From assembly GCF_001647285.1 (NCBI RefSeq), contig NZ_LRML01000002.1, positions 372,001 to 436,000 of the forward strand: a stretch of DNA of 64,000 bases, read 5' to 3'. A program made the position numbers and the translations under genes. This document shows, piece after piece, positions 1-64,000 of the stretch. Each line of letters begins with the position of its first letter. The first letter of the stretch is position 1. The notes below the pieces were generated by a model. That model was not told the origin of the DNA. It did not search any database and worked only from the letters and a program-made list of their open reading frames with translations. Source of the DNA: Rufibacter roseus (lineage in GTDB: Bacteria > Bacteroidota > Bacteroidia > Cytophagales > Hymenobacteraceae).

Positions 1-2
1 AT

Positions 3-275
3 TTTCTGGCAGAGGTAATGGAGCTAAACGAGCAGCTGATGGAACTGGAGATGGATCCAGATTCAACCCAATTCAAGATTGTCTCTGACCAAACCGGCGA
101 AATTGAGGGTTACCTGAAGGCGGAAATTTGGCCTGTACTGGAAAACTATGAAAACTTACCGCCTGAGGCTCAGGAAGAAGCCTTGAAACAGGTAAAAAAT
201 TATTACCTAAAGCAGCGTTACCTCTTGCGTATTAAGGAATCATTAAATAAGTTTGCACCCTCTTCTGACGAATAA
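3..275 (+). CDS. hscB: Fe-S cluster co-chaperone HscB, C-terminal part (cut by window edge)
   Basis: This is the C-terminal end of a protein whose start lies left of the window. The frame is open from base 3 and reads FLAEVMELNEQLMELE, so the ATG at 18 is internal rather than a start. The acidic helical segment with the MELNEQL motif, followed by an acidic linker and a QVKNYYLKQRYL helix, resembles the C-terminal HscA/IscU-binding domain of HscB (Hsc20). HscB delivers IscU to the HscA chaperone during Fe-S cluster assembly in the cytoplasm. The J-domain is not visible, so the call rests on the tail alone. tRNA-Leu follows 46 bp downstream on the same strand. Confidence 0.65.
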   Translation, partial: FLAEVMELNEQLMELEMDPDSTQFKIVSDQTGEIEGYLKAEIWPVLENYENLPPEAQEEALKQVKNYYLKQRYLLRIKESLNKFAPSSDE

Positions 276-321
276 AGCGTTTCTCGCCTAGTTTTTCAGA
301 ATCTACCGAAAAGTAGCAATT

Positions 322-405
322 GCCCAGGTGGCGGAATCGGTAGACGCGTTGGTCTCAAACACCAATATCTTCACGGATGTGCCGGTTCGACTCCGGCCCT
401 GGGTA
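322..405 (+). tRNA. tRNA-Leu (anticodon CAA)
   Basis: A class II tRNA can be folded directly. The acceptor arm GCCCAGG pairs with CCTGGGT and is followed by discriminator A405. The anticodon stem TTGGT/ACCAA encloses the loop CTCAAAC, giving anticodon CAA. A variable arm precedes the T arm GCCGG-TTCGACT-CCGGC. CCA is not encoded. The last 16 bases, together with base 406, recur at 6825-6841, so the gene is the integration site of the adjoining element. The tRNA stays intact at this end. Confidence 0.95.
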
Positions 406-406
406 C
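390..406 (+). repeat. attL, 17-bp direct repeat in the tRNA-Leu 3' end
   Basis: ACTCCGGCCCTGGGTAC covers the T-arm and acceptor 3' half of tRNA-Leu plus one base. It is identical to 6825-6841. The flanking bases differ on both sides, so the repeat length is defined. Confidence 0.92.
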
Positions 407-419
407 ATTTAACGAATAG

Positions 420-452
420 AAAGCCTTGTAAATCAATGATTTGCAAGGCTTT
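420..452 (+). terminator. Terminator following tRNA-Leu (element-supplied)
   Basis: The stem AAAGCCTTG-T-AAATC pairs with GATTT-G-CAAGGCTTT around a short loop and is followed by a T-rich run (CTTGTTTT). It lies inside the element. The chromosomal terminator that would originally follow the tRNA is now beyond attR (6846-6884). Confidence 0.75.
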
Positions 453-460
453 CTTGTTTT

Positions 461-487
461 CAGGGGACACTTTAGGGGACGGTTTTA
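461..487 (+). repeat. Left copy of 27-bp sub-terminal repeat (putative integrase/Xis arm site)
   Basis: Two AGGGGAC units sit 12 bp apart, the second continuing as TTAGGGGACGGTTTTA. The same block occurs at 6690-6716 in the same orientation with differences at only three central positions. Paired direct repeats inside both att ends are the usual arrangement of integrase arm-binding sites; the function is inferred. Confidence 0.65.
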
Positions 488-830
488 GCTCTTTTACTTT
501 TTGTAAAAGCCACACTAAGGAGAATCGTGATAAAACGTTAAGGTAGAATACTTAAGAAAAGTGAACTTACTAAATCATATATAGTATATTCGGCAGTGCA
601 GTTACGATTATCTGTCAATTTATACAATAAACCGTATGTTTAGCTCAATACATATTGCAGATAAACCGAACAACTCCGTATATCCTCTAGTTAGCACAAA
701 ATTAAAGTAAACTAGACTTATAGAAATATACATAATTGGGCTATATTCAGAGAGTTTTCTGTCTAATGCTCTAATTACATTAAAAATCCCTTCAGATATT
801 ACCGAAAGGATTTTTAATGCATTGGAAAAC

Positions 831-1319
831 TTAACTATCATTAAGTTTTTTTTCCATATAAGCGGTCCCCGTTAAGACTACTGGTTGATAGGGTGGGATT
901 TCTACAAATCCAAATGAACGATACAGTTCTTTTGCCTTTGTAAGACTGGGAATTACCTCCAGACGTAGAGCATCAAATTTTAATATCTTCGCTTCCTCAA
1001 TAGCCCTTTTCAATAATTGGGCACCAATCTTAAATTGGCGAAACGCTGGTCGTACATAAAATCTTTTCAATTCCGAGATTGCTGGTTCTGATTCTCGGAT
1101 TGCAACACAGCCAACGGCTACTTCATTTGAGTAAGCTAGTAGTAAGGCTCCTTTCGGAGGGGTATATTGTTCTGGCAAAGCATTTAATTCAGCCTCAAAG
1201 TTTGGAAATCCTGCATTAAAATCTATAGCATTTGCGTACTCTTGAAATAACTGGCGGCCATCATTAAACTCCAGACTAGAATTTGCTACGACCAATTTTA
1301 TCAAATTTAAATTTTCCAT
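831..1319 (-). CDS. GNAT family N-acetyltransferase
   Basis: A 162-residue protein with the GNAT fold. The conserved acetyl-CoA-binding region is visible around residues 84-110: ELKRFYVRP leads into FRQFKIGAQLLKRAIEEA, a variant of the R/QxxGxG/A pyrophosphate loop and following helix. It ends with the usual LYRSFGFVEIPPY strand and turn. It should transfer an acetyl group from acetyl-CoA to a small molecule or amine in the cytoplasm; the substrate cannot be told. It is transcribed leftwards 31 bp after the exporter gene, so the two may be co-transcribed. It lies within the integrated element, near the tRNA end, and is probably cargo. Confidence 0.82.
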   Translation of the reverse strand: MENLNLIKLVVANSSLEFNDGRQLFQEYANAIDFNAGFPNFEAELNALPEQYTPPKGALLLAYSNEVAVGCVAIRESEPAISELKRFYVRPAFRQFKIGAQLLKRAIEEAKILKFDALRLEVIPSLTKAKELYRSFGFVEIPPYQPVVLTGTAYMEKKLNDS

Positions 1320-1350
1320 CAGTTTTAGTTTGAAGGTTCTTAGCTCCTGT

Positions 1351-2211
1351 TTATCGTTCTTTTCTTGAAAAGTAAGTTGCCCCTATGCTGGCTATAATGA
1401 CACAAATAATCGATAACCATTGGGCAAGGCTCAGGTATTCTTTCAGAAAAAGCAAACCGGAAAGTGCGCCAAATGCGGGATGTAAACTCATCAGGATACC
1501 AAAGGTTTTGGAGGGAAGTAGCCGAAGTGCACCCATCTCTAAAGTAAAGGGAATAGCACTAGTTAAAAAGGCAACTGCAACTCCTATCAACAAAAGAGGT
1601 ACATTTAAGGCAGCTAATCCTCCACTGAAAATTCCAAAAGGTAAAACAAGTGCGGAAGCAAATATCATTCCTACAGCTACAGCATCCCCACTTTTCATGA
1701 TTTGAGACACCTTTCCCCCTAATACTATATAGCCAGCCCATAAGGCTCCGGCCAATAAAGCCAGAGCAACACCTAGTAAATCAACATTATTGTTTTGCCA
1801 GGGAGCAATAAGGGCTATCCCTAAACAAGCTAAAAGCACCCAAAGCAAATCAAGCAGTTTTCTTGACCCTACCAACGCTAAAACCAATGGCCCTGTAAAC
1901 TCAATAGTAACTCCCAGACCTAATGGTATGCGTTTTATGGCTAAGTAAAATACCAGATTCATAGCACCCAGGCAGGTGCCGTAGGCAAGGCAGTATACCC
2001 ATTGCTTTTTATTTAATGCAAACAGATTTGTTCTAAAAAAAAAGAGCAACAGGATAGCCGAAAAACCAATCCGCAGAGAAGCAGTACCACTGGCGCCTAA
2101 AATTGGAAAAAGATGTTTGGCAATAGAAGCGCCGCCCTGGACACTTACCATTGACAATAAAACTGCCGGTATAGCCGGAATAACAAATTTGTTTTTTGAT
2201 GTGTTAATCAT
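1351..2211 (-). CDS. rhtA: EamA/DMT-family exporter, RhtA-like (threonine/homoserine efflux)
   Basis: A ten-helix inner-membrane transporter of the drug/metabolite superfamily. The start at 2211 gives MINTSKNKFVIP, directly before the first helix; an upstream TTG and an ATG would add an unlikely leader. Several segments closely resemble E. coli RhtA: VSVQGGASIAKHLFP, IPLGLGVTIEFTGPLVLAL and SKTFGILMSLHPAFGALSG. RhtA exports threonine, homoserine and related amino-acid analogues by proton antiport, so a similar role is likely, though the substrate is inferred. It is paired with the GNAT gene downstream; an exporter plus acetyltransferase could act as a detoxification or resistance pair. Cargo of the integrated element. 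Confidence 0.85.
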   Translation of the reverse strand: MINTSKNKFVIPAIPAVLLSMVSVQGGASIAKHLFPILGASGTASLRIGFSAILLLFFFRTNLFALNKKQWVYCLAYGTCLGAMNLVFYLAIKRIPLGLGVTIEFTGPLVLALVGSRKLLDLLWVLLACLGIALIAPWQNNNVDLLGVALALLAGALWAGYIVLGGKVSQIMKSGDAVAVGMIFASALVLPFGIFSGGLAALNVPLLLIGVAVAFLTSAIPFTLEMGALRLLPSKTFGILMSLHPAFGALSGLLFLKEYLSLAQWLSIICVIIASIGATYFSRKER

Positions 2212-2277
2212 TTTTGAGGTTGTTTTAAATGCGATAATATTGGGAAAACCCTGAAAATAGAAAGGCATGCAAAACAA

Positions 2278-2656
2278 CCTGAGCCACAGAACTTGGTGGT
2301 CAATAGAAAGGAGATAATCTATGAAACTAATAAACCCACTTAGGCCTTTAATTACCAGTTATTTTGCAAGCAAAGTAACGCGTGGTGGCGGGGTATTACA
2401 AAAAAGAGATTTCATATAGGATGGTTTTGCCTCAAATTTAAAAGGTAGTTGTTTCATAACCAAAGAAGAAAGTTTCATAACAGGTAAAAAATTGTAAACT
2501 TCAAAGTAAAAAATCATGTGCTAACAAGAGCTAAACGCCAGCTGGGGTTTTCCATAAAGCATGGTCGTTGATTCCTACTTCTGCAAATGCTAACTTGCTA
2601 AATAACTAAGTAAGGTCCCCGGCCGCCGTTTCCTCTAGCCGTTATAAAGTTTATGA
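2278..2656. other. Intergenic region between rhtA and the Rep module
   Basis: No long gene. It holds the short ORF at 2321-2419 and two direct copies of GTTTCATAAC at 2451-2460 and 2472-2481, 21 bp apart (about two helical turns), which could bind a regulator. A GC-rich patch (CCCCGGCCGCCG) near 2616-2630 stands out in an AT-rich setting. Nothing else is recognised. Confidence 0.4.
2321..2419 (+). CDS. Possible 32-residue peptide with a strong ribosome binding site
   Basis: ATG at 2321 opens a short frame beginning MKLINPLRPLITSYF and ending KRDFI before TAG. It is preceded by AAGGAGAT eight bases upstream, an unusually good Shine-Dalgarno match for this phylum, where such sites are rare. 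It is divergent from rhtA. No family is recognised. It may be a leader peptide, a small membrane-active peptide or chance. Confidence 0.3.
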   Translation: MKLINPLRPLITSYFASKVTRGGGVLQKRDFI

Positions 2657-2695
2657 ATAAGAAGGGCCAGAGCATTTGCTTTGGCCCTTCTTATT
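2657..2695 (-). terminator. Terminator of the Rep module
   Basis: A perfect 14-bp stem, AATAAGAAGGGCCA against TGGCCCTTCTTATT, with a 12-base loop. Its right arm overlaps the stop codon of the last Rep-module gene. Readable in both directions. Confidence 0.8.
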
Positions 2696-2969
2696 CCTTA
2701 TAATTTCCTTGCATGTCAATTATAGCAGACAACTCATTGCATTTTAAACAATGAAGAAAACAAAATATCTTATTAACTGGCCCGATTTCTTCCCACAAAC
2801 TTCTTTCAGTTTCAATAAAATCATCTAAGTCATACTCTGCTCTTTCTCCTCCACAACTAAAGCATATTGCTATTTCATATTCTACCATGTCACAGAATTC
2901 GGAGATAGGATTGAAAATGAATGTATCTATGTCTAATCTTTCGCACATGCGTTTTATATATTCTTCCAT
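2691..2969 (-). CDS. Small acidic cysteine-motif protein of unknown function
   Basis: A 92-residue acidic protein starting four bases after the Rep stop codon, so it is probably translated in the same operon. It has two CxxC pairs, CFSCGG near residue 36 and CLKC near residue 74, spaced like a small zinc-binding or rubredoxin-like knuckle. In between lies a strongly acidic stretch (YDLDDFIETERSLWEE). No signal peptide or membrane segment. I do not recognise the family. Its place as the last gene of the Rep transcript suggests a role in replication or control of the element, but that is inference from position only. Confidence 0.6.
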   Translation of the reverse strand: MEEYIKRMCERLDIDTFIFNPISEFCDMVEYEIAICFSCGGERAEYDLDDFIETERSLWEEIGPVNKIFCFLHCLKCNELSAIIDMQGNYKE

Positions 2970-2973
2970 AGTT

Positions 2974-3816
2974 TCAATCCAAAACCCTTAAAGTTTTTCT
3001 ATTTTTATTCTCAAGTCTATCATAGAATCGAATGGTAGTTTTATCAAGTGGAATAAGATGAAGTGTGCAATATTCAAGCGGTATCTCCTTTATCTCATTT
3101 CTCTTTAGTCTATGCAGCTCTTCTAAAAAGCTGTAATCAGTGTAGAAGTCGGTATAGAGAGCTGAAATGGATTTAGAGCAGTTCCAGACTTGGCACTTGA
3201 ACTCTGCCTTGTTCTTAGTCACATACTTGGTCAGGTAGACTCCCACCTGTTTTAGGTTACTAGTGTTTATCTTCTTTACATCAAAAGCAGAGGATGCCTT
3301 AAAGTTTTGCTCTCTTGGCAGGATTCCATTCTTCTTCTGGACCTCTAACCAATATCCCCAAGTCTTTTGAATATCCCAGTACTTGTTTGTTATTAAATGA
3401 AAGTGGATGTTATCTGAGAAGGTCTTGTTCCCTGTTTGCCGTTCGGCCACCCATAGGTACTGAAAGTCCTTGCTCCTCTTCTTGATGTTGTCTATAAACT
3501 TCCTGAGAACAACCACGGCAAGCTCATCAGTTACCTCATTGGAAAAAGTAAGGGTAACAAAAGTCAGGCGTTTATGAAGCTGAGCAAATGCCATAAGCTT
3601 CTTCCTGATTTTAGTCTTTGTCCTGCTTGACATTGACCGCTTCTTATTAGCAAGCTTTAGCTCCTCTGCTTCCTCATTTACTTCCTTCTTTTTGGGCTTT
3701 GGATTAGATTCCTTCTTTCTATCTAAGGATGAACCAGAATACTTATTGTAAAGCAGCCTTTTGGTTAAGTTGGTGCCTAGCACTGCACTGCAACCGTACG
3801 TGTTTTTGACTAACAC
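2974..3816 (-). CDS. rep: Rolling-circle replication initiator (HUH endonuclease Rep)
   Basis: A 280-residue Rep with the three HUH motifs in order: motif 1 FVTLTFS (residues 86-92), motif 2 NIHFHLI with the metal-binding pair H138 and H140, and motif 3 VGVYLTKYVTK with Y194 and Y198. The YxxxY-x2-K arrangement matches the two-tyrosine active site of phiX174 gpA-type initiators. It would nick one strand at an origin and attach to the 5' end, starting rolling-circle replication. The N-terminal 70 residues are very basic. The start is a GTG overlapping the upstream gene by seven bases. Residues from about 140 onward are homologous to the decayed relic at 8655-8995. Confidence 0.82.
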   Translation of the reverse strand: MLVKNTYGCSAVLGTNLTKRLLYNKYSGSSLDRKKESNPKPKKKEVNEEAEELKLANKKRSMSSRTKTKIRKKLMAFAQLHKRLTFVTLTFSNEVTDELAVVVLRKFIDNIKKRSKDFQYLWVAERQTGNKTFSDNIHFHLITNKYWDIQKTWGYWLEVQKKNGILPREQNFKASSAFDVKKINTSNLKQVGVYLTKYVTKNKAEFKCQVWNCSKSISALYTDFYTDYSFLEELHRLKRNEIKEIPLEYCTLHLIPLDKTTIRFYDRLENKNRKTLRVLD

Positions 3817-4106
3817 GGAATCTGAATCGTTGCAGTATTATTAAAACCATTAATAAAGGTTTGAACCTGAAGGTTAAAAATACTGAAGGTTAAAAAAAAA
3901 CAAAGGAACGGTGGAATGAACTGTGTAGGGTAGAACCGTTTAAGGAACTTGCCAGTCCTTCTCTCATACACATTCATGTAGACCCATGTAGGAAACTCCC
4001 TTTTGAGGAACATAGAGAAGCCGTTCAGCTTATGCACATAAGTCCACCGTTTAGGCTTATCTGAGTCAGCCAGAAACACTATGACTGAGTAGTCATTCTT
4101 ATGCAT
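3810..4106 (-). CDS. Hypothetical protein upstream of Rep
   Basis: A 98-residue protein of unknown function. The first 62 residues look like a folded basic domain (KRWTYVHKLNGFSMFLKREF, then MNVYERRTGKFLKRFYP). The rest is hydrophobic and low-quality, encoded by an A-rich stretch with short repeats, and may be a tail of little importance. The gene overlaps the Rep start by seven bases and the HTH gene upstream by eight, which suggests translational coupling in one transcript. No family recognised. Confidence 0.55.
   Translation of the reverse strand: MHKNDYSVIVFLADSDKPKRWTYVHKLNGFSMFLKREFPTWVYMNVYERRTGKFLKRFYPTQFIPPFLCFFLTFSIFNLQVQTFINGFNNTATIQIPC
3857..3896. repeat. Iteron-like repeats and small palindrome upstream of rep
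   Basis: CTGAAGGTTAAAAA occurs at 3867-3880 and again at 3883-3896, a 16-bp period. It is preceded by the inverted repeat AGGTTTGAACCT (3857-3868). Repeats plus a small hairpin just ahead of a rolling-circle rep gene could be the double-strand origin or a Rep-binding site. This is inference. Confidence 0.4.
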
Positions 4107-4410
4107 GGCGCACTCCTTTCCGATTAGGGGAATAGCACCTCTCTTGCAATGCGCTCTCTATGTCAGAGGATTTGTAGCGCACATTAGAGCCAATCCGATA
4201 AGATGAAATAATTCCTCTCTTAGTGTAGTCGTTGAGAGTGGGCAAAGAGATTTGAAGAAGCTTGGAAGCCTCTACCCTAGTCAAGTATTGAACTTGATTC
4301 TGAGAGCCTAGAGCATTAGACTCTTTTACATTTAGATGCTCTGAAAGCACCTGGACAAGCATCTCCTTGAGTTGCTCTGTCGTTAATCCGTTTAGAATAA
4401 TTTGGGACAT
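4099..4410 (-). CDS. Helix-turn-helix excisionase-type DNA-binding protein
   Basis: A 103-residue protein with a MerR-like HTH_17 domain at about residues 42-92. The pattern YLTRVEASKLLQISLPTLNDYTKRGIIS then SYRIGSNVRYKSSDIESAL is typical of excisionase-family winged helices in Bacteroidota mobile elements. An N-terminal helix (TTEQLKEMLVQVLSEHL) probably dimerises. In elements of this layout the protein acts either as Xis, bending att DNA for excision, or as a regulator of rep/int. It overlaps the next gene by eight bases and lies 76 bp after the 4487 gene. Confidence 0.8.
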   Translation of the reverse strand: MSQIILNGLTTEQLKEMLVQVLSEHLNVKESNALGSQNQVQYLTRVEASKLLQISLPTLNDYTKRGIISSYRIGSNVRYKSSDIESALQERCYSPNRKGVRHA

Positions 4411-4486
4411 AATCGTTTTGATTTATGTCCCAAAGGAATTGGTCAAAGCCTCGAGGAGTGGGGTTATGGGGGAGGCTCTTTTTTAC

Positions 4487-5425
4487 TTACCTTAACTCAT
4501 CTAGCTCATTCTTAATCTCTTTGGATTTTTCCTCAAGCCCAGTTTCAGCAAATAGTTTAGATAAGAAAGCAAGGTTTTCTTCATTACGGATACTGTTAGT
4601 CTTTCCTTTCTTATGAATCTTGTTAAGCTCCATTCTAATATTTGTCTCACTTCTGTTTAACAAGACAGACAAAAGCTTATTCCTGTCTTTAACAGCTAAG
4701 TGGTTAAGGCTATCTAACATTCCAGTTTCAAAGAGAATTAAAAGCTGTTGCTTTCTAGTAGTTTCTTCTTGCGCTATTGAGCTTCTTTTCTGGCTATACT
4801 CCCATTCTATTTTATCAATGTATTTGTGATAAAGAGCCAGAGAATAACCATTCATCAATGCTAATAGCTCTTCTCCGCTCCTCCAATAGCAACGCAAATC
4901 AGGTTCTTTTCCTCTTACGTAGTAATCTTCATACCCTATATTCCACAATATCGGGTAATTTGGCCCCCAACATTTCAGTCCTATAAAATGACAATCAATT
5001 TTCTCTATAGCCTCAAAGAAATTTCGCCCATTTAAATCGTGCTTTTGTATTTCCTGCTCTATCCATTGCCTTTCTTTATTTAGAATAGGTAAAGGATTAA
5101 TTGCGTTAATCAATTTCCTGTCTAGCTCCTTTTTTTCATAATCAAAATCAATATTGGGTGGGCGTTTGTGGCGTGTCCTCAAAACATCAGAATATATTTT
5201 AGCCTCTTCTAAAGTTAGAACATTCAATTTTTCAACCTCATCTTCATTTGTTGTATGTATTAAAAAGTCATTGACATTATTGACGCCTATAGTAACCCCT
5301 ACCTTAGCATAAGAGAAATTTAACTTAGTAGGCCAGAAACGAAACTTATCTTCTATTGACTGTAGGTTGTCAAACTCACATTTAAGATGAGTTAATTGTT
5401 CAGGGCTAAATTTAGAAAGTGGCAT
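4487..5425 (-). CDS. Element-encoded hypothetical protein (312 aa)
   Basis: A charged, soluble protein without signal peptide or membrane helices. Its ATG overlaps the integrase stop codon as TGATG, so it is translationally coupled to the integrase. The middle contains an aromatic-rich stretch (HFIGLKCWGPNYPILWNIGYEDYY). The C-terminal 70 residues (KLLSVLLNRSETNIRMELNKI, then ENLAFLSKLFAETGLEEKSKEI) look like a helical regulatory module of the sort seen at the ends of proteins accompanying integrases in Bacteroidota islands. I cannot assign a function. Coupling to the integrase hints at a role in integration, excision or control. Confidence 0.7.
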   Translation of the reverse strand: MPLSKFSPEQLTHLKCEFDNLQSIEDKFRFWPTKLNFSYAKVGVTIGVNNVNDFLIHTTNEDEVEKLNVLTLEEAKIYSDVLRTRHKRPPNIDFDYEKKELDRKLINAINPLPILNKERQWIEQEIQKHDLNGRNFFEAIEKIDCHFIGLKCWGPNYPILWNIGYEDYYVRGKEPDLRCYWRSGEELLALMNGYSLALYHKYIDKIEWEYSQKRSSIAQEETTRKQQLLILFETGMLDSLNHLAVKDRNKLLSVLLNRSETNIRMELNKIHKKGKTNSIRNEENLAFLSKLFAETGLEEKSKEIKNELDELR

Positions 5426-6648
5426 CAGTTGAAGAATGGGTGATTAACAAGTTTTTGGGCGTTTTGCTCCTGAGTAAGACGAATGTATTTAAGGAAGGCC
5501 TTCTCAGTCTTATGCCCTGTCATTTTCATGATGGTAATGGAGGGCACATCAGCAAGGTAAAGATTTGTAGCAAAACTTCTCCTTGCCGTGTGGGTAGAAA
5601 TCAATTCATGCTTCTTAAATGATTCCTGAACTTTCTTCCCTCCCTTTGTTATACTTACTAACACACTTTCACAAAGTTCAGCTAGTTCACAAATCTCTTT
5701 TAGATAATCATTCATTTTCTGATTGCTGATAGAATTCGGCAATACCCCTTTATACTTGTCTAAAATCTCTTTTACTCTTTTGCCAACTGGAATAATAACA
5801 GTCTCTCCGGTTTTCTCAGTTTTAACTTTAATTTGAGAACCGTTACTGATGAAGTTATCACTGTTAATCTGGTTTAGGTCAGAAAACCTAAGACCAGTAT
5901 TACAGCCCACAATAAACAAATCCCTTACTCTCTCAAGCCGGCTGTTTTCTGAAAGGTCAAGCTCATAAATCTTTGTTATTTCCTCTTGGGTAAGATAGAT
6001 AGTATCTGAGTGCTCCTCTATTACCCTAAATCGCTTGTTTAAGTATTCAAGGTTCTTATTTAAGCCTCTGTCTGTGGCTTCATTCATAAATACCTTGATG
6101 TTCTTTATAAAGCCTCCTATGCTGTTAATTGAGAAGCCTCTTTCCTGTAAGTATTTGGTGAAGTCATTATAGAACTCAAGATTGATGCTTTCAAACTCTA
6201 ACGGCTTTCTCTTTGCCTCTTTAAACTCCTTAAGCTTGACAAGCGCCTGCTTATAGTTCTTGACAGTATTAGGCTTCTTAGAAGTATTCTTAATTAGCTC
6301 ATCAGCAAAAGCAATCAGGTCAAGCTTCTTTACCTCAGCTTGAGGCTTTACTTTTTTGGTAAGCTCAGCCCTAAGCTTATCTAAAGTTATCTCCTCTTCA
6401 TCATTCAGGAGCTTTCGGTAGATAGACTTAATCCATTTCTCTATGTTGTCCAAGCGTGAGTTAAACTCTGGGAACTCTGGAAACTGTTTTGTCTCTTTTG
6501 CTTTCTGCTTCTCAGGGTTCCAGAACTTTGGAAGTATCTTTTCACCAGTAGAGAATTTGAGCTTGGAGTTACTGAACCTAAACAGGAGATAGACAAGAGT
6601 CTCTTCTTTCGAATTTGGTTCTTTTAGGACAAATGAAACTGAGGCCAT
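5425..6648 (-). CDS. int: Tyrosine recombinase / integrase
   Basis: A 407-residue site-specific recombinase of the phage-integrase family. The N-terminal arm-binding region is followed by a SAM-like core-binding domain (about 105-205) and the catalytic domain. Catalytic residues can be read: R254 in TGLRFSDL, K279 in KTEKTGE, H353 and R356 in HTARRSFAT, H379 in TGHK, and the nucleophile Y388 in FLKYIR. It should recombine the tRNA-Leu 3' end with the circular element. Its start lies 177 bp from attR and reads away from it. It heads the coupled gene set running leftwards to the 2691 gene. Confidence 0.95.
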   Translation of the reverse strand: MASVSFVLKEPNSKEETLVYLLFRFSNSKLKFSTGEKILPKFWNPEKQKAKETKQFPEFPEFNSRLDNIEKWIKSIYRKLLNDEEEITLDKLRAELTKKVKPQAEVKKLDLIAFADELIKNTSKKPNTVKNYKQALVKLKEFKEAKRKPLEFESINLEFYNDFTKYLQERGFSINSIGGFIKNIKVFMNEATDRGLNKNLEYLNKRFRVIEEHSDTIYLTQEEITKIYELDLSENSRLERVRDLFIVGCNTGLRFSDLNQINSDNFISNGSQIKVKTEKTGETVIIPVGKRVKEILDKYKGVLPNSISNQKMNDYLKEICELAELCESVLVSITKGGKKVQESFKKHELISTHTARRSFATNLYLADVPSITIMKMTGHKTEKAFLKYIRLTQEQNAQKLVNHPFFN

Positions 6649-6689
6649 AGGTCAAGAGTTAGGCCTGCAATATAGACAATAAAAATTCT

Positions 6690-6716
6690 CAGGGGACGGA
6701 TTAGGGGACGGTTTTA
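6690..6716 (+). repeat. Right copy of 27-bp sub-terminal repeat (putative arm site)
   Basis: Matches 461-487 at 24 of 27 positions in the same orientation: CAGGGGAC, three variable bases, then TTAGGGGACGGTTTTA. It lies between the integrase start and attR. Confidence 0.65.
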
Positions 6717-6824
6717 TTTAATCTGCTTTAATCCGGCTTAATCAATCTTAACCATAAAACCGCTTTTAAAGCATTTTAAAGCCACTTTTTAGAAAAGACA
6801 AATTAAACGGAGGAAGTAAAAAGT

Positions 6825-6841
6825 ACTCCGGCCCTGGGTAC
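6825..6841 (+). repeat. attR, 17-bp direct repeat
   Basis: An identical copy of 390-406 without the rest of a tRNA, marking the right junction of the integrated element. Confidence 0.92.
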
Positions 6842-7197
6842 TTTGAGAGGACAGTTCAGATATTCTGACGCTGTCCTCTTTTTTATTCTCCTGCACCTAA
6901 TAAACCAAGAGCTACTAATCATAAAACCGCAGATCATCTGGTCGGTATCATATTGCTTGCTGAACAAGAAACTTCTGAAAAAAATAATCTACAATTCTTA
7001 AGCGGGTGGCACTATAGAGAGATTTGCTCCTAAATCAAATACTCAAGCTGCTCAAATTTCAAGATTACATAAATTGGCATTTGCACCTTCCCATGAAGCT
7101 TTTCCTTATGGGCACCGGAGCAGTGCTCTTTAAACCTATTTATACATTACAAGTTTAAGGTAGTAGACTATATTAGTTTAATCTACCTTGGCTTCAT
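6842..7197. other. Intergenic region right of attR
   Basis: Chromosomal sequence resumes here. It begins with a terminator (6846-6884) and then carries about 310 bp without a gene, AT-rich toward the 7198 start, presumably including that gene's promoter. No other structure seen. Confidence 0.5.
6846..6884 (+). terminator. Original chromosomal tRNA-Leu terminator, displaced by the element
   Basis: Stem AGAGGACAG/CTGTCCTCT with an inner TCAGA/TCTGA and a run of T. It sits immediately after attR, where the tRNA terminator would be before insertion. Confidence 0.8.
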
Positions 7198-8436
7198 ATG
7201 AAAACATTACTACGCTCTGCTGCTTATCTACTGGCATGCATATTTTTCCTCTCTTGCAATGACAGTTCTGAAACAGCAGATGAAAAGACCCTAGACAACT
7301 GTACTCCACTAGAAAACCGTGAAGCAAACGCACCGCACCAGAAACCTGCTTTTGCCGGGCAAACCCGGGCCTGCGCCATATCTTCCTCTACAAATTTTCA
7401 GGTTCAGACATTGGCTAAGGGCTTAGAGCAGCCATGGGCGGTTGAGCCACTTCCTGATGGTTCTTTGCTTGTTACGGAAAAATCTGGGCGGTTACGCATA
7501 ATTTCCGCCAGCGGAGAAGTGGGAGCGCCCATAGCTGGTCTACCTAACGTGGAAGCTGGTGGACAAGCAGGATTGCTTGATGTAGCCTTAAGCCCCAATT
7601 TCAGCACTGACAACACCATTTTCTGGAGTTTTACGGAGCCTTGGGCAGGCGGTAATGGAACGAGTGTGGCTCGAGGCGTGCTTTCTGCAGATAGAACATC
7701 ATTAGGGCAGGTAAAAACTATATTCCGTGCATTGCCAACATATAACAATAAAATGCACTTTGGTTCTAGACTAGCATTTAGTCCGGACGGCATGCTGTAT
7801 GTTACCCTTGGTGAACGTTCAGACTTGGCTACGCGCCCACAGGCACAACACCTTGATAGCCATTTAGGGAAAATCATAAAGATAACTCCTCAAGGAGCAC
7901 CAGCCCCTGACAATCCATTTATAGGACAGGCAGGCGCCTTGCCAGAAATTTGGTCTGTAGGCCATAGAAATGTGGAAGCGGCGGCATTTGACGCTGCCGG
8001 GAAACTATGGATAGTGGATATGGGTCCACAGGGTGGTGATGAACTAAACCTGATACAAAAGGGGAAAAACTATGGGTGGCCATTAGTTACGTACGGTGAA
8101 GAATACTCAGGCAGTCCGGTACCTAACTCAGTTACCCAGAAAGAAGGCTTTGAGCAACCTGTGTATTATTGGGATCCTGTTATCGCTCCATCAGGCGCAC
8201 AGTTTTACTCTGGAAATGCATTTCCAGAGTGGCGCGGCGACTTATTTATTGGAGGCCTGAAAGACAAGCGGCTAGTCAGGCTAAAAATAAAAGATGGAAA
8301 GGTAACCGGAGAAGAGCACTTGCTCCAAGACCGAAACCAACGTATACGAGATGTACGCCAAGGTCCCGATGGTGCCCTATATATAGTGACCGACCAAACA
8401 AATGGCGAGCTTTGGAAGATTTCACCCCGCCAGTAA
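7198..8436 (+). CDS. PQQ-dependent sugar dehydrogenase, YliI/GSDH type, lipoprotein
   Basis: A 412-residue protein with a lipoprotein signal (lipobox FFLSC, Cys20) and a glucose/sorbosone dehydrogenase beta-propeller from about residue 65. Family features visible: LEQPWAVEPLPDGSLLVTEK at the propeller start, FSPDGMLYVTLGER, LGKIIKITPQG, the SVGHRNVEAAAFD calcium/PQQ strand, GPQGGDELNLI, KNYGWPLVTYGEEY, and a late blade with FPEWRGDLFIGGLKDKRLVRL. It should oxidise aldoses with PQQ as cofactor on the periplasmic or outer face, passing electrons to the respiratory chain. No PQQ biosynthesis gene is in the window. It stands alone between the island and the glycan region; the dispersed palindrome at 8461 follows. 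Confidence 0.88.
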   Translation: MKTLLRSAAYLLACIFFLSCNDSSETADEKTLDNCTPLENREANAPHQKPAFAGQTRACAISSSTNFQVQTLAKGLEQPWAVEPLPDGSLLVTEKSGRLRIISASGEVGAPIAGLPNVEAGGQAGLLDVALSPNFSTDNTIFWSFTEPWAGGNGTSVARGVLSADRTSLGQVKTIFRALPTYNNKMHFGSRLAFSPDGMLYVTLGERSDLATRPQAQHLDSHLGKIIKITPQGAPAPDNPFIGQAGALPEIWSVGHRNVEAAAFDAAGKLWIVDMGPQGGDELNLIQKGKNYGWPLVTYGEEYSGSPVPNSVTQKEGFEQPVYYWDPVIAPSGAQFYSGNAFPEWRGDLFIGGLKDKRLVRLKIKDGKVTGEEHLLQDRNQRIRDVRQGPDGALYIVTDQTNGELWKISPRQ

Positions 8437-8460
8437 AAGCGCTTTTATCTTGAAGGTTTA

Positions 8461-8507
8461 CCAGTGTTTTAGCGTTATTTTTTAAAAAATAGCCCTAAAA
8501 CAGCTGG
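8461..8507. repeat. Dispersed palindromic repeat, copy 1
   Basis: CCAG-TGTTTTAG...ATTTTTTAAAAAAT...CTAAAACA-GCTGG. Left stem AGCGTTAT against ATAGCCCT has two mismatches. 25 bp after the sugar dehydrogenase stop, so it may also terminate that transcript. Confidence 0.75.
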
Positions 8508-8630
8508 TATAAAGAAGCAAGAACTAGGGCTAATTTCTTTTATTCAATTCTGTAATTGGCTTCATTTTGAATGTATTATCATTTAAGCATATAAACTTCC
8601 ATTTTATATATTATCTGTTTTAGAGATTTT

Positions 8631-8683
8631 TATTTCTAACCTTCCATAAAACCACATAGTAGTTTTATGGAAGGTTAGAAATA
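8631..8683. repeat. Perfect 22-bp inverted repeat
   Basis: The left arm 8631-8652 (TATTTCTAACCTTCCATAAAAC) is exactly complementary to the right arm 8662-8683 across a 9-base spacer. The right arm lies in the part that aligns with rep. It is not a member of the dispersed palindrome family. Confidence 0.8.
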
Positions 8684-8995
8684 AATGTAGTGTGGAATAC
8701 TTAAGGGTGATTTCCTTGATTTCATCCCCTTTTAGCCTTTGTAGTTCCTCTTAAATGTAAGAGAGTTTGTATGAATTGTTGAGATTGACTTAGATCAGTT
8801 CCCTGTTTAGCCTTAAAACTCCACCTTGTTCTTTGTCAGATGTACTCCCATCTGTTTAGGATTACTGTTGCTAATCTTCTTCACATCAAAAGCAGAAGAA
8901 GCCTTAAAGCTCTCCTCCCCTGGCAGGATTCCATTCTGCTTCCGGACTTCTAACACTTTAACCCAAGCCATTTAAGTACTTCCTACTTTTTTGGA
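8655..8995 (-). pseudogene. Relic of a rolling-circle rep gene
   Basis: This stretch aligns by eye with the C-terminal half of the island's rep gene (about 3040-3385). Shared anchors include ACATCAAAAGCAGA (8884 and 3278 regions), GGCAGGATTCCATTCT, a TAGTTTTAT...AAGTG-type block at the left end, and TCTAAC before a run matching CCAAG. Many substitutions and small indels destroy the frame, and the motif 1-2 part is missing. It sits 1.8 kb outside attR, so it is left over from another related element or from an earlier, larger insertion. Non-functional. Confidence 0.75.
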
Positions 8996-9015
8996 TGCTT
9001 GAAGCTATGCTAAGC

Positions 9016-9060
9016 TGTGCTCGACTAAGACAATTCTAAACACCTGTGTGTTCGAACACG
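9016..9060. promoter_or_regulatory. Paired operator-like sites upstream of the GH109 gene
   Basis: TGTGCTCGACTAA (9016-9028) and the perfect palindrome GTGTTCGAACAC (9048-9059). The central CG pairs are at 9022 and 9053, 31 bp apart. The same spacing is found ahead of susC and the GH3 gene. A central CG in a 12-14 bp palindrome is typical of LacI-family operators. Confidence 0.65.
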
Positions 9061-9307
9061 TTTTTACTAATAGTTAGTTGGATAATAGAATCCCTATCTC
9101 TATTTTTAAATCAGCTATCACTACTTCACCGCTTTACCAAACCACCAGTTAACATATTTTTACCGTTTTGCCTATTCCGCAATTAGGCTATGTAATGGTA
9201 ATACCGAGTTATCTGCTTTTGATGTACCAATGCGCTATATGAAAAGAATCTGAAGCATTCTAATTCTTTTCGCTCACCATAAAACCATGCAAAAAGCGTG
9301 ATTATCT

Positions 9308-10753
9308 ATGAGTAATAACCGTAGAGACTTCCTGAAGCTGGCTGGTCTGGCCGGAGTTGGCCTTGCCAGTACCGGTTTGAGCGGCTGCGCTGCCTCCTCG
9401 TCCGCATCTAATCTAAATTACATCCAGCAGCAGGCTCGTAAAGCAGCTGGACGGCAACAATTTAACATGAGCGGCTATGCTGCTCCCAAACTAGACAAGG
9501 TGCGGATAGGCTATATTGGGTTGGGTATGCGCGGGCCAGGTTCAGTCGTGCGCATGATTCATATAGAAGGGGTGGAAATTAAGGCGCTGTGTGACCTGAG
9601 GCCTGAACGGGTGGCCGCGACTCAGAAGAAAATAGAGAAGTCTGGCCAGCAGCCTATTGCCTACTCTGGCTCTGAGGAAGCCTGGAAAGAAATGTGCGAC
9701 CGAGATGACCTTGACTTGGTTTACATTGCCACGCCCTGGCACCTACACGTGCCTATGGCTGTGTATGCCATGGAGCAGGGCAAACATGTGGCAGTAGAGG
9801 TGCCCGCCGCTACAACTATTGAAGAGTGCTGGCAATTGGTAGAAACGTCAGAGCGCACCAAAAAACATTGCATGATGCTAGAGAACTGCTGCTATGATTT
9901 TTTTGAGATGCTTACCTTGAATATGGCCCGGCAGGGGTTCTTTGGCGAAATAATACACGGGGAGGGAGCTTACATACATGACCTCCTGGACCTAAACTTT
10001 GCCATAACCAGCGAAACTGAAGCAGCCTACCAGGACAATTGGCGCCTCAGGGAGAACGGCCTCCGCAATGGCAACCTTTACCCTACCCATGGGCTTGGGC
10101 CCATCTGCCAGATCATGGATATCAACCGCGGCGACCAAATGGATTATCTTGTCTCCATGGCCTCCAATGACTTCTCCATGGGACCTAAAGCCAAGGAGGC
10201 AGCCGCCAAAGACAGCTACTACCAACAGTTTGTTCATATGAATTTCCGGGGCAACATGAACACCACCACCATCCGGACGAAGAAATGCAAATCTATAATG
10301 GTGCAGCATGATGTGTCCTCTCCCCGACCATATTCCCGCATTCACTTGGTGAGCGGCACCAAGGGCATAGCCCGAAAGTGGCCTACTCCAGCCAAAATAG
10401 CCACTAGCCACCAAAGATGGCTTTCTAAGGAAGAATTCCAAAAGGTGGAGCAACAGTATACGCCCCCGCTTACCAAGAAACTGGGTGAGATGGCAAAGAA
10501 AATAGGTGGGCACGGCGGAATGGATTTCCTGATGGAGTGGCGCTTGATAGATTGCCTTCGGAATGGCTTCCCGCTGGACCAGGACGTGTATGACGCTGCC
10601 CTTTGGAGCGCCATTGCCCCGTTAAGTGAATGGTCGGTGGCTAACCGATCAAACTCTATAGACGTGCCAGACTTTACAAGGGGTGCCTGGCAGAAGAACA
10701 AACCGGTTGATCTAACCTTTGCGGGCGGCGGCACTACCAACGTGAAGGCTTAG
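9308..10753 (+). CDS. Gfo/Idh/MocA-family glycoside hydrolase GH109 (alpha-N-acetylgalactosaminidase type)
   Basis: A 481-residue protein with a Tat signal (RRDFLK at 5-10, then a hydrophobic stretch ending near SGCAAS). An NAD-binding Rossmann fold starts at residue 65 with RIGYIGLGMRGPGSV and continues through IEGVEIKALCDL. LVYIATPWHLHVPMAVYAME, HVAVEVPAATTIEECW and MMLENCCYDFFEM follow the pattern of characterised GH109 enzymes, which use tightly bound NAD+ to release GalNAc by an oxidation-elimination mechanism. Tat export fits a cofactor loaded in the cytoplasm. The substrate is inferred from family. An operator pair lies upstream, and the N-acetylhexosamine kinase at 42105 gives a plausible fate for the product. 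Confidence 0.85.
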   Translation: MSNNRRDFLKLAGLAGVGLASTGLSGCAASSSASNLNYIQQQARKAAGRQQFNMSGYAAPKLDKVRIGYIGLGMRGPGSVVRMIHIEGVEIKALCDLRPERVAATQKKIEKSGQQPIAYSGSEEAWKEMCDRDDLDLVYIATPWHLHVPMAVYAMEQGKHVAVEVPAATTIEECWQLVETSERTKKHCMMLENCCYDFFEMLTLNMARQGFFGEIIHGEGAYIHDLLDLNFAITSETEAAYQDNWRLRENGLRNGNLYPTHGLGPICQIMDINRGDQMDYLVSMASNDFSMGPKAKEAAAKDSYYQQFVHMNFRGNMNTTTIRTKKCKSIMVQHDVSSPRPYSRIHLVSGTKGIARKWPTPAKIATSHQRWLSKEEFQKVEQQYTPPLTKKLGEMAKKIGGHGGMDFLMEWRLIDCLRNGFPLDQDVYDAALWSAIAPLSEWSVANRSNSIDVPDFTRGAWQKNKPVDLTFAGGGTTNVKA

Positions 10754-11106
10754 CATATTACAACCAGTCTTAGAAGCGTTTGAAATTGTCTTTGAGTACT
10801 CCTGTTTTGGGTCTACTTTCTGGAAAACAGGTCCAAAACATAAAGCACGCGAGGTTTCTAAACTCTATAGGTTTGGAAGTGGCAGAATAAAACACCTAAT
10901 GAAAACATGCCCCTTCAGTCCCTCCACTACTAAACCAGCTTTGCCCAGAGGGTGCGCAGGAGAAGATAGCGGGTAGGGCGGCATTAAAGTACAATCTGAT
11001 CCCATTGTTGTAGCCTCACATCAGGTGCGGTCATTATTTTCTAACTAAAAATTTATTCTAAACCAAATAAGCAAACACTAATTACTTTTTTACCTCTTAC
11101 ATAGCT
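10754..11106. other. Intergenic region, GH109 to esterase
   Basis: 353 bp without a gene. It holds one degenerate dispersed palindrome at 10802-10840 and an AT-rich run before the esterase start. No operator-like site seen. Confidence 0.5.
10802..10840. repeat. Dispersed palindromic repeat, copy 2 (degenerate)
   Basis: CTGTTTTGGGTCTACTTTC, short spacer, then GAAAACAGGTCCAAAACA. The outer GTTTTGG/CCAAAAC arms are kept; the inner stem is imperfect. Confidence 0.6.
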
Positions 11107-12021
11107 ATGAAAAAAATACAGCTTATCCTTATGGTGTTATTCACCACAATTGCCTCCATTTCAAATGCACAGAAATTCACCACATTTACTTATTATCAAG
11201 ATGATACGCTAAAATTAGAGCTAGATCTTTTTCTGCCTGCTCAAAAGAGTAAAGAGCCACTTCCTTTGGTCATTTTTGAACACGGCGGAGGGTTCGCTGC
11301 CGGCGACAGATCTGCAGGGCATAACTTCTCCCGTTACCTCGCTAACAGAGGTTATGCCGCTGCAACAATTTCCTATACCCTGTACATGAAAGGCCGAAAC
11401 TATGGCTGCACCGGTCAGTTGCCTGAGAAAATCAAAACCTGGCAAATTGCTGCCAATCAAATGTGGCTAGCCACCTCTTACTTCCTGCAAAACGCGCAAA
11501 AACACGGCATTGACCCCAGCAAAATATTTTTATCAGGCAGTAGCGCCGGTGCCGAGGCTGCGTTGCATGCTGCCTTTTGGGACAGACAAAAAATGAATTT
11601 ATACCCAAATGTCACTCTGCCGGCCACTTTTAAATATGCTGGGGTAGTGTCCGGTGCCGGTGCCATCATGGATTTGAACCTGATCACTCCAAAAAACTTA
11701 ATGCCTGTAATGCTATTCCATGGCAGTGAAGACAAAGGGGTTCCGTATGCTACCGGAGCTCATCATAATTGCCCTACTAATGCCTCTAACTGGTTCATGC
11801 TGTTTGGCGCCTTACCAATTTACAAGCATGTGGTAGAACTGAACGGGAACACAAGACTGGTAACCTTTTGCGGAGGTGCCCATGAGTACAGCGGTGAACT
11901 GTTTAACAAAAAGCAGCACCTGATAATAGATTTTCTTGACAATGTGCTGGCTGGCCAGAAGCAGCAAGAGCATATTATACTAAGCACCGGCAAGAAAAGC
12001 AGCTATTCTTTCTGCGACTAA
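11107..12021 (+). CDS. Secreted alpha/beta-hydrolase (carbohydrate esterase-like)
   Basis: A 304-residue protein with a Sec signal peptide (MKKIQLILMVLFTTIASISNAQ). Alpha/beta-hydrolase elements are readable: the oxyanion-hole motif HGGGFAAGDR (58-67), nucleophile elbow GSSAGAEAA with Ser near 145, an Asp in LFHGSEDKGVPYAT, and the His in GGAHEYSGELF. This is the arrangement of acetyl-esterases of the BD-FAE/lipase-like group often found in polysaccharide loci, where they remove acetyl or feruloyl groups. The substrate cannot be fixed. It is monocistronic, followed by a strong hairpin and facing the convergent regulator gene. Confidence 0.78.
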   Translation: MKKIQLILMVLFTTIASISNAQKFTTFTYYQDDTLKLELDLFLPAQKSKEPLPLVIFEHGGGFAAGDRSAGHNFSRYLANRGYAAATISYTLYMKGRNYGCTGQLPEKIKTWQIAANQMWLATSYFLQNAQKHGIDPSKIFLSGSSAGAEAALHAAFWDRQKMNLYPNVTLPATFKYAGVVSGAGAIMDLNLITPKNLMPVMLFHGSEDKGVPYATGAHHNCPTNASNWFMLFGALPIYKHVVELNGNTRLVTFCGGAHEYSGELFNKKQHLIIDFLDNVLAGQKQQEHIILSTGKKSSYSFCD

Positions 12022-12036
12022 CTTCTTCACACAACA

Positions 12037-12100
12037 AAGCCCTCGTTCCTGTTTTAGCCCTACTTTTATAAAAATAGGGCTAAAACAGGAACGAGGGCTT
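12037..12100. terminator. Bidirectional terminator built around dispersed palindrome copy 3
   Basis: A perfect 26-bp stem from AAGCCCTCGTTC through CTGTTTTAGCCCTA to its complement ending GAACGAGGGCTT, then TTCATTT. The inner GTTTTAGCCCTA/TAGGGCTAAAAC part belongs to the dispersed palindrome family with the stem bases swapped between arms; the outer part is locus-specific. It lies between convergent genes. Confidence 0.8.
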
Positions 12101-12237
12101 TTCATTTATAGCTCTAAACTTTACTGATATCAGATAGGCGCTCCTAAAGTTTTTCTCAATAGTGCATTCCTCTATATTTCAAAAAAGCACAGCAAATAGG
12201 AGCCTATTCATTGTAATTCTGAAGCCTTACATTGATT

Positions 12238-13301
12238 TTACACGTTCAGATAAAATCTTAAATTCTCCTGAGTGATGATGTCAAGCGGTAAATATTTAAT
12301 TGGCTGAATTTCTTTCTTGAAAACTGTCAAGTCAGTTAATTGCTGGATTCCCCAATACCCTTGCCCGAAAGGATTTTGATTGATCAGAAAATCAATAACA
12401 CCTTTTTCCAGATATTCTAAATTCTGCGGCAACAAATCATAGCCTACCAGTTTCACATCATTCCAAGAAAACTTCTCTATATAATACGCTAGTTCAAACG
12501 CTTTTGAGTTAGAAACAAAAACGCCTTTTAAATTGGGATTCTTTTCCTTAAGCTCTAAAATTTGCTGTACAAAAGAAGCATTCTTAGGGTCATCAAAGGT
12601 TTGCTGTATCACCTCAAACTGCCCTACCAGGTGGTCTTTTGAAAAGTAATCTCTAAATCCTTTTTCCTTTTCTAACAAGTGGGCCGAATTTGAAATGTCT
12701 TCGCCAACGTGCGCCACCAAAACCGTTGCGGGCCCAGTCAAACCATAATGCAATAACTTGGCAGCCAACAAACCGCTCTGGTACGAGTCCTGCCCTATGT
12801 AGCTAAGCGCGGAAGAATCAGAAATTTGAGTATTGAACAGAACGTAAGGAATATCCTGCTTTACCCATTCTTCAAAGAAAGCCATTACTTCCTTATGGAA
12901 AATTGGGGCTACAATGATTCCATCAGGATTGTGATTGATTACTTCTGTGGCTTTTTTCTGGAAAGATTCAATGTTGTACGGGTCAAAGATCAGTTGCTCT
13001 ACCACTACACCGTATTGGCTTAACTCCGCTTCAGCTTTTTCAATGCCTGCCTTTGGGTCTTCCCAATACCTGTCTACATCTGGATCTGGAATAAGAGCAA
13101 TGAAAGTATAGGTTCGGTTTGATTTTAAGGTACGAGCAATAAGGTTGGGCTCGTAATTCATCTCCTCCACAATTTTCAGGACCTGCTGTCTTACGTCTTC
13201 TGCTACCCTACCCCGGTTATGTAAAACCCTGTCAACGGTTCCTCTTGAAACTTGTGCCCGCTCCGCTATGTCCTTAATTCGAACTATACTTTTTTTTTCA
13301 T
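12238..13301 (-). CDS. LacI-family transcriptional regulator with a start-codon frameshift in a 9-A tract
   Basis: A LacI/GalR-type repressor with a periplasmic-binding-like sensor domain. The HTH is clear upstream of the first in-frame GTG (13170): RIKDIAERAQVSRGTV then DRVLHNRGRVAEDVRQQVL, hinge NLIARTLKSNRT, then FIALIPDPDVDRYWEDPKAG and a sugar-binding core with QDSYQSGLLAAKLL. The only sensible ATG (13299-13301) is followed by nine A and is one base out of frame with the HTH; ten A would give MKKKSIVRIKDIAE. No ATG, GTG or TTG lies in the HTH frame before a stop. Either transcriptional slippage restores the frame, or this is a homopolymer error or a recent mutation. It is the likely reader of the CG-centred operators. 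Confidence 0.8.
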
Positions 13302-13317
13302 GCTTTTTAAATGTGAA

Positions 13318-13355
13318 TTATAAGCAGTTCCAAAGTTAAGAAACTTTGCTTATAA
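13318..13355. repeat. Inverted repeat just upstream of the lacI-type gene
   Basis: TTATAAGCA (13318-13326) is complementary to TGCTTATAA (13347-13355), with an inner AAGTT/AACTT. It lies 16 bp ahead of the ATG in the leader or promoter and may be an autoregulatory site or a leader hairpin. Confidence 0.5.
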
Positions 13356-13515
13356 TGGTAATTATTTGCAATAGAATAAGTCTACTAGAAGCTTTCACAA
13401 CTGTTTACATCTTTATCAGATAGGGCTTTTCCTATACTAGGCTCTAGATTTTAAAGTTAAATCGTTTTTAAAGCTAATGATTTAATAGCTGCTTCCACTA
13501 ACAAACTTCTTCAGA

Positions 13516-16500
13516 TTATGGGTTAAAAGAAACTGTCTTTAGCAATGGTTTGCTTCTTCCCTTGCCCGCAGTCTCCTTTACTACAATAAACACATCGGTC
13601 ACTCCTTTGTTTATAGGCGCCTGAATAGGAATAGAAGAGGTAACAGCCTTACGTTCGGCGTTGAAGGTAACTTTTCCTTCCCCAACCTTTCTTCCGTTTT
13701 TCTGCCCAAGTCTCACTTCAACATAGTAGCTGTGCGGTGCGTTACTTCCAAAGCCTGCCAGCTCTATACTTTTAATATTTGTTAGGTCTACTTTTTCTTG
13801 CAACCATCCTTCTCCGTCAGGCAGTAGCAGGTACTTATGTCCAGATGAATCTTTTTTAGCGAAACCATGAACCTCCTTAAATTCTGAAACATCAAACTGG
13901 TTGCTTCTCAATTGAACAGCGCCAGACCCTACAAGGGGCTTTATACCCGTTCCCCCTTCATTTGTGTAAGTGGCAGATAGTTTAAGCACCGTATTCTCTT
14001 TCTTTTGCCCCCCCAGATCAGGTACAATTTGGCCTTTGGCCGGAAGAGAAGCCTTTGCTTTTTTGGGGCTACCTAAAGACATAACCCAAGAGACTATTTT
14101 TCTGGCATCTGACTCAGACATAGTGGGGTGGGCTGGCATGGCATTCTCTCCCCACACTCCTGCCCCGCCTTTTATAATTTTGTTTGTAAGGTGTTCTGTG
14201 GCTCCTTTTTTATTTCTGTAGAAGTCAGACACCTGCGCGTAAGACGGGCCAATAGATTTCCCATCAAGCTTATGGCAACCCATACAATCTGAGTTTTCCA
14301 TTAATGCTTTGCCCAATAACTCCTCTGATGCTACCTGGTGCCCTAAAGGAGCGCCAGCCAAGTCTTTTCCTTCTATATAATCAGCAGATACTATAAGATT
14401 CTCTGGTTTTACCTCGCCCTTGTTTTTTATGACATGCACCTGATATTTCACCGGCTGACCGGGGAAGTAGAAACTACGGTTACCATGCACGGCTATCACT
14501 ACATTGGGTTGTTCATTGCCTGCATACACGGTTACTTGATCACTTTTGGCGGAGGCTTTTTCAGGGTCTATGACTTCCACTTGTATAACATGATCTCCTG
14601 CCTTGGTGAAAGTGTGCTCTACCTCAGGCACGTCGGTCACTTTTCTGGTGTCACCTAGTTTCCAGATATATTTCAATTTGGCTTTCTCTGAATCGGTTAC
14701 CACCACCTTGGCAGAAACAGTAAAGGGAATCAAGCCACTTTTGCTGTCTACTTCTAAACTTTCAATTTTAGGAGGAAGGTTTCCGCTTATGTAATCAACT
14801 CTTTGAATTGCCGCATCTGGGTTACCGGTGAACCATCCTTTTCCATATTCCAGTAAGTAGATTTTCCCGTCTGGCCCTATTTCCATATCAATGATGTATG
14901 AAAAGCTTTCATGCTCCAGGAAGGGCTCAATTTTGTCTAAGTCACCGTTCTGTTTCATAGTGACAACCTTTATCCAGTTCCGAATCCATTCATAGATGAA
15001 GAATTTGCCATTATAGTACTCTGGATAACGGGTTTCTTTCGGTTGTAAATCTGTGTAATAAACCGGCCCAGCCATAGACGTTCTACCGCCAGACCCTAAT
15101 TGGGGGAAATCTGGAGAGGTGTCATAGGGGTACCATATATAGGCTGGTTGTGCCGGTGGTAATTGCACTAAGCCCGTGTTGTTAGGAGATTCATTAACTG
15201 GCTTGGCAGGATCAAAGGCGGGCCCAGATTCACCGGTAGCATAACTGTACTTTCTGTAGGCATAGTTATTTCCAATAAAAAGCGGCCAGCCGAAATTGCC
15301 TGCCTTACGTGCCTGATTTATCTCATCATAGCCTTTGGGTCCTCTGGTTGCCAGACTGTCTATGTTAGAATCTGGCCCCACATCTCCCCAATACACAAAC
15401 CCTGTTTTAGGGTCAACTGTAATCCGGTAAGGATTACGGTGCCCCATGGTGTAAATTTCCGGTCTGGTTTTAGGCTGATCTTTGGGGAAAAGGTTTCCTT
15501 CCGGAACTTCGTAGCTGCCGTTTTCCTTGACTTTTATTCTGATGATTTTCCCCCGTAAGTCATTGGTGTTTCCGGCAGTTCTTCTGGAGTCATACTGCTC
15601 ATGCCCCGGACGTCCATCTAAGGGAGCGTACCCTTGATTAGTATATTTTTGCCCCTTTTCACTGAAGGGAGTGCTGTTGTCACCAGTTGAAAGGTACAGC
15701 AGCTTATCAGAACCAAAAGCAATGGAACCTCCGGTATGGCAGCAGATTTCCCGCAGGGAAAAGAACTGGAGAATTACTTTCTCGGAGGCCATATCCAGCT
15801 TCCCATTCTGAAACATAAAGCGTGAGAGGCGGTTAACTGACGTGTCTGCCGGACTGTAGTACACAAAAACAAAATTGTTTTTCGCAAAGTCAGGATCAGC
15901 CGCTATTCCCAGAACCCCCTCCTCAGCGTTGGCATTTGTTTTGGTAGAGTGGTAGACATCCAGAAAACCGGCTTGTGTTACTTCACCGGTTTTTTGGCTG
16001 TACAACATGATCTCGCCACGCCGCTGTGCTACCAGAATGTCTAAATTGGGTAAAATAGCCATTTCGGTAGGCTCAAAGAGCGTGCCTTTGGTAAGTTCAG
16101 TTTTGACAAACCTATCTTCTTCGGGTACTCTCTGCGCTACAGCTTCATCATAATCTAATTCATTGTTGTCACCAATAGCATACTTGATGCCTCCTAAAAG
16201 GTGCTGCAGAAAAAGCTCATCAGAATAGGATTCCTCAGTATGACCTAAGGCCGTGTAAAAAGCACGACCTCCTTCAAAATCATGGTACCAGGCAATAGGA
16301 TGATTTTCGCCGTTGGTGCCGCCCTTGTAGCTGGTTTCATCCAGGGTTAGAAGAACCTTTACCTCCGGGTTAAGCGATTTGAAGTTATACCATTCGTCTT
16401 TTCGTTTCCACTCCTGGGGCAAATGCTTGGTGGCGGCATGGGAATCATCTGCCACGCGAATAGTGGCCTGTTGCACTTCCGGATGCCCGTTAAAATAGCC

Positions 16501-16977
16501 GCCAACTAACCTACCGTACCATCCCCAGTTAAACTCAGTGTCAGTTGCCGCATGTACGCCCACAAAGCCACCACCTGCTTGTATATACCGCTCAAAATCT
16601 GCCTCCTGATAATGATTTAAGACATCACCAGTTGTATTCAGAAAAATGACCGCGGCATACTTCTTCAAAGAGTCTTCGTGAATAAAAGAAGCATTGGAAG
16701 TGGTGTCTACAGCAAACCCATTTTTTTCACCTAACTCCAGCAAAGCTTTGTTGCCATGGGCAATGGAGGAATGATGATAACCGCTGGTCTTACTAAAGAC
16801 GAGAACCCTAGGCTCTCCTTCTCTTTTACTTTTGCAGGAAGAAAAGGAAAACAGGCAGCATGACACGGCCAGAAGTAAACTACAATAGTTGAGAAGTAAA
16901 ACTTTCACTTTACCGGAAAATATTGTTGTAAACTCCCCCTCGAAAAGAGCCACAGTTCCGGCCGACTTTCTATTCAT
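13516..16977 (-). CDS. Multidomain lipoprotein: ThuA, PQQ sugar dehydrogenase, PKD, cytochrome c and C-terminal beta-sandwich
   Basis: A 1153-residue fusion. A lipobox (SFSSC) follows a hydrophobic stretch; a GTG at 16908 would give a tidier signal peptide. Domains: ThuA-like, about 57-268 (VLVFSKTSGYHHSSI, FVGVHAATDTEFNWGWY); GSDH-type PQQ propeller, about 285-715 (ILPNLDILVAQRRGEI, HTGGSIAFGSDKLLYLSTGD, YTMGHRNPYRI); PKD, about 733-822; class I cytochrome c with CMGCH at 898-902 and a likely axial Met at 947; and a C-terminal jelly-roll resembling a carbohydrate-binding module. It probably oxidises a sugar or polymer end outside the cell and passes electrons to its own heme. Third gene of a leftward set after the two sialidase-fold genes. 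Confidence 0.85.
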   Translation of the reverse strand: MNRKSAGTVALFEGEFTTIFSGKVKVLLLNYCSLLLAVSCCLFSFSSCKSKREGEPRVLVFSKTSGYHHSSIAHGNKALLELGEKNGFAVDTTSNASFIHEDSLKKYAAVIFLNTTGDVLNHYQEADFERYIQAGGGFVGVHAATDTEFNWGWYGRLVGGYFNGHPEVQQATIRVADDSHAATKHLPQEWKRKDEWYNFKSLNPEVKVLLTLDETSYKGGTNGENHPIAWYHDFEGGRAFYTALGHTEESYSDELFLQHLLGGIKYAIGDNNELDYDEAVAQRVPEEDRFVKTELTKGTLFEPTEMAILPNLDILVAQRRGEIMLYSQKTGEVTQAGFLDVYHSTKTNANAEEGVLGIAADPDFAKNNFVFVYYSPADTSVNRLSRFMFQNGKLDMASEKVILQFFSLREICCHTGGSIAFGSDKLLYLSTGDNSTPFSEKGQKYTNQGYAPLDGRPGHEQYDSRRTAGNTNDLRGKIIRIKVKENGSYEVPEGNLFPKDQPKTRPEIYTMGHRNPYRITVDPKTGFVYWGDVGPDSNIDSLATRGPKGYDEINQARKAGNFGWPLFIGNNYAYRKYSYATGESGPAFDPAKPVNESPNNTGLVQLPPAQPAYIWYPYDTSPDFPQLGSGGRTSMAGPVYYTDLQPKETRYPEYYNGKFFIYEWIRNWIKVVTMKQNGDLDKIEPFLEHESFSYIIDMEIGPDGKIYLLEYGKGWFTGNPDAAIQRVDYISGNLPPKIESLEVDSKSGLIPFTVSAKVVVTDSEKAKLKYIWKLGDTRKVTDVPEVEHTFTKAGDHVIQVEVIDPEKASAKSDQVTVYAGNEQPNVVIAVHGNRSFYFPGQPVKYQVHVIKNKGEVKPENLIVSADYIEGKDLAGAPLGHQVASEELLGKALMENSDCMGCHKLDGKSIGPSYAQVSDFYRNKKGATEHLTNKIIKGGAGVWGENAMPAHPTMSESDARKIVSWVMSLGSPKKAKASLPAKGQIVPDLGGQKKENTVLKLSATYTNEGGTGIKPLVGSGAVQLRSNQFDVSEFKEVHGFAKKDSSGHKYLLLPDGEGWLQEKVDLTNIKSIELAGFGSNAPHSYYVEVRLGQKNGRKVGEGKVTFNAERKAVTSSIPIQAPINKGVTDVFIVVKETAGKGRSKPLLKTVSFNP

Positions 16978-17051
16978 ACTCTTTTTAACTACTCAACAAC
17001 TTTGTTTATCTCCAACAGTGGTTTACTGCCCTTTAAAATAGAGAATATTCT

Positions 17052-18809
17052 TTATTTCAGCTTAACCGTTAACCAGGTAAACGGCTGGTCCGGTATGTTG
17101 GCAGAAATACTTTCTACATAATCTACAGGACCACGACCTGTGTCTTCCACCAGGCGGGTGTTATACCCAATCCTGGTTCCTAACGCGGGTTTACCACCCA
17201 ATAGTACCCACGGAATGGCAATCTCTTGCACATAGCCTCCGTCAACGGTCTTGCTAGAAGATTTCACTCCTTCAGTTTTTCCTAAGGCTATCCATTTACC
17301 ATTGTCTCCTGTTTTTGCCACCAGTTTTCCGTCAGCAGACAGGAAAAAGCTATATACACCCTTCCCAGGGGCTTCATAAGATTTATTGGCCGGATCAAGT
17401 TGCACCACCACGCCATCATTTGCTTCCGGATCAGAAGAGTCTGTGATTACTTTTCTGTCGTTCACATGGTTTAACACGTACAGATGCTCATCATCATACG
17501 TGAGTTGGCTTGTCAATTGGGTAACGGTTTTATGGCCCACAAACACGGGAAACTTTCCTGACCAGGCTTCTTCGTTTTGCAATCCATCTACAGTTATCGT
17601 TTGTTTTTCCACCTGAAGTTCTGGTATCACACGGCCTTTTATCATCCAAACCTCTGTGTTGCCAGATGAGGAGAAACCTCTGGTGCCTGTGAGGGCTACA
17701 ACGGTATTATCATCTAACACGCTGACGCTGTTCCAGAGGCCGCTGGCGTTGGCTGGTATAGTAAAAGGCACCGTCTTCCGATTGAAAGATTTTGCCTCCT
17801 CATTGCCAATCACCACTTTCATTTCTGCATTATTAATGTTGTTGGTCCTGTTTTCTGTCCCTTGGTAAGACATGACTGTTTCACCGTGCTTCAACTGCCT
17901 CAAATAAGGGGCACCTGCATAGATTGAGCTATTCAGGGCCTCAGCCAGTGCGTAATGACGGTTTTCACTGGTGCCCCCCACAGGAGTTCTCCAGTTTTCA
18001 GATACGGTCGTTCTAACAGTATATGGTTTGAAATCTCCCACTCCGTTGTCTTCAATGGCTACGACTATGTCTCTTCCATTTTGAAGTAACAATGGTGCTG
18101 GCATACCGTCTCTTCTGCCAGCTCTAAAGCTCACTGTTACGGGTTGCGGCAACCAGGAAAGACCGTTGTCATGAGAGCGAACCATGGTTATGTTCTGTTC
18201 TGAAGAAGCGGTGTAAGGCCCTTCATTGGCAAAGTAAACCTGTAATTCACCTGTGGGTAGTTGAATGGCAGACGGCTCCCAACAACCGTTCTCAAACTGA
18301 TAGCCGGCCTCATAGAGCAGTCTCTCGTCTTTCCAGGTGAGGCCACCGTCGTAGCTTTTCTTAGTTCTGATGCCAAATCTTTTAGAAGGACCGAGTGGGT
18401 TATGGGGTCTTGGGTTATAGCATACCAATATTGATTGGTCATCTAGCTCAATAATATCTGGCACTGTATTGTCGTACCCATTGGGCTTTGCCGCTACAAT
18501 AGTTGGAGCAGACCACGTTGACCCTAAATCATTGCTCCGGACAGTAGCAATTCTACCGTTCGATTCATAAACACTAATCAATGACTTGTTGTGCAGCTGA
18601 ATGACACGGGCGTAGGAATTGTACCCTGCATCTTGTGACACTTTGCGCAACGTGCTCACATCCCATGCAATGCGGCTACCAGAAACAAAAGGTTTAGTTT
18701 TGGTTTTCTCTTCACCAGATGGTCCAATATCAGGTTCATTGTCATCGCCACAACCTACCCAGGTACACATGCAAAGAAGAAGTATTCCTAGTCTTGAAAT
18801 TTTTAACAT
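17052..18809 (-). CDS. Sialidase-superfamily (BNR/Asp-box) lipoprotein with CBM9-like domain, paralogue 2
   Basis: A lipoprotein (signal ILLLCMCTWVGC) of about 585 residues starting at the ATG at 18809; the longer frame needs a TTG. Residues about 45-385 form a six-bladed propeller with Asp-boxes SNDLGSTWSAP, SYDGGLTWKDE and SHDNGLSWLPQP, and catalytic-looking signatures NGCWEPSAIQLPTGELQVYFANEGPY and FRAGRRDGMP. No classical FRIP motif is seen; YARVIQL stands in its place. The last 200 residues (KQTITVDGLQNEEAW ... GGYVQEIAIPWVLLGG) form a CBM9/DOMON-like sugar-binding module. Likely an exo-glycosidase on the cell surface; whether it cuts sialic acid, arabinose or another sugar is open. Paralogue upstream 46 bp away. 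Confidence 0.78.
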   Translation of the reverse strand: MLKISRLGILLLCMCTWVGCGDDNEPDIGPSGEEKTKTKPFVSGSRIAWDVSTLRKVSQDAGYNSYARVIQLHNKSLISVYESNGRIATVRSNDLGSTWSAPTIVAAKPNGYDNTVPDIIELDDQSILVCYNPRPHNPLGPSKRFGIRTKKSYDGGLTWKDERLLYEAGYQFENGCWEPSAIQLPTGELQVYFANEGPYTASSEQNITMVRSHDNGLSWLPQPVTVSFRAGRRDGMPAPLLLQNGRDIVVAIEDNGVGDFKPYTVRTTVSENWRTPVGGTSENRHYALAEALNSSIYAGAPYLRQLKHGETVMSYQGTENRTNNINNAEMKVVIGNEEAKSFNRKTVPFTIPANASGLWNSVSVLDDNTVVALTGTRGFSSSGNTEVWMIKGRVIPELQVEKQTITVDGLQNEEAWSGKFPVFVGHKTVTQLTSQLTYDDEHLYVLNHVNDRKVITDSSDPEANDGVVVQLDPANKSYEAPGKGVYSFFLSADGKLVAKTGDNGKWIALGKTEGVKSSSKTVDGGYVQEIAIPWVLLGGKPALGTRIGYNTRLVEDTGRGPVDYVESISANIPDQPFTWLTVKLK

Positions 18810-18855
18810 CATAATTCTACTTATAAAATATATCAATAGGACCGTTAATAGCCTC

Positions 18856-20622
18856 TTACTTTAACCGGAGAGTCAACCAAGTGTAGGGTTTGTCTGCATG
18901 ATTAGCAGAGATGCTTTCACGGTATTTCACTCTTCCTTGGCCTGTACTCTCCGTCAATTGCACATTCAACCCAATTCGTGCATCGTTTGTCGGTTTTCCC
19001 CCTAATAGGGTCCACGGAATGGCTATTTCCTGCACATAGCCAGCGTCAGTTGCTTTGCTGATGGCTTTCACCTGATTAACTTCAGTATCATTTGCTTTGA
19101 CCCACTGCCCCTCTTGACCTCTTTTCATCACAAGACTGCCATCTACTGACAGAAAAAAGCTATATACCTCACCGTCTGGCCTTGTGTATGATTTATTGGC
19201 AGGGTCTAGCTGCACCATTACCCCATCACCTTCTTCTGGATTCTGGGCTGAGTGTACTATGGAAGAGTCTTTGACAAAGTTAAGCACATATAGGTACTTA
19301 TCGTCATGAACAACTTGGCTTGTAAGCTGAGTGGCGCTTTTATGCCCCACGAATACCGGAAACTGCTCTGACCAAACAGCCTCACTCTGCGCACCGTCTA
19401 CTGTAATGGTTTGTTTTTGGGCAGCCACCTCTGGGACAACACGTCCTTTGATCATCCAAACTTCGGTGGTACCGTTTTTAGAGAAGCCTCTGGTGGTAGT
19501 TAGGGCAACTACGGTATTGTCTTCTAACACGCAAAGGCTGTTCCATAGCCCAGAGGTATTTTCAGGAATAGGAAAAGGTGAAGTTTTTCTGCTGAAGTTA
19601 CGCGCTTGGTCATTTCCTATCACCACTTTCATTTCTGAAGTATTCATGTGGTTTTTCCTTCCCTCGGTTCCTTGGTAAGATAAAATGGTCTCTCCGTTTT
19701 TAAGCTGTCTAATGTAAGGGGCACCGGCATAAATAGAATCGCCTACTCTTTCAGCTAATGCATAGTTACGGCGGGAGCTATTGCCCGTGACGGTATTTTT
19801 CCAGTTGTCACTCAGGGTGGTGCGAACTACATAGGGTTTAAACTGTTCCACTCCGTTGTCTTCAATGGCCACCACTATTTCTTTTTTATTTTGCAGCAGC
19901 AACGGCGAAGGCATACCGTCACGACTTCCGGCCCTGAAGCTTATGTTTTCTGGTTTCTTTGTCCAGGTAAGGCCATTGTCGCTTGACCGTAGCATGGAGA
20001 TGTTTTGCTCTTCAGAGAAAGTGTAAGGACCTTCATTGGCGAAAAACAACTGCACCTCCCCGTTGGGCAGCTGAATAGCCGCGGGTTCCCAACAGCCATT
20101 TTCAAATTCATGGCCCGCCTGGTACAGCAGTTTCTCCTCTACCCACGTGGCACCGCCATCGTAGCTTTTCTTTGTTCTTATTTCAAATTTTCTGGAGGGG
20201 TCAATTTTACCGGGCCTTGGGTTATAACAAACAAGTATAGATTTATCCTGCAGCTCCAATAGATCTGGGTTGGCGTTATTATAATGTTCTGGTTTTGCCG
20301 CTACTACCACCGGACTAGACCAGGAATTCCCTAAATCATGGCTTTTTACCGCTACTACAGTTCCGCTGGCCTCATATACACTTAGCAACGATTTGTCTTG
20401 CAGTTGTACCACCCGGGCATAGCCATTGTACCTTGCGCCAGTTTCAGAAGAGGAAACTTTGCGCAGGGTGGTATAGTCCCAGGCAATTCTGCTGCCATGA
20501 ACTGGTTCATTTGTTTTTTGACTTTCTGTTTTAGCCGTACCCTGGGAACTGATTTTCTGGCTACAGCAAACACAGATGAATAAACAAAAAATAAGAGATA
20601 GCCTCTCTGTAATCTTCACCAT
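18856..20622 (-). CDS. Sialidase-superfamily (BNR/Asp-box) lipoprotein with CBM9-like domain, paralogue 1
   Basis: A 588-residue lipoprotein (LIFCLFICVCC) collinear with the next gene over its whole length: propeller Asp-boxes SHDLGNSWSSP, SYDGGATWVEEK and SSDNGLTWTKKP; NGCWEPAAIQLPNGEVQLFFANEGPY; FRAGSRDGMPSPLLLQ; then the CBM9-like C-terminal domain starting KQTITVDGAQSEAVW. The close tandem arrangement points to duplication. It is first in a leftward set: this gene, its paralogue, then the ThuA/PQQ fusion. Function as for the paralogue: a surface exo-glycosidase of unassigned specificity. Confidence 0.78.
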   Translation of the reverse strand: MVKITERLSLIFCLFICVCCSQKISSQGTAKTESQKTNEPVHGSRIAWDYTTLRKVSSSETGARYNGYARVVQLQDKSLLSVYEASGTVVAVKSHDLGNSWSSPVVVAAKPEHYNNANPDLLELQDKSILVCYNPRPGKIDPSRKFEIRTKKSYDGGATWVEEKLLYQAGHEFENGCWEPAAIQLPNGEVQLFFANEGPYTFSEEQNISMLRSSDNGLTWTKKPENISFRAGSRDGMPSPLLLQNKKEIVVAIEDNGVEQFKPYVVRTTLSDNWKNTVTGNSSRRNYALAERVGDSIYAGAPYIRQLKNGETILSYQGTEGRKNHMNTSEMKVVIGNDQARNFSRKTSPFPIPENTSGLWNSLCVLEDNTVVALTTTRGFSKNGTTEVWMIKGRVVPEVAAQKQTITVDGAQSEAVWSEQFPVFVGHKSATQLTSQVVHDDKYLYVLNFVKDSSIVHSAQNPEEGDGVMVQLDPANKSYTRPDGEVYSFFLSVDGSLVMKRGQEGQWVKANDTEVNQVKAISKATDAGYVQEIAIPWTLLGGKPTNDARIGLNVQLTESTGQGRVKYRESISANHADKPYTWLTLRLK

Positions 20623-20758
20623 TAAAATAAAACGTAAAAAAATTTCCCCTCCCCTGCCATTACAAGCTTCTTAACGCTCCACAGCTTTAGGTTTGGAAGT
20701 AGTATTTTGTTTATGATCTTCCTCTTTTTCTAAGGGTATGGTCTTCCCTCAGAGCTTC

Positions 20759-20797
20759 TGTTTTTAGCTTGTTTTTAAAAAATGAGCTCTAAAACAA
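20759..20797. repeat. Dispersed palindromic repeat, copy 4
   Basis: CTGTTTTTAGCTTGTTTTT, then AAAAAATGAGCTCTAAAACA. Outer and A/T inner parts are conserved; the central stem AGCTT/GAGCT is partly mismatched. Confidence 0.65.
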
Positions 20798-20956
20798 ACT
20801 AACTGAATGTCGGTTACAATTTGGCTTTCAGTAGATGTATCATGTTAACAAGAGCTCTCCCACTGTAGCATTTAAAGCACCCTTTGAACCCCTTATACCA
20901 AAGAGATCACTATGCATTAAAAGAAGCTTGTAAGCAGAAACCTAGAATATTAGATA

Positions 20957-21000
20957 TACCCTCTGAAACCTAGTTTTAGATACTAGCTCCCAGAGGGTAC
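20957..21000 (-). terminator. Putative terminator of the GH20-CE15-GH5 set
   Basis: TACCCTCTG pairs with CAGAGGGTA, with an inner CTAGT/ACTAG stem. Lies 55 bp beyond the GH5-like stop codon. Confidence 0.6.
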
Positions 21001-21055
21001 TTTAATACTATCAATCTTTATAAGATCAACTGGCTTTGTACTTTCAATTTCTATG

Positions 21056-22231
21056 TTACTGATTTGCAGCGGCAGGCTCTGCTGCACCTGTCAACTCAGC
21101 TATCAGTTGAGTTTCTTCTTTCCGGTAGGCGGTTCCGTCTTTTCTGAACACATCATGGAACCACTCTTCTGGTTCTGCAGTGTACTGTTTCGTCCAGCTG
21201 TCCCAGGCATACTTCGTTTGGCTTTTGCCATCTACCAGACCCCAGTTATACATAGCCACTTTGTGCTGCTTTGCAATTGGCAAAAAGCCTTGGAAAGTGC
21301 TTCCGTTCGGACGGGCCATATATTCAGTGCAAAGGATCGGTCTGCCATATCTCTGAAGCCAGGTTACCCGCTTCTGAAACTCCTCCGCTTTGTCATAGTT
21401 ATGGAAAGAGATCACATCGGACTGCTCTATCTGTAATTTCTCAATTGGCTTCATTACCTCATGTGAAGACCAGTCACCTACCCAAATACCAGAAGTAAGA
21501 GGTTGCGAAGGATTGGTTGATCTTGCCCATGTAAAAGTTTTTTCCAGCAGCGGAAGCACATACTCTACCTTGTTCGGCAGTTCCACTTTTTCATATGAAG
21601 GACCTGTCATGTTATCTGGCTCATTCCAAACATCCCAAGCCAGAATTCTGTTATCATTGGCAAAGCGTGTCATCACACCTTTTACATAGCGCTCAAGGCG
21701 CGGGTACTGCGTTGAGTCTTTCAAGGCGTTCTGACCCGGGCTCTGCACCCAACCAGAGTTGTGAACATGAGGCTTGGGTGCTCTTTGAGTTCCTAATTCA
21801 GGGAACGGGTCCCAGCAGGAGTCAAAGAAAACAAACATGGGCTTGATGCCATTGCGCTGCGCAATACCTAAAAACGTATCCATTCTTTTCAGGAAGCCGG
21901 TAGAGTCCTGCTCCCATAAAAGGTCATGCAGGTACACACGCGCGGTGTTCATGCCAATAGACTGAGCCATTCCTAACTCTTTATTGATGATGGTGGTGTC
22001 AAAGGTTTCAGCCTGCCACATTTCAAGCTGATTGATAGCGTTACTTGGAATAAAGTTGCTGCCTACCAACCACTCATGTTCGGCGTACCAATTGTTGGCT
22101 TGCTCCTTTGACCAGATGTCGCGGGGAGCTACCGCTTCCGCTGCAGCATTTTCATTTTCGCCACGGGGAGAGGAACAGCTTTGCAGGAATACATAGCAAA
22201 GTGAAAACAAGATTAAACTGAACTTCTTCAT
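21056..22231 (-). CDS. GH5-like (clan GH-A) cellulase-family glycoside hydrolase lipoprotein
   Basis: A lipoprotein of about 390 residues (ATG at 22231; lipobox LQSC). TIM-barrel clan A features: NTARVYLHDLLWEQD, GIKPMFVFFDSCWDPFPE, the acid/base in LAWDVWNEPDN (E near 204 from this start), SFHNYD, and the nucleophile in ILCTEYMARP (E near 303). An endo- or exo-acting retaining beta-glycosidase is expected. Family databases often label such proteins 1,4-beta-xylanase or cellulase-family hydrolase, but specificity is not visible. Last gene of the leftward set GH20-CE15-GH5; a glucuronoyl esterase next to it would suit a glucuronic-acid-bearing backbone. Confidence 0.8.
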   Translation of the reverse strand: MKKFSLILFSLCYVFLQSCSSPRGENENAAAEAVAPRDIWSKEQANNWYAEHEWLVGSNFIPSNAINQLEMWQAETFDTTIINKELGMAQSIGMNTARVYLHDLLWEQDSTGFLKRMDTFLGIAQRNGIKPMFVFFDSCWDPFPELGTQRAPKPHVHNSGWVQSPGQNALKDSTQYPRLERYVKGVMTRFANDNRILAWDVWNEPDNMTGPSYEKVELPNKVEYVLPLLEKTFTWARSTNPSQPLTSGIWVGDWSSHEVMKPIEKLQIEQSDVISFHNYDKAEEFQKRVTWLQRYGRPILCTEYMARPNGSTFQGFLPIAKQHKVAMYNWGLVDGKSQTKYAWDSWTKQYTAEPEEWFHDVFRKDGTAYRKEETQLIAELTGAAEPAAANQ

Positions 22232-22298
22232 ATATAATTTATGGTTTGACAATTTCTCTGGACTATAGGTAAAATCAATCTCCTTCTTAACTCATGCT

Positions 22299-23612
22299 CT
22301 ACTTTTGCTTTGCAGAGAAGGAAGCAGGTTTTAAATGTTTATCGGCGAAACTCAAATACAAATCCCAATCATAGCGGGTAATGTCATGTGCTCCCTTTCG
22401 GTTATGGTACCCGATGACACCTTCCTGAACAGGTTCGCCAACCGCCGGAGGAGCACTACTGCACAGGGCATTTAGCTTGTACAACTTATAAGCGGCGCCA
22501 GCATGATACGCTGACAAATATTCTCCTTTTGGGTCAGCCCACAAGTCTTCAGAACTACTGGCCACATACAGCGGCCGGGGAGAGATCAGGGCCAACAGCT
22601 GGTGGAAATCTACCGGCAACTCTTCCTCTTTTCGGGCAAATTTTTTAAAATTAGCCCCAAACCAGTGCGGAGCGGCCTGTGTTATTTCTTCTACCGTTTC
22701 GCCAAACTTTCTTCTTGCCAAAGCAGCTCCGCCCTCTCCTGAATTATTTGAAACCACCATGGCAAATCTCTCATCTTGGGCACCAGCCCACAGAACTGCT
22801 TTCCCAAGTCTTGAATGCCCCACAAGGGCTACTCGGTTGGCATCAACATCCGGGTCCTGCTCTAGATAATCCATCATTCGGCTCAGCCCCCACGCCCACA
22901 CTCCAATTATGCCCCAATCATTCTCTCCAGGCTGTAGTGACCGGTCTTGGTTATACCAAGTGTAGAAGTTCTGCGGCAGAGTGGCGGCATCTCTTCTGTC
23001 AAGCTGCAAATCACCATGATAAGCGGTGGCAAGCCCATACCCTTTTTCTAAAATGGCCTCTAGCTGCCATCTGGATGCATAAGCTCCTCTGCTGCCTTCG
23101 TTTGCAGTACCGTCTTGGTTAAAGCCTGGCTTGTTGGCAAACCGTGTCCAGCTCTTGCTCATGCTTATTCCGGGGTCAGCGTGTATGGTCTGGTTCCCGG
23201 CAAAATTCAGCCCCATGAACATGGCTACCGGCGAATTTTGGCTGTTAGGCAGGTACACTAACAAGTTGATTCTTCTGGTAGTATCATCCGCAAGAAAAAT
23301 AACAACCTCCTTTCTTGTAGCTAAACCACCTAAAGCATTTCTGTCAGTTGATGCTACTCTATACCGAAGCTTCTTCGGCACGTGCCTGGTCTGTCCGTAC
23401 ACATGCTCCTGAAACAGAGACAATAGTTCGGGCCGGCGTTTTCTTTCCCAGCTTCTTATTGATTTGATGGGGGTTCCGTCCTGCATTTTCAAGGCATCGG
23501 GCAGAGTATACTCTGGCACCAGCTTTTCATAATAGTTAAATTTCTGTGCGTACCCGTGCACCGACTCAAAAGCCAGCCATAAAAGCAAAATGTAAGATTT
23601 AGCTTTGCCCAT
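22299..23612 (-). CDS. CE15-type glucuronoyl esterase
   Basis: An alpha/beta-hydrolase of about 437 residues with a signal peptide (MGKAKSYILLLWLAFESVHGYAQ) from the ATG at 23612; an upstream in-frame ATG would overlap a dispersed palindrome and bury the signal. Bacterial CE15 signatures are clear: GHSRLGKAVLWAGAQDERFA with the nucleophile Ser, NNSGEGGAALARRKFGETV, SPRPLYVASSSEDLWADP, and the late His in GAHDITRYDW. CE15 enzymes cleave esters between 4-O-methyl-glucuronic acid and lignin alcohols or other groups. Here it may de-esterify uronic acids before the lyase/GH88 or GH5 enzymes act. Middle gene of the GH20-CE15-GH5 set. Confidence 0.88.
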   Translation of the reverse strand: MGKAKSYILLLWLAFESVHGYAQKFNYYEKLVPEYTLPDALKMQDGTPIKSIRSWERKRRPELLSLFQEHVYGQTRHVPKKLRYRVASTDRNALGGLATRKEVVIFLADDTTRRINLLVYLPNSQNSPVAMFMGLNFAGNQTIHADPGISMSKSWTRFANKPGFNQDGTANEGSRGAYASRWQLEAILEKGYGLATAYHGDLQLDRRDAATLPQNFYTWYNQDRSLQPGENDWGIIGVWAWGLSRMMDYLEQDPDVDANRVALVGHSRLGKAVLWAGAQDERFAMVVSNNSGEGGAALARRKFGETVEEITQAAPHWFGANFKKFARKEEELPVDFHQLLALISPRPLYVASSSEDLWADPKGEYLSAYHAGAAYKLYKLNALCSSAPPAVGEPVQEGVIGYHNRKGAHDITRYDWDLYLSFADKHLKPASFSAKQK

Positions 23613-23655
23613 TGTACTTGCACTACAAAATTTAACCCTGCTGCCCCTCATCAAA

Positions 23656-23697
23656 TCTGTTTTAGGCCTCATTTCTTAAAAACAGGTCCAAAACAGG
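23656..23697. repeat. Dispersed palindromic repeat, copy 5
   Basis: TCTGTTTTAGGCCTCATTTC, then TTAAAAACAGGTCCAAAACAGG. Fills almost the whole gap between the GH20 stop and the CE15 start within a co-directional set. Confidence 0.65.
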
Positions 23698-23699
23698 TG

Positions 23700-25586
23700 T
23701 TACTTCTTTAAATCCTTGTCAGAAATATGTCTTACCGTTACTTCACCTACACGCTTGCCTTCTCGGTAGGCAGCTGCTTTTACAACTGATGCATCTTTTA
23801 TAATGAAGGGCACCGTGTATTTCAATGATTCAAGGGATGGCTCAGAACCGTCTATTGTATAGTAGATGACCGGCTCATGGTAAAAGGTTTCTAAAGTAAC
23901 GGTGGCTTCTTTCTCTTTTTCATTCACCGACACCTTAGGCAAAACATTGTAGGCGCTTCTTGAGTAATTGATCCCCAAGTCATCATAGCGCTCGTATTGT
24001 TTTTCCAACCTCTTCTTGAAGTTGTCCCAGTTCTTGAGTATAGGCTGGGTCCAGGCTACTTCCGCCAAGGCTGCTCCGCGTGGATAGGCCATGTACTCTA
24101 CTTTCTCAGGTGAGTGAATGTACTCAGCCCAAACATTACCCTGGGTGCCTAAAATATACTTAGCTTCTTCAGGTGTCAATTCGGCGGGAGTAGGTTCATA
24201 GCTATACACCTTTTCCACGGTCAAAAGACCACCAATCGCTTTCGGTTCTAAGGCTGGGTAGTTCTGGTAATAGTCTAGGTACAGAAACTCGGTGGGGCTC
24301 ATCACTACTGGGTGGCCCTGCTTGGCGGCGGCAATACCGCTCTTGATCCCGAGCCAAGACATCACCGCGGCGTTAGGGGCTAATCCGCCCTCCATTATTT
24401 CTTCCCAGCCTATGATTCTCTTATTTTTGGTTAGCAGGAAGTTCTCTACGCGTTTGATGAAATAGCTCTGCAGTTCATGCTCATCTTTCAGGTTCTCCTT
24501 TTTTATGCGGGCCTGGCATTTAGGGCACTCTTTCCATCTCTTCTTCGGTGCCTCATCGCCCCCAATGTGAATGATAGGGCTTGGAAACAATTCTGCCACT
24601 TCTGAAAGAACATCCTCTACAATAGCATATGTTTTTTCGTTACCAGCGCATAAAATATCTTCTTTAATTCCCCATTGCAAAGGCATTTCAATATTACCGG
24701 TACAAGAAATCTCTGGGTACGCAGCCAGCATGGCCATAGTATGCCCAGGCATATCCACCTCCGGAACAATATTTACATAGCGTTCAGCGGCATACGCCAC
24801 CAACTCCTTTATTTGTTCCTGGGTGTAATATCCTCCGTGTGGTCTGTAATCAATGTGCTTAGGCGAGTTTACCTGAGTACCTTTTCTGTACGCCCCTACT
24901 TCGGTCAGCTTTGGATGCTTTTTAATTTCAATGCGCCAGCCGTGGTCTTCAGTAAGGTGCCAATGGAAAGTGTTGAGCTTGTGCATAGCCATGTAATCAA
25001 TAAACTTTTTGATAAAGTCTACTGGGTAGAAATAGCGCCCTACGTCAAGCATCATACCTCTCCAGCCGTAGCGGGGCTTGTCTATAATAGATACTGCAGG
25101 TATAGAAACATTTTTGTTTGCCATAGAACCATCAGCCTGCGTAGGCAACAGTTGAAAAATGGATTGTAGGCCATAGAAAATGCCATTGCCCTGTGGGGCC
25201 TGCAACACAATATTCTCTGGCCTGACATTTAAAGAATATCCTTCTTTGCCCAGCGAATCAGCTGCCTGCTTTTTGGTAAGCACTATAGCGTTTTTCTTCT
25301 TTTGCCCACCAGCTTTCTCCACAACCGGCACTTTGATAGACGTGGTCGTTTGAAGTTGATCAGCCAGCATGCCAGCCAACAGCTTTAGTTCAGCATCTCC
25401 GGGATCTACGTAAATGGTAGTTTTAGAATTAAGCTGAAAATTACCTGCTTGCTGTTGAATACTTAACGGCAGAGGTATAATGGAAATCTCGCGTTTCTGG
25501 CTATTGTTATCTTTCTGAGCATACCCTTGTGGCATAGCACCAAAAGTGAACATCAAAACCAGCAATAGTGAGCCTATTCTTTTCAT
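23700..25586 (-). CDS. Beta-N-acetylhexosaminidase, GH20
   Basis: A 628-residue exported enzyme (signal to about AQK, residue 25). An N-terminal GH20b domain (about 33-170) is followed by the GH20 barrel starting PRYGWRGMMLDVGRYF, with HWHLTEDHGWRIEI, EVDMPGHTMA and the catalytic pair D344-E345 in HIGGDEAPKKRW. The C-terminal part (about 540-628) is a beta-sandwich, chitobiase C-terminal-like. It removes terminal GlcNAc or GalNAc by substrate-assisted catalysis in the periplasm or at the surface. It leads the leftward GH20-CE15-GH5 set, with an operator-like site 226 bp upstream. Its product would feed the N-acetylhexosamine kinase encoded at 42105. Confidence 0.92.
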   Translation of the reverse strand: MKRIGSLLLVLMFTFGAMPQGYAQKDNNSQKREISIIPLPLSIQQQAGNFQLNSKTTIYVDPGDAELKLLAGMLADQLQTTTSIKVPVVEKAGGQKKKNAIVLTKKQAADSLGKEGYSLNVRPENIVLQAPQGNGIFYGLQSIFQLLPTQADGSMANKNVSIPAVSIIDKPRYGWRGMMLDVGRYFYPVDFIKKFIDYMAMHKLNTFHWHLTEDHGWRIEIKKHPKLTEVGAYRKGTQVNSPKHIDYRPHGGYYTQEQIKELVAYAAERYVNIVPEVDMPGHTMAMLAAYPEISCTGNIEMPLQWGIKEDILCAGNEKTYAIVEDVLSEVAELFPSPIIHIGGDEAPKKRWKECPKCQARIKKENLKDEHELQSYFIKRVENFLLTKNKRIIGWEEIMEGGLAPNAAVMSWLGIKSGIAAAKQGHPVVMSPTEFLYLDYYQNYPALEPKAIGGLLTVEKVYSYEPTPAELTPEEAKYILGTQGNVWAEYIHSPEKVEYMAYPRGAALAEVAWTQPILKNWDNFKKRLEKQYERYDDLGINYSRSAYNVLPKVSVNEKEKEATVTLETFYHEPVIYYTIDGSEPSLESLKYTVPFIIKDASVVKAAAYREGKRVGEVTVRHISDKDLKK

Positions 25587-25811
25587 TTCTACTAAACGTT
25601 TTACTTTCTTATTTAACCTGATGGGCTAGCTCAATTTCAATAAAGAGTTAAATTCCCCATTGGATATTCTTGTATGCTTGCCTCTTGCTCTGCTTTGAAG
25701 CTCCAGCTACCTGATGTCAGCAGCTCATTTCCTTTAGGGACGTTTGCCTTTACCCTCTCAAGTTTAGTTGGGTATAAATTCGATTGTGTTATTACGGCAC
25801 AATGCTTCAGC

Positions 25812-25824
25812 GTGTACGTGCACA
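25812..25824. promoter_or_regulatory. Operator-like site upstream of GH20
   Basis: GTGTACGTGCACA, a CG-centred near-palindrome like the sites ahead of susC, GH3 and GH109. A weaker relative, TTACGGCACA, lies 22 bp to its left. Confidence 0.5.
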
Positions 25825-26018
25825 ATGATACATATTTATGCTCTAGGAAAAAAGTTTTTATTTGAAAAAATAGCATTTCTACAAAACCTCCTACCCTTTA
25901 TTATCAAACTTGCAAAAATTGAGAATAGGATTTATAGGTTCTATTAGATGAGGTGCACACGAAGCAGAGGAGAGCACATTGCACGGTGCTTTTTACTAGA
26001 AGCAGCTGAACTACTTGC

Positions 26019-26056
26019 TGTTTTCAGGCTGTTTTTAAAAAATCAGCCTGAAAACA
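26019..26056. repeat. Dispersed palindromic repeat, copy 6
   Basis: TGTTTTCAGGCTGTTTTT against AAAAAATCAGCCTGAAAACA. The stem CAGGCTG/CAGCCTG differs from other copies yet pairs. Confidence 0.78.
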
Positions 26057-26212
26057 AATTAATAAATTATATCTACCTGTGCGGTTCTACTGATTTTTCT
26101 GCTTTTGACTCAACCTAAAGTTACAATGGGTTAAACATAAGCTTGACTGCCATGGACAAAGCAAATTCAACGCCTATTGATAAAAACTTAAGGGAAGTAA
26201 ATGCTAAAAAAC

Positions 26213-26252
26213 CTGTTTTAGGGCTGTTTTTCTAAAAACAGCCCTAAAGCAG
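26213..26252. repeat. Dispersed palindromic repeat, copy 7
   Basis: CTGTTTTAGGGCTGTTTTT against AAAAACAGCCCTAAAGCAG, pairing along almost the full length with one G:T-type change. 34 bp beyond the DUF4861 stop codon. Confidence 0.78.
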
Positions 26253-26285
26253 ATAATGGAATAAATGCTTATACCGTGAAGGGTG

Positions 26286-27518
26286 CTACTTGAAGGTAAC
26301 TTCTAAAGGAGAGGCGATTCGTTTAGCGTAATTTGCCAGATACAGATCCCATTCCTGCACATTTTTGAACTGACCGCTTTTAGTCCACCCAAAGCCAGCA
26401 TAGTAAACAAGCTTTCCTTCTTTGGGAGAAGCCATTAGGTACAAGTGACTCATATCAGGCCTCTTTACCCTATGGTCATTAAAGGATTGTACCGCCTCTG
26501 GCAGTATTACCATACCGGTTCCCAGAAAAGAGTCATCCATAGGCTCCCAGTATCTAAACCACCCTTCTCTTTCATTTGCCTTCACCTGACCTTTTTTATC
26601 ATGCAAAGTTATACCCACGGTAACGTTTGGCAGCGGAACATCGCTTTTAACATCAACCTCAAATCTTGAAAGGTTGCTGCCCAGATCTAGACTAATCGTT
26701 CTCTTCTCTGTTACAGTTCTTCCATTCGCTTGCCAAGGAGCGTAGGTCAACTCAAAGATGGTTCTGATAGGGCCCGCTGCAATTCTCTTATAACTCACAA
26801 AGTTTTTAGACACATACAACGAATCCTGTTCCCAAACGCCTATCCCACCAATCCCCCGGCTTGCACCTACATGGTAAGGGTCGTATCCTTCACCGTGGTC
26901 AGTATGGTAATAACCAGGTATTTCCAAATTCTTCTGGTACCAGGAATCAATGATAGAATATTCAACCCGCTTAAACCAAGCATCCATACCGCTGGTAAGT
27001 GTGCCGCCTGGTTTGCCTTGCTCCACCATTTGCTGGGCCACCGGGCCGTATGTTCTAAAAGCGACACGGTCATTCTCCCAGGCATAATCATCGGTTCGCT
27101 CCGGCACAAAACGTGAATAGGCTTTCACCTTGCTCTCTGGTTGAGAGTCATTAGCGTTGGTTCTTCCCTGCACCAAAAACTTCTTTTCTGCTTTGGCTTG
27201 TATGTCAGTCTGAAAGAGTATTTCGTCTATGACACCGTCTAAATCTAGATCAACCGGCTGGCTTAGCAAAATATCTCCTGTTTCCGTGTCTTTGATGACA
27301 ATATTAGCTGCGCCAAACTTTTTCACCAAGGCTTTTACTTCTTTAACCGGAACAGAAATTGTTTCTACCGGCCGATCAATATCTAACCTGTTTCTAACGG
27401 TTATTTCATGACTACCCGACACTTGCCGGCAGGAAGTAAAAAAGGTGAAGGCAAGTATTGCCCCCAAACAGGTTAAATTGATATTAGCTTTTGCTTTGCA
27501 CTGGAATTTGATACTCAT
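26286..27518 (-). CDS. DUF4861 family lipoprotein
   Basis: A 410-residue lipoprotein (ILAFTFFTSC lipobox) of the DUF4861 family: VRNRLDIDRPVETISVPV, QPVDLDLDGVIDEILFQTDI, RTDDYAWENDRVAFRTYGP, YYHTDHGEGYDPYHVGASRGIGG (split at GEG), and a beta-rich C-terminus. DUF4861 proteins are common in loci for uronic-acid polymers (pectin-, alginate- or ulvan-type) next to lyases and GH88/GH105, but their biochemical role is not settled to my knowledge. The ATG lies 35 bases inside the end of the upstream GH35 gene in another frame, so the two are translationally coupled. Confidence 0.8.
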   Translation of the reverse strand: MSIKFQCKAKANINLTCLGAILAFTFFTSCRQVSGSHEITVRNRLDIDRPVETISVPVKEVKALVKKFGAANIVIKDTETGDILLSQPVDLDLDGVIDEILFQTDIQAKAEKKFLVQGRTNANDSQPESKVKAYSRFVPERTDDYAWENDRVAFRTYGPVAQQMVEQGKPGGTLTSGMDAWFKRVEYSIIDSWYQKNLEIPGYYHTDHGEGYDPYHVGASRGIGGIGVWEQDSLYVSKNFVSYKRIAAGPIRTIFELTYAPWQANGRTVTEKRTISLDLGSNLSRFEVDVKSDVPLPNVTVGITLHDKKGQVKANEREGWFRYWEPMDDSFLGTGMVILPEAVQSFNDHRVKRPDMSHLYLMASPKEGKLVYYAGFGWTKSGQFKNVQEWDLYLANYAKRIASPLEVTFK

Positions 27519-30450
27519 AAACAGGAATAAGTTTGATGTTTTCTATTTTAGGATTTTTACCTTCCCAAAACTTAGATTTCACATCATCTTCAAGGTAAAA
27601 TTTATAATGTGGCTGAACAGAGAATAGCTGGAACAAGGCTGTTTTATCTGAGCCATTGAACATACTTCTTCTAAGCAACCACTTACCGGCATCATTATTA
27701 AAATCATCAAAGACTAGCTTGTCTTTCTGATAAACAGCTGCCACATCTCCGCTGTAGTCAACGTTAAACAAAACGTCTTTTAAACCGGGAGCATTGCCTT
27801 TAGGAAGACTTACTGAAAACAGCTTCTGATTTGGATGTGGAATAAAGTTTAAGCCATACTGTGGCCCAGGCTGCGTTTCTTTCCATGCAATCTTTCTGAA
27901 ATTGACATTTCTTACTACCGCTTTTTCCCACTTACTGTCATCTAATTTTTTACTGTTCCAGTTTTTTTCCGGCGCAAGGTTGCTTAACCAGCTTCCGTCG
28001 GTTTCTACCGTTTGAATGTTATCTCCCTCAATGGTATAGATTTTAGCGGAGAATCCGGCTCCTCTGTTATGGTTGGTCACTTTGAAGCTAAGAACGTTAT
28101 CTCCTTTCGTCAGGTATTTATCTAGCTTTAACAGACTTACATTTCTGGAGTCATTGTAGTATTTCAGCTGTTTTCCATTTACCCAAACTTCCGCTTCGTC
28201 ATCAGCATTGAAAGCCAGCACAACTGTCTTATTTTTCGGATTAGCTATGTTCAAATGCTTTCTGTAGTAAACATTGATAGGGTTCTTGGGCGGATATAGC
28301 TGGGCAGCGCCCTGTAACGGAAACTCGTATTTTGCCTGCAGTTTTTTCAGCAAAACTGAATCTGTAAACCAAAAATCCTCTGGTTTGAAAGACAATTCTT
28401 TTACTGTGACATCAGATAATTTTACTGGTTCGGCATTCAAGGAATACTTGGTAAATGAAGTGCCCCCTGAATTCTGTTCTGACTTCCATTGCGCTGGCAG
28501 GTTAAGGCTCAACGTTGGGTAAGCGTAAATCTCTGTTGACGGATTATCATATTTCTGAATCCGCAGATTTCCTCCGTCTACCATTACCAGTGCATTACTT
28601 ACCAGCAAGTGTTCTGAGCCGTCAGTAGAATATTTGCTGCTCATTAAAGCCTCTTCCTTGCTAAGCACCAGTACATCAAAGGGTACGCCAGAGGCAGGCA
28701 CTATGGAGATGATACTTTTCTTCCCGGGTTTGTTCACCTGAATATACCTTTTCCCGTCTCTGTTCTGCATAGCTAAGCCCTCGCCTAGGTTGATGCTTTT
28801 TATCCCAGCGGCTTCAAAAACTAATTCTGAAGCACCGTCAGAGAAAAACACATGGGTTTCTTTACCCGGATTTTTAAGACGGAACAACGGTTGAGAAGTA
28901 GAGTATACCAGTTTTGCAGAATGAATGTCTAAATTAAAAGGCCAGATAGACATTTTACCTGAAGGAAAAGTTACCGGCTTTTCTGGCACCAGTAATGTCT
29001 TGCCCTTGTATTCAATGGCTACCTGAAAATTCTGAGCATCTTTCAGCTTTACATTTCGGTTATAGTTGCTGGCGAAGATAAACCCAGAGTTGTTGTGAGA
29101 CCTGACAGAGAAACGAACGGTGTCATGAGAGAAAGGAGTTTTCACATCCTTCTCTGGGAAAAAAGCTGACTGAGTAGCTAGTTTGCTTCCGTAGTCTTTT
29201 AAGAAAAGGTTCGTCAGTCTGAACTCATAGTAAGAATCCTTCAACTCTCCCATAGCCCCAATGGGAGCGGTAAAGTCATAGTTTAGAATAGTCACATCAT
29301 TAGGGTAACCGGTAGCTCTGGTTTCATGGAATGGCGTAATTTCACCCACTGGGTTTATGCCACCATGGAACATAAAATAACCTAAACCATTCAATCCGGA
29401 CGCTAAACGGGTAAAGCCTGGCCCTAGCGCATCTGGTGTGTTAAATATATTTCTACGGTGATACGTTACCTGCATACCGCTACCAATCTCAGCAGAAAGA
29501 CCTGGGTATTGTGAATATACCTTCGTGTCTCTCATACCAAAAAGGTCTGACCCAATGTCCGGGTCGCTGGCTAAACGTCTGATGTAGTAAGGGTCTTTGA
29601 ACAGTTTGTCCGTATGCTGCGCCCAGGGTGAATCTCCGTAGCCGCCTATGGTATGCAGAAAGTCGGTTTGGCCTTCTTTGTCTGGGGCAAAAGAAGAGTA
29701 ATACGGTACATCTATGCCTTGCTTCAGCACCAATTCTTTCAGCTTGAGCATGTGCTTGTAATTCTCCTCTGACCTTCTGTATTCCAATTCATTCTCTATC
29801 TGAACAGCTATAACCGCTCCTCCGTTTTTAAAATAGTGAGGAGATGCCTGCTTAGCAATCTGCTCAAACCATCTGTCAGCGTATTTTAAATAAACGGGGT
29901 CATTACTTCTTAACCTGTTAGGCAGGTTCTGCAGCCAATCTGGGAAACTACCGTTACGTACTTCAAAGTGGGTCCAGGGGCCAATTCTAAGCCATACGTA
30001 CATGTCATGCTTTTTGCACAGTTCAAGAAAGGCAGAAAGATCTTTGTTTCCGGACCAATCAAACTTACCCTCAGTCTCTTCATGGTATAGCCACACCACG
30101 TAGGTGCCAATTACCTGAATTCCTGCGGCTTTCATTTTCAAAATACCGTCTTCCCACTGCGCCCGAGGCACCTTGGTAAAATTCATTTCACCCTGCACCG
30201 GAAACCAAGGCTTACCATTTTTAGTGAGGTATACATTTGTGTAAGAAAGGGTGTCCCCTGAAGGAGACCAGGGAGTACCCATTTTCATGTGGCCGGTATA
30301 AGTTTTATACTGGTCTTTGTTAATATTCACTTTGTAGTAGTCAGGCGCTTTCTGCCCTATTGCAGCTAGATGTGCCGCACAAAGAATGACTAAAACAATA
30401 AATGATGTTTTGGCCTTGATCAGCTGGATTCTTGGTACTTCTAAAAACAT
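27484..30450 (-). CDS. Beta-galactosidase, GH35
   Basis: A 988-residue exported enzyme (signal ending near AAIGQ). The GH35 barrel starts after residue 70 (LTKNGKPWFPVQGEMNFTKVPRAQWEDGI, in two parts), with VIGTYVVWLYHEE, WLRIGPWTHFEVRNG, the acid/base E219 in IAVQIENEL and nucleophile E321 in LSAEIGSGMQV. Several beta-sandwich domains follow, including a jelly-roll with VNGKQLKYYNDSRNVSLL. It should release terminal beta-galactose from oligosaccharides. It is transcribed after susCD across a terminator-like hairpin and coupled to the DUF4861 gene. Confidence 0.88.
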   Translation of the reverse strand: MFLEVPRIQLIKAKTSFIVLVILCAAHLAAIGQKAPDYYKVNINKDQYKTYTGHMKMGTPWSPSGDTLSYTNVYLTKNGKPWFPVQGEMNFTKVPRAQWEDGILKMKAAGIQVIGTYVVWLYHEETEGKFDWSGNKDLSAFLELCKKHDMYVWLRIGPWTHFEVRNGSFPDWLQNLPNRLRSNDPVYLKYADRWFEQIAKQASPHYFKNGGAVIAVQIENELEYRRSEENYKHMLKLKELVLKQGIDVPYYSSFAPDKEGQTDFLHTIGGYGDSPWAQHTDKLFKDPYYIRRLASDPDIGSDLFGMRDTKVYSQYPGLSAEIGSGMQVTYHRRNIFNTPDALGPGFTRLASGLNGLGYFMFHGGINPVGEITPFHETRATGYPNDVTILNYDFTAPIGAMGELKDSYYEFRLTNLFLKDYGSKLATQSAFFPEKDVKTPFSHDTVRFSVRSHNNSGFIFASNYNRNVKLKDAQNFQVAIEYKGKTLLVPEKPVTFPSGKMSIWPFNLDIHSAKLVYSTSQPLFRLKNPGKETHVFFSDGASELVFEAAGIKSINLGEGLAMQNRDGKRYIQVNKPGKKSIISIVPASGVPFDVLVLSKEEALMSSKYSTDGSEHLLVSNALVMVDGGNLRIQKYDNPSTEIYAYPTLSLNLPAQWKSEQNSGGTSFTKYSLNAEPVKLSDVTVKELSFKPEDFWFTDSVLLKKLQAKYEFPLQGAAQLYPPKNPINVYYRKHLNIANPKNKTVVLAFNADDEAEVWVNGKQLKYYNDSRNVSLLKLDKYLTKGDNVLSFKVTNHNRGAGFSAKIYTIEGDNIQTVETDGSWLSNLAPEKNWNSKKLDDSKWEKAVVRNVNFRKIAWKETQPGPQYGLNFIPHPNQKLFSVSLPKGNAPGLKDVLFNVDYSGDVAAVYQKDKLVFDDFNNDAGKWLLRRSMFNGSDKTALFQLFSVQPHYKFYLEDDVKSKFWEGKNPKIENIKLIPVYEYQIPVQSKS

Positions 30451-30635
30451 GAATAAGCAGTTTTAACAGTATAAGCTTTTTTAAAAGACAGTTGCGGCAT
30501 GTAAACTATGAACAAACAATAATGGAAGGCTTAAGAGCCTAAAAATCACTCAGCAGACTTCTCAATGAGCTTGCTACTTACCGGCGGTTATTGTTTGACA
30601 GATTTTTCTCTGAGCTCTGGATTCCTGTGTTAGAA

Positions 30636-30670
30636 AAATGGCTGCAGCCTTCTGACAGCTGCAGCCATTT
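30636..30670 (-). terminator. Terminator after susD
   Basis: A perfect 12-bp stem, AAATGGCTGCAG against CTGCAGCCATTT, with an 11-base loop. It may attenuate read-through into the GH35 gene. Confidence 0.75.
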
Positions 30671-30692
30671 ATGACTTTAAAATTTCAGAGTA

Positions 30693-32549
30693 TTAATACC
30701 CTGGGTTCTGGATAATGGCGGGGCTATTCTGCACCTCCCTCATTGGAATTGGGTACAGATACATTCTGCGCTCAAAAACCCTATTCTCCAGCGGGGTACG
30801 CACCTGGAACTCCTCTTTTGTATTACCATCTAGATTCATAGCATGGAACAATCCACCTTGGCCGCCTTCACCAGGCTCATTTTCAGCAATCATCCATCTT
30901 CTTACATTGAAATACCGCTGCCCTTCTGTGGCCAACTCTACCCGCATTTCACGACGTATAGCCTCTCTCTGTAAGTTTTGGTTTCCTATGATCCCTGGCT
31001 TGATATCAGCTAGTTTAGGTATACCTGCTCTTTCTCTTACCTTGTCCACATATTCTATAATACGTGGGTCTGTAGGGTTTACCTCATTCAGAACTTCAGC
31101 ATATAGCAAATAGAACTCGGCCAAGCGGAAGATAATAGCCGGACGGTAAACACTTCTTGGGTTGGTACCAGAATTGTAAACCCTTCTGTTCAAACGCTTG
31201 TAATTAATATAGCCCGTTCTGATATCTATGTTGTTGCCTCTATCACTATTACCTCCATCATGGAACCAGATTTGCTGGTTACCTACGTGCCACCTTCTAC
31301 CGTTGTAGAAAACACTGTTGTAGAATCTTGGCTCGCGGTTAATGTACATTTTAGAGATTCCCGCACCGTTTTGACCAGTTAAGTCTTCGCCAGGAGCAGA
31401 GAAACCTTCTTCTTGGTAAAGTGGAGATTCTTCTATCGGCAAACCATCCATCATGAAGTAATCGTCTACATACTCTTGCACCAAACCTATTACTCCAGTC
31501 TGGCTTGTTCCTCCAAGAGTACCTCTAGGTAAGGAACGGGCATCAATACCTACTTTAGCCGAATTAGATACGCTGCCCCAAGTATCTCCAACGTCAGAAC
31601 GAGCAAAGATGACTTCTTCATTATAACTCTGGAAAACTTCGTACACACTTTTGTCAGGGTCATACTGACCATTGGTATACGCCTTATAAAGCGAGTAATG
31701 GCCTTGGTTTGCGTAATCAATAAACTCTTGAATAGCTGTTAAAGCTCTATTCCATTTGTTAGCACTGTACGCAGGGAACAGTTGCTTCCCATCAGGGTTT
31801 TTAAGAGCCATGGCTTCAGCATAACCACCATTATAAAGCGGGCTGGCAGCATACACCATTAGTTTTGCCCGAACAGCCAGGGCAGTACCTTTTGTGGGTA
31901 CAGCCAATAGAGTTTGATCAGACAAATCAGGGTTCTTCAACTCATCTGCCACGGCGGTTAATTCATTGTAGATAAAATCAACAACCTCATCCACTGAGTT
32001 TCTTGGATAATCTATATTGGGCTCTTTGGGGTCGGCTATCTTATCCATAATCGGAATTGGACCATACAGCTCAAATAGCAAATAATGATAATAAGCTCTA
32101 AAAAATCTAGCTTGAGCTTTTAAATCTTTTACCTCAGCTGCATCTAAAAACTCTACTACTGTACCATTTTGTGGAATTTCTCTGGCATATTCCAGAAACA
32201 AGTTTGCTTGTCTTATTTCTCTATAAAAGCCCCATCTTGAGAACCTGTCTTCACCAGCATTATAGGCAAATGTATTTAACTCTACTACATTCCGAAATTC
32301 GATTTCATCTGACATCCAGGTCCAAGGGTTATCTTGACCATTGGCAGTATTAAACCAAAAATTCCCTGTGTTTGGTATAGCATTATAAATACTCCTATGG
32401 AATCTTCTGACCTCACTCGGATTAGAGAAAATACTCTCCATTGTTCTTTCTTCCGCTAGTTCCTTAGACACATCATCTAAATAATCTTCACAGGAACTCA
32501 CGAACAGAGTAGAGAACAAAAGACTTGCTATTATAAATATTCTTTTCAT
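30693..32549 (-). CDS. susD: SusD/RagB-family outer-membrane lipoprotein (glycan capture)
   Basis: A lipoprotein of about 618 residues from the ATG at 32549 (the longer frame begins with GTG); lipobox FVSSC. SusD features: N-terminal helical repeats with TMESIFSNPSEVRRFHRSIYN, ARFFRAYYHYLLFELYG, ALAVRAKLMVYAASPLYNG, and the C-terminal RAGIPKL, LQREAIRREMRVELATEGQRYFNVRRW signatures (in two parts), ending YLYPIPMREVQNSPAIIQNPGY. It forms the lid over the SusC channel and binds oligosaccharides at the surface. Starts 11 bp after the susC stop. Confidence 0.95.
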   Translation of the reverse strand: MKRIFIIASLLFSTLFVSSCEDYLDDVSKELAEERTMESIFSNPSEVRRFHRSIYNAIPNTGNFWFNTANGQDNPWTWMSDEIEFRNVVELNTFAYNAGEDRFSRWGFYREIRQANLFLEYAREIPQNGTVVEFLDAAEVKDLKAQARFFRAYYHYLLFELYGPIPIMDKIADPKEPNIDYPRNSVDEVVDFIYNELTAVADELKNPDLSDQTLLAVPTKGTALAVRAKLMVYAASPLYNGGYAEAMALKNPDGKQLFPAYSANKWNRALTAIQEFIDYANQGHYSLYKAYTNGQYDPDKSVYEVFQSYNEEVIFARSDVGDTWGSVSNSAKVGIDARSLPRGTLGGTSQTGVIGLVQEYVDDYFMMDGLPIEESPLYQEEGFSAPGEDLTGQNGAGISKMYINREPRFYNSVFYNGRRWHVGNQQIWFHDGGNSDRGNNIDIRTGYINYKRLNRRVYNSGTNPRSVYRPAIIFRLAEFYLLYAEVLNEVNPTDPRIIEYVDKVRERAGIPKLADIKPGIIGNQNLQREAIRREMRVELATEGQRYFNVRRWMIAENEPGEGGQGGLFHAMNLDGNTKEEFQVRTPLENRVFERRMYLYPIPMREVQNSPAIIQNPGY

Positions 32550-32560
32550 GTCGCTTTTAA

Positions 32561-35500
32561 TTAAAAGGTAACTTCTAAACCACCGGTCCACATTCTAGGC
32601 AAAGGGTACCTTGTACCGCCCGCACTATTCCCCAGTTCTGGGTCATACATCTGCACCTCATCCCATACGGTCACGTTTTGCCCCATTAAGTAAATTCTTG
32701 CTGCCTTCATTCTGCCTAAAGCCAACACTTTTGGTCCAAAATTATAACCAAACTCCACATTCTTCAGTCTTAAGAATGCACCGTCTCTTAGCCACCAAGT
32801 GCTAAGGGTGTTAGTATTACCCATACTCTGTTGTCTGAGACGAGGGAAGAATACATCTTGGGAAGGATTTTCTTCAGTCCATCTTGATTCTACAATTTCC
32901 TGGCGTACGTTGCTTTCTGTTAAACCCCAATGGAAGGGCATAAATGCATTTGCTTGGTTGTTCAGGTTCACAGTAACATTATCTGCCCCTTGGAAAAATA
33001 CACTACCATAGAAGCCTTTATACATCACATTTAAACCGAAACCATAAATAATCTCTGGAATGTATGGGTCAAATTGGTCTATAGTTCTATCAAAATCATC
33101 TACAACACCATCATTGTTTAAATCTTTATATTTGATATCACCCGGAAGTGGGTTAGGGAAATCATTTTTAGTAGCTATACCCTCTTTTAGGGTGTACTGC
33201 TTCTTACCATTTGTACCCATGGTAACATCAAAATCACTTTCCTCAAATAATCTTTCCGCAATTAGCATACTACCTACACTATTCAACCTTGTTCCTGTAA
33301 CATTCATCCATTCATGAACTTGTGGAATTTCATCTATTTCAGTGATTCTGTTGCGGGCAAAAGTATAATTTCCTCTACCACTAAAAGTCCAGTCACCAAT
33401 AGTATGTCTCAGCTCAATGCTACCATCAAATCCTTTATTAGTTACTTGCCCAAAATTCTGAAATGGAGACTCTCTAAAACCAGCTACCCCAGAAATGGTC
33501 CGTCTTTGCATCAAAATATTGCTTCTGTGGTTGTTGAAATAGTCCGCCACAATGCTCACCCTTCCATTCCACATGGTAAGGTCAATACCAATGTTCCGTT
33601 TCATTTCTATTTCCCAAGAAAGGAAAGGGGAAGCAAATTTTCCCTCATTTATCCCGCCTATGCTATTTAAAGCCCCAGAGCTTCCTATACCCCAGCTGTA
33701 CCCTGGTGCATTGGTGTTGAACGTAGGTCTGTATGGGAACCTGTTACCGTCCCCAAGGATATCATCATTACCAGTACGTCCAATAGAACCTCTGAACTTT
33801 AAGGTCTGGAAGGTACTTTTTAACGCCTCAGGGAAGAAAGCCTCATTTGCCACATTCCAGGCAACACCTACCGCCGGGAAAAATCCGAAACGATACCCCT
33901 TTGCAAAGTTCTCACTGCCCGTAGACCCAAAGCTACCTTCTATGGAATAACGGTTGTCAAAAGCATACGTAACACGCCCGACCATACCCATAGTGCGGTA
34001 GGCCAAAGCGTTATTATGGAGTTGGTTCTCTTTTTGGTAATAAAGTGCTAAGGCATTGATATCATGCTTACCTATTTTTCTTTTATAATCTAAGGCTGAT
34101 TCCAGGTAGATTCTTTTGCTTGCACTGTTAGATTCTCCTGGCTCTCCGAAAGGTGTTGCTCTTTGAATCTGAGTGAGGATTAAATTGCCGTCTGCATCTC
34201 TACCAGTTGCATTGTACGTATTGGGAGTTTTGCCTCTGGTAGCTCTGAATTGTCCATCTGCGTCATAAGAGGCAGCTCCCCTGATTTTTAGACCTTCGGT
34301 GATGAAATCTAATTTTTGTTCTAAATCTACCCGGCTTTGAATCATGGTACGCCATTCTTTTGCATAACCCGACTCAACAATGGCTACATAAGGGCTGGTT
34401 TTATTACCGTTCCATTGCGGGTGCTGCCCAAGCATACCATTTGAATAGCGAGCAGGAAATAGGTGCGGAGGGATTCTTGAGATTCTCTCAAAGATTGTGT
34501 TAGCTCCAAACCCAGGGAAAGTTGTCTGCACATATTGCCCCGCTAAGTCTACTCTTAAAAGAGTAGTTTTAGTAACATCTATATCTACATTGTTTCTTAA
34601 ATTATAGCGCTTCAATCCATTGTCTTTACTAAACTCTGGGTTTACTTTATAGTAGCCAGACTCTTGGAAATAGGCACCGGATGTAAAGAAGCGGAAACGC
34701 TCACCTCCACCTCTAAAATTTAAGGTATGCCTGGTGTTCCAAGTATGCTCTCGCATGATAATATCCCACCAGTTACTGTTCGGGTACAGGTCTGGGTCTT
34801 CACCAGTTCTGTACTTTTCTAGGATGTCGTCGCTAAATACAGGAGACCCGCCTTCATTCACTAATGCTTCGTTGTACAAACGCAGATAATCATAAGAATT
34901 GGCATACCTTGGAGCACGCGTAGGAGACTGTATACTGGTCTCACCACGGTAAGTAATAGTTGTTTTTTGCGCTTTACCCCTTTTGGAGGTAATTAAAAGA
35001 ACACCGTTAGCACCTTCCGCACCATATATTGCCGTAGCAGTTGCATCTTTCAAAAGAGTCAGCGTTTCTATTTCATCCGGCTCAATGTCATACAAGCTTC
35101 TTGGGACCCCGTCCACTAAAACAAGAGGAGAGTTACTGCCGGCAAAGGTAGACATACCTCTAATAAAGAATTCAGAATTATCATAACCCGGCTCGCCACT
35201 ACGTTGCACAGCAATCATACCCGCAACCTGACCAGCAAGGTTATTTGAGAGGTTTCTGGTTGGCATACGGAGCTGTTCTCCTTTTACCGTTGCCACTGAT
35301 GACACCATGCTTTCTTTTTCCTGCACACCGAAACCTACTACCACAACCTCACCTATTTTAGCTTGGTCAGGTTTCAGAGAAAATGTTCTATCCCGCTCAG
35401 CTCCTGCAGGAGTTTCCATTGTTTCATAGCCCAAATAGCTAATCTGCAACACCGTTTGAGCAGTAGGCACCTCCATCACAAATCTTCCATCATAGTCTGT

Positions 35501-35749
35501 GGAAGAACCGCTGGTAGTTCCTTTGATAATAACTGTGGCACCTATTAAGGGTTCGTTTTTCTCGTCAACCACTTTACCCCGCAGTACATGCTGAGCATGG
35601 GCGTCTAACGAAAACAGACATAAAGTGAACAACAACAGACTAAAGCCCCTAGCTGCACACTTTAAAAGCCCCACCCGCCAAAATGAGCAGGAAGAAGACT
35701 TGCCCCTATAACTAAGGGCACAATCATAGCTTGTAGAATTATTCTTCAT
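32561..35749 (-). CDS. susC: SusC/RagA-family TonB-linked outer-membrane transporter
   Basis: A 1062-residue TonB-dependent transporter. A long signal region ends at FSLDAHAQ. Next come a carboxypeptidase-regulatory-like domain (about 55-130; LRGKVVDEKNEPLIGATV), the TonB-box-like IGEVVVVGFGVQEKES, a plug with FFIRGMSTFAGSNSPLVLVDGVP and TATAIYGAEGANGVLLITS (in parts), and a beta-barrel to the end (NVTVWDEVQMYDPELG...GGLEVTF). It imports oligosaccharides with its SusD lid. First gene of the susCD-GH35-DUF4861 direction, preceded by a 1.1-kb upstream region with three operator-like sites, so it is probably the main regulated promoter. Confidence 0.96.
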   Translation of the reverse strand: MKNNSTSYDCALSYRGKSSSCSFWRVGLLKCAARGFSLLLFTLCLFSLDAHAQHVLRGKVVDEKNEPLIGATVIIKGTTSGSSTDYDGRFVMEVPTAQTVLQISYLGYETMETPAGAERDRTFSLKPDQAKIGEVVVVGFGVQEKESMVSSVATVKGEQLRMPTRNLSNNLAGQVAGMIAVQRSGEPGYDNSEFFIRGMSTFAGSNSPLVLVDGVPRSLYDIEPDEIETLTLLKDATATAIYGAEGANGVLLITSKRGKAQKTTITYRGETSIQSPTRAPRYANSYDYLRLYNEALVNEGGSPVFSDDILEKYRTGEDPDLYPNSNWWDIIMREHTWNTRHTLNFRGGGERFRFFTSGAYFQESGYYKVNPEFSKDNGLKRYNLRNNVDIDVTKTTLLRVDLAGQYVQTTFPGFGANTIFERISRIPPHLFPARYSNGMLGQHPQWNGNKTSPYVAIVESGYAKEWRTMIQSRVDLEQKLDFITEGLKIRGAASYDADGQFRATRGKTPNTYNATGRDADGNLILTQIQRATPFGEPGESNSASKRIYLESALDYKRKIGKHDINALALYYQKENQLHNNALAYRTMGMVGRVTYAFDNRYSIEGSFGSTGSENFAKGYRFGFFPAVGVAWNVANEAFFPEALKSTFQTLKFRGSIGRTGNDDILGDGNRFPYRPTFNTNAPGYSWGIGSSGALNSIGGINEGKFASPFLSWEIEMKRNIGIDLTMWNGRVSIVADYFNNHRSNILMQRRTISGVAGFRESPFQNFGQVTNKGFDGSIELRHTIGDWTFSGRGNYTFARNRITEIDEIPQVHEWMNVTGTRLNSVGSMLIAERLFEESDFDVTMGTNGKKQYTLKEGIATKNDFPNPLPGDIKYKDLNNDGVVDDFDRTIDQFDPYIPEIIYGFGLNVMYKGFYGSVFFQGADNVTVNLNNQANAFMPFHWGLTESNVRQEIVESRWTEENPSQDVFFPRLRQQSMGNTNTLSTWWLRDGAFLRLKNVEFGYNFGPKVLALGRMKAARIYLMGQNVTVWDEVQMYDPELGNSAGGTRYPLPRMWTGGLEVTF

Positions 35750-36010
35750 GTTTAAACTTTTTGTTTGTTAGGTAGATCACGATTAAAATTTAGACCAGTA
35801 GATATTGATTGTTCCGAGAGCCACATTAATGGGCGTATCTGCGAGGGAATTGTGAGGCTGTAAGGCAAACTTTTAATTAAATTACTCCTATTAGAAGTTT
35901 TATAGGCACTTAAACACATTCACAAAAGCCTTCCACACCAAATACAATCTGTTAACATTTTGTATTCAAGACTAAAGATATTTTCTTATTTTATTAAAAG
36001 CAAGAAAAAA

Positions 36011-36054
36011 TGTGCTCGATAACATGATATTTTTTTCATTATGTGTTCGAGCAC
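36011..36054. promoter_or_regulatory. Paired operator-like sites upstream of susC
   Basis: TGTGCTCGATAAC (36011-36023) and TGTGTTCGAGCAC (36042-36054). CG centres at 36017 and 36048, 31 bp apart. About 260-305 bp upstream of the susC start. Confidence 0.7.
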
Positions 36055-36188
36055 TTAACAAGCTTAAATTCTTCCACCTCAAGCAGCTTTTTTTTGTGAA
36101 TTATTGATTTGAGGGAGAGGGACTGTGCTTAAATCTCTATTATTAAACTACTTGCCTGATCGTGCTAAGTCAACTGTTTAACTATATC

Positions 36189-36202
36189 ACTCTGTACAGA
36201 GT
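36189..36202. promoter_or_regulatory. Perfect 14-bp palindrome
   Basis: ACTCTGTACAGAGT, 440 bp upstream of susC. Could be an operator for a second regulator; no partner named. Confidence 0.35.
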
Positions 36203-36550
36203 AATTTTCTTTCACAGCTGAAGTTACAAACAACAATTTCTAGCTTCAACTCTATTAAAAAGGCGCAAATTACTTGAATCTTTCTTTAGGTGATGCCGCT
36301 TCTAACTTTAGGTTAGATTCAATTCTTTTAAAAGAAATGGGAAATAGTTGTTGTAGCAGAGTCAGAAAATTAAAGTAGGACATAGGCCATATTTTAACTG
36401 GAGCCAATACTAAGCCGTGCTTACCTCTAATTAAACTACTTAGCCTCAATTAATTATATACCAGATTAAAAGAGATCAAAATTCAACATCATACCTTTTT
36501 AACCTCACATCCTGAAGATATGGAATCAAATCTGAAAATGCGAAACAATG

Positions 36551-36563
36551 TGTGCTCGATAAC
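36551..36563. promoter_or_regulatory. Single operator-like site upstream of susC
   Basis: TGTGCTCGATAAC, identical to 36011-36023. No second CG-centred site is found 31 bp away. Confidence 0.6.
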
Positions 36564-36835
36564 GCTAATGATATTTTTTCCCATTTGGTAGATGTGGCCT
36601 TTATTGAGTGCATTGAAAAGAGTAGCACGTCTAATTTTAGCATTTCGCTACAAAACCAGAAATAACATCAAGTAGCAATTTCAAATGTACTAACAGTTAC
36701 GCTACCGAAGAGGTAACGAAAATGTGACCCACTGATCTATCCTGAAGCGCTCTGCTGTTAATTAAATCCGCCACAAAGAAACGTGCCTCAGATTATAGCC
36801 TACATCAATGTTAGGCTCTTACAACATTTGAGCTG

Positions 36836-37810
36836 TCAACTTCTGGCAATTTTACCAAAAGAATATTTCTTGCTTTTCTTCACCTCTTTTTTAGCTACTT
36901 TTTTCAAATAAGCCCCAAACTCAGGAGATACATTCTCTGGCACAAAATCTAATTTAGTAGGCGACTCATTAAATAAGACTCCGTACCAAACTAAAGATCC
37001 TAAGAACTCCCCAGCTACGTTAGCATGGTTTGCATCGAAAATTAGGTTTTTATTATGCCAACGGTAGCCGGCATGCAGTGAATTAGCTTGGTTGGGCATA
37101 GCCGGATGAGCCGGATTGTTGAAATCATAGTTTGGGTCTTTTTTATAACCCCACTTTTTGTCTGAGCTAACTTGCCAAAATGCATCACCTACAGGCAATA
37201 ACCGCAAATCTAGTTCCTTAGCTATTGCGTGGTAATTGGCTCTAGACTTCTCCCACATCTCTTTCTGGTCTTTTGCATGCTCTTTGTCAGCTACTAAACC
37301 AAACACTTTTGCGTCTGCCCGGTATGCCCAAGTCTGATGCAAGATCACCTCGGCATTGGGCTGTAGCTTCTTTATGAATTCGTATAGATTTCTAGCGTAG
37401 GGCTGGTAAGTATCAAGCCAAGGGGTGTTCATAGAATTCTGTTGGATGGTTACTATATCCCACTCCCCTTCTGACAAAAGCACTTTTAAAGACTTTCCCC
37501 CGTAAGCATTCCCTTTTGGGTCCTTTGGATCAGCTTCATGGGCCACAACTGTATCCCAATGCCGTTGCAGGGAAGCCCCACCTATTTCCGCTCTTCCTAA
37601 AATCAACTCATGACCTTTTTCTTTGGCAAGCTGAGGTAAAAACCTGGAAGCGTTTTGTGAAAAGCTGTTGCCAATTATAAACAGTCGAACAACCTTACCT
37701 TTAGCTTTTTTTGATTCAAGTAATTCTGCTGACGAAGAAAAGCCAAAGGCATTGTTCAGCAGAAAGGCAACAAAGAAGAATAAGGGGAATATACTTTTAA
37801 GAGCTGACAT
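36836..37810 (-). CDS. DUF4886 SGNH/GDSL-like hydrolase
   Basis: A 324-residue exported protein (signal ending near FLLNNAFGFS). The DUF4886 SGNH fold: block I FIIGNSFSQNASRFLPQL with the likely nucleophile Ser in GNSFS, an EIGGASLQRH block II, IVTIQQNSMNTP in place of block III, HQTWAYR, and block V FDANHANVAGEFLGS with the DxxH pair. Such proteins are probable carbohydrate esterases, but activity is not established for most. It follows the lyase gene by 40 bp and is likely co-transcribed with it. Confidence 0.8.
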   Translation of the reverse strand: MSALKSIFPLFFFVAFLLNNAFGFSSSAELLESKKAKGKVVRLFIIGNSFSQNASRFLPQLAKEKGHELILGRAEIGGASLQRHWDTVVAHEADPKDPKGNAYGGKSLKVLLSEGEWDIVTIQQNSMNTPWLDTYQPYARNLYEFIKKLQPNAEVILHQTWAYRADAKVFGLVADKEHAKDQKEMWEKSRANYHAIAKELDLRLLPVGDAFWQVSSDKKWGYKKDPNYDFNNPAHPAMPNQANSLHAGYRWHNKNLIFDANHANVAGEFLGSLVWYGVLFNESPTKLDFVPENVSPEFGAYLKKVAKKEVKKSKKYSFGKIARS

Positions 37811-37850
37811 TGAGTTTAATTTTTATTCGAAGCAGTTTTATGGGTAATAC

Positions 37851-39782
37851 CTATTGCGCCTTTTTCAAAGGCCACTTTTTCAAAGACATGTTTTGCATCT
37901 CTGGCTGCACAGTAGCCTTTTCAGGAACTAGTAAAACAGTTAGTGCTGATTCAGTGTTTGCAGGCAATTCTGTTTCAAAGCCAACTACTATAGTGCCAGG
38001 GTTTTCCATATCAAAATCCTTGATTGGCTCTGTCTTCCAGGTTTTAAAGGTGATTTTCGAAGGGCCAAAAGCCTTTAACTGAACCATTTTTCCGTTCTGA
38101 GTGAGCTCGGCAGTTCCATCAGCTTTAATTGTTACCTGGGCAGGAGTAACCATAGACCAACGTACAGTGGTTTGTTTATTGTTGGTCTTAATTTCATCCC
38201 GAACAACCACATAATTATTGTCTACTATTGCCACCCCTCTTTCAGCGGCCAACACATTGTTATTGTAAATAGACGAAAGGTCTGCAACCGCGCTTAAAAA
38301 TGAAGATTCATCAGAATAGCCTGTAATAGGCGCAAAGCCCTTTACCAACTGCAGGCTGTTGTTCAGAGCAAGGGTATTGTGGAAAAGGTTGTTGTGACGG
38401 AGCACCTCCCAACGTTGGCCGTTCTGCCTGTAATCCCAAAGCGCCACACCCTTGGCCTCAAGAGTGGTGTAATCTTGCATACCAAGATCCATTGCCCACC
38501 TCTCGTTATTAGCATCCATCACAAAGGAACCAATGTCCATTTGCGCATGGCTTCCAGAGGGGCTACCTCCTTTAAAACCTACATAAATAGAATTTTTATC
38601 GGTCCAAGAGGTTCGCATTAAGGCGACAGGGGTTGCGCCGTGCCCTACCCATATCAGCTCTTTTGGTGCCTCAATTTTCTTTGTCTTCACACCGGCGCCC
38701 CAAATCAATGCAGCAGGTAGCATTCTGTTTTTCACCAATTCCGGATCTTCTCTCAAATACTCTTTTTCAGTAAACAATATGGAATAATCCTGCTGTCTCT
38801 TTGCCAACCAAAACATAGCCGGATTCAATTCAGTGGATTCTGTTCCGTCAGAGTAGTTATAGCTTTTTCCGGTAGGGCCTACCATGTGCTGCACGAAATG
38901 CCCAGTATTTAGAAAGCCAGGCAAAGAGGCTAATCCGTAGTCGGTACCAAAGGCTCTTTGCAGAGCATCAATAAATAATATATTGAAGGTGGTTCCGTAT
39001 CCCCAATAGGTATAACCTTCTGGATATGCACCGGATGGGGCATATCCAGCCATAACCAGAGGAACAGACTTGATAGCTCTTTCTATGATTTGCTTAGCAA
39101 GCTCCGGCCGGTCTTCATACACGGCAATTGCCCCAAATGCCATACCTGCATTGCAGACTTGGTTCCAATTGTTCGTACGCTGAACCCATGAATTGTTCCT
39201 GGGCAACATAGAAGGCTCCAGCCCTTTGGTTATAATTGCTTCTTTAAGAGTAGTTTTTGTTTGAGGTGTTAAATCATGAAACAACCAGTCATAGCCAATA
39301 GAAACAGCCAATGTCATTTCTGCCACATCAAGGTAGTGCTGGGGATTCCAGTCTTCAAAGGCGGCAACGGTTAATAGTTCTTTTTCTGCCCTTTCCAGAA
39401 ACCTTTTGTCTTTGGTCATACGCCATGCGTAAGACAAATAGAAGATGCGGCGAATACTTTCTCTGGAGACTGGAAGCAAACGGATACCATTCAATTTCCT
39501 TTGTGCTGGCTTCTGGGAGAGCATTGATATGCTTTCCTTTATAATCATCTCATGCGCCTTCTTCCAATTCTTATCAGCCTTGACAGTCTTCTTGATTCCT
39601 TTCTCTTCTCCATTCAGCAGTAAAATTCTTGGATGGGAAGGAATTTCAGTTGCATCTGGTAAGTTCACGGACTGGGCAGAAGCACTCAATACGGTCAACT
39701 GAGATAAAGCTACCCAAGCGAATAGTATAAGAATATTAAATGGCACCCGCCACCTGATAACCATTGATGAATCCTTCTTCAT
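37851..39782 (-). CDS. Heparinase II/III-family polysaccharide lyase
   Basis: A 643-residue exported protein (signal to about SASAQ, residue 37). An alpha/alpha toroid with RTNNWNQVCNAGMAFGAIAV (203-222), GAYPEGYTYWGYGT (251-264), followed by a beta-sandwich with GGSPSGSHAQMDIGSFVMDA (406-424; H412). The Asn, His, Tyr and second His expected of heparinase II/III-like lyases fall in these motifs. It would cleave a uronic-acid polymer by beta-elimination, leaving a 4,5-unsaturated uronic acid for the GH88 enzyme at 47475. The PL family (PL12, PL21, PL38 or unassigned) cannot be decided by eye. Paired with the DUF4886 gene. Confidence 0.8.
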   Translation of the reverse strand: MKKDSSMVIRWRVPFNILILFAWVALSQLTVLSASAQSVNLPDATEIPSHPRILLLNGEEKGIKKTVKADKNWKKAHEMIIKESISMLSQKPAQRKLNGIRLLPVSRESIRRIFYLSYAWRMTKDKRFLERAEKELLTVAAFEDWNPQHYLDVAEMTLAVSIGYDWLFHDLTPQTKTTLKEAIITKGLEPSMLPRNNSWVQRTNNWNQVCNAGMAFGAIAVYEDRPELAKQIIERAIKSVPLVMAGYAPSGAYPEGYTYWGYGTTFNILFIDALQRAFGTDYGLASLPGFLNTGHFVQHMVGPTGKSYNYSDGTESTELNPAMFWLAKRQQDYSILFTEKEYLREDPELVKNRMLPAALIWGAGVKTKKIEAPKELIWVGHGATPVALMRTSWTDKNSIYVGFKGGSPSGSHAQMDIGSFVMDANNERWAMDLGMQDYTTLEAKGVALWDYRQNGQRWEVLRHNNLFHNTLALNNSLQLVKGFAPITGYSDESSFLSAVADLSSIYNNNVLAAERGVAIVDNNYVVVRDEIKTNNKQTTVRWSMVTPAQVTIKADGTAELTQNGKMVQLKAFGPSKITFKTWKTEPIKDFDMENPGTIVVGFETELPANTESALTVLLVPEKATVQPEMQNMSLKKWPLKKAQ

Positions 39783-39917
39783 GCTGTTAAATCTTTACTG
39801 TTGCTTGATTTTAATAAGTATGCCCATAGGTCTATAACTTGCTTTCTCACAAGTATAAGAACCCAAAGGCTGAGCGAAAGAGATTTTGCCTCTGCTTTTG
39901 GTTATTGCGCTGCGTGT

Positions 39918-39954
39918 GTTTTAGACCTTTTTTTGCGAAAACAGGCCTAAAACA
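39918..39954. repeat. Dispersed palindromic repeat, copy 8
   Basis: GTTTTAGACCTTTTTTT, then GCGAAAACAGGCCTAAAACA. Flanked by ATTGCG (39904-39909) and CGCAAT (39957-39962), again a locus-specific outer stem. 33 bp beyond the transporter stop codon. Confidence 0.68.
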
Positions 39955-39986
39955 AACGCAATTAGAGCTAAATTACTTCTATGGTG

Positions 39987-41273
39987 TTATGCTTTTGACT
40001 TATGCCCGAAAGTGGCATAGTACAGAACAAACAGGTAACAAGGCACACAAATCCAATAGGCCTGCTGCGGATTCCAATGATCGGCTAACGCACCGTACAA
40101 CAGTGGCAATACGGCGCCACCGGCCAGTGCCATAATTAAAAACGAAGAGCCTATCTTGGTAAATCTGCCCAAACCTTTAATGGCTAAAGGCCAAATGGCC
40201 GGAAAAACCAAAGCGTTTGCCAACCCTAACAAAGAGATGAACACAACAGATGTTACCCCGGTTGAAAATATAGCTGCAATAGTAAACAATACCCCCACCA
40301 CAGCACTAATCTGCAGAGCCTTTTCTTGTGAAATGAATTTAGGTATAACCACAATACCTATCAAATAGCCAGCAATCATGGCAAACAGGGTACAGGTGGT
40401 AAAGAATTTAGCCGTAGCAAATGGAATTCCTTGCGTAGCACCATAGCTAATGATGGTGTCTCCGGCAATTACTTCCACCCCTACATATAAAAACATGGCT
40501 ATAGTGCCTAATATCAAAGACTTGAATTGGAAAATACTGGTCTTATTCGTTTTACCAACGGCTACACTTCCATCTTCTTTATCGGTATCAATTTCAGGCA
40601 GAGAAGATTTATACACTATAAAAGCCAAAGTCACCAGAACGGCAATAATCACCAGATACGGAACTACCACCCTCTCAGCCAAAGCGTTCAGTTCTAATGC
40701 TTTTTGAGCAGGATTCATCACCTCCAGTTTCTTCACTAGCACATCTGCATCATTCAGAGCAATGGCACCTAAAATAATAGGCGCCAACGCACCGGCCACT
40801 TTATTGCAAATACCCATAATGCTGATGCGCTTGGCAGCGCTTTCACTGGGGCCCAAAATGGTAATGTAGGGATTAGCGGCAGATTGCAAAACAGCCAAAC
40901 CAGTTCCCTGTACAAATAAACCCAACAAGAACAAGGTATATGTGCGGGTGTAGGCAGCCGGTATAAATATGAGCGCTCCAATGGCCATCACTACCAACCC
41001 TAAAGACATTCCCTTTTTGAATCCGGTTACTTTTAGCACCCAAGCAGAGGGCACTGCCATCACCAGGTAAGAAATATAAAAGGCAAAGGCTACAAAGTAT
41101 GACTCCATGTTGTTCAACTCACAGGCTATCTGCAAGTATGGAATCAACACAGAATTTAGCCATGTGATAAAACCAAAAATAAAGAATAGGCATCCAATAA
41201 TTAGAATTGGGCGAGCCTGCGATTGCTTTGGTTCTATAGTTGTTGGGGTTGAAGAAACAGAAGTGGTAACCAT
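39987..41273 (-). CDS. FucP/GluP-type sugar:proton symporter (MFS)
   Basis: A 428-residue, twelve-helix major-facilitator transporter. Family signatures: CLFFIFGFITWLNSVLIPYL in helix 1 and LQSAANPYITILGPSESAAK followed by RISIMGICNKVAG. This is the FucP/glucose-galactose transporter group, which imports fucose, glucose, galactose or N-acetylhexosamines with protons. In this setting, next to an N-acetylhexosamine kinase operon, HexNAc or galactose is the best guess. It lies 172 bp downstream of the CBM9-like gene and may be part of the same transcript. Confidence 0.88.
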   Translation of the reverse strand: MVTTSVSSTPTTIEPKQSQARPILIIGCLFFIFGFITWLNSVLIPYLQIACELNNMESYFVAFAFYISYLVMAVPSAWVLKVTGFKKGMSLGLVVMAIGALIFIPAAYTRTYTLFLLGLFVQGTGLAVLQSAANPYITILGPSESAAKRISIMGICNKVAGALAPIILGAIALNDADVLVKKLEVMNPAQKALELNALAERVVVPYLVIIAVLVTLAFIVYKSSLPEIDTDKEDGSVAVGKTNKTSIFQFKSLILGTIAMFLYVGVEVIAGDTIISYGATQGIPFATAKFFTTCTLFAMIAGYLIGIVVIPKFISQEKALQISAVVGVLFTIAAIFSTGVTSVVFISLLGLANALVFPAIWPLAIKGLGRFTKIGSSFLIMALAGGAVLPLLYGALADHWNPQQAYWICVPCYLFVLYYATFGHKSKA

Positions 41274-41445
41274 AAAAATAGGAATGATGATGTTTGTTAG
41301 TTTGTTGGGCAGATAAAAATAGCGGAACCTGAATGCTTAGCAATGAAACAGTAAAATGTTTAAACTTTATCCTGTAATATTTACTCAGGCAGAACGTCCC
41401 GCCTTCTCTAGTACAACAGATTCTGCGTTCTTGCCGCTAGTTCAG

Positions 41446-42096
41446 CTACAACAGCTGTAACTCCCCAAAATATTGGGGCAAATGGAAATTGGGCTCCTCT
41501 GACACTACCGGGTTCCAGCTGACATAATGGGGAGTGGGCAAATCATCTCCACATTTATAAAAATTCACTCGGCAACTTTGGTCTTTGATGGCATCAATGT
41601 CATTATAGCAGAAAACAGAGGTGGGTATGATCAAGGTTAGCTCCCACTCTACCACAGGTTTTTCATTTGGCACCGGCACAATGCGCAAAGACGCCGAACG
41701 TCTAATCTGTTTAGTGATGGATTCTGGCAGAAGGGTTCTTTCATACCGGCTTTGTCCGTAACCTACAGTACAAGTGCCCAAACTGTTAAACTCCAGATTA
41801 TAATAAGATGGATCTTGGTTGAAGGTAATAAACCACTCTACACAGCTATCTTTATACACAGGATCAGAATCACGGCGAAAAACCGCTCTCACAGACTCCT
41901 CCCGTACAAAATATTTAATAAAAAGGCAGTCGTGGTTATGCGCGATCACAAACTGCACATCTGGCTTATAGCTATATTCTTTCCATGGGGTGATTGCAAT
42001 GACATTTTTTTCTAATTGGTCCAGCTGCTCAGAAACATCCTGCATGACACTATCATGGTGGAGGTGCTCAAAGAAAGGGGCTTTCAGTTTTTGCAT
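41446..42096 (-). CDS. Cytosolic CBM9-like protein
   Basis: A 216-residue protein with the carbohydrate-binding family 9-like fold: VIAITPWKEYSYKPDVQFVI (split), CLFIKYFVREESVRAVF, DSCVEWFITFNQDPSYYNLEFNS (split at FNQ), and HYVSWNPVVSEEPNFHLPQYFGEL. There is no signal peptide or catalytic domain, so it seems to act in the cytoplasm, which is unusual for a CBM. It starts eight bases after the sugar-kinase stop. Its partner may be a phosphorylated or nucleotide sugar, or it may have a regulatory job; both are guesses. Confidence 0.8.
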   Translation of the reverse strand: MQKLKAPFFEHLHHDSVMQDVSEQLDQLEKNVIAITPWKEYSYKPDVQFVIAHNHDCLFIKYFVREESVRAVFRRDSDPVYKDSCVEWFITFNQDPSYYNLEFNSLGTCTVGYGQSRYERTLLPESITKQIRRSASLRIVPVPNEKPVVEWELTLIIPTSVFCYNDIDAIKDQSCRVNFYKCGDDLPTPHYVSWNPVVSEEPNFHLPQYFGELQLL

Positions 42097-42104
42097 ATAA
42101 ATCC

Positions 42105-43253
42105 TTATTTGGATGTAACTGTCGCTACTTCCTTACAATTCTTGGCCACCTCCCCAATAATGTCTCTTAACAAGTCATATTGTTCTTCTAATTTCCGGAC
42201 TAACTGAAACTGCGCACGCGCACGCTGCAGGTTATGCCCCTTATGGTGGATTTTGTAGTAATTATCTCCGTCTATGTAATCGGTTAGAAATCGTAAGCCC
42301 ATAATAAAGGGCAACAACAACACGCCGTGAGACAGTGATTCTATTTCGGTTCGGGTAAGAGAATGACCTGTTTCTTCTAAAAAACCTTCCGTAAACCCTC
42401 TGAACAAGTCAACGCTTATCTGAATTTCTTCTAAGTCTGGCTCGTCTTCCGGGGCTGTGTTAATGGTTGTTCTTATGGCATCACCAAAATCATAGGCCAC
42501 AAATCCAGGCATAACAGTATCCAGGTCTACCACACATTGTGCTTTGTCATTTTTATCAAGCAACACATTGTTAAACTTTGTGTCGTTGTGGGTGATGCGC
42601 AGCGGCAACTTACCAGCCTTACCTAACTTATAAATGGCGCTCATGGCTTCCGCTCTCTCCTCCACAAAGGCTATTTCAGTTTTCACTTCAGCAACCCTGT
42701 TTACGGGGTCTTTTTGAAGTACTTCATGATATAACCGAAGCCTGTTTACCACATTATGGAAATCTGGAATGGTGTCATGAAGTAGGTGAACCGGCAAATC
42801 TGCCAAGAGCGCCTGAAAGCGACCAAAAGCCTTACCGCCTTCATAAGCCAATTCTGCGGTTTTCACTACATCATAGGTGAAAGTGTCGGGAATGAAGTGG
42901 TACACCCGCCAAAAGCTGCCGTCGTTATCTTTGTAGTACCATTCCCGCTCCTTCGTAGAAACCAAGGTTAACACTTCTTGCTCCGGGTCAGCACCTGATA
43001 GATGCTCCAGCTTTTTCCGAAGATGGCTTGTTACAACCTGAATATTTTCCATCAGGGCCGGAATGTTTTTAAATACATTATGATTAATGCATTGTAATAA
43101 ATAATCTGGCTCTCCTTCTTTTAAGTTCTTTACATGATAAGTGTCATGGATATGCCCTGAACCAAAAGGCTCTACATCGCCTACTGTTCCTTGTATAGCA
43201 AACTTTGATAGGATCTCGAATAATTTATTACTTGCCTTTTCTACTACTACCAT
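42105..43253 (-). CDS. nahK: N-acetylhexosamine 1-kinase-like (APH fold)
   Basis: A 382-residue kinase of the aminoglycoside-phosphotransferase/choline-kinase fold. P-loop-like FGSGHIHDTYHV (30-41), YLLQCINHNVF, catalytic loop ITHNDTKFNNVLLD with D224, and metal-binding VVDLDTVMPG with D243/D245. This matches the NahK/LnpB group, which phosphorylates GlcNAc or GalNAc at C1, giving HexNAc-1-phosphate. The next gene upstream is a sugar-1-phosphate nucleotidyltransferase only five bases away, which supports the assignment. Together they bypass the usual GlcNAc-6-phosphate route. Confidence 0.82.
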   Translation of the reverse strand: MVVVEKASNKLFEILSKFAIQGTVGDVEPFGSGHIHDTYHVKNLKEGEPDYLLQCINHNVFKNIPALMENIQVVTSHLRKKLEHLSGADPEQEVLTLVSTKEREWYYKDNDGSFWRVYHFIPDTFTYDVVKTAELAYEGGKAFGRFQALLADLPVHLLHDTIPDFHNVVNRLRLYHEVLQKDPVNRVAEVKTEIAFVEERAEAMSAIYKLGKAGKLPLRITHNDTKFNNVLLDKNDKAQCVVDLDTVMPGFVAYDFGDAIRTTINTAPEDEPDLEEIQISVDLFRGFTEGFLEETGHSLTRTEIESLSHGVLLLPFIMGLRFLTDYIDGDNYYKIHHKGHNLQRARAQFQLVRKLEEQYDLLRDIIGEVAKNCKEVATVTSK

Positions 43254-43258
43254 CTTTT

Positions 43259-44185
43259 TTAGGCTTCTTGTAAGTTTTTATTCCATAAATTTTTCGGATA
43301 TACACCCGCATCAATGAGACTGCGCAGGGTATTGACCGCAATAGGTTTATCTTCTGGATACGTGACTCCAAACCACTTCTCAGGTGATGAAAGCACTCGA
43401 ACCTTAGCACGCCCTGACTGCACCAAGGCATCTACCACTCTGGGTAAATAACATTCAGCTTTCGGATCTGGGCTATCAGCTTGTTCTTTGATGAAGTTTG
43501 TCAGGTACTCTTCAAAAAAGGGAAGAACTGCAGGAGGAAAACCCATCATGTTCATAGAAACCACCTCATCGCCGGTTAGAGCCACCTCCTGCCCATTATC
43601 CAAGGCGACGATGCCTTTATTTTCTTTGGCTATATGCGTTTGCTCTGTGACACTCTGCAGATACCCATCAGGGGCAACTTCACAAATCCCTCTGGAAACA
43701 GCCCCAAACTCTGATAAAGTATTGGCTAACGTATATCCTACCAGCCCTATTTCCTGATCTGGGTTGGAGGTCAAGAATTTACTTATTATCTCAAATGAAC
43801 TGAACCCGTAAAAGTCATCTCCGTTGATAACCGCAAATGGTTCACTGATTTTAGTTCCGGCTACCCAAATAGCATGAGCGGTTCCCCAAGGCTTCACCCT
43901 GCCAGGAGGCACTTGCAAACCAGCGGGCAGAATATCCAATTCCTGCAGCACATAATCCACTTCTATTTGGCCACTGAACTTACCAAGCATAATAGCCTTA
44001 AATTCCTCCTCAATAGACTTCCGGATTACGAACAACACTTTCCCAAAGCCAGCCCTAATGGCATCATATACAGAATAATCAATAATTGTCTCACCATTAG
44101 GCCCAAAGGCATCTATCTGCTTTAAGCTTCCGTACCTGCTGCCCATACCTGCGGCCAACACTAATAAAGTGGGTTTATGATGCAT
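43259..44185 (-). CDS. Sugar-1-phosphate nucleotidyltransferase
   Basis: A 308-residue NTP transferase. N-terminal nucleotide-binding signature LVLAAGMGSRYGSLKQIDAF, sugar-binding VKPWGTAHAIWVA, metal-binding VINGDDFYG, and C-terminal EKWFGVTYPEDKPIAVNTLR. It joins a nucleotide to a sugar-1-phosphate. Placement ahead of the N-acetylhexosamine 1-kinase suggests the substrate is HexNAc-1-P, giving UDP-HexNAc, but the sequence alone does not prove base or sugar. First gene of a tightly packed set (nucleotidyltransferase, kinase, CBM9-like) with an operator-like site 177 bp upstream. Confidence 0.82.
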   Translation of the reverse strand: MHHKPTLLVLAAGMGSRYGSLKQIDAFGPNGETIIDYSVYDAIRAGFGKVLFVIRKSIEEEFKAIMLGKFSGQIEVDYVLQELDILPAGLQVPPGRVKPWGTAHAIWVAGTKISEPFAVINGDDFYGFSSFEIISKFLTSNPDQEIGLVGYTLANTLSEFGAVSRGICEVAPDGYLQSVTEQTHIAKENKGIVALDNGQEVALTGDEVVSMNMMGFPPAVLPFFEEYLTNFIKEQADSPDPKAECYLPRVVDALVQSGRAKVRVLSSPEKWFGVTYPEDKPIAVNTLRSLIDAGVYPKNLWNKNLQEA

Positions 44186-44361
44186 GTATCTTCTATTATC
44201 AAATCGAGAAATAAATAAATCGATATCCTCTTACCAGCTTTCTTTGAAGGCAATTGGGGTCCTTTTTTCAGAAATCATCTGCAACGCTCCTGAAATCAAC
44301 TAAGCCAACTTCCTGTAATCATTTGAAATATTACCTATTCAAACAAAATCCTTTGCTTTGT

Positions 44362-44374
44362 TTTCTCGAGCACA
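44362..44374. promoter_or_regulatory. Operator-like half-site upstream of the nucleotidyltransferase-kinase set
   Basis: TTTCTCGAGCACA. The right half CGAGCACA is identical to the sites at 51718 and 56262; the left half is poor. Confidence 0.5.
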
Positions 44375-44599
44375 AGGCGCAGGGTGTTTTTCAAACTTCT
44401 TAAAGCCGCACCCGGCAAGTAGGTCGCTGTGACTTCTATCAATAGTGGAGGCAGCACCTATATCTTATTCCAACTTGCCGCAAAATCCTTAAATCACGCC
44501 TCCTGTAAACAGCAAACACTCCACCTTTACAGCATTATTATACATTTCCGTTCTAAAAATATACATCATTGATGTAACAAACAACAAAAACCATAAAAA

Positions 44600-44643
44600 T
44601 GTGCTCGAACACTCTAAGAATATTTTATAATGTGTTCGTACAC
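44600..44643. promoter_or_regulatory. Paired operator-like sites upstream of GH3
   Basis: TGTGCTCGAACAC (44600-44612) and TGTGTTCGTACAC (44631-44643). CG centres at 44606 and 44637, 31 bp apart, as at susC and GH109. Confidence 0.7.
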
Positions 44644-44926
44644 TACTATATATTAGAACCCTTACCTGATTAAATTAATCTTCCTACTCCAATTGCATTT
44701 ATACAAGCAAAAAAGTAAATTGCCTTCATAAAAGAGTTCAGGAGCATTTGTTTGTTCTCTTAGACGACTTACTTTACTATATATAGAGAAGCCTAAGCCC
44801 GTAGTGATATAGCAAAGGTTGATTGCTGAGGCAATTGGAAGCTTTGCAATATCCCCTTTATAGCTCTCCTATATTCATTACGACAGTCTTATCAAGTCAC
44901 CATACTTTGCTAAACAATTGCCCGTC

Positions 44927-47329
44927 ATGATCAAAGTAAAACCGCTGGCATTACTGTGTACATTAATAATAGCTTCCTCTTTCCAGAGCGTCCCCTCTCC
45001 CAGCAAAATGGACATCTACCGCAAAGGCTGGATAGATCTGAACAAGAACGGCAGGAAGGACATTTACGAGGACCCTGCGCAGGCGGTGGAGGCACGTGTA
45101 CAGAATTTGTTAAGCCAGATGAGCCTGGAGGAGAAGTCATGCCAAATGGCCACCCTCTACGGATGGCAGCGAATATTAAAAGACCCAGTACCTACCCCAC
45201 AATGGAAAAACGAGATCTGGAAAGATGGAATTGCCAACATTGACGAACATTTGAACGGGTTTATCCAATGGGGGAACATTGACAAGTCAAAATATTCTAC
45301 TGATATAAAGCAGCACGTGGAGGGCATGAACGCCACCCAGCGTTTCTTCATCGAAGAAACCCGGTTGGGTATCCCGGTTGACTTCACAAACGAGGGCATC
45401 AGGGGAATAGAGGCCTATGAAGCTACCGGATTCCCTACGCAACTAAACATGGGCATGACCTGGAACAAGGCGCTGGTGCGGCAGATGGGCCAAATCACGG
45501 GCCGTGAAGCCAGAGCATTAGGATATACCAATGTATATGCCCCCATTCTGGACGTGGCAAGAGACCAACGCTGGGGAAGACTAGAGGAAGTATATGGTGA
45601 AGACCCTTACCTAACTGCCAGGCTTGGCGTAGCCATGACCTTAGGACTGCAGGAAAACAACCAAGTGGCGGCCACGGCCAAGCACTTCGCCGTCTACAGC
45701 GCGAACAAGGGCGCACGGGAAGGCCTTGCCAGGACCGACCCGCAGGTGGCGCCCCGCGAGGTAGAGGACGTGTTGCTGTACCCTTTCAGGAAAGTGATAG
45801 AGGAGGCAGACCTGCAGGGGGTCATGAGCTCCTACAACGATTATGACGGCGTTCCGGTCACCGGCAGCGGGTACTGGCTAACGGACCGATTGAGAAAAGA
45901 CTTCGGGTTCAAGGGGTATGTGGTAAGCGACAGCGACGCGCTGGAGTATCTGGCCACTAAGCACCGCGTGGCAAAAAATCTAAAGGAGGCCGTGTACCAG
46001 GCATTCATGGCAGGATTAAACGTCAGAACCACTTTCTCACGCCCTGACAGCATCATTCTTTATGTGCGCGAACTCAATAAGGAAGGCCGTTTGCCCATGG
46101 AGGTCATAGACAGCCGGGTAGCAGATGTGCTTCGGGTGAAATTTAGAACAGGCTTGTTTGACAAACCTTATGTAGCAAGCCCTAAAGCCACTGAGAAATT
46201 AGTCAACAACACTGCACACCAAGCAGTTGCATTACAGGCTTCAAGAGAAAGCATTGTGTTGCTTAAAAATAAAAACAGCCTGCTTCCGCTAGCTAAAAAC
46301 ACAGGCGCGGTTGCTGTTATAGGACCTAACGCCACCAACGTTGAATATGCTCACACGCACTACGGGCCCTTGGCCTCTAAAAGCGTTAGTATACTGGAGG
46401 GCATTCAAAATAAGGTAGGGGTTGACAAGGTGCTATATAGCAAAGGAAGCGAGCTGGTGGACAAAAGGTGGCCAGAAAGCGAGATTCTGCCAGAAGAACC
46501 AAATGCTGAAGAACAAAAGCTGATCGATGATGCCGTGGCCACAGCAACACGTGCGGACAGAGTTGTTTTAGTTTTAGGAGGGAACACCAGAACCGCAGGC
46601 GAAAACAAGAGCCGCATCAGCCTAGACCTGCCAGGGCACCAGCTGGCGCTGGCAAAAGCCATACAAAAGACAGGAAAACCGGTAGTTGTAGTACTGATTG
46701 GGGCACAGCCCATGACCATTAACTGGATAGACAGAAACATTGACGGAATCATTTACGCCGGCTACCCCGGGGTTAAAGGTGGCACTGCGGTAGCCGACGT
46801 GTTGTTTGGTGACTACAATCCCGGCGGAAAGCTCACTCTTACTTTTCCGAAATCAGTGGGGCAGTTGCCCATGAACTTCCCCACCAAGCCCAACGCCCAG
46901 ACAGATGAGGGCGAGCAGGCCAAGGCAAAGGGGCTGCTTTACCCGTTCGGACACGGCCTGAGCTATACTACCTTTGGTTACTCTCCTTTGCAGATTACGC
47001 CCGAACAGCAAAAAGCTGATGGTACAATTACCATATCGTTAACAGTTACCAACACTGGGAAGGCCGCCGGCGACGAGGTTGTGCAGCTTTACACCAGAGA
47101 CATGTTAAGCTCCGTGACCACCTACGAGAAGAACCTCAGAGGATTCGAGCGCGTCCACCTGAAACCCGGGGAATCCAAAGAAGTGACTTTCACACTGGTG
47201 CCCGACGACCTCAAGCTGTGGAACCGAGAGATGAAGCATGTGGTGGAGCCAGGCGAGTTTGCCATAATGGTGGGCACCTCCTCCGAAAACATAAAGCAAA
47301 GAGGCAAATTCGTGATATCTGCGCCCTGA
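44927..47329 (+). CDS. Glycoside hydrolase family 3 (BglX-like beta-glucosidase/xylosidase)
   Basis: An exported protein of about 800 residues from the ATG at 44927 (an in-frame TTG lies three codons upstream). GH3 N-domain with RLGIPVDFTNEGIRG, YAPILDVARDQRWGRLEE (split), GEDPYLTARLGVAM, ATAKHFAVYSANKG, SSYNDYDGVPV and the nucleophile Asp in YVVSDSDALEYL. The C-domain is followed by a fibronectin III-like domain (LTVTNTGKAAGDEVVQLY). It removes terminal beta-linked sugars; the sugar is not certain. Base composition is patchy: by count 45661-45780 is about 68% GC, while 46201-46320 is about 43%. Divergent from the kinase operon, with the operator pair 284-327 bp upstream; followed by dispersed palindrome copy 9 and GH88. 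Confidence 0.9.
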   Translation: MIKVKPLALLCTLIIASSFQSVPSPSKMDIYRKGWIDLNKNGRKDIYEDPAQAVEARVQNLLSQMSLEEKSCQMATLYGWQRILKDPVPTPQWKNEIWKDGIANIDEHLNGFIQWGNIDKSKYSTDIKQHVEGMNATQRFFIEETRLGIPVDFTNEGIRGIEAYEATGFPTQLNMGMTWNKALVRQMGQITGREARALGYTNVYAPILDVARDQRWGRLEEVYGEDPYLTARLGVAMTLGLQENNQVAATAKHFAVYSANKGAREGLARTDPQVAPREVEDVLLYPFRKVIEEADLQGVMSSYNDYDGVPVTGSGYWLTDRLRKDFGFKGYVVSDSDALEYLATKHRVAKNLKEAVYQAFMAGLNVRTTFSRPDSIILYVRELNKEGRLPMEVIDSRVADVLRVKFRTGLFDKPYVASPKATEKLVNNTAHQAVALQASRESIVLLKNKNSLLPLAKNTGAVAVIGPNATNVEYAHTHYGPLASKSVSILEGIQNKVGVDKVLYSKGSELVDKRWPESEILPEEPNAEEQKLIDDAVATATRADRVVLVLGGNTRTAGENKSRISLDLPGHQLALAKAIQKTGKPVVVVLIGAQPMTINWIDRNIDGIIYAGYPGVKGGTAVADVLFGDYNPGGKLTLTFPKSVGQLPMNFPTKPNAQTDEGEQAKAKGLLYPFGHGLSYTTFGYSPLQITPEQQKADGTITISLTVTNTGKAAGDEVVQLYTRDMLSSVTTYEKNLRGFERVHLKPGESKEVTFTLVPDDLKLWNREMKHVVEPGEFAIMVGTSSENIKQRGKFVISAP

Positions 47330-47347
47330 TTTAACCTATGCAAATAA

Positions 47348-47389
47348 CTTGTTTTAGGGCTGTTTTTAAAAAAATAGCCCTAAAACAAG
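47348..47389. repeat. Dispersed palindromic repeat, copy 9
   Basis: CTTGTTTTAGGGCTGTTTTT and its near-complement AAAAAATAGCCCTAAAACAAG. Between co-directional GH3 and GH88 genes, 19 bp after the GH3 stop. Confidence 0.8.
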
Positions 47390-47474
47390 AAACTCAAATT
47401 GATAACTATCAATCTTAATATTTCACTTTTCACCAAAAACAAACTTTCAGAACTACGTAATTTATTCTTTTACC

Positions 47475-48716
47475 ATGAAAATAGCGTCACTCAATTTTTT
47501 GCTTTGCGCTCTGCTCTCTTTCTTTTCAAACGACAGCAAGAAACTGCAAAAGGCCACTGAGCACACCTTCAACGTTGCCGAAAAGCAATATCAAAACATG
47601 CTTTCCGTGGCACAAGACCTTAAAAAGTACCCTCGTACAACTGCCCCAAACGGCTCACTGAGGTACACTGATATTCATGATTGGACCGGCGGGTTCTGGC
47701 CGGGCTCACTGTGGTATGTATATGAATACACGAAAGATCCGAAATGGCGCGAGGCCGCGGAGCGCTGGACCGAGTCACTTGAGAAAAACCAGTACAATGA
47801 CACCCACCATGACATTGGTTTTATGATGTACTGCAGCTATGGAAACGGCTACAGACTCACCGGAAACCCAAAATACAAGGACATATTGATTCAGTCTGCC
47901 AAAACTCTGATTTCCCGCTTCGACCCTAAAATAGGCCTGATAAAATCCTGGAACGAAAAAATGTCTTGGGACGGCAAAACCATGTTCAAGTATCCGGTTA
48001 TCATAGACAACATGATCAACCTGGAATTACTTTTCTTTGCCACCGAACAAACCGGAGACCCTGTTTACCGGAACGTGGCCATTCAGCACGCGGATAATAC
48101 CTTAAAAAATCACTTCCGGCCAGATTACAGCTCTTACCATGTCGTAAATTATGATGCCGCTACCGGTCAGGTTCTGCATCGTGAAACAAACCAGGGTTTC
48201 TCTGACAACTCCACCTGGGCAAGAGGGCAAGGTTGGGCCATCTATGGTTTCACCGTAGTATACCGTGAAACGAAAGACCCCAAATACTTAGAGGCCGCCA
48301 AAAAAATGGCAGATTTCTACTTAGATCACCCTAACCTTCCTAAAGACAAAATACCTTATTGGGATTTCAACGTTAACCAACCCGGTTTTACACCTAGGTG
48401 GAAGTATGACCCCAATAAACTTTCTTATGTGCCAAGAGACGCCTCTGCCGCCGCTGTGGTTAGCTCAGCTTTAGTAGAGTTAGGTCAGCACCTGGGTTCT
48501 AAAGGACGCAAGTACCAAAAAGGTGCTCAAGACATACTTACCTCATTGGCGAGTGACGACTATTTAGCACAACCTGGTACCAATAACAACTTCCTGTTAA
48601 AACACTCGGTGGGCAGCATGCCACATGGTGTTGAAATTGATGTTCCCTTAGTATACGCCGATTACTACTTCCTGGAAGCCTTGATTCGGAATCAGAAGCT
48701 GGGGAAAAAAAGCTGA
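47475..48716 (+). CDS. Unsaturated glucuronyl hydrolase, GH88
   Basis: A 413-residue alpha/alpha-barrel enzyme with an N-terminal hydrophobic leader (LNFLLCALLSFFS). GH88 signatures: HDWTGGFWPGSLWYVYEY, the catalytic Asp in THHDIGFMMYCSYGNGYRL (D113), VIIDNMINLELLFFAT (D178), HRETNQGFSDNSTWARGQGW (split at SDN), YWDFNVNQPG, and PRDASAAAVVSSAL. It removes 4,5-unsaturated uronic acid from the non-reducing end of lyase products by hydration of the double bond. It pairs functionally with the heparinase-type lyase at 37851. Downstream of GH3 and closed by a terminator at 48743. Confidence 0.92.
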   Translation: MKIASLNFLLCALLSFFSNDSKKLQKATEHTFNVAEKQYQNMLSVAQDLKKYPRTTAPNGSLRYTDIHDWTGGFWPGSLWYVYEYTKDPKWREAAERWTESLEKNQYNDTHHDIGFMMYCSYGNGYRLTGNPKYKDILIQSAKTLISRFDPKIGLIKSWNEKMSWDGKTMFKYPVIIDNMINLELLFFATEQTGDPVYRNVAIQHADNTLKNHFRPDYSSYHVVNYDAATGQVLHRETNQGFSDNSTWARGQGWAIYGFTVVYRETKDPKYLEAAKKMADFYLDHPNLPKDKIPYWDFNVNQPGFTPRWKYDPNKLSYVPRDASAAAVVSSALVELGQHLGSKGRKYQKGAQDILTSLASDDYLAQPGTNNNFLLKHSVGSMPHGVEIDVPLVYADYYFLEALIRNQKLGKKS

Positions 48717-48742
48717 GCAGGTAAGCTAGTTTAAAATAATAA

Positions 48743-48790
48743 GTCCGTGCGTCTCTTTAAATTACCAATATAAGAGACGCACAGACCTTT
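48743..48790 (+). terminator. Terminator after GH88
   Basis: Stem GTGCGTCTCTT/AAGAGACGCAC with an outer GTC/GAC, followed by CCTTTGTTATT. Confidence 0.75.
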
Positions 48791-48945
48791 GTTATTCCCT
48801 GATTTCACTCCAGTTCTATGAGAAATCAACCCGCAAAACTTCAGCGGTGGTTTGATCAATTCATAAAATCAATGCCTCCCTACCCTAATAGTATTGATTC
48901 ACATAGCAGGAGTAGGTTTCAAATCATTTTAGTTTATAATAGAGA

Positions 48946-48999
48946 AATGCCGCTGTTTTAGAGCTGTTTTTCAAAAAACAGCTCTAAAACAGCGGCATT
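48946..48999. repeat. Dispersed palindromic repeat, copy 10
   Basis: A perfect 26-bp stem: AATGCCGCTGTTTTAGAGCT plus GTTTTT, a two-base loop and the full complement. The stem core AGAGCT/AGCTCT differs from other copies but pairs. The outer AATGCCGC/GCGGCATT is unique to this copy. Confidence 0.85.
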
Positions 49000-49433
49000 T
49001 ACAATACTCCCCTAGCCTCAGCCCTTTTATCTTACCCCTTGCAGTTAAACAATAACTTGCTTGCAATGATAAAATACAGGCTCAGCTGTAGAACAAGGCA
49101 AATTATTCCAAACCAAGTACTGCATTTTCAACCAACAATTATCTGAAGTATTCTATTGGGTTCTATCTAGTGTTACAACTTCAGTTTGATTATCAAGGGT
49201 TAAAAGAGGAAGTTGTTTTTGCTGTTTCGAGGTTAGAAAAAGCGACAACACCCATAAAGCAGTGGTACTTATAGGTTTAGCCTTAAACCTATCTCAAAGC
49301 CTACAAAACTTTATGCTACTCTGCTGGGGCAAAAATACTCACAATTCCTACACTCATCATATTGAATGCTTGTGTTTGACAAGCGCAAAGGGATACCCTA
49401 GTTCTGCGAGAGAATTGCTATTAATTTAAAACA

Positions 49434-49470
49434 AAACACGGGCAGAGGGAAAATACCCTGCCCGTGTTTT
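49434..49470 (-). terminator. Terminator after the T9SS cluster
   Basis: Stem CACGGGCAG/CTGCCCGTG flanked by A-rich and T-rich runs on either side, so usable from both strands. Confidence 0.75.
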
Positions 49471-49522
49471 TCATGTTTGTATAACAGACCTTTAAATTAT
49501 CAACTAAAGGATTTAATATACC

Positions 49523-50434
49523 CTATTTGTTCACTACCAATTTTGAGTGGAAACGGCCTTTGTTTGTCTGCACCTGCATGTAGTATAGCCCCTGCGCCAG
49601 ACCTGAAACATCTAGATTCTCCACCGATCCGTTCACGGCTGTCTTCTCCAGCACCTTCACCCCTGAAAGGTTCAGCAGCTGCACGCTCTCCACTCTAGAC
49701 TCACCACCCGTGTTAATGGCCACGCTGCCCACTGCTGGGTTAGGGTAAACGTTTATTTTACCGGCCGAAATATCAGGAGAAATACCAGCAACTGTGTTGC
49801 TGTAGCTGATTCTCATAGCTGATAAATAGTAGAATTTGCTGCCGTTGTTATTGTTTGGGCCTGGCTCTACTGCTATGATGATGGTGCCGTCCTCTTTTGG
49901 CTTGATGTTACTCACCCTGGCCATTCTGGACACGTTTCTGGTGGCGTTCAGTGTAGCTGTCTCCGTTGTGTGCCCCTCCACGGTATAGAGCGTCTCCCGG
50001 TTGTCGTTCACATCGGCGCGCGAAGCGAAAAACGCGAAGCTATAGGCTTTGGTCACGTCAAGGTTAGATAGAGTAACCGAGGCGAAGGGGAATTCCCCTC
50101 CGTTGAAGAGGCCAACGTTACCGTAGAAAGACTCTCTTGAGGCGCTGTAGGGAATACCAAGCGTATCGTCAGCGGTAACTCCGTTCAGGTTCCAGGAGTT
50201 AAAAGGGTCCGTTACGGTAATCGTTAATCCTGTGGGCTGACCTTCACTATTTAAAAGATCAGCAACAGAACCAGTTTTCGCGTTCGTTACATTGTTCCAA
50301 GGGGCAGCTGACATTTGATTATCAGGGCCAAAATCAATATTAATGATCGTTCTGTCTGATTGAGAAAAACCAGCAAAAGCCATAAGGTTTAGTCCAACGA
50401 ACAAAAGGCATGATTTTAGGTAATTGTGTTTCAT
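49523..50434 (-). CDS. T9SS-secreted protein, N-domain type A, no SGNH domain
   Basis: A protein of about 303 residues from the ATG at 50434 (the longer frame begins with GTG). A signal peptide (MKHNYLKSCLLFVGLNLMAF) is followed by a 190-residue beta-rich domain starting INIDFGPDNQ with NGVTADDTLGIPYSASRES, NLDVTKAYSFAFFASRADV and ETLYTVEG, and then a type A T9SS sorting tail (INVYPNPAVGSVAI ... GLAQGLYYMQVQTNKGRF). The N-domain is of the same subtype as the 54287 protein. It is exported across the outer membrane and probably attached to the surface or released. The domain looks like a glycan-binding sandwich, but I do not recognise its family. Confidence 0.8.
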   Translation of the reverse strand: MKHNYLKSCLLFVGLNLMAFAGFSQSDRTIINIDFGPDNQMSAAPWNNVTNAKTGSVADLLNSEGQPTGLTITVTDPFNSWNLNGVTADDTLGIPYSASRESFYGNVGLFNGGEFPFASVTLSNLDVTKAYSFAFFASRADVNDNRETLYTVEGHTTETATLNATRNVSRMARVSNIKPKEDGTIIIAVEPGPNNNNGSKFYYLSAMRISYSNTVAGISPDISAGKINVYPNPAVGSVAINTGGESRVESVQLLNLSGVKVLEKTAVNGSVENLDVSGLAQGLYYMQVQTNKGRFHSKLVVNK

Positions 50435-50569
50435 AAATTTAGGTTTAGAGTTTGAATTATTCTGTTTCAACACGCATAAAAAACTGCTTTTTCAAAAATT
50501 AGCAGCTGAGACTTTAGATATTGTGGTTAAGCATTTAATGATAACAGAGCTTAATTAGTTGAAGGAAGA

Positions 50570-50619
50570 CTTATGGAGGGTAAAAGCTGCGTTTATCGGC
50601 AGCTTCTACCCTCCATAAG
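50570..50619 (-). terminator. Terminator after the 50622 gene
   Basis: A 21-bp stem with one mismatch: CTTATGGAGGGTA-A-AAGCTGC against GCAGCTT-C-TACCCTCCATAAG, loop GTTTATCG. Directly beyond the stop codon. Confidence 0.75.
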
Positions 50620-50621
50620 AC

Positions 50622-51539
50622 TTATTTATTTACTACCAGCTTAGAGTGGAAGCGCCCCTTGTTGGTCTGCACCTGCATGTAGTACAGACCCTGCGCCAGA
50701 CCTGAAACATCTAGGCTCTCTATTGATCCGTTCACGGCAGACTTCTCCAGCACCTTCACCCCTGAAAGGCTCAGCAGCTGCACGCTCTCCACCCTTGACT
50801 CACTGCCCGTGCTGATGGAAACGGTGCCCACCGCCGGGTTAGGGTACACGTTGATTCTTCCCGCCGAAATGTCAGGAGAAATACCCGCAACAGTATTGCT
50901 GTAGCTGATCTTCATGGCTGATATGTGATAGAAACCAGTGCCATTTACATTGTTAGGGCCTGCCTCTATAACCACGGTGATGGTGCCATCCTCCTTGGGC
51001 ATAACGTTGCTAACCCGCACCATCTTTGATGTGTTGGAAGAGACGTTCAGACCTACTGGGTCTGGATTCGTCAGGCCCTCCACAGTGTAGAGAGTTTCAC
51101 GGTTCTCACTCACAGAAGCCCTGTTGCCGAAGAAAGCGAAGCTGTAGGCCTTGGTTACATCCAAATTTGAGATTGTTAGCACGACAGTAGGAATGGTTTT
51201 TCCCCCAAATGCATTCGTGTTTCCGTAGAAGTTATCCGTTGCCGCCATAGGGTGTATACCCAAGGTATCATCCGCCGTAGCCGTAACATTGTTCATGGCA
51301 TTAAAGGGTGACGTGATGGCAATGGAGATACCTGTTTGAACTCCCTGATCATTTGTCAGATTGGCTACAGCCCCCGCTGTGGGGTCAGTAATGTTGTTCC
51401 ATTCTGGCTCAGGTGATTTTTGGGAAGCAGAACCAAAATCTATGTTAATTGTAGACCTGCTAGACTGTGAATATCCGTTGAACCCAATAAAGCTTATTGC
51501 CAGGGCTAGGACAAAGGGTAAATAGTAGTTTTTTTTCAT
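50622..51539 (-). CDS. T9SS-secreted protein, N-domain type B, no SGNH domain
   Basis: 305 residues: signal peptide, an INIDFGSASQ-type N-domain of subtype B (NNVTATADDTLGIHPMAATD, NLDVTKAYSFAFFGNRASV, ETLYTVEGLTNPDPV), and a T9SS type A tail nearly identical to that of the 49523 protein. The N-domain is closest to that of the 52370 protein. An operator-like site lies 179 bp upstream of the start and another at 548 bp, the best sign that this cluster is co-regulated with the glycan genes. Function unknown; secreted, perhaps sugar-binding. Confidence 0.8.
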   Translation of the reverse strand: MKKNYYLPFVLALAISFIGFNGYSQSSRSTINIDFGSASQKSPEPEWNNITDPTAGAVANLTNDQGVQTGISIAITSPFNAMNNVTATADDTLGIHPMAATDNFYGNTNAFGGKTIPTVVLTISNLDVTKAYSFAFFGNRASVSENRETLYTVEGLTNPDPVGLNVSSNTSKMVRVSNVMPKEDGTITVVIEAGPNNVNGTGFYHISAMKISYSNTVAGISPDISAGRINVYPNPAVGTVSISTGSESRVESVQLLSLSGVKVLEKSAVNGSIESLDVSGLAQGLYYMQVQTNKGRFHSKLVVNK

Positions 51540-51717
51540 ATGACAAGCAAAATTAGTTTGTTAAAAATTATAATTATTCCCTTCATAAAAACTCCCATTC
51601 AGAAAATATTGAATGGTTAACAGAGCCACCATCTTCTACTGTCCCTACTAATCCTCCTATTTTATCACCACTCTTAAAACCAACATAATTCTTAAGCTTA
51701 ATTCTAATTTTTATTGC

Positions 51718-51730
51718 GTTAACGAGCACA
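51718..51730. promoter_or_regulatory. Operator-like site upstream of the 50622 gene
   Basis: GTTAACGAGCACA, the reverse complement of the TGTGCTCGnTAAC sites upstream of susC. Single. Confidence 0.6.
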
Positions 51731-52086
51731 CAGTTATTTAAAAATATTTTATGAAAATGTTACTAGAAACACTCTGGCTCCTTGCAACTATATTTCTTAA
51801 CATTTTTAATAAAGCTCTCCATCTAGGTTTAAGTTATAAGCATCTTATATTTTTCTAATTCAGTATCAAAAATAAGATAACTGTTCCTTCTATTTCAGTG
51901 CAGATAGACAAGTGCTACTAATTAAACTACAAGTAGTAGAGTCACTAATTTAGAGCAAAAGCTAAATAAGCTTTCTTGTCTTTTATCATTGAGTCTTCCT
52001 GCGCTATCTTTTCTCTGAATATTTCGGATAAATTAAGTCTGCTAAACAGATTTCGAGGTTGTTAATAAATTAAAAATTTGTTTTGC

Positions 52087-52099
52087 GTTAACGAACACA
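52087..52099. promoter_or_regulatory. Operator-like site, distal, upstream of the 50622 gene
   Basis: GTTAACGAACACA, one base different from the 51718 site and 369 bp from it. Confidence 0.55.
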
Positions 52100-52246
52100 T
52101 GACCGAAGTTATAATATTTTCCCATTAAAGAAAATATTTATATCACATTTTTTTAATCTTTTATAAAACCGCTTCTGCTGCACCTTTTTTAAAGTTATAA
52201 AAACAATTTAAGTTAATCTGCTTATCTAACTGCTTGCTAAAATAAT

Positions 52247-52280
52247 AACTCCACCCGCCAATTTTATAGCAGGTGGAGTT
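52247..52280 (-). terminator. Terminator after the 52370 gene
   Basis: Stem AACTCCACC-C-GC against GC-A-GGTGGAGTT with a ten-base AT-rich loop. Confidence 0.7.
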
Positions 52281-52369
52281 AATGCAGCAATTCCTTATGA
52301 AGGATTCAGGCTTAGACTGAACCTAAAACTTTACTGACAAGGTAAATCTCTACAGGCAAACACAAACAG

Positions 52370-54160
52370 CTATTGCACTACAAGTTTTGAGCTCAGTAAA
52401 CCCTTGTTGGTGTAGACATGCAGGATGTATAGACCTTTCGGCAAAGCGCCTACCTCCAAAACTGAGACTTTCTGCTGCTCCAGCACTTTCATTCCGGAAA
52501 GGTTCACCAGCTGCACCTTCTCCACCACGTAACCCTCGCCGGCGCTTATGTGCACCCTTCCGCTCGCGGGGTTCGGGAAAACGTTCACCTTGCCCCAGAT
52601 CTCCTGCTTCACTCCAAGGGGACCATCCTCCAGGTAGCCGCTGATGTTCTCCCCTATGATCCTCTCCAGCATGATCCTGTGGGCCGCATCGTTCATATGC
52701 ACGCCGTCGCCGCTGTCATACTCGGGCTTCATGGTGTTGTTAGCCGTGTTGAAGCCCGTCCAGAAGTCTACGGTGAAGTCCTCGCCGAACTTGGAGTAGG
52801 TAGCGTCAATCATGCCCAGCTGAATCTGCACCTTGTCCTGGGAGAAGTTGCGCGGCTGCGGCGTGGTCACCCAAAGAGGCACGTTCGCCTGGGCCGCCCG
52901 GGCTGCAATGATGTCATAATTTGCCATCTGGTCCTGCACAGAACGGCCCATTGCCGCATCGTTGGAAGGCATATTGATAATAATGGCGTCTGGGTTATAA
53001 CTCAGTGCCTTTGTAATGTTATTGTCTGGATTATTGGCGGGTAATATACTGGCTGTATTATAACCTCCCACTGCTAAATTAATAACAGTAAAGTCGCTTC
53101 GCTTGTTAGCCAAATAGTTTCTGTACCGCCATACCCACGCACTATCTTTAACTGAGGGCCCTCCTCCATTTGCGGTAGATGAGCCAAGTACTACAATAGT
53201 ATACTGCTTTCCGTTACTTTGGAATATAGTGAAAGGCTGATCACTCTCATCCTTGATGGTCGGGTCTTCACTATCAGATATTCTCACCAGGGCTCTTTCA
53301 GTGATGTCACTAGGCACCATCCACTTGTAAGTCCCAACCATGGCCGGAACAGATTTTGCAATTGATTGCCAGTTCGCGCCATTATCTGTGGAATAATCAA
53401 TATTCACCGAGGCTACATCATTTCTTTCCCAGGCTATAGAAATTTCCCTTCCGGCTTTTATCTCTTCTGCACCATTCGGATATTTTACTGTAACAGCTTT
53501 AGGACCACGATCAACTGTGTTGACGTAACTGATCTTCATAGCTGATATATGATAAAAACCAGTACTGTTTCTGTTGTTTGGTCCTTTCTCTACTACCACA
53601 GTGATAGTGCCATCTTCCTTGGGCATCACGTTGCTCACCCGCACCATCTTTGATGTGTTGGAAGAGACGTTCAAAGCCACTGGGTCTGGGTTTGTAAGGC
53701 CTTCCACGGTATAGAGTGTCTCGCGGTTCTCACTCACAGAGGCTCTGTTACCGAAGAAAGCGAAGCTATAGGCCTTTGTCACGTCAAGGTTTGAAATGGT
53801 CAAAACGGCCATCGGAACAGTCTTCCCTCCAAAGGAACTCGTGTTTCCGTAGAAGTTATCCGTTGCCGCCATAGGGTGAATACCTAAGGTGTCGTCAGCT
53901 GTGGCGGTGACGTTATTCATCGCGTTGAAAGGCGACGTAATGGCAATGGAAATGCCGGTTAAATAACCCTGATCTGTTGTGAGATTGGCTACTGCACCAG
54001 CGTTGGGGTCAGAAATATTATTCCATGGTGCTGGAGATCTTTGGCTTCCACTGCCAAAATCTATGTTAATGGTCTCTCTACTGTTCTGAGCATATCCGTT
54101 AATGAACGTAATATTGAAAAGCAGTAGTAATAAGATAAGGAAAGGATAATTCTTTCTCAT
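52370..54160 (-). CDS. T9SS-secreted SGNH hydrolase with N-domain type B
   Basis: 596 residues. Signal peptide; N-domain of subtype B (about 30-215); an Ig/SprB-like linker domain (about 220-310; EIKAGREISIAWERNDVASV); an SGNH hydrolase (about 315-510) with block I VVLGSSTANGGGP, block II VGGYNTASI, block III MPSNDAAMG and block V SGDGVHMNDAAH; then a T9SS type A tail (WGKVNVFPNPASGRVHI). SGNH enzymes of this kind usually deacetylate or de-esterify glycans. Its last 130 codons are almost identical in DNA to those of the 54287 gene, while the N-domain is instead closest to the 50622 protein. Confidence 0.82.
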   Translation of the reverse strand: MRKNYPFLILLLLLFNITFINGYAQNSRETINIDFGSGSQRSPAPWNNISDPNAGAVANLTTDQGYLTGISIAITSPFNAMNNVTATADDTLGIHPMAATDNFYGNTSSFGGKTVPMAVLTISNLDVTKAYSFAFFGNRASVSENRETLYTVEGLTNPDPVALNVSSNTSKMVRVSNVMPKEDGTITVVVEKGPNNRNSTGFYHISAMKISYVNTVDRGPKAVTVKYPNGAEEIKAGREISIAWERNDVASVNIDYSTDNGANWQSIAKSVPAMVGTYKWMVPSDITERALVRISDSEDPTIKDESDQPFTIFQSNGKQYTIVVLGSSTANGGGPSVKDSAWVWRYRNYLANKRSDFTVINLAVGGYNTASILPANNPDNNITKALSYNPDAIIINMPSNDAAMGRSVQDQMANYDIIAARAAQANVPLWVTTPQPRNFSQDKVQIQLGMIDATYSKFGEDFTVDFWTGFNTANNTMKPEYDSGDGVHMNDAAHRIMLERIIGENISGYLEDGPLGVKQEIWGKVNVFPNPASGRVHISAGEGYVVEKVQLVNLSGMKVLEQQKVSVLEVGALPKGLYILHVYTNKGLLSSKLVVQ

Positions 54161-54210
54161 ATGAGTAGACGCTTAATTTTTTTACAAACAGGAATATCAG
54201 CAGTTCCCGC

Positions 54211-54239
54211 TCTGCCAGCTTAAGCTCAAAGCTTGCAGA
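54211..54239 (-). terminator. Weak hairpin between the two SGNH genes
   Basis: TCTGCCAGCTT against AAGCTTGCAGA, with one mismatch. In the 126-bp gap downstream of the 54287 gene; may reduce read-through. Confidence 0.45.
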
Positions 54240-54286
54240 AACCATATTTCTACAAGTTTTGAGTTTAGAAGGTGATGCTGTATTAT

Positions 54287-56071
54287 CTATTTAACTATTA
54301 ATTTAGAATGTAGAAGCCCCTTATTGGTGTAGACGTGCAGGATGTATAGACCTTTCGGCAAAGCATCTACCTCTACCACAGAAACTTTCTCCCTCTCCAG
54401 CACTTTCTTTCCGGAAAGATCCACCAGCTGCACCTTCTCCACCACGTAACCGTCGCCGGTGCTTATGTGCACCCTTCCGCTCGCGGGGTTCGGGAAAACG
54501 TTCACCTTGCCCCAGATCTCCTGCTTCACTCCAAGGGGACCATCCTCCAGGTAGCCGCTGATGTTCTCCCCTATGATCCTCTCCAGCATGATCCTGTGGG
54601 CCGCATCGTTCATATGCACGCCGTCGCCGCTGTCATACTCGGGCTTCATGGTGTTGTTAGCCGTGTTGAAGCCGGTCCAGAAGTCTACGGTGAAGTCCTC
54701 GCCGAACCTGGCGTAGGTAGCGTCAATCATGCCCAGCTGAATCTGCACCTTGTCCTGCGTGAAGTTGCGCGGCTGCGGTGTGGTTACCCAAAGAGGCACG
54801 TTCGCCTGGGCCGCCCTGGAGGCAATAACCTCATAGTTAGCCATCTGAGCATCAACTGATCTTCCACCTGCCGCATCATTAGAAGGCAAATTGATGATAA
54901 TGGCATCCGGATTTAAACTCAGTGCCTTTGTGATGTTGTTTTCGGGGTTATTTTCTGGTAGAATGCTAGCTGTATTATAGCCACCCACTGCCAGGTTAGT
55001 GACAGTAAAATTACTGCGCTTGTGGTCTAAGTAGTTTCTGTATTTCCATACCCAAGCACTGTCCCTCCTGGTAGGACCCGCTCCCGCTGCTGTAGACGAT
55101 CCTAAAACCACTATGGTAAATGATTTGCCATTTGTGCCCTGGAAAATGGTGAAAGGCTGATCACTCACATCAAATACTGCAGGGTCAGCGCTGTCAACAA
55201 CCCGCACCAGAGCATTCTCAGTTGATACAGCAGGCACTGTCCATTTATACAGTCTGTTTGAAGCCGGAATGTTTGATGCAATAGGCAGCCAATTCGCTCC
55301 ATTATCTACTGAATAATCTAAATTTACAGTGGCAACTCCACTTCTGTCCCAGGCAATTGTGGCATCTTTACCTGCTTTGAATTCTTGTGTGCCGATTGGC
55401 GAAATAAGTGAAAGAGATTTTGGCCCCCGCTCAGCCATATAGCTGATCCTAAGTGCGGAAATATAAAAGAATCCGCTGCTGTTGTTATTATTAGGGCCTG
55501 GCTCCACCACTATAATGATGGTGCCGTCCTCTTTTGGCTTGATATTACTCACCCTGGCCATTTTGGAAACGTTTCTGGTGGCGTTCAGCGTCGCTGACCC
55601 CGACGTCAGTCCTTCCACCGTGTAGAGCGTCTCTCTGTTGTCGTTTACATCTGCACGGGCAGCGAAAAACGCGAAGCTATAAGCCTTCGTCACATCCAAG
55701 TTAGACAGGGTAAGTGAGGAGAAGGGAATTGTCGCATTATTGAAATAGACGGTATTTCCGTAGAAAGACTCTCTTGAGGCACTGTAAGGGATTCCTAGCG
55801 TATCATCGGCTGTCACTCCGTTCAGGTTCCAGGAGTTGAAAGGATCCGTTATGGCAATGGAAATGCCCGTGTTCGTGCCATAGTCGCTTATTAAATCAGA
55901 AACAGAGCCTGTTTTAGCGTTTGTTATGTTATTCCATGGGCTGGCTGACTTTTGATTATCTGGGCCGAAATCAATATTTATTATTTCCTTACTTTCTTGA
56001 GCAAACCCATTGGTTGAGAATAGTCCAACTGAAAAGAGCAGAAAAAGGATAAACAGGTAATTATTCCTCAT
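54287..56071 (-). CDS. T9SS-secreted SGNH hydrolase with N-domain type A
   Basis: 594 residues. Signal peptide to about FAQ (25); N-domain of subtype A (about 30-212; NGVTADDTLGIPYSASRES); linker Ig-like domain (about 215-310); SGNH hydrolase with S326 in VVLGSSTAAGAGP, VGGYNTASI, N398 in LPSNDAAGG and D483/H486 in SGDGVHMND; T9SS type A tail (VNVFPNPASGRVHI ... YILHVYTNKG). Probable surface-released carbohydrate esterase. First gene of the leftward T9SS cluster, with two operator-like sites about 190-225 bp upstream. Confidence 0.82.
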   Translation of the reverse strand: MRNNYLFILFLLFSVGLFSTNGFAQESKEIINIDFGPDNQKSASPWNNITNAKTGSVSDLISDYGTNTGISIAITDPFNSWNLNGVTADDTLGIPYSASRESFYGNTVYFNNATIPFSSLTLSNLDVTKAYSFAFFAARADVNDNRETLYTVEGLTSGSATLNATRNVSKMARVSNIKPKEDGTIIIVVEPGPNNNNSSGFFYISALRISYMAERGPKSLSLISPIGTQEFKAGKDATIAWDRSGVATVNLDYSVDNGANWLPIASNIPASNRLYKWTVPAVSTENALVRVVDSADPAVFDVSDQPFTIFQGTNGKSFTIVVLGSSTAAGAGPTRRDSAWVWKYRNYLDHKRSNFTVTNLAVGGYNTASILPENNPENNITKALSLNPDAIIINLPSNDAAGGRSVDAQMANYEVIASRAAQANVPLWVTTPQPRNFTQDKVQIQLGMIDATYARFGEDFTVDFWTGFNTANNTMKPEYDSGDGVHMNDAAHRIMLERIIGENISGYLEDGPLGVKQEIWGKVNVFPNPASGRVHISTGDGYVVEKVQLVDLSGKKVLEREKVSVVEVDALPKGLYILHVYTNKGLLHSKLIVK

Positions 56072-56261
56072 AACTAAATATTAAGTGGTTGATCAAAATC
56101 TAGAAGTAAACTTTTGCAGTCGTTTGAACTCATTTGGGGAGCTAATCAATCTCTGTTGTAGTGGTTGAGCTGTAGAATTTCTTAGGAAAATCACTTTAAA
56201 AGCAATTTGTTTGTTCAACAGCCTCCTCTATTCCTATTTACAAATTGATAAATCCGTTAGC

Positions 56262-56295
56262 GTTCACGAGCACAATAGTTGCGGTATCGAGCACA
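56262..56295. promoter_or_regulatory. Two operator-like sites upstream of the 54287 gene
   Basis: GTTCACGAGCACA (56262-56274) and GGTATCGAGCACA (56283-56295), same orientation, centres 21 bp apart (two helical turns rather than the three seen elsewhere). Confidence 0.6.
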
Positions 56296-56447
56296 ATGTA
56301 GGAAAAAATTATGCATTTGCAAATTTTGCCTCACTATATCTTCTTTGAATCTTGTTAAAACAGCTTTGGGTTGTAAACTTATGCACCGCAATGTTCGGGA
56401 AGAAGCTTCAGTACAGGAATTCTGTTTTACTTGTACAGTCAACATAA

Positions 56448-56500
56448 AAAAGCACCTGCTAGTCTGTAGCTTGAAAAGCTACAGACTAGCAGGTGCTTTT
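56448..56500 (-). terminator. 25-bp perfect hairpin, probable terminator of the DUF5777 set
   Basis: The left arm 56448-56472 (AAAAGCACCTGCTAGTCTGT plus AGCTT) is exactly complementary to 56476-56500 with a three-base GAA loop. A- and T-rich flanks allow termination on either strand. Confidence 0.75.
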
Positions 56501-56687
56501 GAAAAAAAAAGATCTAATTGGTTGGCAACTGCTAACCCAGAGCTCTGCACATAACTTCCCTGCCTTTCATCTCCAACATACTGTGCCGACCCAGTTACCG
56601 GGGTATATATTCATGAACAAGCCGTTGAGCATTAAGGTTAAAATCATATGATGCATTTGCTTCTTATGCCAGAAATACGTCTACTCT

Positions 56688-57581
56688 TTACCACTCCTCC
56701 CTCTTGTTCTTCAACTGGAAGACCCTAGATACATTAAACCCGAAATAAATGTCTCCTCTGGACCATTTGCCTCCGTTCTGCGGAATGAAGAATTTCTCTA
56801 CCATGCCCTGAGAATTTGTACACATAAGCTGAAAAACATGGCCGCCGGTTTCAATATCAAAACCCAAAGACAAGCTGTTGTGAAATTGCTCTGACTTTGT
56901 GTTCGGCAACAGGTAAAAATATTCGACATTGACAGAAGTACGCTTCGTCAGCTTAAATCGTCCACCTGCACCGGCAGCCCATATGTTGTTTTCACCTGTA
57001 GGTGTTTCTACCAAATTACGGTGTAGTAATGTAGGAGCCAGTTGCAAGGATAATCTTTCAGAAAATTTTCGAGCAATGAGAAATTGATACGTGTAGGTAA
57101 GCCTATGGGCGGGCTTGTAGTTATTCTCCGGAACAAACCATTCTTGTGTTTTAACCCCTATAGTAGTAAGAGCGGTAATAGAAAAGGGCATGCCCATTGT
57201 CTGTTGCTGCAAAACCCGGTACTTCAGAAATCCATCGTACGTTTTTTCCAGAGAGCTTCGGCCAATACCAAAAGTAAAATCATCAGAAATACCGTATTCA
57301 AGACCCAACCGAATGGTTGCCTGATCAAGGCCAAAGAAATGATATGCCCCGCTGTTTAAGGTACCAAACCGGTGCGAAATCAGAAACAGCAACTCTCCTG
57401 CTCCGTTTGTTTCTACTGTATGGCCATTTATAAGCCTGGTAGCCTTAAACGTAGCTGACACCTTTTGCGACCCGGTACTATCTTGAGCAGCCGCCAGCTC
57501 CATGAGGTCTGGTTGAGAGAAGGCAATTGTGCCCTTCATACACAGAAAGAGCAGAATTAAGATTATCCGAGTGTTACTCAT
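56688..57581 (-). CDS. DUF5777 family outer-membrane beta-barrel protein
   Basis: 297 residues with a signal peptide (ILILLFLCMKGTIAFSQ). The family signature VSATFKATRLINGHTVETNGAGELLFLISHRFGTLNSG (positions about 41-80, shown in part as RLINGHTVE and FLISHRFG) is followed by alternating beta strands such as ATIRLGLEYGISDDFTFGIG. Likely a small outer-membrane barrel; the role is unknown. The ATG overlaps the YceI stop by four bases (ATGA), so the two are translationally coupled. Confidence 0.85.
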   Translation of the reverse strand: MSNTRIILILLFLCMKGTIAFSQPDLMELAAAQDSTGSQKVSATFKATRLINGHTVETNGAGELLFLISHRFGTLNSGAYHFFGLDQATIRLGLEYGISDDFTFGIGRSSLEKTYDGFLKYRVLQQQTMGMPFSITALTTIGVKTQEWFVPENNYKPAHRLTYTYQFLIARKFSERLSLQLAPTLLHRNLVETPTGENNIWAAGAGGRFKLTKRTSVNVEYFYLLPNTKSEQFHNSLSLGFDIETGGHVFQLMCTNSQGMVEKFFIPQNGGKWSRGDIYFGFNVSRVFQLKNKREEW

Positions 57582-58147
57582 AAAGTGTTATTCCCGGTGT
57601 AAGGCTGGTACAACATATTCACTGTAATGTCTATTCTTTTGGCTATGTGATCCCTGACCAAAAATGGAATTTCTATGTCGAATTCCTGCGGAGTAATTGA
57701 AAAGGAGGCATTACCAAACAACTGTTTCCCTTTTACTTCAAGAGTAGCCTCTGTTTTCAAAGCCCGCTCTACCCCATGTATGGTCAGCAGCCCTTCCACT
57801 ATAACTTTATACTTGCGGTCTTGCCCCAGATCTATGTTCGGCATATTCAAAACTTTGCCTTTGAAGGAGGCTTTCGGATACTTGTGGGACTCTACATAGT
57901 TCTCATTGAAGTGTTCTTGCATGAGTGATTTTTTAAATTTGAAACCAGTCATGGGCACAGAAAACACTAATTGGGCATTAGACAGATCAATAAAAGATAC
58001 TACCTGCCTATTGTGTGCTTCTATGTCTTCTAAAGGTGCTTTAGAAAAAAAATAGATATGGCCAGTTTTAGTAAAGTATCGGGTTTGACCTTTTACTGAT
58101 ACCAATGCGCCAAAAATAAGGCTAATCAAAAGCAACAATTTTAGCAT
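57578..58147 (-). CDS. YceI family periplasmic protein
   Basis: 189 residues with a signal peptide ending at SVKGQ. YceI lipocalin-like fold: GHIYFFSKAPLEDIEAHNRQ, FSVPMTGFKFKKSLMQEHFNENYVESHKYPKASFKG (in parts) and LTIHGVERALKTEATLEVKG. Members bind isoprenoid-type lipids such as polyisoprenoid quinone precursors in the periplasm. In Bacteroidota they commonly travel with DUF5777 barrels and small cytochromes, as here, hinting at a redox or stress role. Confidence 0.88.
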   Translation of the reverse strand: MLKLLLLISLIFGALVSVKGQTRYFTKTGHIYFFSKAPLEDIEAHNRQVVSFIDLSNAQLVFSVPMTGFKFKKSLMQEHFNENYVESHKYPKASFKGKVLNMPNIDLGQDRKYKVIVEGLLTIHGVERALKTEATLEVKGKQLFGNASFSITPQEFDIEIPFLVRDHIAKRIDITVNMLYQPYTGNNTL

Positions 58148-58163
58148 AAGCAGTAACCTAAGG

Positions 58164-58207
58164 CTAGATAGAAGAAGGGGGTATTTGTAACCCCTTCTTC
58201 TATCTAG
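58164..58207 (-). terminator. Terminator after the cytochrome c lipoprotein gene
   Basis: A perfect 17-bp stem CTAGATAGAAGAAGGGG/CCCCTTCTTCTATCTAG with a ten-base loop, between the cytochrome stop and the YceI start. Confidence 0.8.
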
Positions 58208-58215
58208 CGGATTAA

Positions 58216-58611
58216 TTAGTTATTAAGAGCACCGTCATCTACCCATTTCCTTATTTTGGCGATGTTACAGTCAGAAAGTTTAGCCCCACCTTGAGGCATG
58301 GCCGGAAACCCTGCAGCATGGGTAATAACCCCTACAAGTTTGCCATTAAGTGCTTGGGCTCTGACTCCGGCGTATGTGTCTAACACTACTCCCCCTGATG
58401 CGACTGAGGTGTTATGGCAACTATTGCAGCTAGAAGACATAATGGAAGATATAGTGTTAGAGTAAGTTACAGAGCTGGTGACACATGGCGGAGGTTGATT
58501 GGTGGGAGGCGTGGTGGGTTTCACATCTTCTTCTTTGTCACTTGCACAGGCGGCCAGCAACGGCAAAGCAATAGACAGCACTATGAATTTCAGGAATTGA
58601 GGCTTTTTCAT
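58216..58611 (-). CDS. Small c-type cytochrome lipoprotein
   Basis: 131 residues; lipobox LLAAC (Cys22), a Pro/Thr-rich linker, then a heme-binding CNSCH (62-66) and a likely axial Met in FPAMPQGG. The C-terminal helix LSDCNIAKIRKWVDDGAL is typical of class I cytochromes linked to dehydrogenases. It carries electrons at the periplasmic face of a membrane. Separated from YceI by a terminator, so it has its own transcript or ends the CHRD one. Confidence 0.85.
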   Translation of the reverse strand: MKKPQFLKFIVLSIALPLLAACASDKEEDVKPTTPPTNQPPPCVTSSVTYSNTISSIMSSSCNSCHNTSVASGGVVLDTYAGVRAQALNGKLVGVITHAAGFPAMPQGGAKLSDCNIAKIRKWVDDGALNN

Positions 58612-58674
58612 AAAAGTTCATGAGGAAAATTGAGATAGAACTCAAAAGGTGTAGAAACGGACTTCAAGGAAAAC

Positions 58675-59133
58675 CTACTGAGTAACTTGTCCCCTTAGCT
58701 CACCTGCAGGAAACTGGCTGCTATGAATATTCACGTACCAATTACCCGCTAACAAATCAGCCTCCTGTTCTGTGGTCAAAGGAGCAGTTTGGGAATTTAT
58801 AGGACTGGTGTATGGACTTGCCCCTATACCTACTGCCACTGGCCCACTTGCCCCGGCAGCTCCTTTGTGAAAGTGCATATTTGTGGGGGTGATGCCAGTA
58901 AAGGTAATATTGTAAGACAGCACCTTCGTATTTTTATCATAAGTACCAGAAAAGGTGCCTGTAGCTTGAGAATTATTGGCAGGCACCTCATTGGCACCAG
59001 ACAAAGTGCTGTTTTTGAATTTCACTAGGTGGCTTTGGTCATCTTCATCATCATTGCCGCAACCAGATAGCAAAACAGATAAAAAGAGAAACATCACTAG
59101 CTTAAAAGTTGTGTGATTACAAATAGTTTTCAT
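58675..59133 (-). CDS. CHRD domain lipoprotein
   Basis: 152 residues; lipobox VLLSGC. The CHRD (chordin-like) domain is clear: STLSGANEVPANNSQATGTF, VLSYNITFTGITPTNMHFHKG (in parts), AGNWYVNIHSSQFPAGELRGQV. CHRD domains are beta-sandwiches found in many secreted bacterial proteins; they may bind metal or other proteins, but no activity is established. 63 bp upstream of the cytochrome gene. Confidence 0.88.
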   Translation of the reverse strand: MKTICNHTTFKLVMFLFLSVLLSGCGNDDEDDQSHLVKFKNSTLSGANEVPANNSQATGTFSGTYDKNTKVLSYNITFTGITPTNMHFHKGAAGASGPVAVGIGASPYTSPINSQTAPLTTEQEADLLAGNWYVNIHSSQFPAGELRGQVTQ

Positions 59134-59227
59134 GTTAGAATGGGAAAGGTTTTAAAAATGTGTAGACAATAACATACCACCCAGCACATTTTGAGTGCTG
59201 CCACAAGGAATCAGAATTTATACTTGA

Positions 59228-60601
59228 TTAAGGCCTTAGCCCTAGAGAATAGCCAACTGAAAAGAAAACACCGGCGCTGCTCAATTTGATTTTACCGGCC
59301 CCTACACCAGTCAATGGAATTTTAGCAAACGGTTCCGCCCCCACTGAAAAAGCAGTTGACAACGCTTTCGAGTACACTACTGACACGTTTTGAACAGCAA
59401 ACAAGTGCTGATTCTGATTCTCTACCTCCCATGTCTTTTTAGAATAATAGTCACCGTAGCCTGAAGTGTATTTGTATGTGGACGTATAGCGTTCACTGAG
59501 CATGATATAACTGGAAATACCCGTCTGCACCGCAACACTGCTGCTCTGGCCTGCCCATACCTTATATCTAATGTTTAGCGGCAAATCAAGAACTTTACAG
59601 GTGGCATCTATGTAAGTCAGTTCTCCAGAGCCACTGTAGTAACCGCCTGCCCCTGAGTAATCATTGGGCAGGGCGCTGTAAACTTTGTTTGCCAATACGG
59701 CACCGGTCACAAAGCTGAACTTCTGCGTAATAGGCACCACCATGATTAATCCACCATTCACACTAATGCCATCTACCCCTCTAAAATTTACGGTAGTAAA
59801 ATCAGGTGCAACGGCCAAAGCGATCTGGATTGATTTAAAAAAATAAGAGGCCTCCTTCTGCGCCTTCTCCTGCTTGTCCTCTTTGTGCGTGGCAGAGGCA
59901 AAATGCTCCGAAAGAGAATCTTCTACCATAACTTCTACCTGAAGAACTTTATAATCATCCTCATTCTCTTCTGCTGCCAACTCACCTGCAGAGATACTAC
60001 CTCTTAATTCTGCGGCTTTGTCTTTTGCTAGAACATCAAGAAGTGTGACTTCACCTAGTTGCTCTGTTTGCTTCTCTTCCTTTGTTAACTCTGTGTCAGT
60101 TGAATCATAAAGGTGCACAGACACCATTTCTCTTGCAGGAGGGCTTGGTATTCTCCACTTCCAGCTAATTGAATTTGAAGTTTTTACATCTTTTTTAATT
60201 ACGTTTCTAACTGCCAATTTATTTGCAGCATTCTTTATGCCATTTGTTTTAGTGATTGTTTTACCTGGCCAGTTCTGGTTCAGAATAGCTTTCTTCTGCT
60301 TCCTGCTATTTCTCTCTTCACCTTCAGGGTCACTTTTTAACACGTCAGTAGTTGCTGATGCTGGAGTTTGGCTTAATGCCTGCGCAGATTCTGAAAAAGA
60401 CGATGAACTGAACTTATAAACCGTCAACAAGCTGATCATAACCAACAAGAGAAACACTGAGAGAACCCCTTTCAAGTACCTGCTCCTGGTCTGTGCGGCC
60501 TCTAATTTAAGGTCCATATCTTTCCAGGCCTCCGGGTCAAATGGGGGATCTACCTGCTCTGCCGACTCTTTAAACAGACGGTCCAGCTCTTCGTCAGACA
60601 T
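59228..60601 (-). CDS. Membrane-anchored beta-barrel protein downstream of ECF sigma factor (anti-sigma-like)
   Basis: About 457 residues from the ATG at 60601; another ATG five codons upstream gives a longer overlap with the sigma gene. The N-terminus MSDEELDRLFKESAEQVDPPFD then PEAWKDMDLKLEA is the short cytosolic segment common next to Bacteroidota ECF sigma genes. A transmembrane helix (about 43-63, GVLSVFLLLVMISLLTVY) and a long charged linker follow. The C-terminal 200 residues look like outer-membrane beta-barrel strands (LPLNIRYKVWAGQSSSVAVQ, AFSVGAEPFAKIPL). A plausible transmembrane partner of the sigma factor; direct anti-sigma activity is inferred. Confidence 0.7.
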   Translation of the reverse strand: MSDEELDRLFKESAEQVDPPFDPEAWKDMDLKLEAAQTRSRYLKGVLSVFLLLVMISLLTVYKFSSSSFSESAQALSQTPASATTDVLKSDPEGEERNSRKQKKAILNQNWPGKTITKTNGIKNAANKLAVRNVIKKDVKTSNSISWKWRIPSPPAREMVSVHLYDSTDTELTKEEKQTEQLGEVTLLDVLAKDKAAELRGSISAGELAAEENEDDYKVLQVEVMVEDSLSEHFASATHKEDKQEKAQKEASYFFKSIQIALAVAPDFTTVNFRGVDGISVNGGLIMVVPITQKFSFVTGAVLANKVYSALPNDYSGAGGYYSGSGELTYIDATCKVLDLPLNIRYKVWAGQSSSVAVQTGISSYIMLSERYTSTYKYTSGYGDYYSKKTWEVENQNQHLFAVQNVSVVYSKALSTAFSVGAEPFAKIPLTGVGAGKIKLSSAGVFFSVGYSLGLRP

Positions 60602-61160
60602 ATTCTTCCAACTCATCTACCCTATTTTTTTTTAGCACTTCTCTTAAATTGGCTCTCGCCTTTGATAAATTAGACTTTGAGGTACCCACAGAAATTCCTA
60701 AAACCTCAGCTATTTCTTCATGGGTGTAGCCATCTATCACAAACAGGTTAAATACAGTTTTATAGGTAGGCGACAACTGCTGCACTAAGCTCAGTAGGTA
60801 TTCATAGTTCAAGGCACTTACAACATCAACCGTATCTGCCACGGGCAAAGCAGAATCTAAATCTGCCGCATGGTAATGCTTAAGGTTATGACGGTAGTTA
60901 TCTAAAGCGGCATTGATCATAATGCGTCTAACCCAGCCTTTGAAAGGTTTGTCTGGTGAATAATGTTTGAGTTTGGTAAACACCTTCATGAACCCGTCAT
61001 TCATGACTTCCTTTGCTTCTTCTACATTTTTGCTGTAGCGCAAACAAATACTCATGGCGTAGCCAAAGAAATGCTTGTAAAGCTTTCTTTGTGCTTCGCG
61101 GTTGTTGATCAGACAACCGCGAAGCATTTCTGCCAATGCTTTGCTTTCCGCTTCGTTCAC
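60594..61160 (-). CDS. ECF RNA polymerase sigma factor
   Basis: 188 residues. Region 2: AQRKLYKHFFGYAMSICLRY, NVEEAKEVMNDGFMKVF, PFKGWVRRIMINAALDNYR. Region 4: LSPTYKTVFNLFVIDGYTHE, EIAEVLGISVGTSKSNLSKARANL (in parts). The start is a GTG at 61160; no ATG or TTG is found in frame before the upstream stop. It overlaps the next gene by eight bases, so it is translated with its membrane partner. The target promoters are unknown; the nearby envelope genes are candidates. Confidence 0.9.
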   Translation of the reverse strand: MNEAESKALAEMLRGCLINNREAQRKLYKHFFGYAMSICLRYSKNVEEAKEVMNDGFMKVFTKLKHYSPDKPFKGWVRRIMINAALDNYRHNLKHYHAADLDSALPVADTVDVVSALNYEYLLSLVQQLSPTYKTVFNLFVIDGYTHEEIAEVLGISVGTSKSNLSKARANLREVLKKNRVDELEEYV

Positions 61161-61370
61161 AGTTTCTGTATTTGCCTGCCCATCACGGAGTAAGTTCAGA
61201 AATGGTTGCCTTCATTTGTTGAAAACATCAACTTTTTTTTCTGTCTAAGAATTGTCTGAGTGAAAGAGCAAGCCAGCATTGATGAAATCTGCCTTGGCGG
61301 GTATTTTAAGCAGTTATATAGGAGAGATGACGTTATGTCTTAATGATTTTATTGCCCCTAATTGATTTTT

Positions 61371-61410
61371 CGTTTTAGGGCTACTTTCTCAAAAGCAGGT
61401 AAAAAACAGA
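61371..61410. repeat. Dispersed palindromic repeat, copy 11 (degenerate)
   Basis: CGTTTTAGGGCTACTTTCTC, then AAAAGCAGGTAAAAAACAG. The left arm is canonical; the right arm has decayed. Confidence 0.5.
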
Positions 61411-61445
61411 ACCCCTGACCAAAGAATTTAACATGGTCAGGGGTT
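61410..61445 (-). terminator. Terminator after the histidine kinase
   Basis: Stem AACCCCTGACCA/TGGTCAGGGGTT with a 12-base AT-rich loop. Confidence 0.78.
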
Positions 61446-61482
61446 TCTAATCTTTGAAAAAAGCCATTGTAAAATCAGGCAC

Positions 61483-63999
61483 CTAATTCTTTAGCATGGG
61501 CAGGCTTACTTTGAATATGGAGCCAATACTTGGCTCACTTTCTACATGAACCTGACCACCTAGCGCCTCAGCCTGGGTTTTCACAAGGTAAAGACCCAAA
61601 CCACGCCCTCCCACATGAAAGTGGAAGCGTTTATACAATCCAAAAAGGTTCTTTCCTTCTTTGGCTAGATTGATACCTAAGCCATTGTCTTGCACTGAAA
61701 GATAAAGCATGTCTTCTGCGGGTGACTTTTCGGCAATCAACCGCACCTGAAGCGGATGATCAGGGGATTGATATTTAACGGCATTGGTCAACAAGTTGCT
61801 GACAATACTGCTGAGGTAACTTCTAATAGAGCCTACTTCCTTGATGCCGTTTAATTCTACCGTCACCTGTTTGGCGCTATCATTCGGCAGCACCTGTAAT
61901 GCCTGCTCTATGACTTCTGGCAGTAAAACAGTTTCTCTCATTTCTACTGCCCCCGTACGCAGGCTCAGCAAATCATTTAAATCCCGAATAATGGCATCAA
62001 GGTTTTGGGCGGTTTTCTGGAGCCTTTCTGTTAAGGCTATCCGCATTTCGGGGCTATCAGTTGTACCTAACAGTGAGGTCAAGCCTAATACATTAGCCAC
62101 CGGTGAGCGTAAGTTATGCGATACAATATAAGTAAACTGCTCTAAGTGCCTGTTCCGGCGCAGCAATTCTTCAGTTAACTGGGCACGTTCCTCCTCGGCC
62201 CTTTTCTGTTCCGTTATTTCCGTTTCTATAACTATAAACTTCTTGCTGCCCCCCGTTTCTTTGTCTATGATAGGTGTTACATCCAATTTAGACCAATATA
62301 TCTCCCCTGCCTTGTTGCGGTTCTGCACCTCCTGAACAAAGGGTTTGTCAAGCGCTAGCTTCTCTCTGATGGAATTTACTTTATCTGAGCTGGTGGCAGG
62401 GCCTGCCAGAAAATCACCCGGTCTGCAGCCTACCACTTCTTCCAAGGTATAACCTGTCACTCTGGTAAAGCCTTCATTCACCCACTCAATGCGGGCCATG
62501 TCATCGGTAATATACACGGAGTTTACTGTCTTGCTAGCGACTAATGACAGCTTTTTCAGTTCTGCTTCTGTCTTTTTTCTATCATTTATTCCCCTGAAGT
62601 AAACGGACACCCCTTCTTCTGATGGATAGGCGCTTACATCTATCCAAAGATTTGCTGGTTTATATAATGTCTCAAAATGCACCGGCCTCTGCTCAGATAG
62701 CCCCTGTTGATATTGGGCATAAGATTCAGAGAAATCTTGAGCGGGAAATATTTCACGGAAATCTTGACCTAGCAAACCATTGCGTGTTAGCCGCATTACT
62801 TGCTCAAATTCTTTGTTTACATAGGTAAACTTCCAATCTTTATCAATGGTGAAGAAAGCATCTTTGATACTTTCCAGTGTATTATGCAATCTTTTAGCTG
62901 TTGCCTCCAGTAACAACTGCTGCTCTTTTGAAGCCGTCACATCTTTGGCTATACCATAGGCACCTACTACTTCACCGTTTACAACAATGGGTATTTCGGT
63001 GTAATTAAAGTAACGATATACGTTGTTGTGCCCTATTAGTGAGCTCTCTCCTGAAATGGACTCGCCACTTAATACTCTCTTGAACTCCGCCTTTACTTTT
63101 TCAAGGGTCTCAGGGTTCGCATAGTCATAAAGATGCTTCTTTGTAAGCTCTTCTTCCGTAAGACCAAATAAATCCAGCGTTACTTTGTTTGCAGAGGTAT
63201 AATACCCCTTAGTGTCTAAAGAATACACCGCGTCTGGGTTGAGGTGAAACAGCGCCTTATAACGCTGTTCGCTTTCCTGTAGCATTAGCTCCGCCTGCTT
63301 ACGCTCTGTTATATCTCGGCTGTTAGCAATAATACCTCTGATGTTTGGGTCTTCTAAGCAATTGGTAACGGTAGACTCTAGCCAACGCCATTCACCCGAG
63401 GAGTTTAAAAAGCGGAAAGGCTCTGTCTTAACTACATGACATTGTAAGACCTCTTCAAAGACTTTTTGCAACCCAGAAATGTCTTCAGGATGTATATATT
63501 CATATGAACTTTTCCCAATAAAAGATTCTGGACTGTAACCCAATATTCGGTGCGAATTAGCACTTGCAAAAATATATTCCCCCGCTGCGGAAAGAATTGC
63601 AATTAAATCCGCCCCTTGTGAAAGCAGTGCCTGCAAGCGCATTTCTGTTTCTTCTTTAAACCGCTCGCTTGCCAACAATTGGGTTTTATCACGGGCAATA
63701 CAAATAACTTTTTTTGCTTCTATTAAAATTGAAGAAGACCAAGAAAGATGCACTACCGACCCATTTTTGTGAAGGTAGCGGTTCTTAAAATTTGTGATGA
63801 CTGCAGAGGCTGAGGACTGTAACTTAGCCGTGCTATCATCTGTAATTGCAATATCATCCGGATGAATAAAAGATAAGTAACTTTTACCTATCATTTCCTC
63901 AGGCAAATATCCTAGTATTGATTGGGAGGCATTATTAACCCTCAAGAAAACACCTTGCAGATCAAAGGTGCAGATCAAATCTGCAGAACGATCTTGCAC
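61483..63999 (-). CDS. Multi-PAS sensor histidine kinase (N-terminus beyond window)
   Basis: 838 residues are visible and the frame is open to the window edge, so the start is missing. At least five PAS/PAC repeats can be counted (each with motifs like SILGYLPEEMIGKSYLSFIH, RILGYSPESFIGKSSYEYIH, VTGYTLEEVVGCRPGDF) followed by PAC segments ending ITERKQAEL or ITEQKRAEEE. A helical linker then leads to the HisKA motif IVSHNLRSPVANVLGL (phospho-acceptor His about residue 628 of the fragment), and a HATPase with N box SNLLTNAVKYQ, G1 QDNGLGIN and G2 GGRGLGLYLV. A cytoplasmic redox or ligand sensor is likely. No response regulator is in the window. Confidence 0.9.
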   Translation of the reverse strand: MQDRSADLICTFDLQGVFLRVNNASQSILGYLPEEMIGKSYLSFIHPDDIAITDDSTAKLQSSASAVITNFKNRYLHKNGSVVHLSWSSSILIEAKKVICIARDKTQLLASERFKEETEMRLQALLSQGADLIAILSAAGEYIFASANSHRILGYSPESFIGKSSYEYIHPEDISGLQKVFEEVLQCHVVKTEPFRFLNSSGEWRWLESTVTNCLEDPNIRGIIANSRDITERKQAELMLQESEQRYKALFHLNPDAVYSLDTKGYYTSANKVTLDLFGLTEEELTKKHLYDYANPETLEKVKAEFKRVLSGESISGESSLIGHNNVYRYFNYTEIPIVVNGEVVGAYGIAKDVTASKEQQLLLEATAKRLHNTLESIKDAFFTIDKDWKFTYVNKEFEQVMRLTRNGLLGQDFREIFPAQDFSESYAQYQQGLSEQRPVHFETLYKPANLWIDVSAYPSEEGVSVYFRGINDRKKTEAELKKLSLVASKTVNSVYITDDMARIEWVNEGFTRVTGYTLEEVVGCRPGDFLAGPATSSDKVNSIREKLALDKPFVQEVQNRNKAGEIYWSKLDVTPIIDKETGGSKKFIVIETEITEQKRAEEERAQLTEELLRRNRHLEQFTYIVSHNLRSPVANVLGLTSLLGTTDSPEMRIALTERLQKTAQNLDAIIRDLNDLLSLRTGAVEMRETVLLPEVIEQALQVLPNDSAKQVTVELNGIKEVGSIRSYLSSIVSNLLTNAVKYQSPDHPLQVRLIAEKSPAEDMLYLSVQDNGLGINLAKEGKNLFGLYKRFHFHVGGRGLGLYLVKTQAEALGGQVHVESEPSIGSIFKVSLPMLKN

Positions 64000-64000
64000 T

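Follow-up and report, generated by a model that had tools for sequence, protein, structure and literature searches.

In Bacteroidota, the local control of glycan loci is chiefly known through HTCS, SusR and sigma/anti-sigma systems, and LacI-family proteins are mostly known as repressors. Among the Bacteroides regulators described in the part of PMC3878776 cited here, the LacI-type proteins UxuR, UxaR, UxmR and KdgR serve uronates, NanR is of the ROK type, and so is the N-acetylglucosamine regulator. A survey of the LacI family (PMC4052901, cited in part here and below) found an even palindrome with a central CG for 1173 of 1303 regulators, placed over 75% of sites 30-140 bp before the start codon, and reported tandem sites peaking at spacings of 13, 22 and 32 bp, of which 22 and 32 were read as cooperative dimers. 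For CcpA, genes with boxes upstream of the -35 are activated as a general rule (PMC3463425, also cited in part). A literature search for a LacI-type activator in Bacteroidota turned up nothing on the system described below among the papers listed; PMC12125979, in the part that was available, concerns another regulator.

Analyzing a 64,000-nucleotide stretch of Rufibacter roseus DNA (the window), we examined an earlier note, which had described operator pairs with centres exactly 31 bp apart at three separate promoters. The pairs were confirmed: TGTGCTCG occurs at 9016, 36011 and 44600, and TGTGTTCG, each time 31 bp from its TGTGCTCG partner, at 9047, 36042 and 44631, all three pairs falling outside ORFs of at least 150 aa. 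Read as 14-bp palindromes with the consensus TGTGYTCGARCACA, the pairs score 10/13, 12/13 and 13/12 of 14, the site at 9016 being a half-site only. As even palindromes with a central CG they have the form of LacI-family operators. The window holds three palindromes scoring at least 13 and four scoring exactly 12, compared with per-window means of 0.0 and 0.57 in 30 first-order Markov sequences. The sites are as follows, without strand.

9016..9029: GH109 promoter, distal operator, degenerate and reduced to the half-site TGTGCTCG; 10/14, matrix score 2.7 (the five other paired sites reach 14.9 to 24.5)
9047..9060: GH109 promoter, proximal operator, TGTGTTCGAACACG; 13/14, matrix score 24.5
36011..36024: susC promoter, proximal operator, TGTGCTCGATAACA; 12/14, matrix score 14.9
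36042..36055: susC promoter, distal operator, TGTGTTCGAGCACT; 13/14, matrix score 23.9
36551..36564: lone extra site, partner missing, in surroundings that resemble the susC operator; matrix score 15.4
44361..44374: weak third site in the leader of the nucleotidyltransferase operon, TTTTCTCGAGCACA; 12/14, matrix score 10.2
44600..44613: proximal operator towards 44185, TGTGCTCGAACACT; 13/14, matrix score 24.3
44631..44644: distal operator of the 44.6-kb pair, TGTGTTCGTACACT; 12/14, matrix score 20.1

As in the tandem-operator LacI regulons of RafR (Enterobacteriales) and ScrR (Burkholderiales), central-CG palindromes stand a whole number of turns apart (PMC4052901); unlike in those regulons, 31 bp is the rule here and the pairs keep a near-fixed register upstream of promoter boxes. 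The operators also lie farther from the start codon than most survey sites (PMC4052901), the inner one being 255-422 bp from the start of the faced gene in the window and 112-554 bp in most relatives' rows. Control of a sugar locus by a local regulator is shared with Bacteroides, where HTCS sites are also paired, at 21 bp on average, but HTCS and SusR sites are direct repeats (PMC3878776, in the part cited).

Searching the whole 5.1-Mb genome for TGTGYTCG-N23-TGTGYTCG gave three matches, and the reversed pattern gave none. With up to two mismatches the genome contains 47 palindromes versus 23 for the reversed control, and the three pairs of such palindromes within 100 bp are all spaced 31 bp, one of them (C1:2266/2297) outside the window. 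With free spacing, 16 genomes of the genus yielded 11 places, nine at 31 bp and one each at 30 and 21 bp (reversed control, four places), and 204 genomes of the family, searched at spacings of 20-50, yielded 11 places, ten at 31 and one at 32, against 0 in the control. Sister species owe their pairs to common descent. In a set of 13 places, two (L041 and L042) contain no palindrome and are apparently due to chance. When loci were chosen by the LacI protein (best 80 of 534), the 42 with a LacI identity of at least 50% held 20 site pairs 14-120 bp apart, 13 of them at 31 bp, and the remaining 38, with more distant LacI proteins, held no pair under the same rule; a looser matrix rule found three pairs in these 38, at 79, 88 and 122 bp. 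The matrix was trained on 31-bp pairs, so that its scan is no independent test of spacing, and L063, L086 and L088, duplicates of places under other handles, were excluded from its building and from the scans. The spacer sequences vary between promoters and species while the 31-bp spacing is kept. The spacing is not peculiar to this system, one published LacI-family peak lying at 32 bp (PMC4052901). Pairs spaced 56-57 bp were seen in Pedobacter and Mucilaginibacter.

The genes concerned are listed here with their strands.

9308..10753, plus strand: GH109-type gene (PF21252, PF01408), probable target
12238..13301, minus strand: LacI-family regulator (HTH and Peripla_BP_4, from matches to the HTH and sensor domains), candidate binder of the pairs
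32561..35749, minus strand: susC, heading a same-strand run that ends beside the LacI gene
36836..44185, minus strand: probable target run with nucleotidyltransferase, APH-type kinase, CBM9_2, NagP-like MFS (an assignment below the model's cut-off), heparinase II/III-like and DUF4886 genes
44918..47329, plus strand: GH3 gene, divergent from the 44.6-kb pair

The earlier note had named the LacI-type protein at 12238 as the natural candidate. The listed ORF, which begins at a GTG, is without an HTH; the reading frame extends upstream of this GTG at 13170 and carries a LacI HTH there (PF00356, 41.6 bits, cut-off 27), and a mere periplasmic binding protein was therefore rejected. The sensor domain is periplasmic-binding-protein-like (PF13407, 152 bits), and the closest PDB relative, 3gbv (E 8.5e-63), matches the sensor part. 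The genome encodes eight LacI-type genes, of which one is of this kind at E 1e-40; saturation of silent sites precludes a dN/dS ratio for LacI. An ATG at 13301-13299, followed by nine A, does not lie in the LacI reading frame, and the same holds for the relative G037. An in-frame ATG, GTG or TTG precedes the HTH in 59 of 62 LacI rows, the three without being the window and G037 under two ids (73 loci were queried, 11 gave no row, and some genes are present under two ids).

Co-occurrence supports this candidate. Its orthologue is present in 68 of the 204 family genomes and in all 12 of those carrying a 31-bp pair (Fisher 9e-7), and in the two pair-bearing genera the pair occurs in 12 of 15 LacI-positive versus 0 of 9 LacI-negative genomes (3e-4), the species in both statistics being related and the genomes not independent events. 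Exceptions among the 15 are G057, with no pair, G060, spaced 30, and G039, spaced 32; 53 LacI-positive genomes of two other family genera (identity about 46-59%) are without a 31-bp pair. On this comparative evidence the 12238 protein is well supported as the predicted regulator of the pairs, and the idea of a single regulator whose palindromic dimer sites share a face of the DNA is supported.

Its probable targets make up much of the surrounding locus. Besides susC, the susC run comprises SusD, GH35, DUF4861, GH20, glucuronyl-esterase-like, two BNR/CBM9 and ThuA fusion genes. The third pair had been assigned to the GH3 promoter, and this part of the earlier note did not hold: the pair lies between divergent genes, promoter scans found no promoter in register on its GH3 side, and the adjoining promoter reads towards 44185. 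GH3 was rejected as the best target of a pair that faces the nucleotidyltransferase/kinase operon. Orthologous transferase/kinase genes come after a pair both in G009 (L040) and in G045 (L046), where a glucosamine-isomerase-type gene precedes them; in G037 (L047) they face one. Across loci the targets include transferase/kinase, GH20, GH109, NagP-like MFS and glucosamine-isomerase/PIG-L genes. Rfam matched only a tRNA over the window.

Each pair in the window is followed by a predicted promoter of the Bacteroidota type.

9077..9108, plus strand: to GH109 at 9308, GTTG - 20 bp - TATTTTTA, 23 bp after the operator centre; top score of its stretch
35973..36004, minus strand: to susC, CTTG - 20 bp - TATCTTTA, 13 bp after the operator centre; top score of its stretch
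44554..44585, minus strand: to the nucleotidyltransferase operon, GTTG - 20 bp - TATTTTTA, 21 bp after the operator centre; an overlapping same-strand alternative at 18 bp scores slightly higher

Boxes identical to those of the last promoter, at equal distance, are found in G037 (L047). To locate promoters openly, we scanned both strands of a stretch reaching 150 bp either side of each pair; the other promoter scans covered the region downstream of the operators. The promoter tests comprised 40 pairs, L180 included. In the open scan 29 of the 40 pairs (19 of the first 29 and 10 of the 11 fetched later) had their top-scoring promoter 12-14 or 20-24 bp beyond the inner operator, such places amounting to ~8 of 307 offsets per strand; in a single pair (L073) it overlapped an operator. 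Under a strict box rule, written after the data were seen, a promoter lies at 20-24 bp in 23 of 29 and 11 of 11 pairs, with shuffle expectations of 0.16 and 0.07, and two more at 13 bp bring the counts to 25 of 29 and 11 of 11. L159, one of the later 11, duplicates locus L085; L037, L039, L043 and L089 of the first 29 fail the rule at either distance, L043 and L089 being close. The top promoter was out of register in 11 of the 40. In six Dyadobacter loci (L067, L069, L070, L074, L075 and L078) a promoter with a slightly better score sits on the same strand, its start about 101-102 bp upstream; transcription from it would cross the operators, an arrangement suited to a roadblock repressor. L073 is the overlapping case, and in L037, L039, L180 and the 44.6-kb pair of the window the top promoter lies elsewhere.

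Since the flavobacterial -7 box spans -12 to -5 (PMC9723704, in the part cited), the operators would lie at about -58 and -89 of the predicted start sites, which in the window fall near 9113, 35968 and 44549; this layout suggests an activator. The word operator in the earlier note hinted at repression; the pairs stand mostly upstream of the promoter in a near-fixed register, and this position probably fits activation better. A site upstream of the -35/-33 box in a fixed helical register, as found here for most pairs relative to predicted starts, is also what characterizes CcpA activation of ackA, pta and ilvB in B. subtilis, where a LacI-family protein acts with an effect that depends on the helix face (PMC3463425). 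CcpA differs in being global and in using HPr-Ser-P as cofactor; here a local regulator would use two operators and a Bacteroidota promoter.

The sequences themselves show the pairs, the conservation of their spacing, the distance at which a predicted promoter recurs and the co-occurrence with the LacI gene. To account for them we propose, with moderate confidence, that the LacI-type protein at 12238 activates Bacteroidota-type promoters upon sugar. This amino-sugar-linked protein would bind two palindromes, with the core TGTGYWCGWRCACA, as two dimers; because 31 bp is three helical turns, both dimers would occupy the same side of the helix and assist each other's binding. With the inner operator at about -58 (-49 at susC, one turn closer) and the outer at about -89, upstream of the promoter, the bound protein would most likely touch RNA polymerase and turn the promoter on when its sugar ligand, which we infer to be of the GlcNAc/GalNAc type, is present. 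Three units, namely the susC run, the nucleotidyltransferase/kinase/NagP run and GH109, would be switched on, which is most of the glycan locus. The result is a predicted LacI-type regulon whose motif is specific enough for targets to be found from sequence alone, and a test case for possible promoter activation by a LacI-family protein in Bacteroidota.

There is a real possibility that the protein is instead a repressor, which from -58/-89 would block the alpha C-terminal domains, an unseen activator, or polymerase arriving from an upstream promoter, until released by sugar. The repressor role usual in the family speaks for it, as do the A/T-rich stretch between operator and -33 box, the good promoter reading across the operators in the six Dyadobacter loci and the weak third site in the leader of the nucleotidyltransferase run. 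CcpA of B. subtilis provides a precedent, repressing the lev operon from an upstream cre by hindering the activator LevR (PMC3463425). Against repression, the best promoter lies just downstream of the pair in near-fixed register in 29 of 40 cases and overlaps an operator in one. Looping might call for a third site, and within 400 bp just one of 39 pairs (scanned without L180) has any, the 44.6-kb pair with its weak site at 44361.

Binding of the pairs by another regulator that travels with the locus is improbable. The link between this LacI protein and the sites is deduced from sequence, in a genome with eight LacI-type genes, but the central-CG palindrome is typical of the LacI family (PMC4052901), every family genome with a pair has this gene, the Dyadobacter pair adjoins it and in 17 of 18 genomes occurs nowhere else, and the 38 loci of more distant LacI proteins hold no pair. 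It is very improbable that the three pairs arose by copying of a single ancestral promoter stretch, or by chance, and have no cooperative function: A/T-rich spacers common to the susC and nucleotidyltransferase pairs and the lone look-alike at 36551 would agree with this, but spacers otherwise differ between promoters and species under a constant 31 bp, and reversed patterns gave 0 in 204 genomes.

Activation by the LacI-type protein would take a different form in Dyadobacter. There 18 of 19 genomes carry a pair (up to three mismatches) some 190-250 bp upstream of the LacI gene, and 17 of these 18 have no other; the pair faces a terminator-ended small-RNA candidate of 130-165 nt. LacI itself was rejected as a clear target, the in-register promoter pointing away from it. 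We tentatively extend the proposal to a LacI-family protein serving in Cytophagales as dedicated activator through a rigid module in which two operators 31 bp apart are followed, after about 22 bp, by a Bacteroidota promoter; in Rufibacter and Adhaeribacter the protein might directly activate enzymes and transporters of an amino-sugar glycan locus and in Dyadobacter might have one clear target, a small RNA beside its own gene relaying the sugar signal, in parallel to the GlcNAc-induced GibS of Bacteroides; in the window lineage, LacI synthesis may need slippage on the conserved A9 tract. The promoter module and the small RNA are the new parts, tandem LacI-family operators with a 32-bp peak being already published (PMC4052901).

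GibS of Bacteroides thetaiotaomicron, as described in the part of PMC7366714 cited, is about 145 nt, largely unstructured, intergenic and amino-sugar-linked, with a potential terminator. The candidate resembles it by description in its intergenic position, predicted terminator and presumed tie to amino sugars; unlike GibS, it adjoins a LacI gene and, in the four Dyadobacter loci searched, has no Rfam match. An RNA model (R1) found it in 0 of 12 genomes outside Dyadobacter, with 150 first-look candidates scored per genome. If real, it would connect sugar sensing by a LacI protein with a small RNA. A -7 box and a hairpin with a T-rich tail are present in 18 of 19 loci, so that the candidate has its own predicted promoter, a predicted intrinsic terminator and no conserved reading frame: 12 of 18 loci hold no ATG frame of at least 10 aa, one holds a frame of 27 aa and five hold frames of 12-16 aa, four of these five being close relatives that seemingly share one common 12-aa frame.

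The earlier note had claimed that pairs of putative operators with centres 31 bp apart precede three promoters, and all three were found at the positions claimed (sites starting at 9016/9047, 36011/36042 and 44600/44631), between open reading frames of at least 150 amino acids. The sites are palindromes centred on CG with the consensus TGTGYTCGARCACA; five of the six are good, the poor one being the distal GH109 site at 9016, a half-site. Two exact half-sites spaced by 31 bp occur three times in the 5.1-Mb genome, and the same pattern read backwards (reversed control) does not occur. Allowing up to two mismatches, we found 47 palindromes versus 23 for the reversed control; three site pairs lay less than 100 bp apart, every one at 31 bp, including a new one outside the window (C1:2266/2297). 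This extra pair (L037; C1:2266-2310) is located in a 2.1-kb gap ahead of a GDSL/Por_Secre_tail gene, and scans around it found no promoter in register. The window also holds a stretch resembling the susC operator at 36545-36590 (TGTGCTCGATAAC...TGATATTTTTT) in which the second operator is absent, possibly a decayed copy, as well as two CGAGCACA half-sites 21 bp apart (56267/56288) upstream of a GDSL gene starting at 56071, the former being part of an 11/14 palindrome and the latter scoring lower. Features of the window are:

322-405: tRNA gene (Rfam)
Pair 9016/9047: GH109 gene, putative target
Pair 36011/36042: susC and a long same-strand run ending beside the LacI-family gene, putative target
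Pair 44600/44631: nucleotidyltransferase, APH kinase, CBM9_2, NagP-like MFS (394 bits, under the cut-off of 625), heparinase-like and DUF4886 genes, putative target run

This gene set suggests an amino-sugar glycan. In relatives, pairs precede SusC genes in five genomes (G009, G048, G032, G045 and G037) and at locus L091, and nucleotidyltransferase/kinase genes in G009; in G045 a pair lies ahead of a glucosamine-isomerase/PIG-L gene, which precedes nucleotidyltransferase/kinase genes.

The spacing of 31 bp exceeds chance in relatives too, as indicated by free-spacing scans with reversed controls. Across 16 genomes of the genus, 9 of 11 places were at 31 bp (4 places in the reversed control), and a scan of 204 family genomes using a stricter palindrome and spacings of 20-50 bp gave 10 of 11 places at 31 bp and one at 32, with none in the control. 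Among the best 80 of 534 relatives of the LacI protein, the 42 loci with at least 50% identity carried 20 site pairs, 13 of them at 31 bp, and by the same rule the remaining 38 had none; a looser rule yielded three pairs in these 38, at 79, 88 and 122 bp. Two of the 13 places from one search of the pair pattern (L041, L042) had no palindromes. Spacing alone is not new, since tandem LacI-family operators peaking at 32 bp, rather than the 31 bp seen here, are described in PMC4052901. Searches of open-licence papers found no description of the motif, the operator-promoter module or the Dyadobacter RNA considered below. Pedobacter and Mucilaginibacter loci carry similar palindromes spaced 56-57 bp instead of 31:

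L090: 16116/16172
L094: 17793/17849
L113: 20027/20083
L126: 11440/11497

The candidate binder, encoded at 12238-13301 on the minus strand, carries a LacI-type helix-turn-helix together with a Peripla_BP_4 sensor domain. Given the spacing, two dimers would bind cooperatively on one face of the DNA. The 31-bp pair (up to two mismatches) occurs in 12 of 204 family genomes, at 24 places (control 0), and an orthologue (E of 1e-90 or better) in 68, including all 12 with the pair (Fisher tests: 9e-7 overall and 3e-4 inside the two pair-bearing genera, the species being related and not independent); 53 LacI-positive genomes of two other genera are without the pair, which counts against a simple rule. 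In Dyadobacter, a genus of another family of the same order, a pair (up to three mismatches) adjoins the LacI gene in 18 of 19 genomes, all 18 positions being matched to contig ranges; 17 of these have no other pair and one has a second, with three mismatches. The pair was present in one of the seven other genomes of this 26-genome scan, in which the reversed control matched in 2 of 26.

We searched for promoters of the Bacteroidota type, in which TTG or TAG is separated by 19-20 bp from a -7 box resembling TAnnTTTR. Under a strict rule, framed after the data were seen, a predicted promoter starts 20-24 bp past the inner operator centre in 23 pairs of the initial 29 (shuffles expect 0.16) and in 11 of 11 fetched later (0.07 expected); of these 11, several represent one promoter in sister species, and L159 duplicates locus L085. 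Two further pairs, those of susC in the window and G037, have it 13 bp away, nearer by about one helical turn. With freer scoring, made before the strict rule, all 11 later pairs had on one side a highest-scoring downstream promoter at 21-24 bp. As these scans covered the downstream side alone, an open scan was added, covering both strands and reaching 150 bp beyond each side. In 29 of 40 pairs the highest-scoring promoter was downstream in register, at 12-14 or 20-24 bp (such positions make up about 8 of 307 offsets per strand), which speaks against the LacI-type protein being a repressor. At L073 it overlaps an operator, at L037, L039 and L180 it lies elsewhere, and at the window's 44.6-kb pair it lies 18 bp from the centre on the strand of the in-register promoter, which ranks second. 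Repression, the less favoured reading, is consistent with a slightly stronger promoter about 101-102 bp upstream in six Dyadobacter loci, which reads across the operators, and with repression from upstream CcpA boxes in B. subtilis (PMC3463425). According to the same paper, activation is the rule in B. subtilis where a CcpA box lies upstream of a gene's promoter. Because of this rule, because the operators lie near -58 and -89 of the predicted promoters (taking positions -12 to -5 for the -7 box, as in PMC9723704), and because a third operator occurs within 400 bp in 1 of 39 pairs (the 44.6-kb pair), we modestly favour activation by the putative LacI regulator.

In Dyadobacter the in-register promoter points away from LacI into an intergenic stretch:

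L066-L081, L083, L089, L114, about 9500-9850, minus strand: candidate small RNA with conserved promoter box and intrinsic terminator, adjoining the pair beside LacI
L067, L069, L070, L074, L075, L078, minus strand, towards LacI and about 100 bp from the pair: another predicted leftward promoter (TTTG-20-TAGTTTTA-like), which would cross the operators into the small-RNA stretch

The candidate RNA, found in 18 of 19 loci, measures 128-166 nt (218 in one), carries conserved C/U-rich boxes and ends in a hairpin and T-rich tail; three of five pairs of the terminator consensus show pair-keeping changes on both sides (17 sequences). No reading frame is common to the loci of the genus, and four close relatives seemingly share a 12-codon frame. 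Rfam gave no match for it on four Dyadobacter loci. A model built from 16 sequences, with 150 candidates scored per genome, found one copy in each of the six Dyadobacter genomes searched, two of them (L083, weak, and L114) outside the training set, and none in 12 non-Dyadobacter genomes. D. luticola (L083) keeps the weak match, yet is without the pair.

An unusual start of the LacI gene is shared by the window and the closest relative, Rufibacter sp. XAAS-G3-1 (G037):

Window 13290-13301 (minus strand), and L049/L052/L063 at the corresponding place: an ATG with nine A directly after it that does not share the reading frame of the protein

Querying 73 loci gave 62 rows, 59 with an in-frame start; the three exceptions were the window and G037 genes only. 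Both genes have the same A tract and the same 12 bases after it. Over 349 codons the two genes differ by 0.126 at amino-acid-changing versus 0.82 at silent sites, indicating that the protein is under strong purifying selection in both species. Transcriptional slippage on the A tract, a process reportedly covered by a review (PMC5009743), is a plausible explanation; that both genomes carry a sequencing error is less likely.
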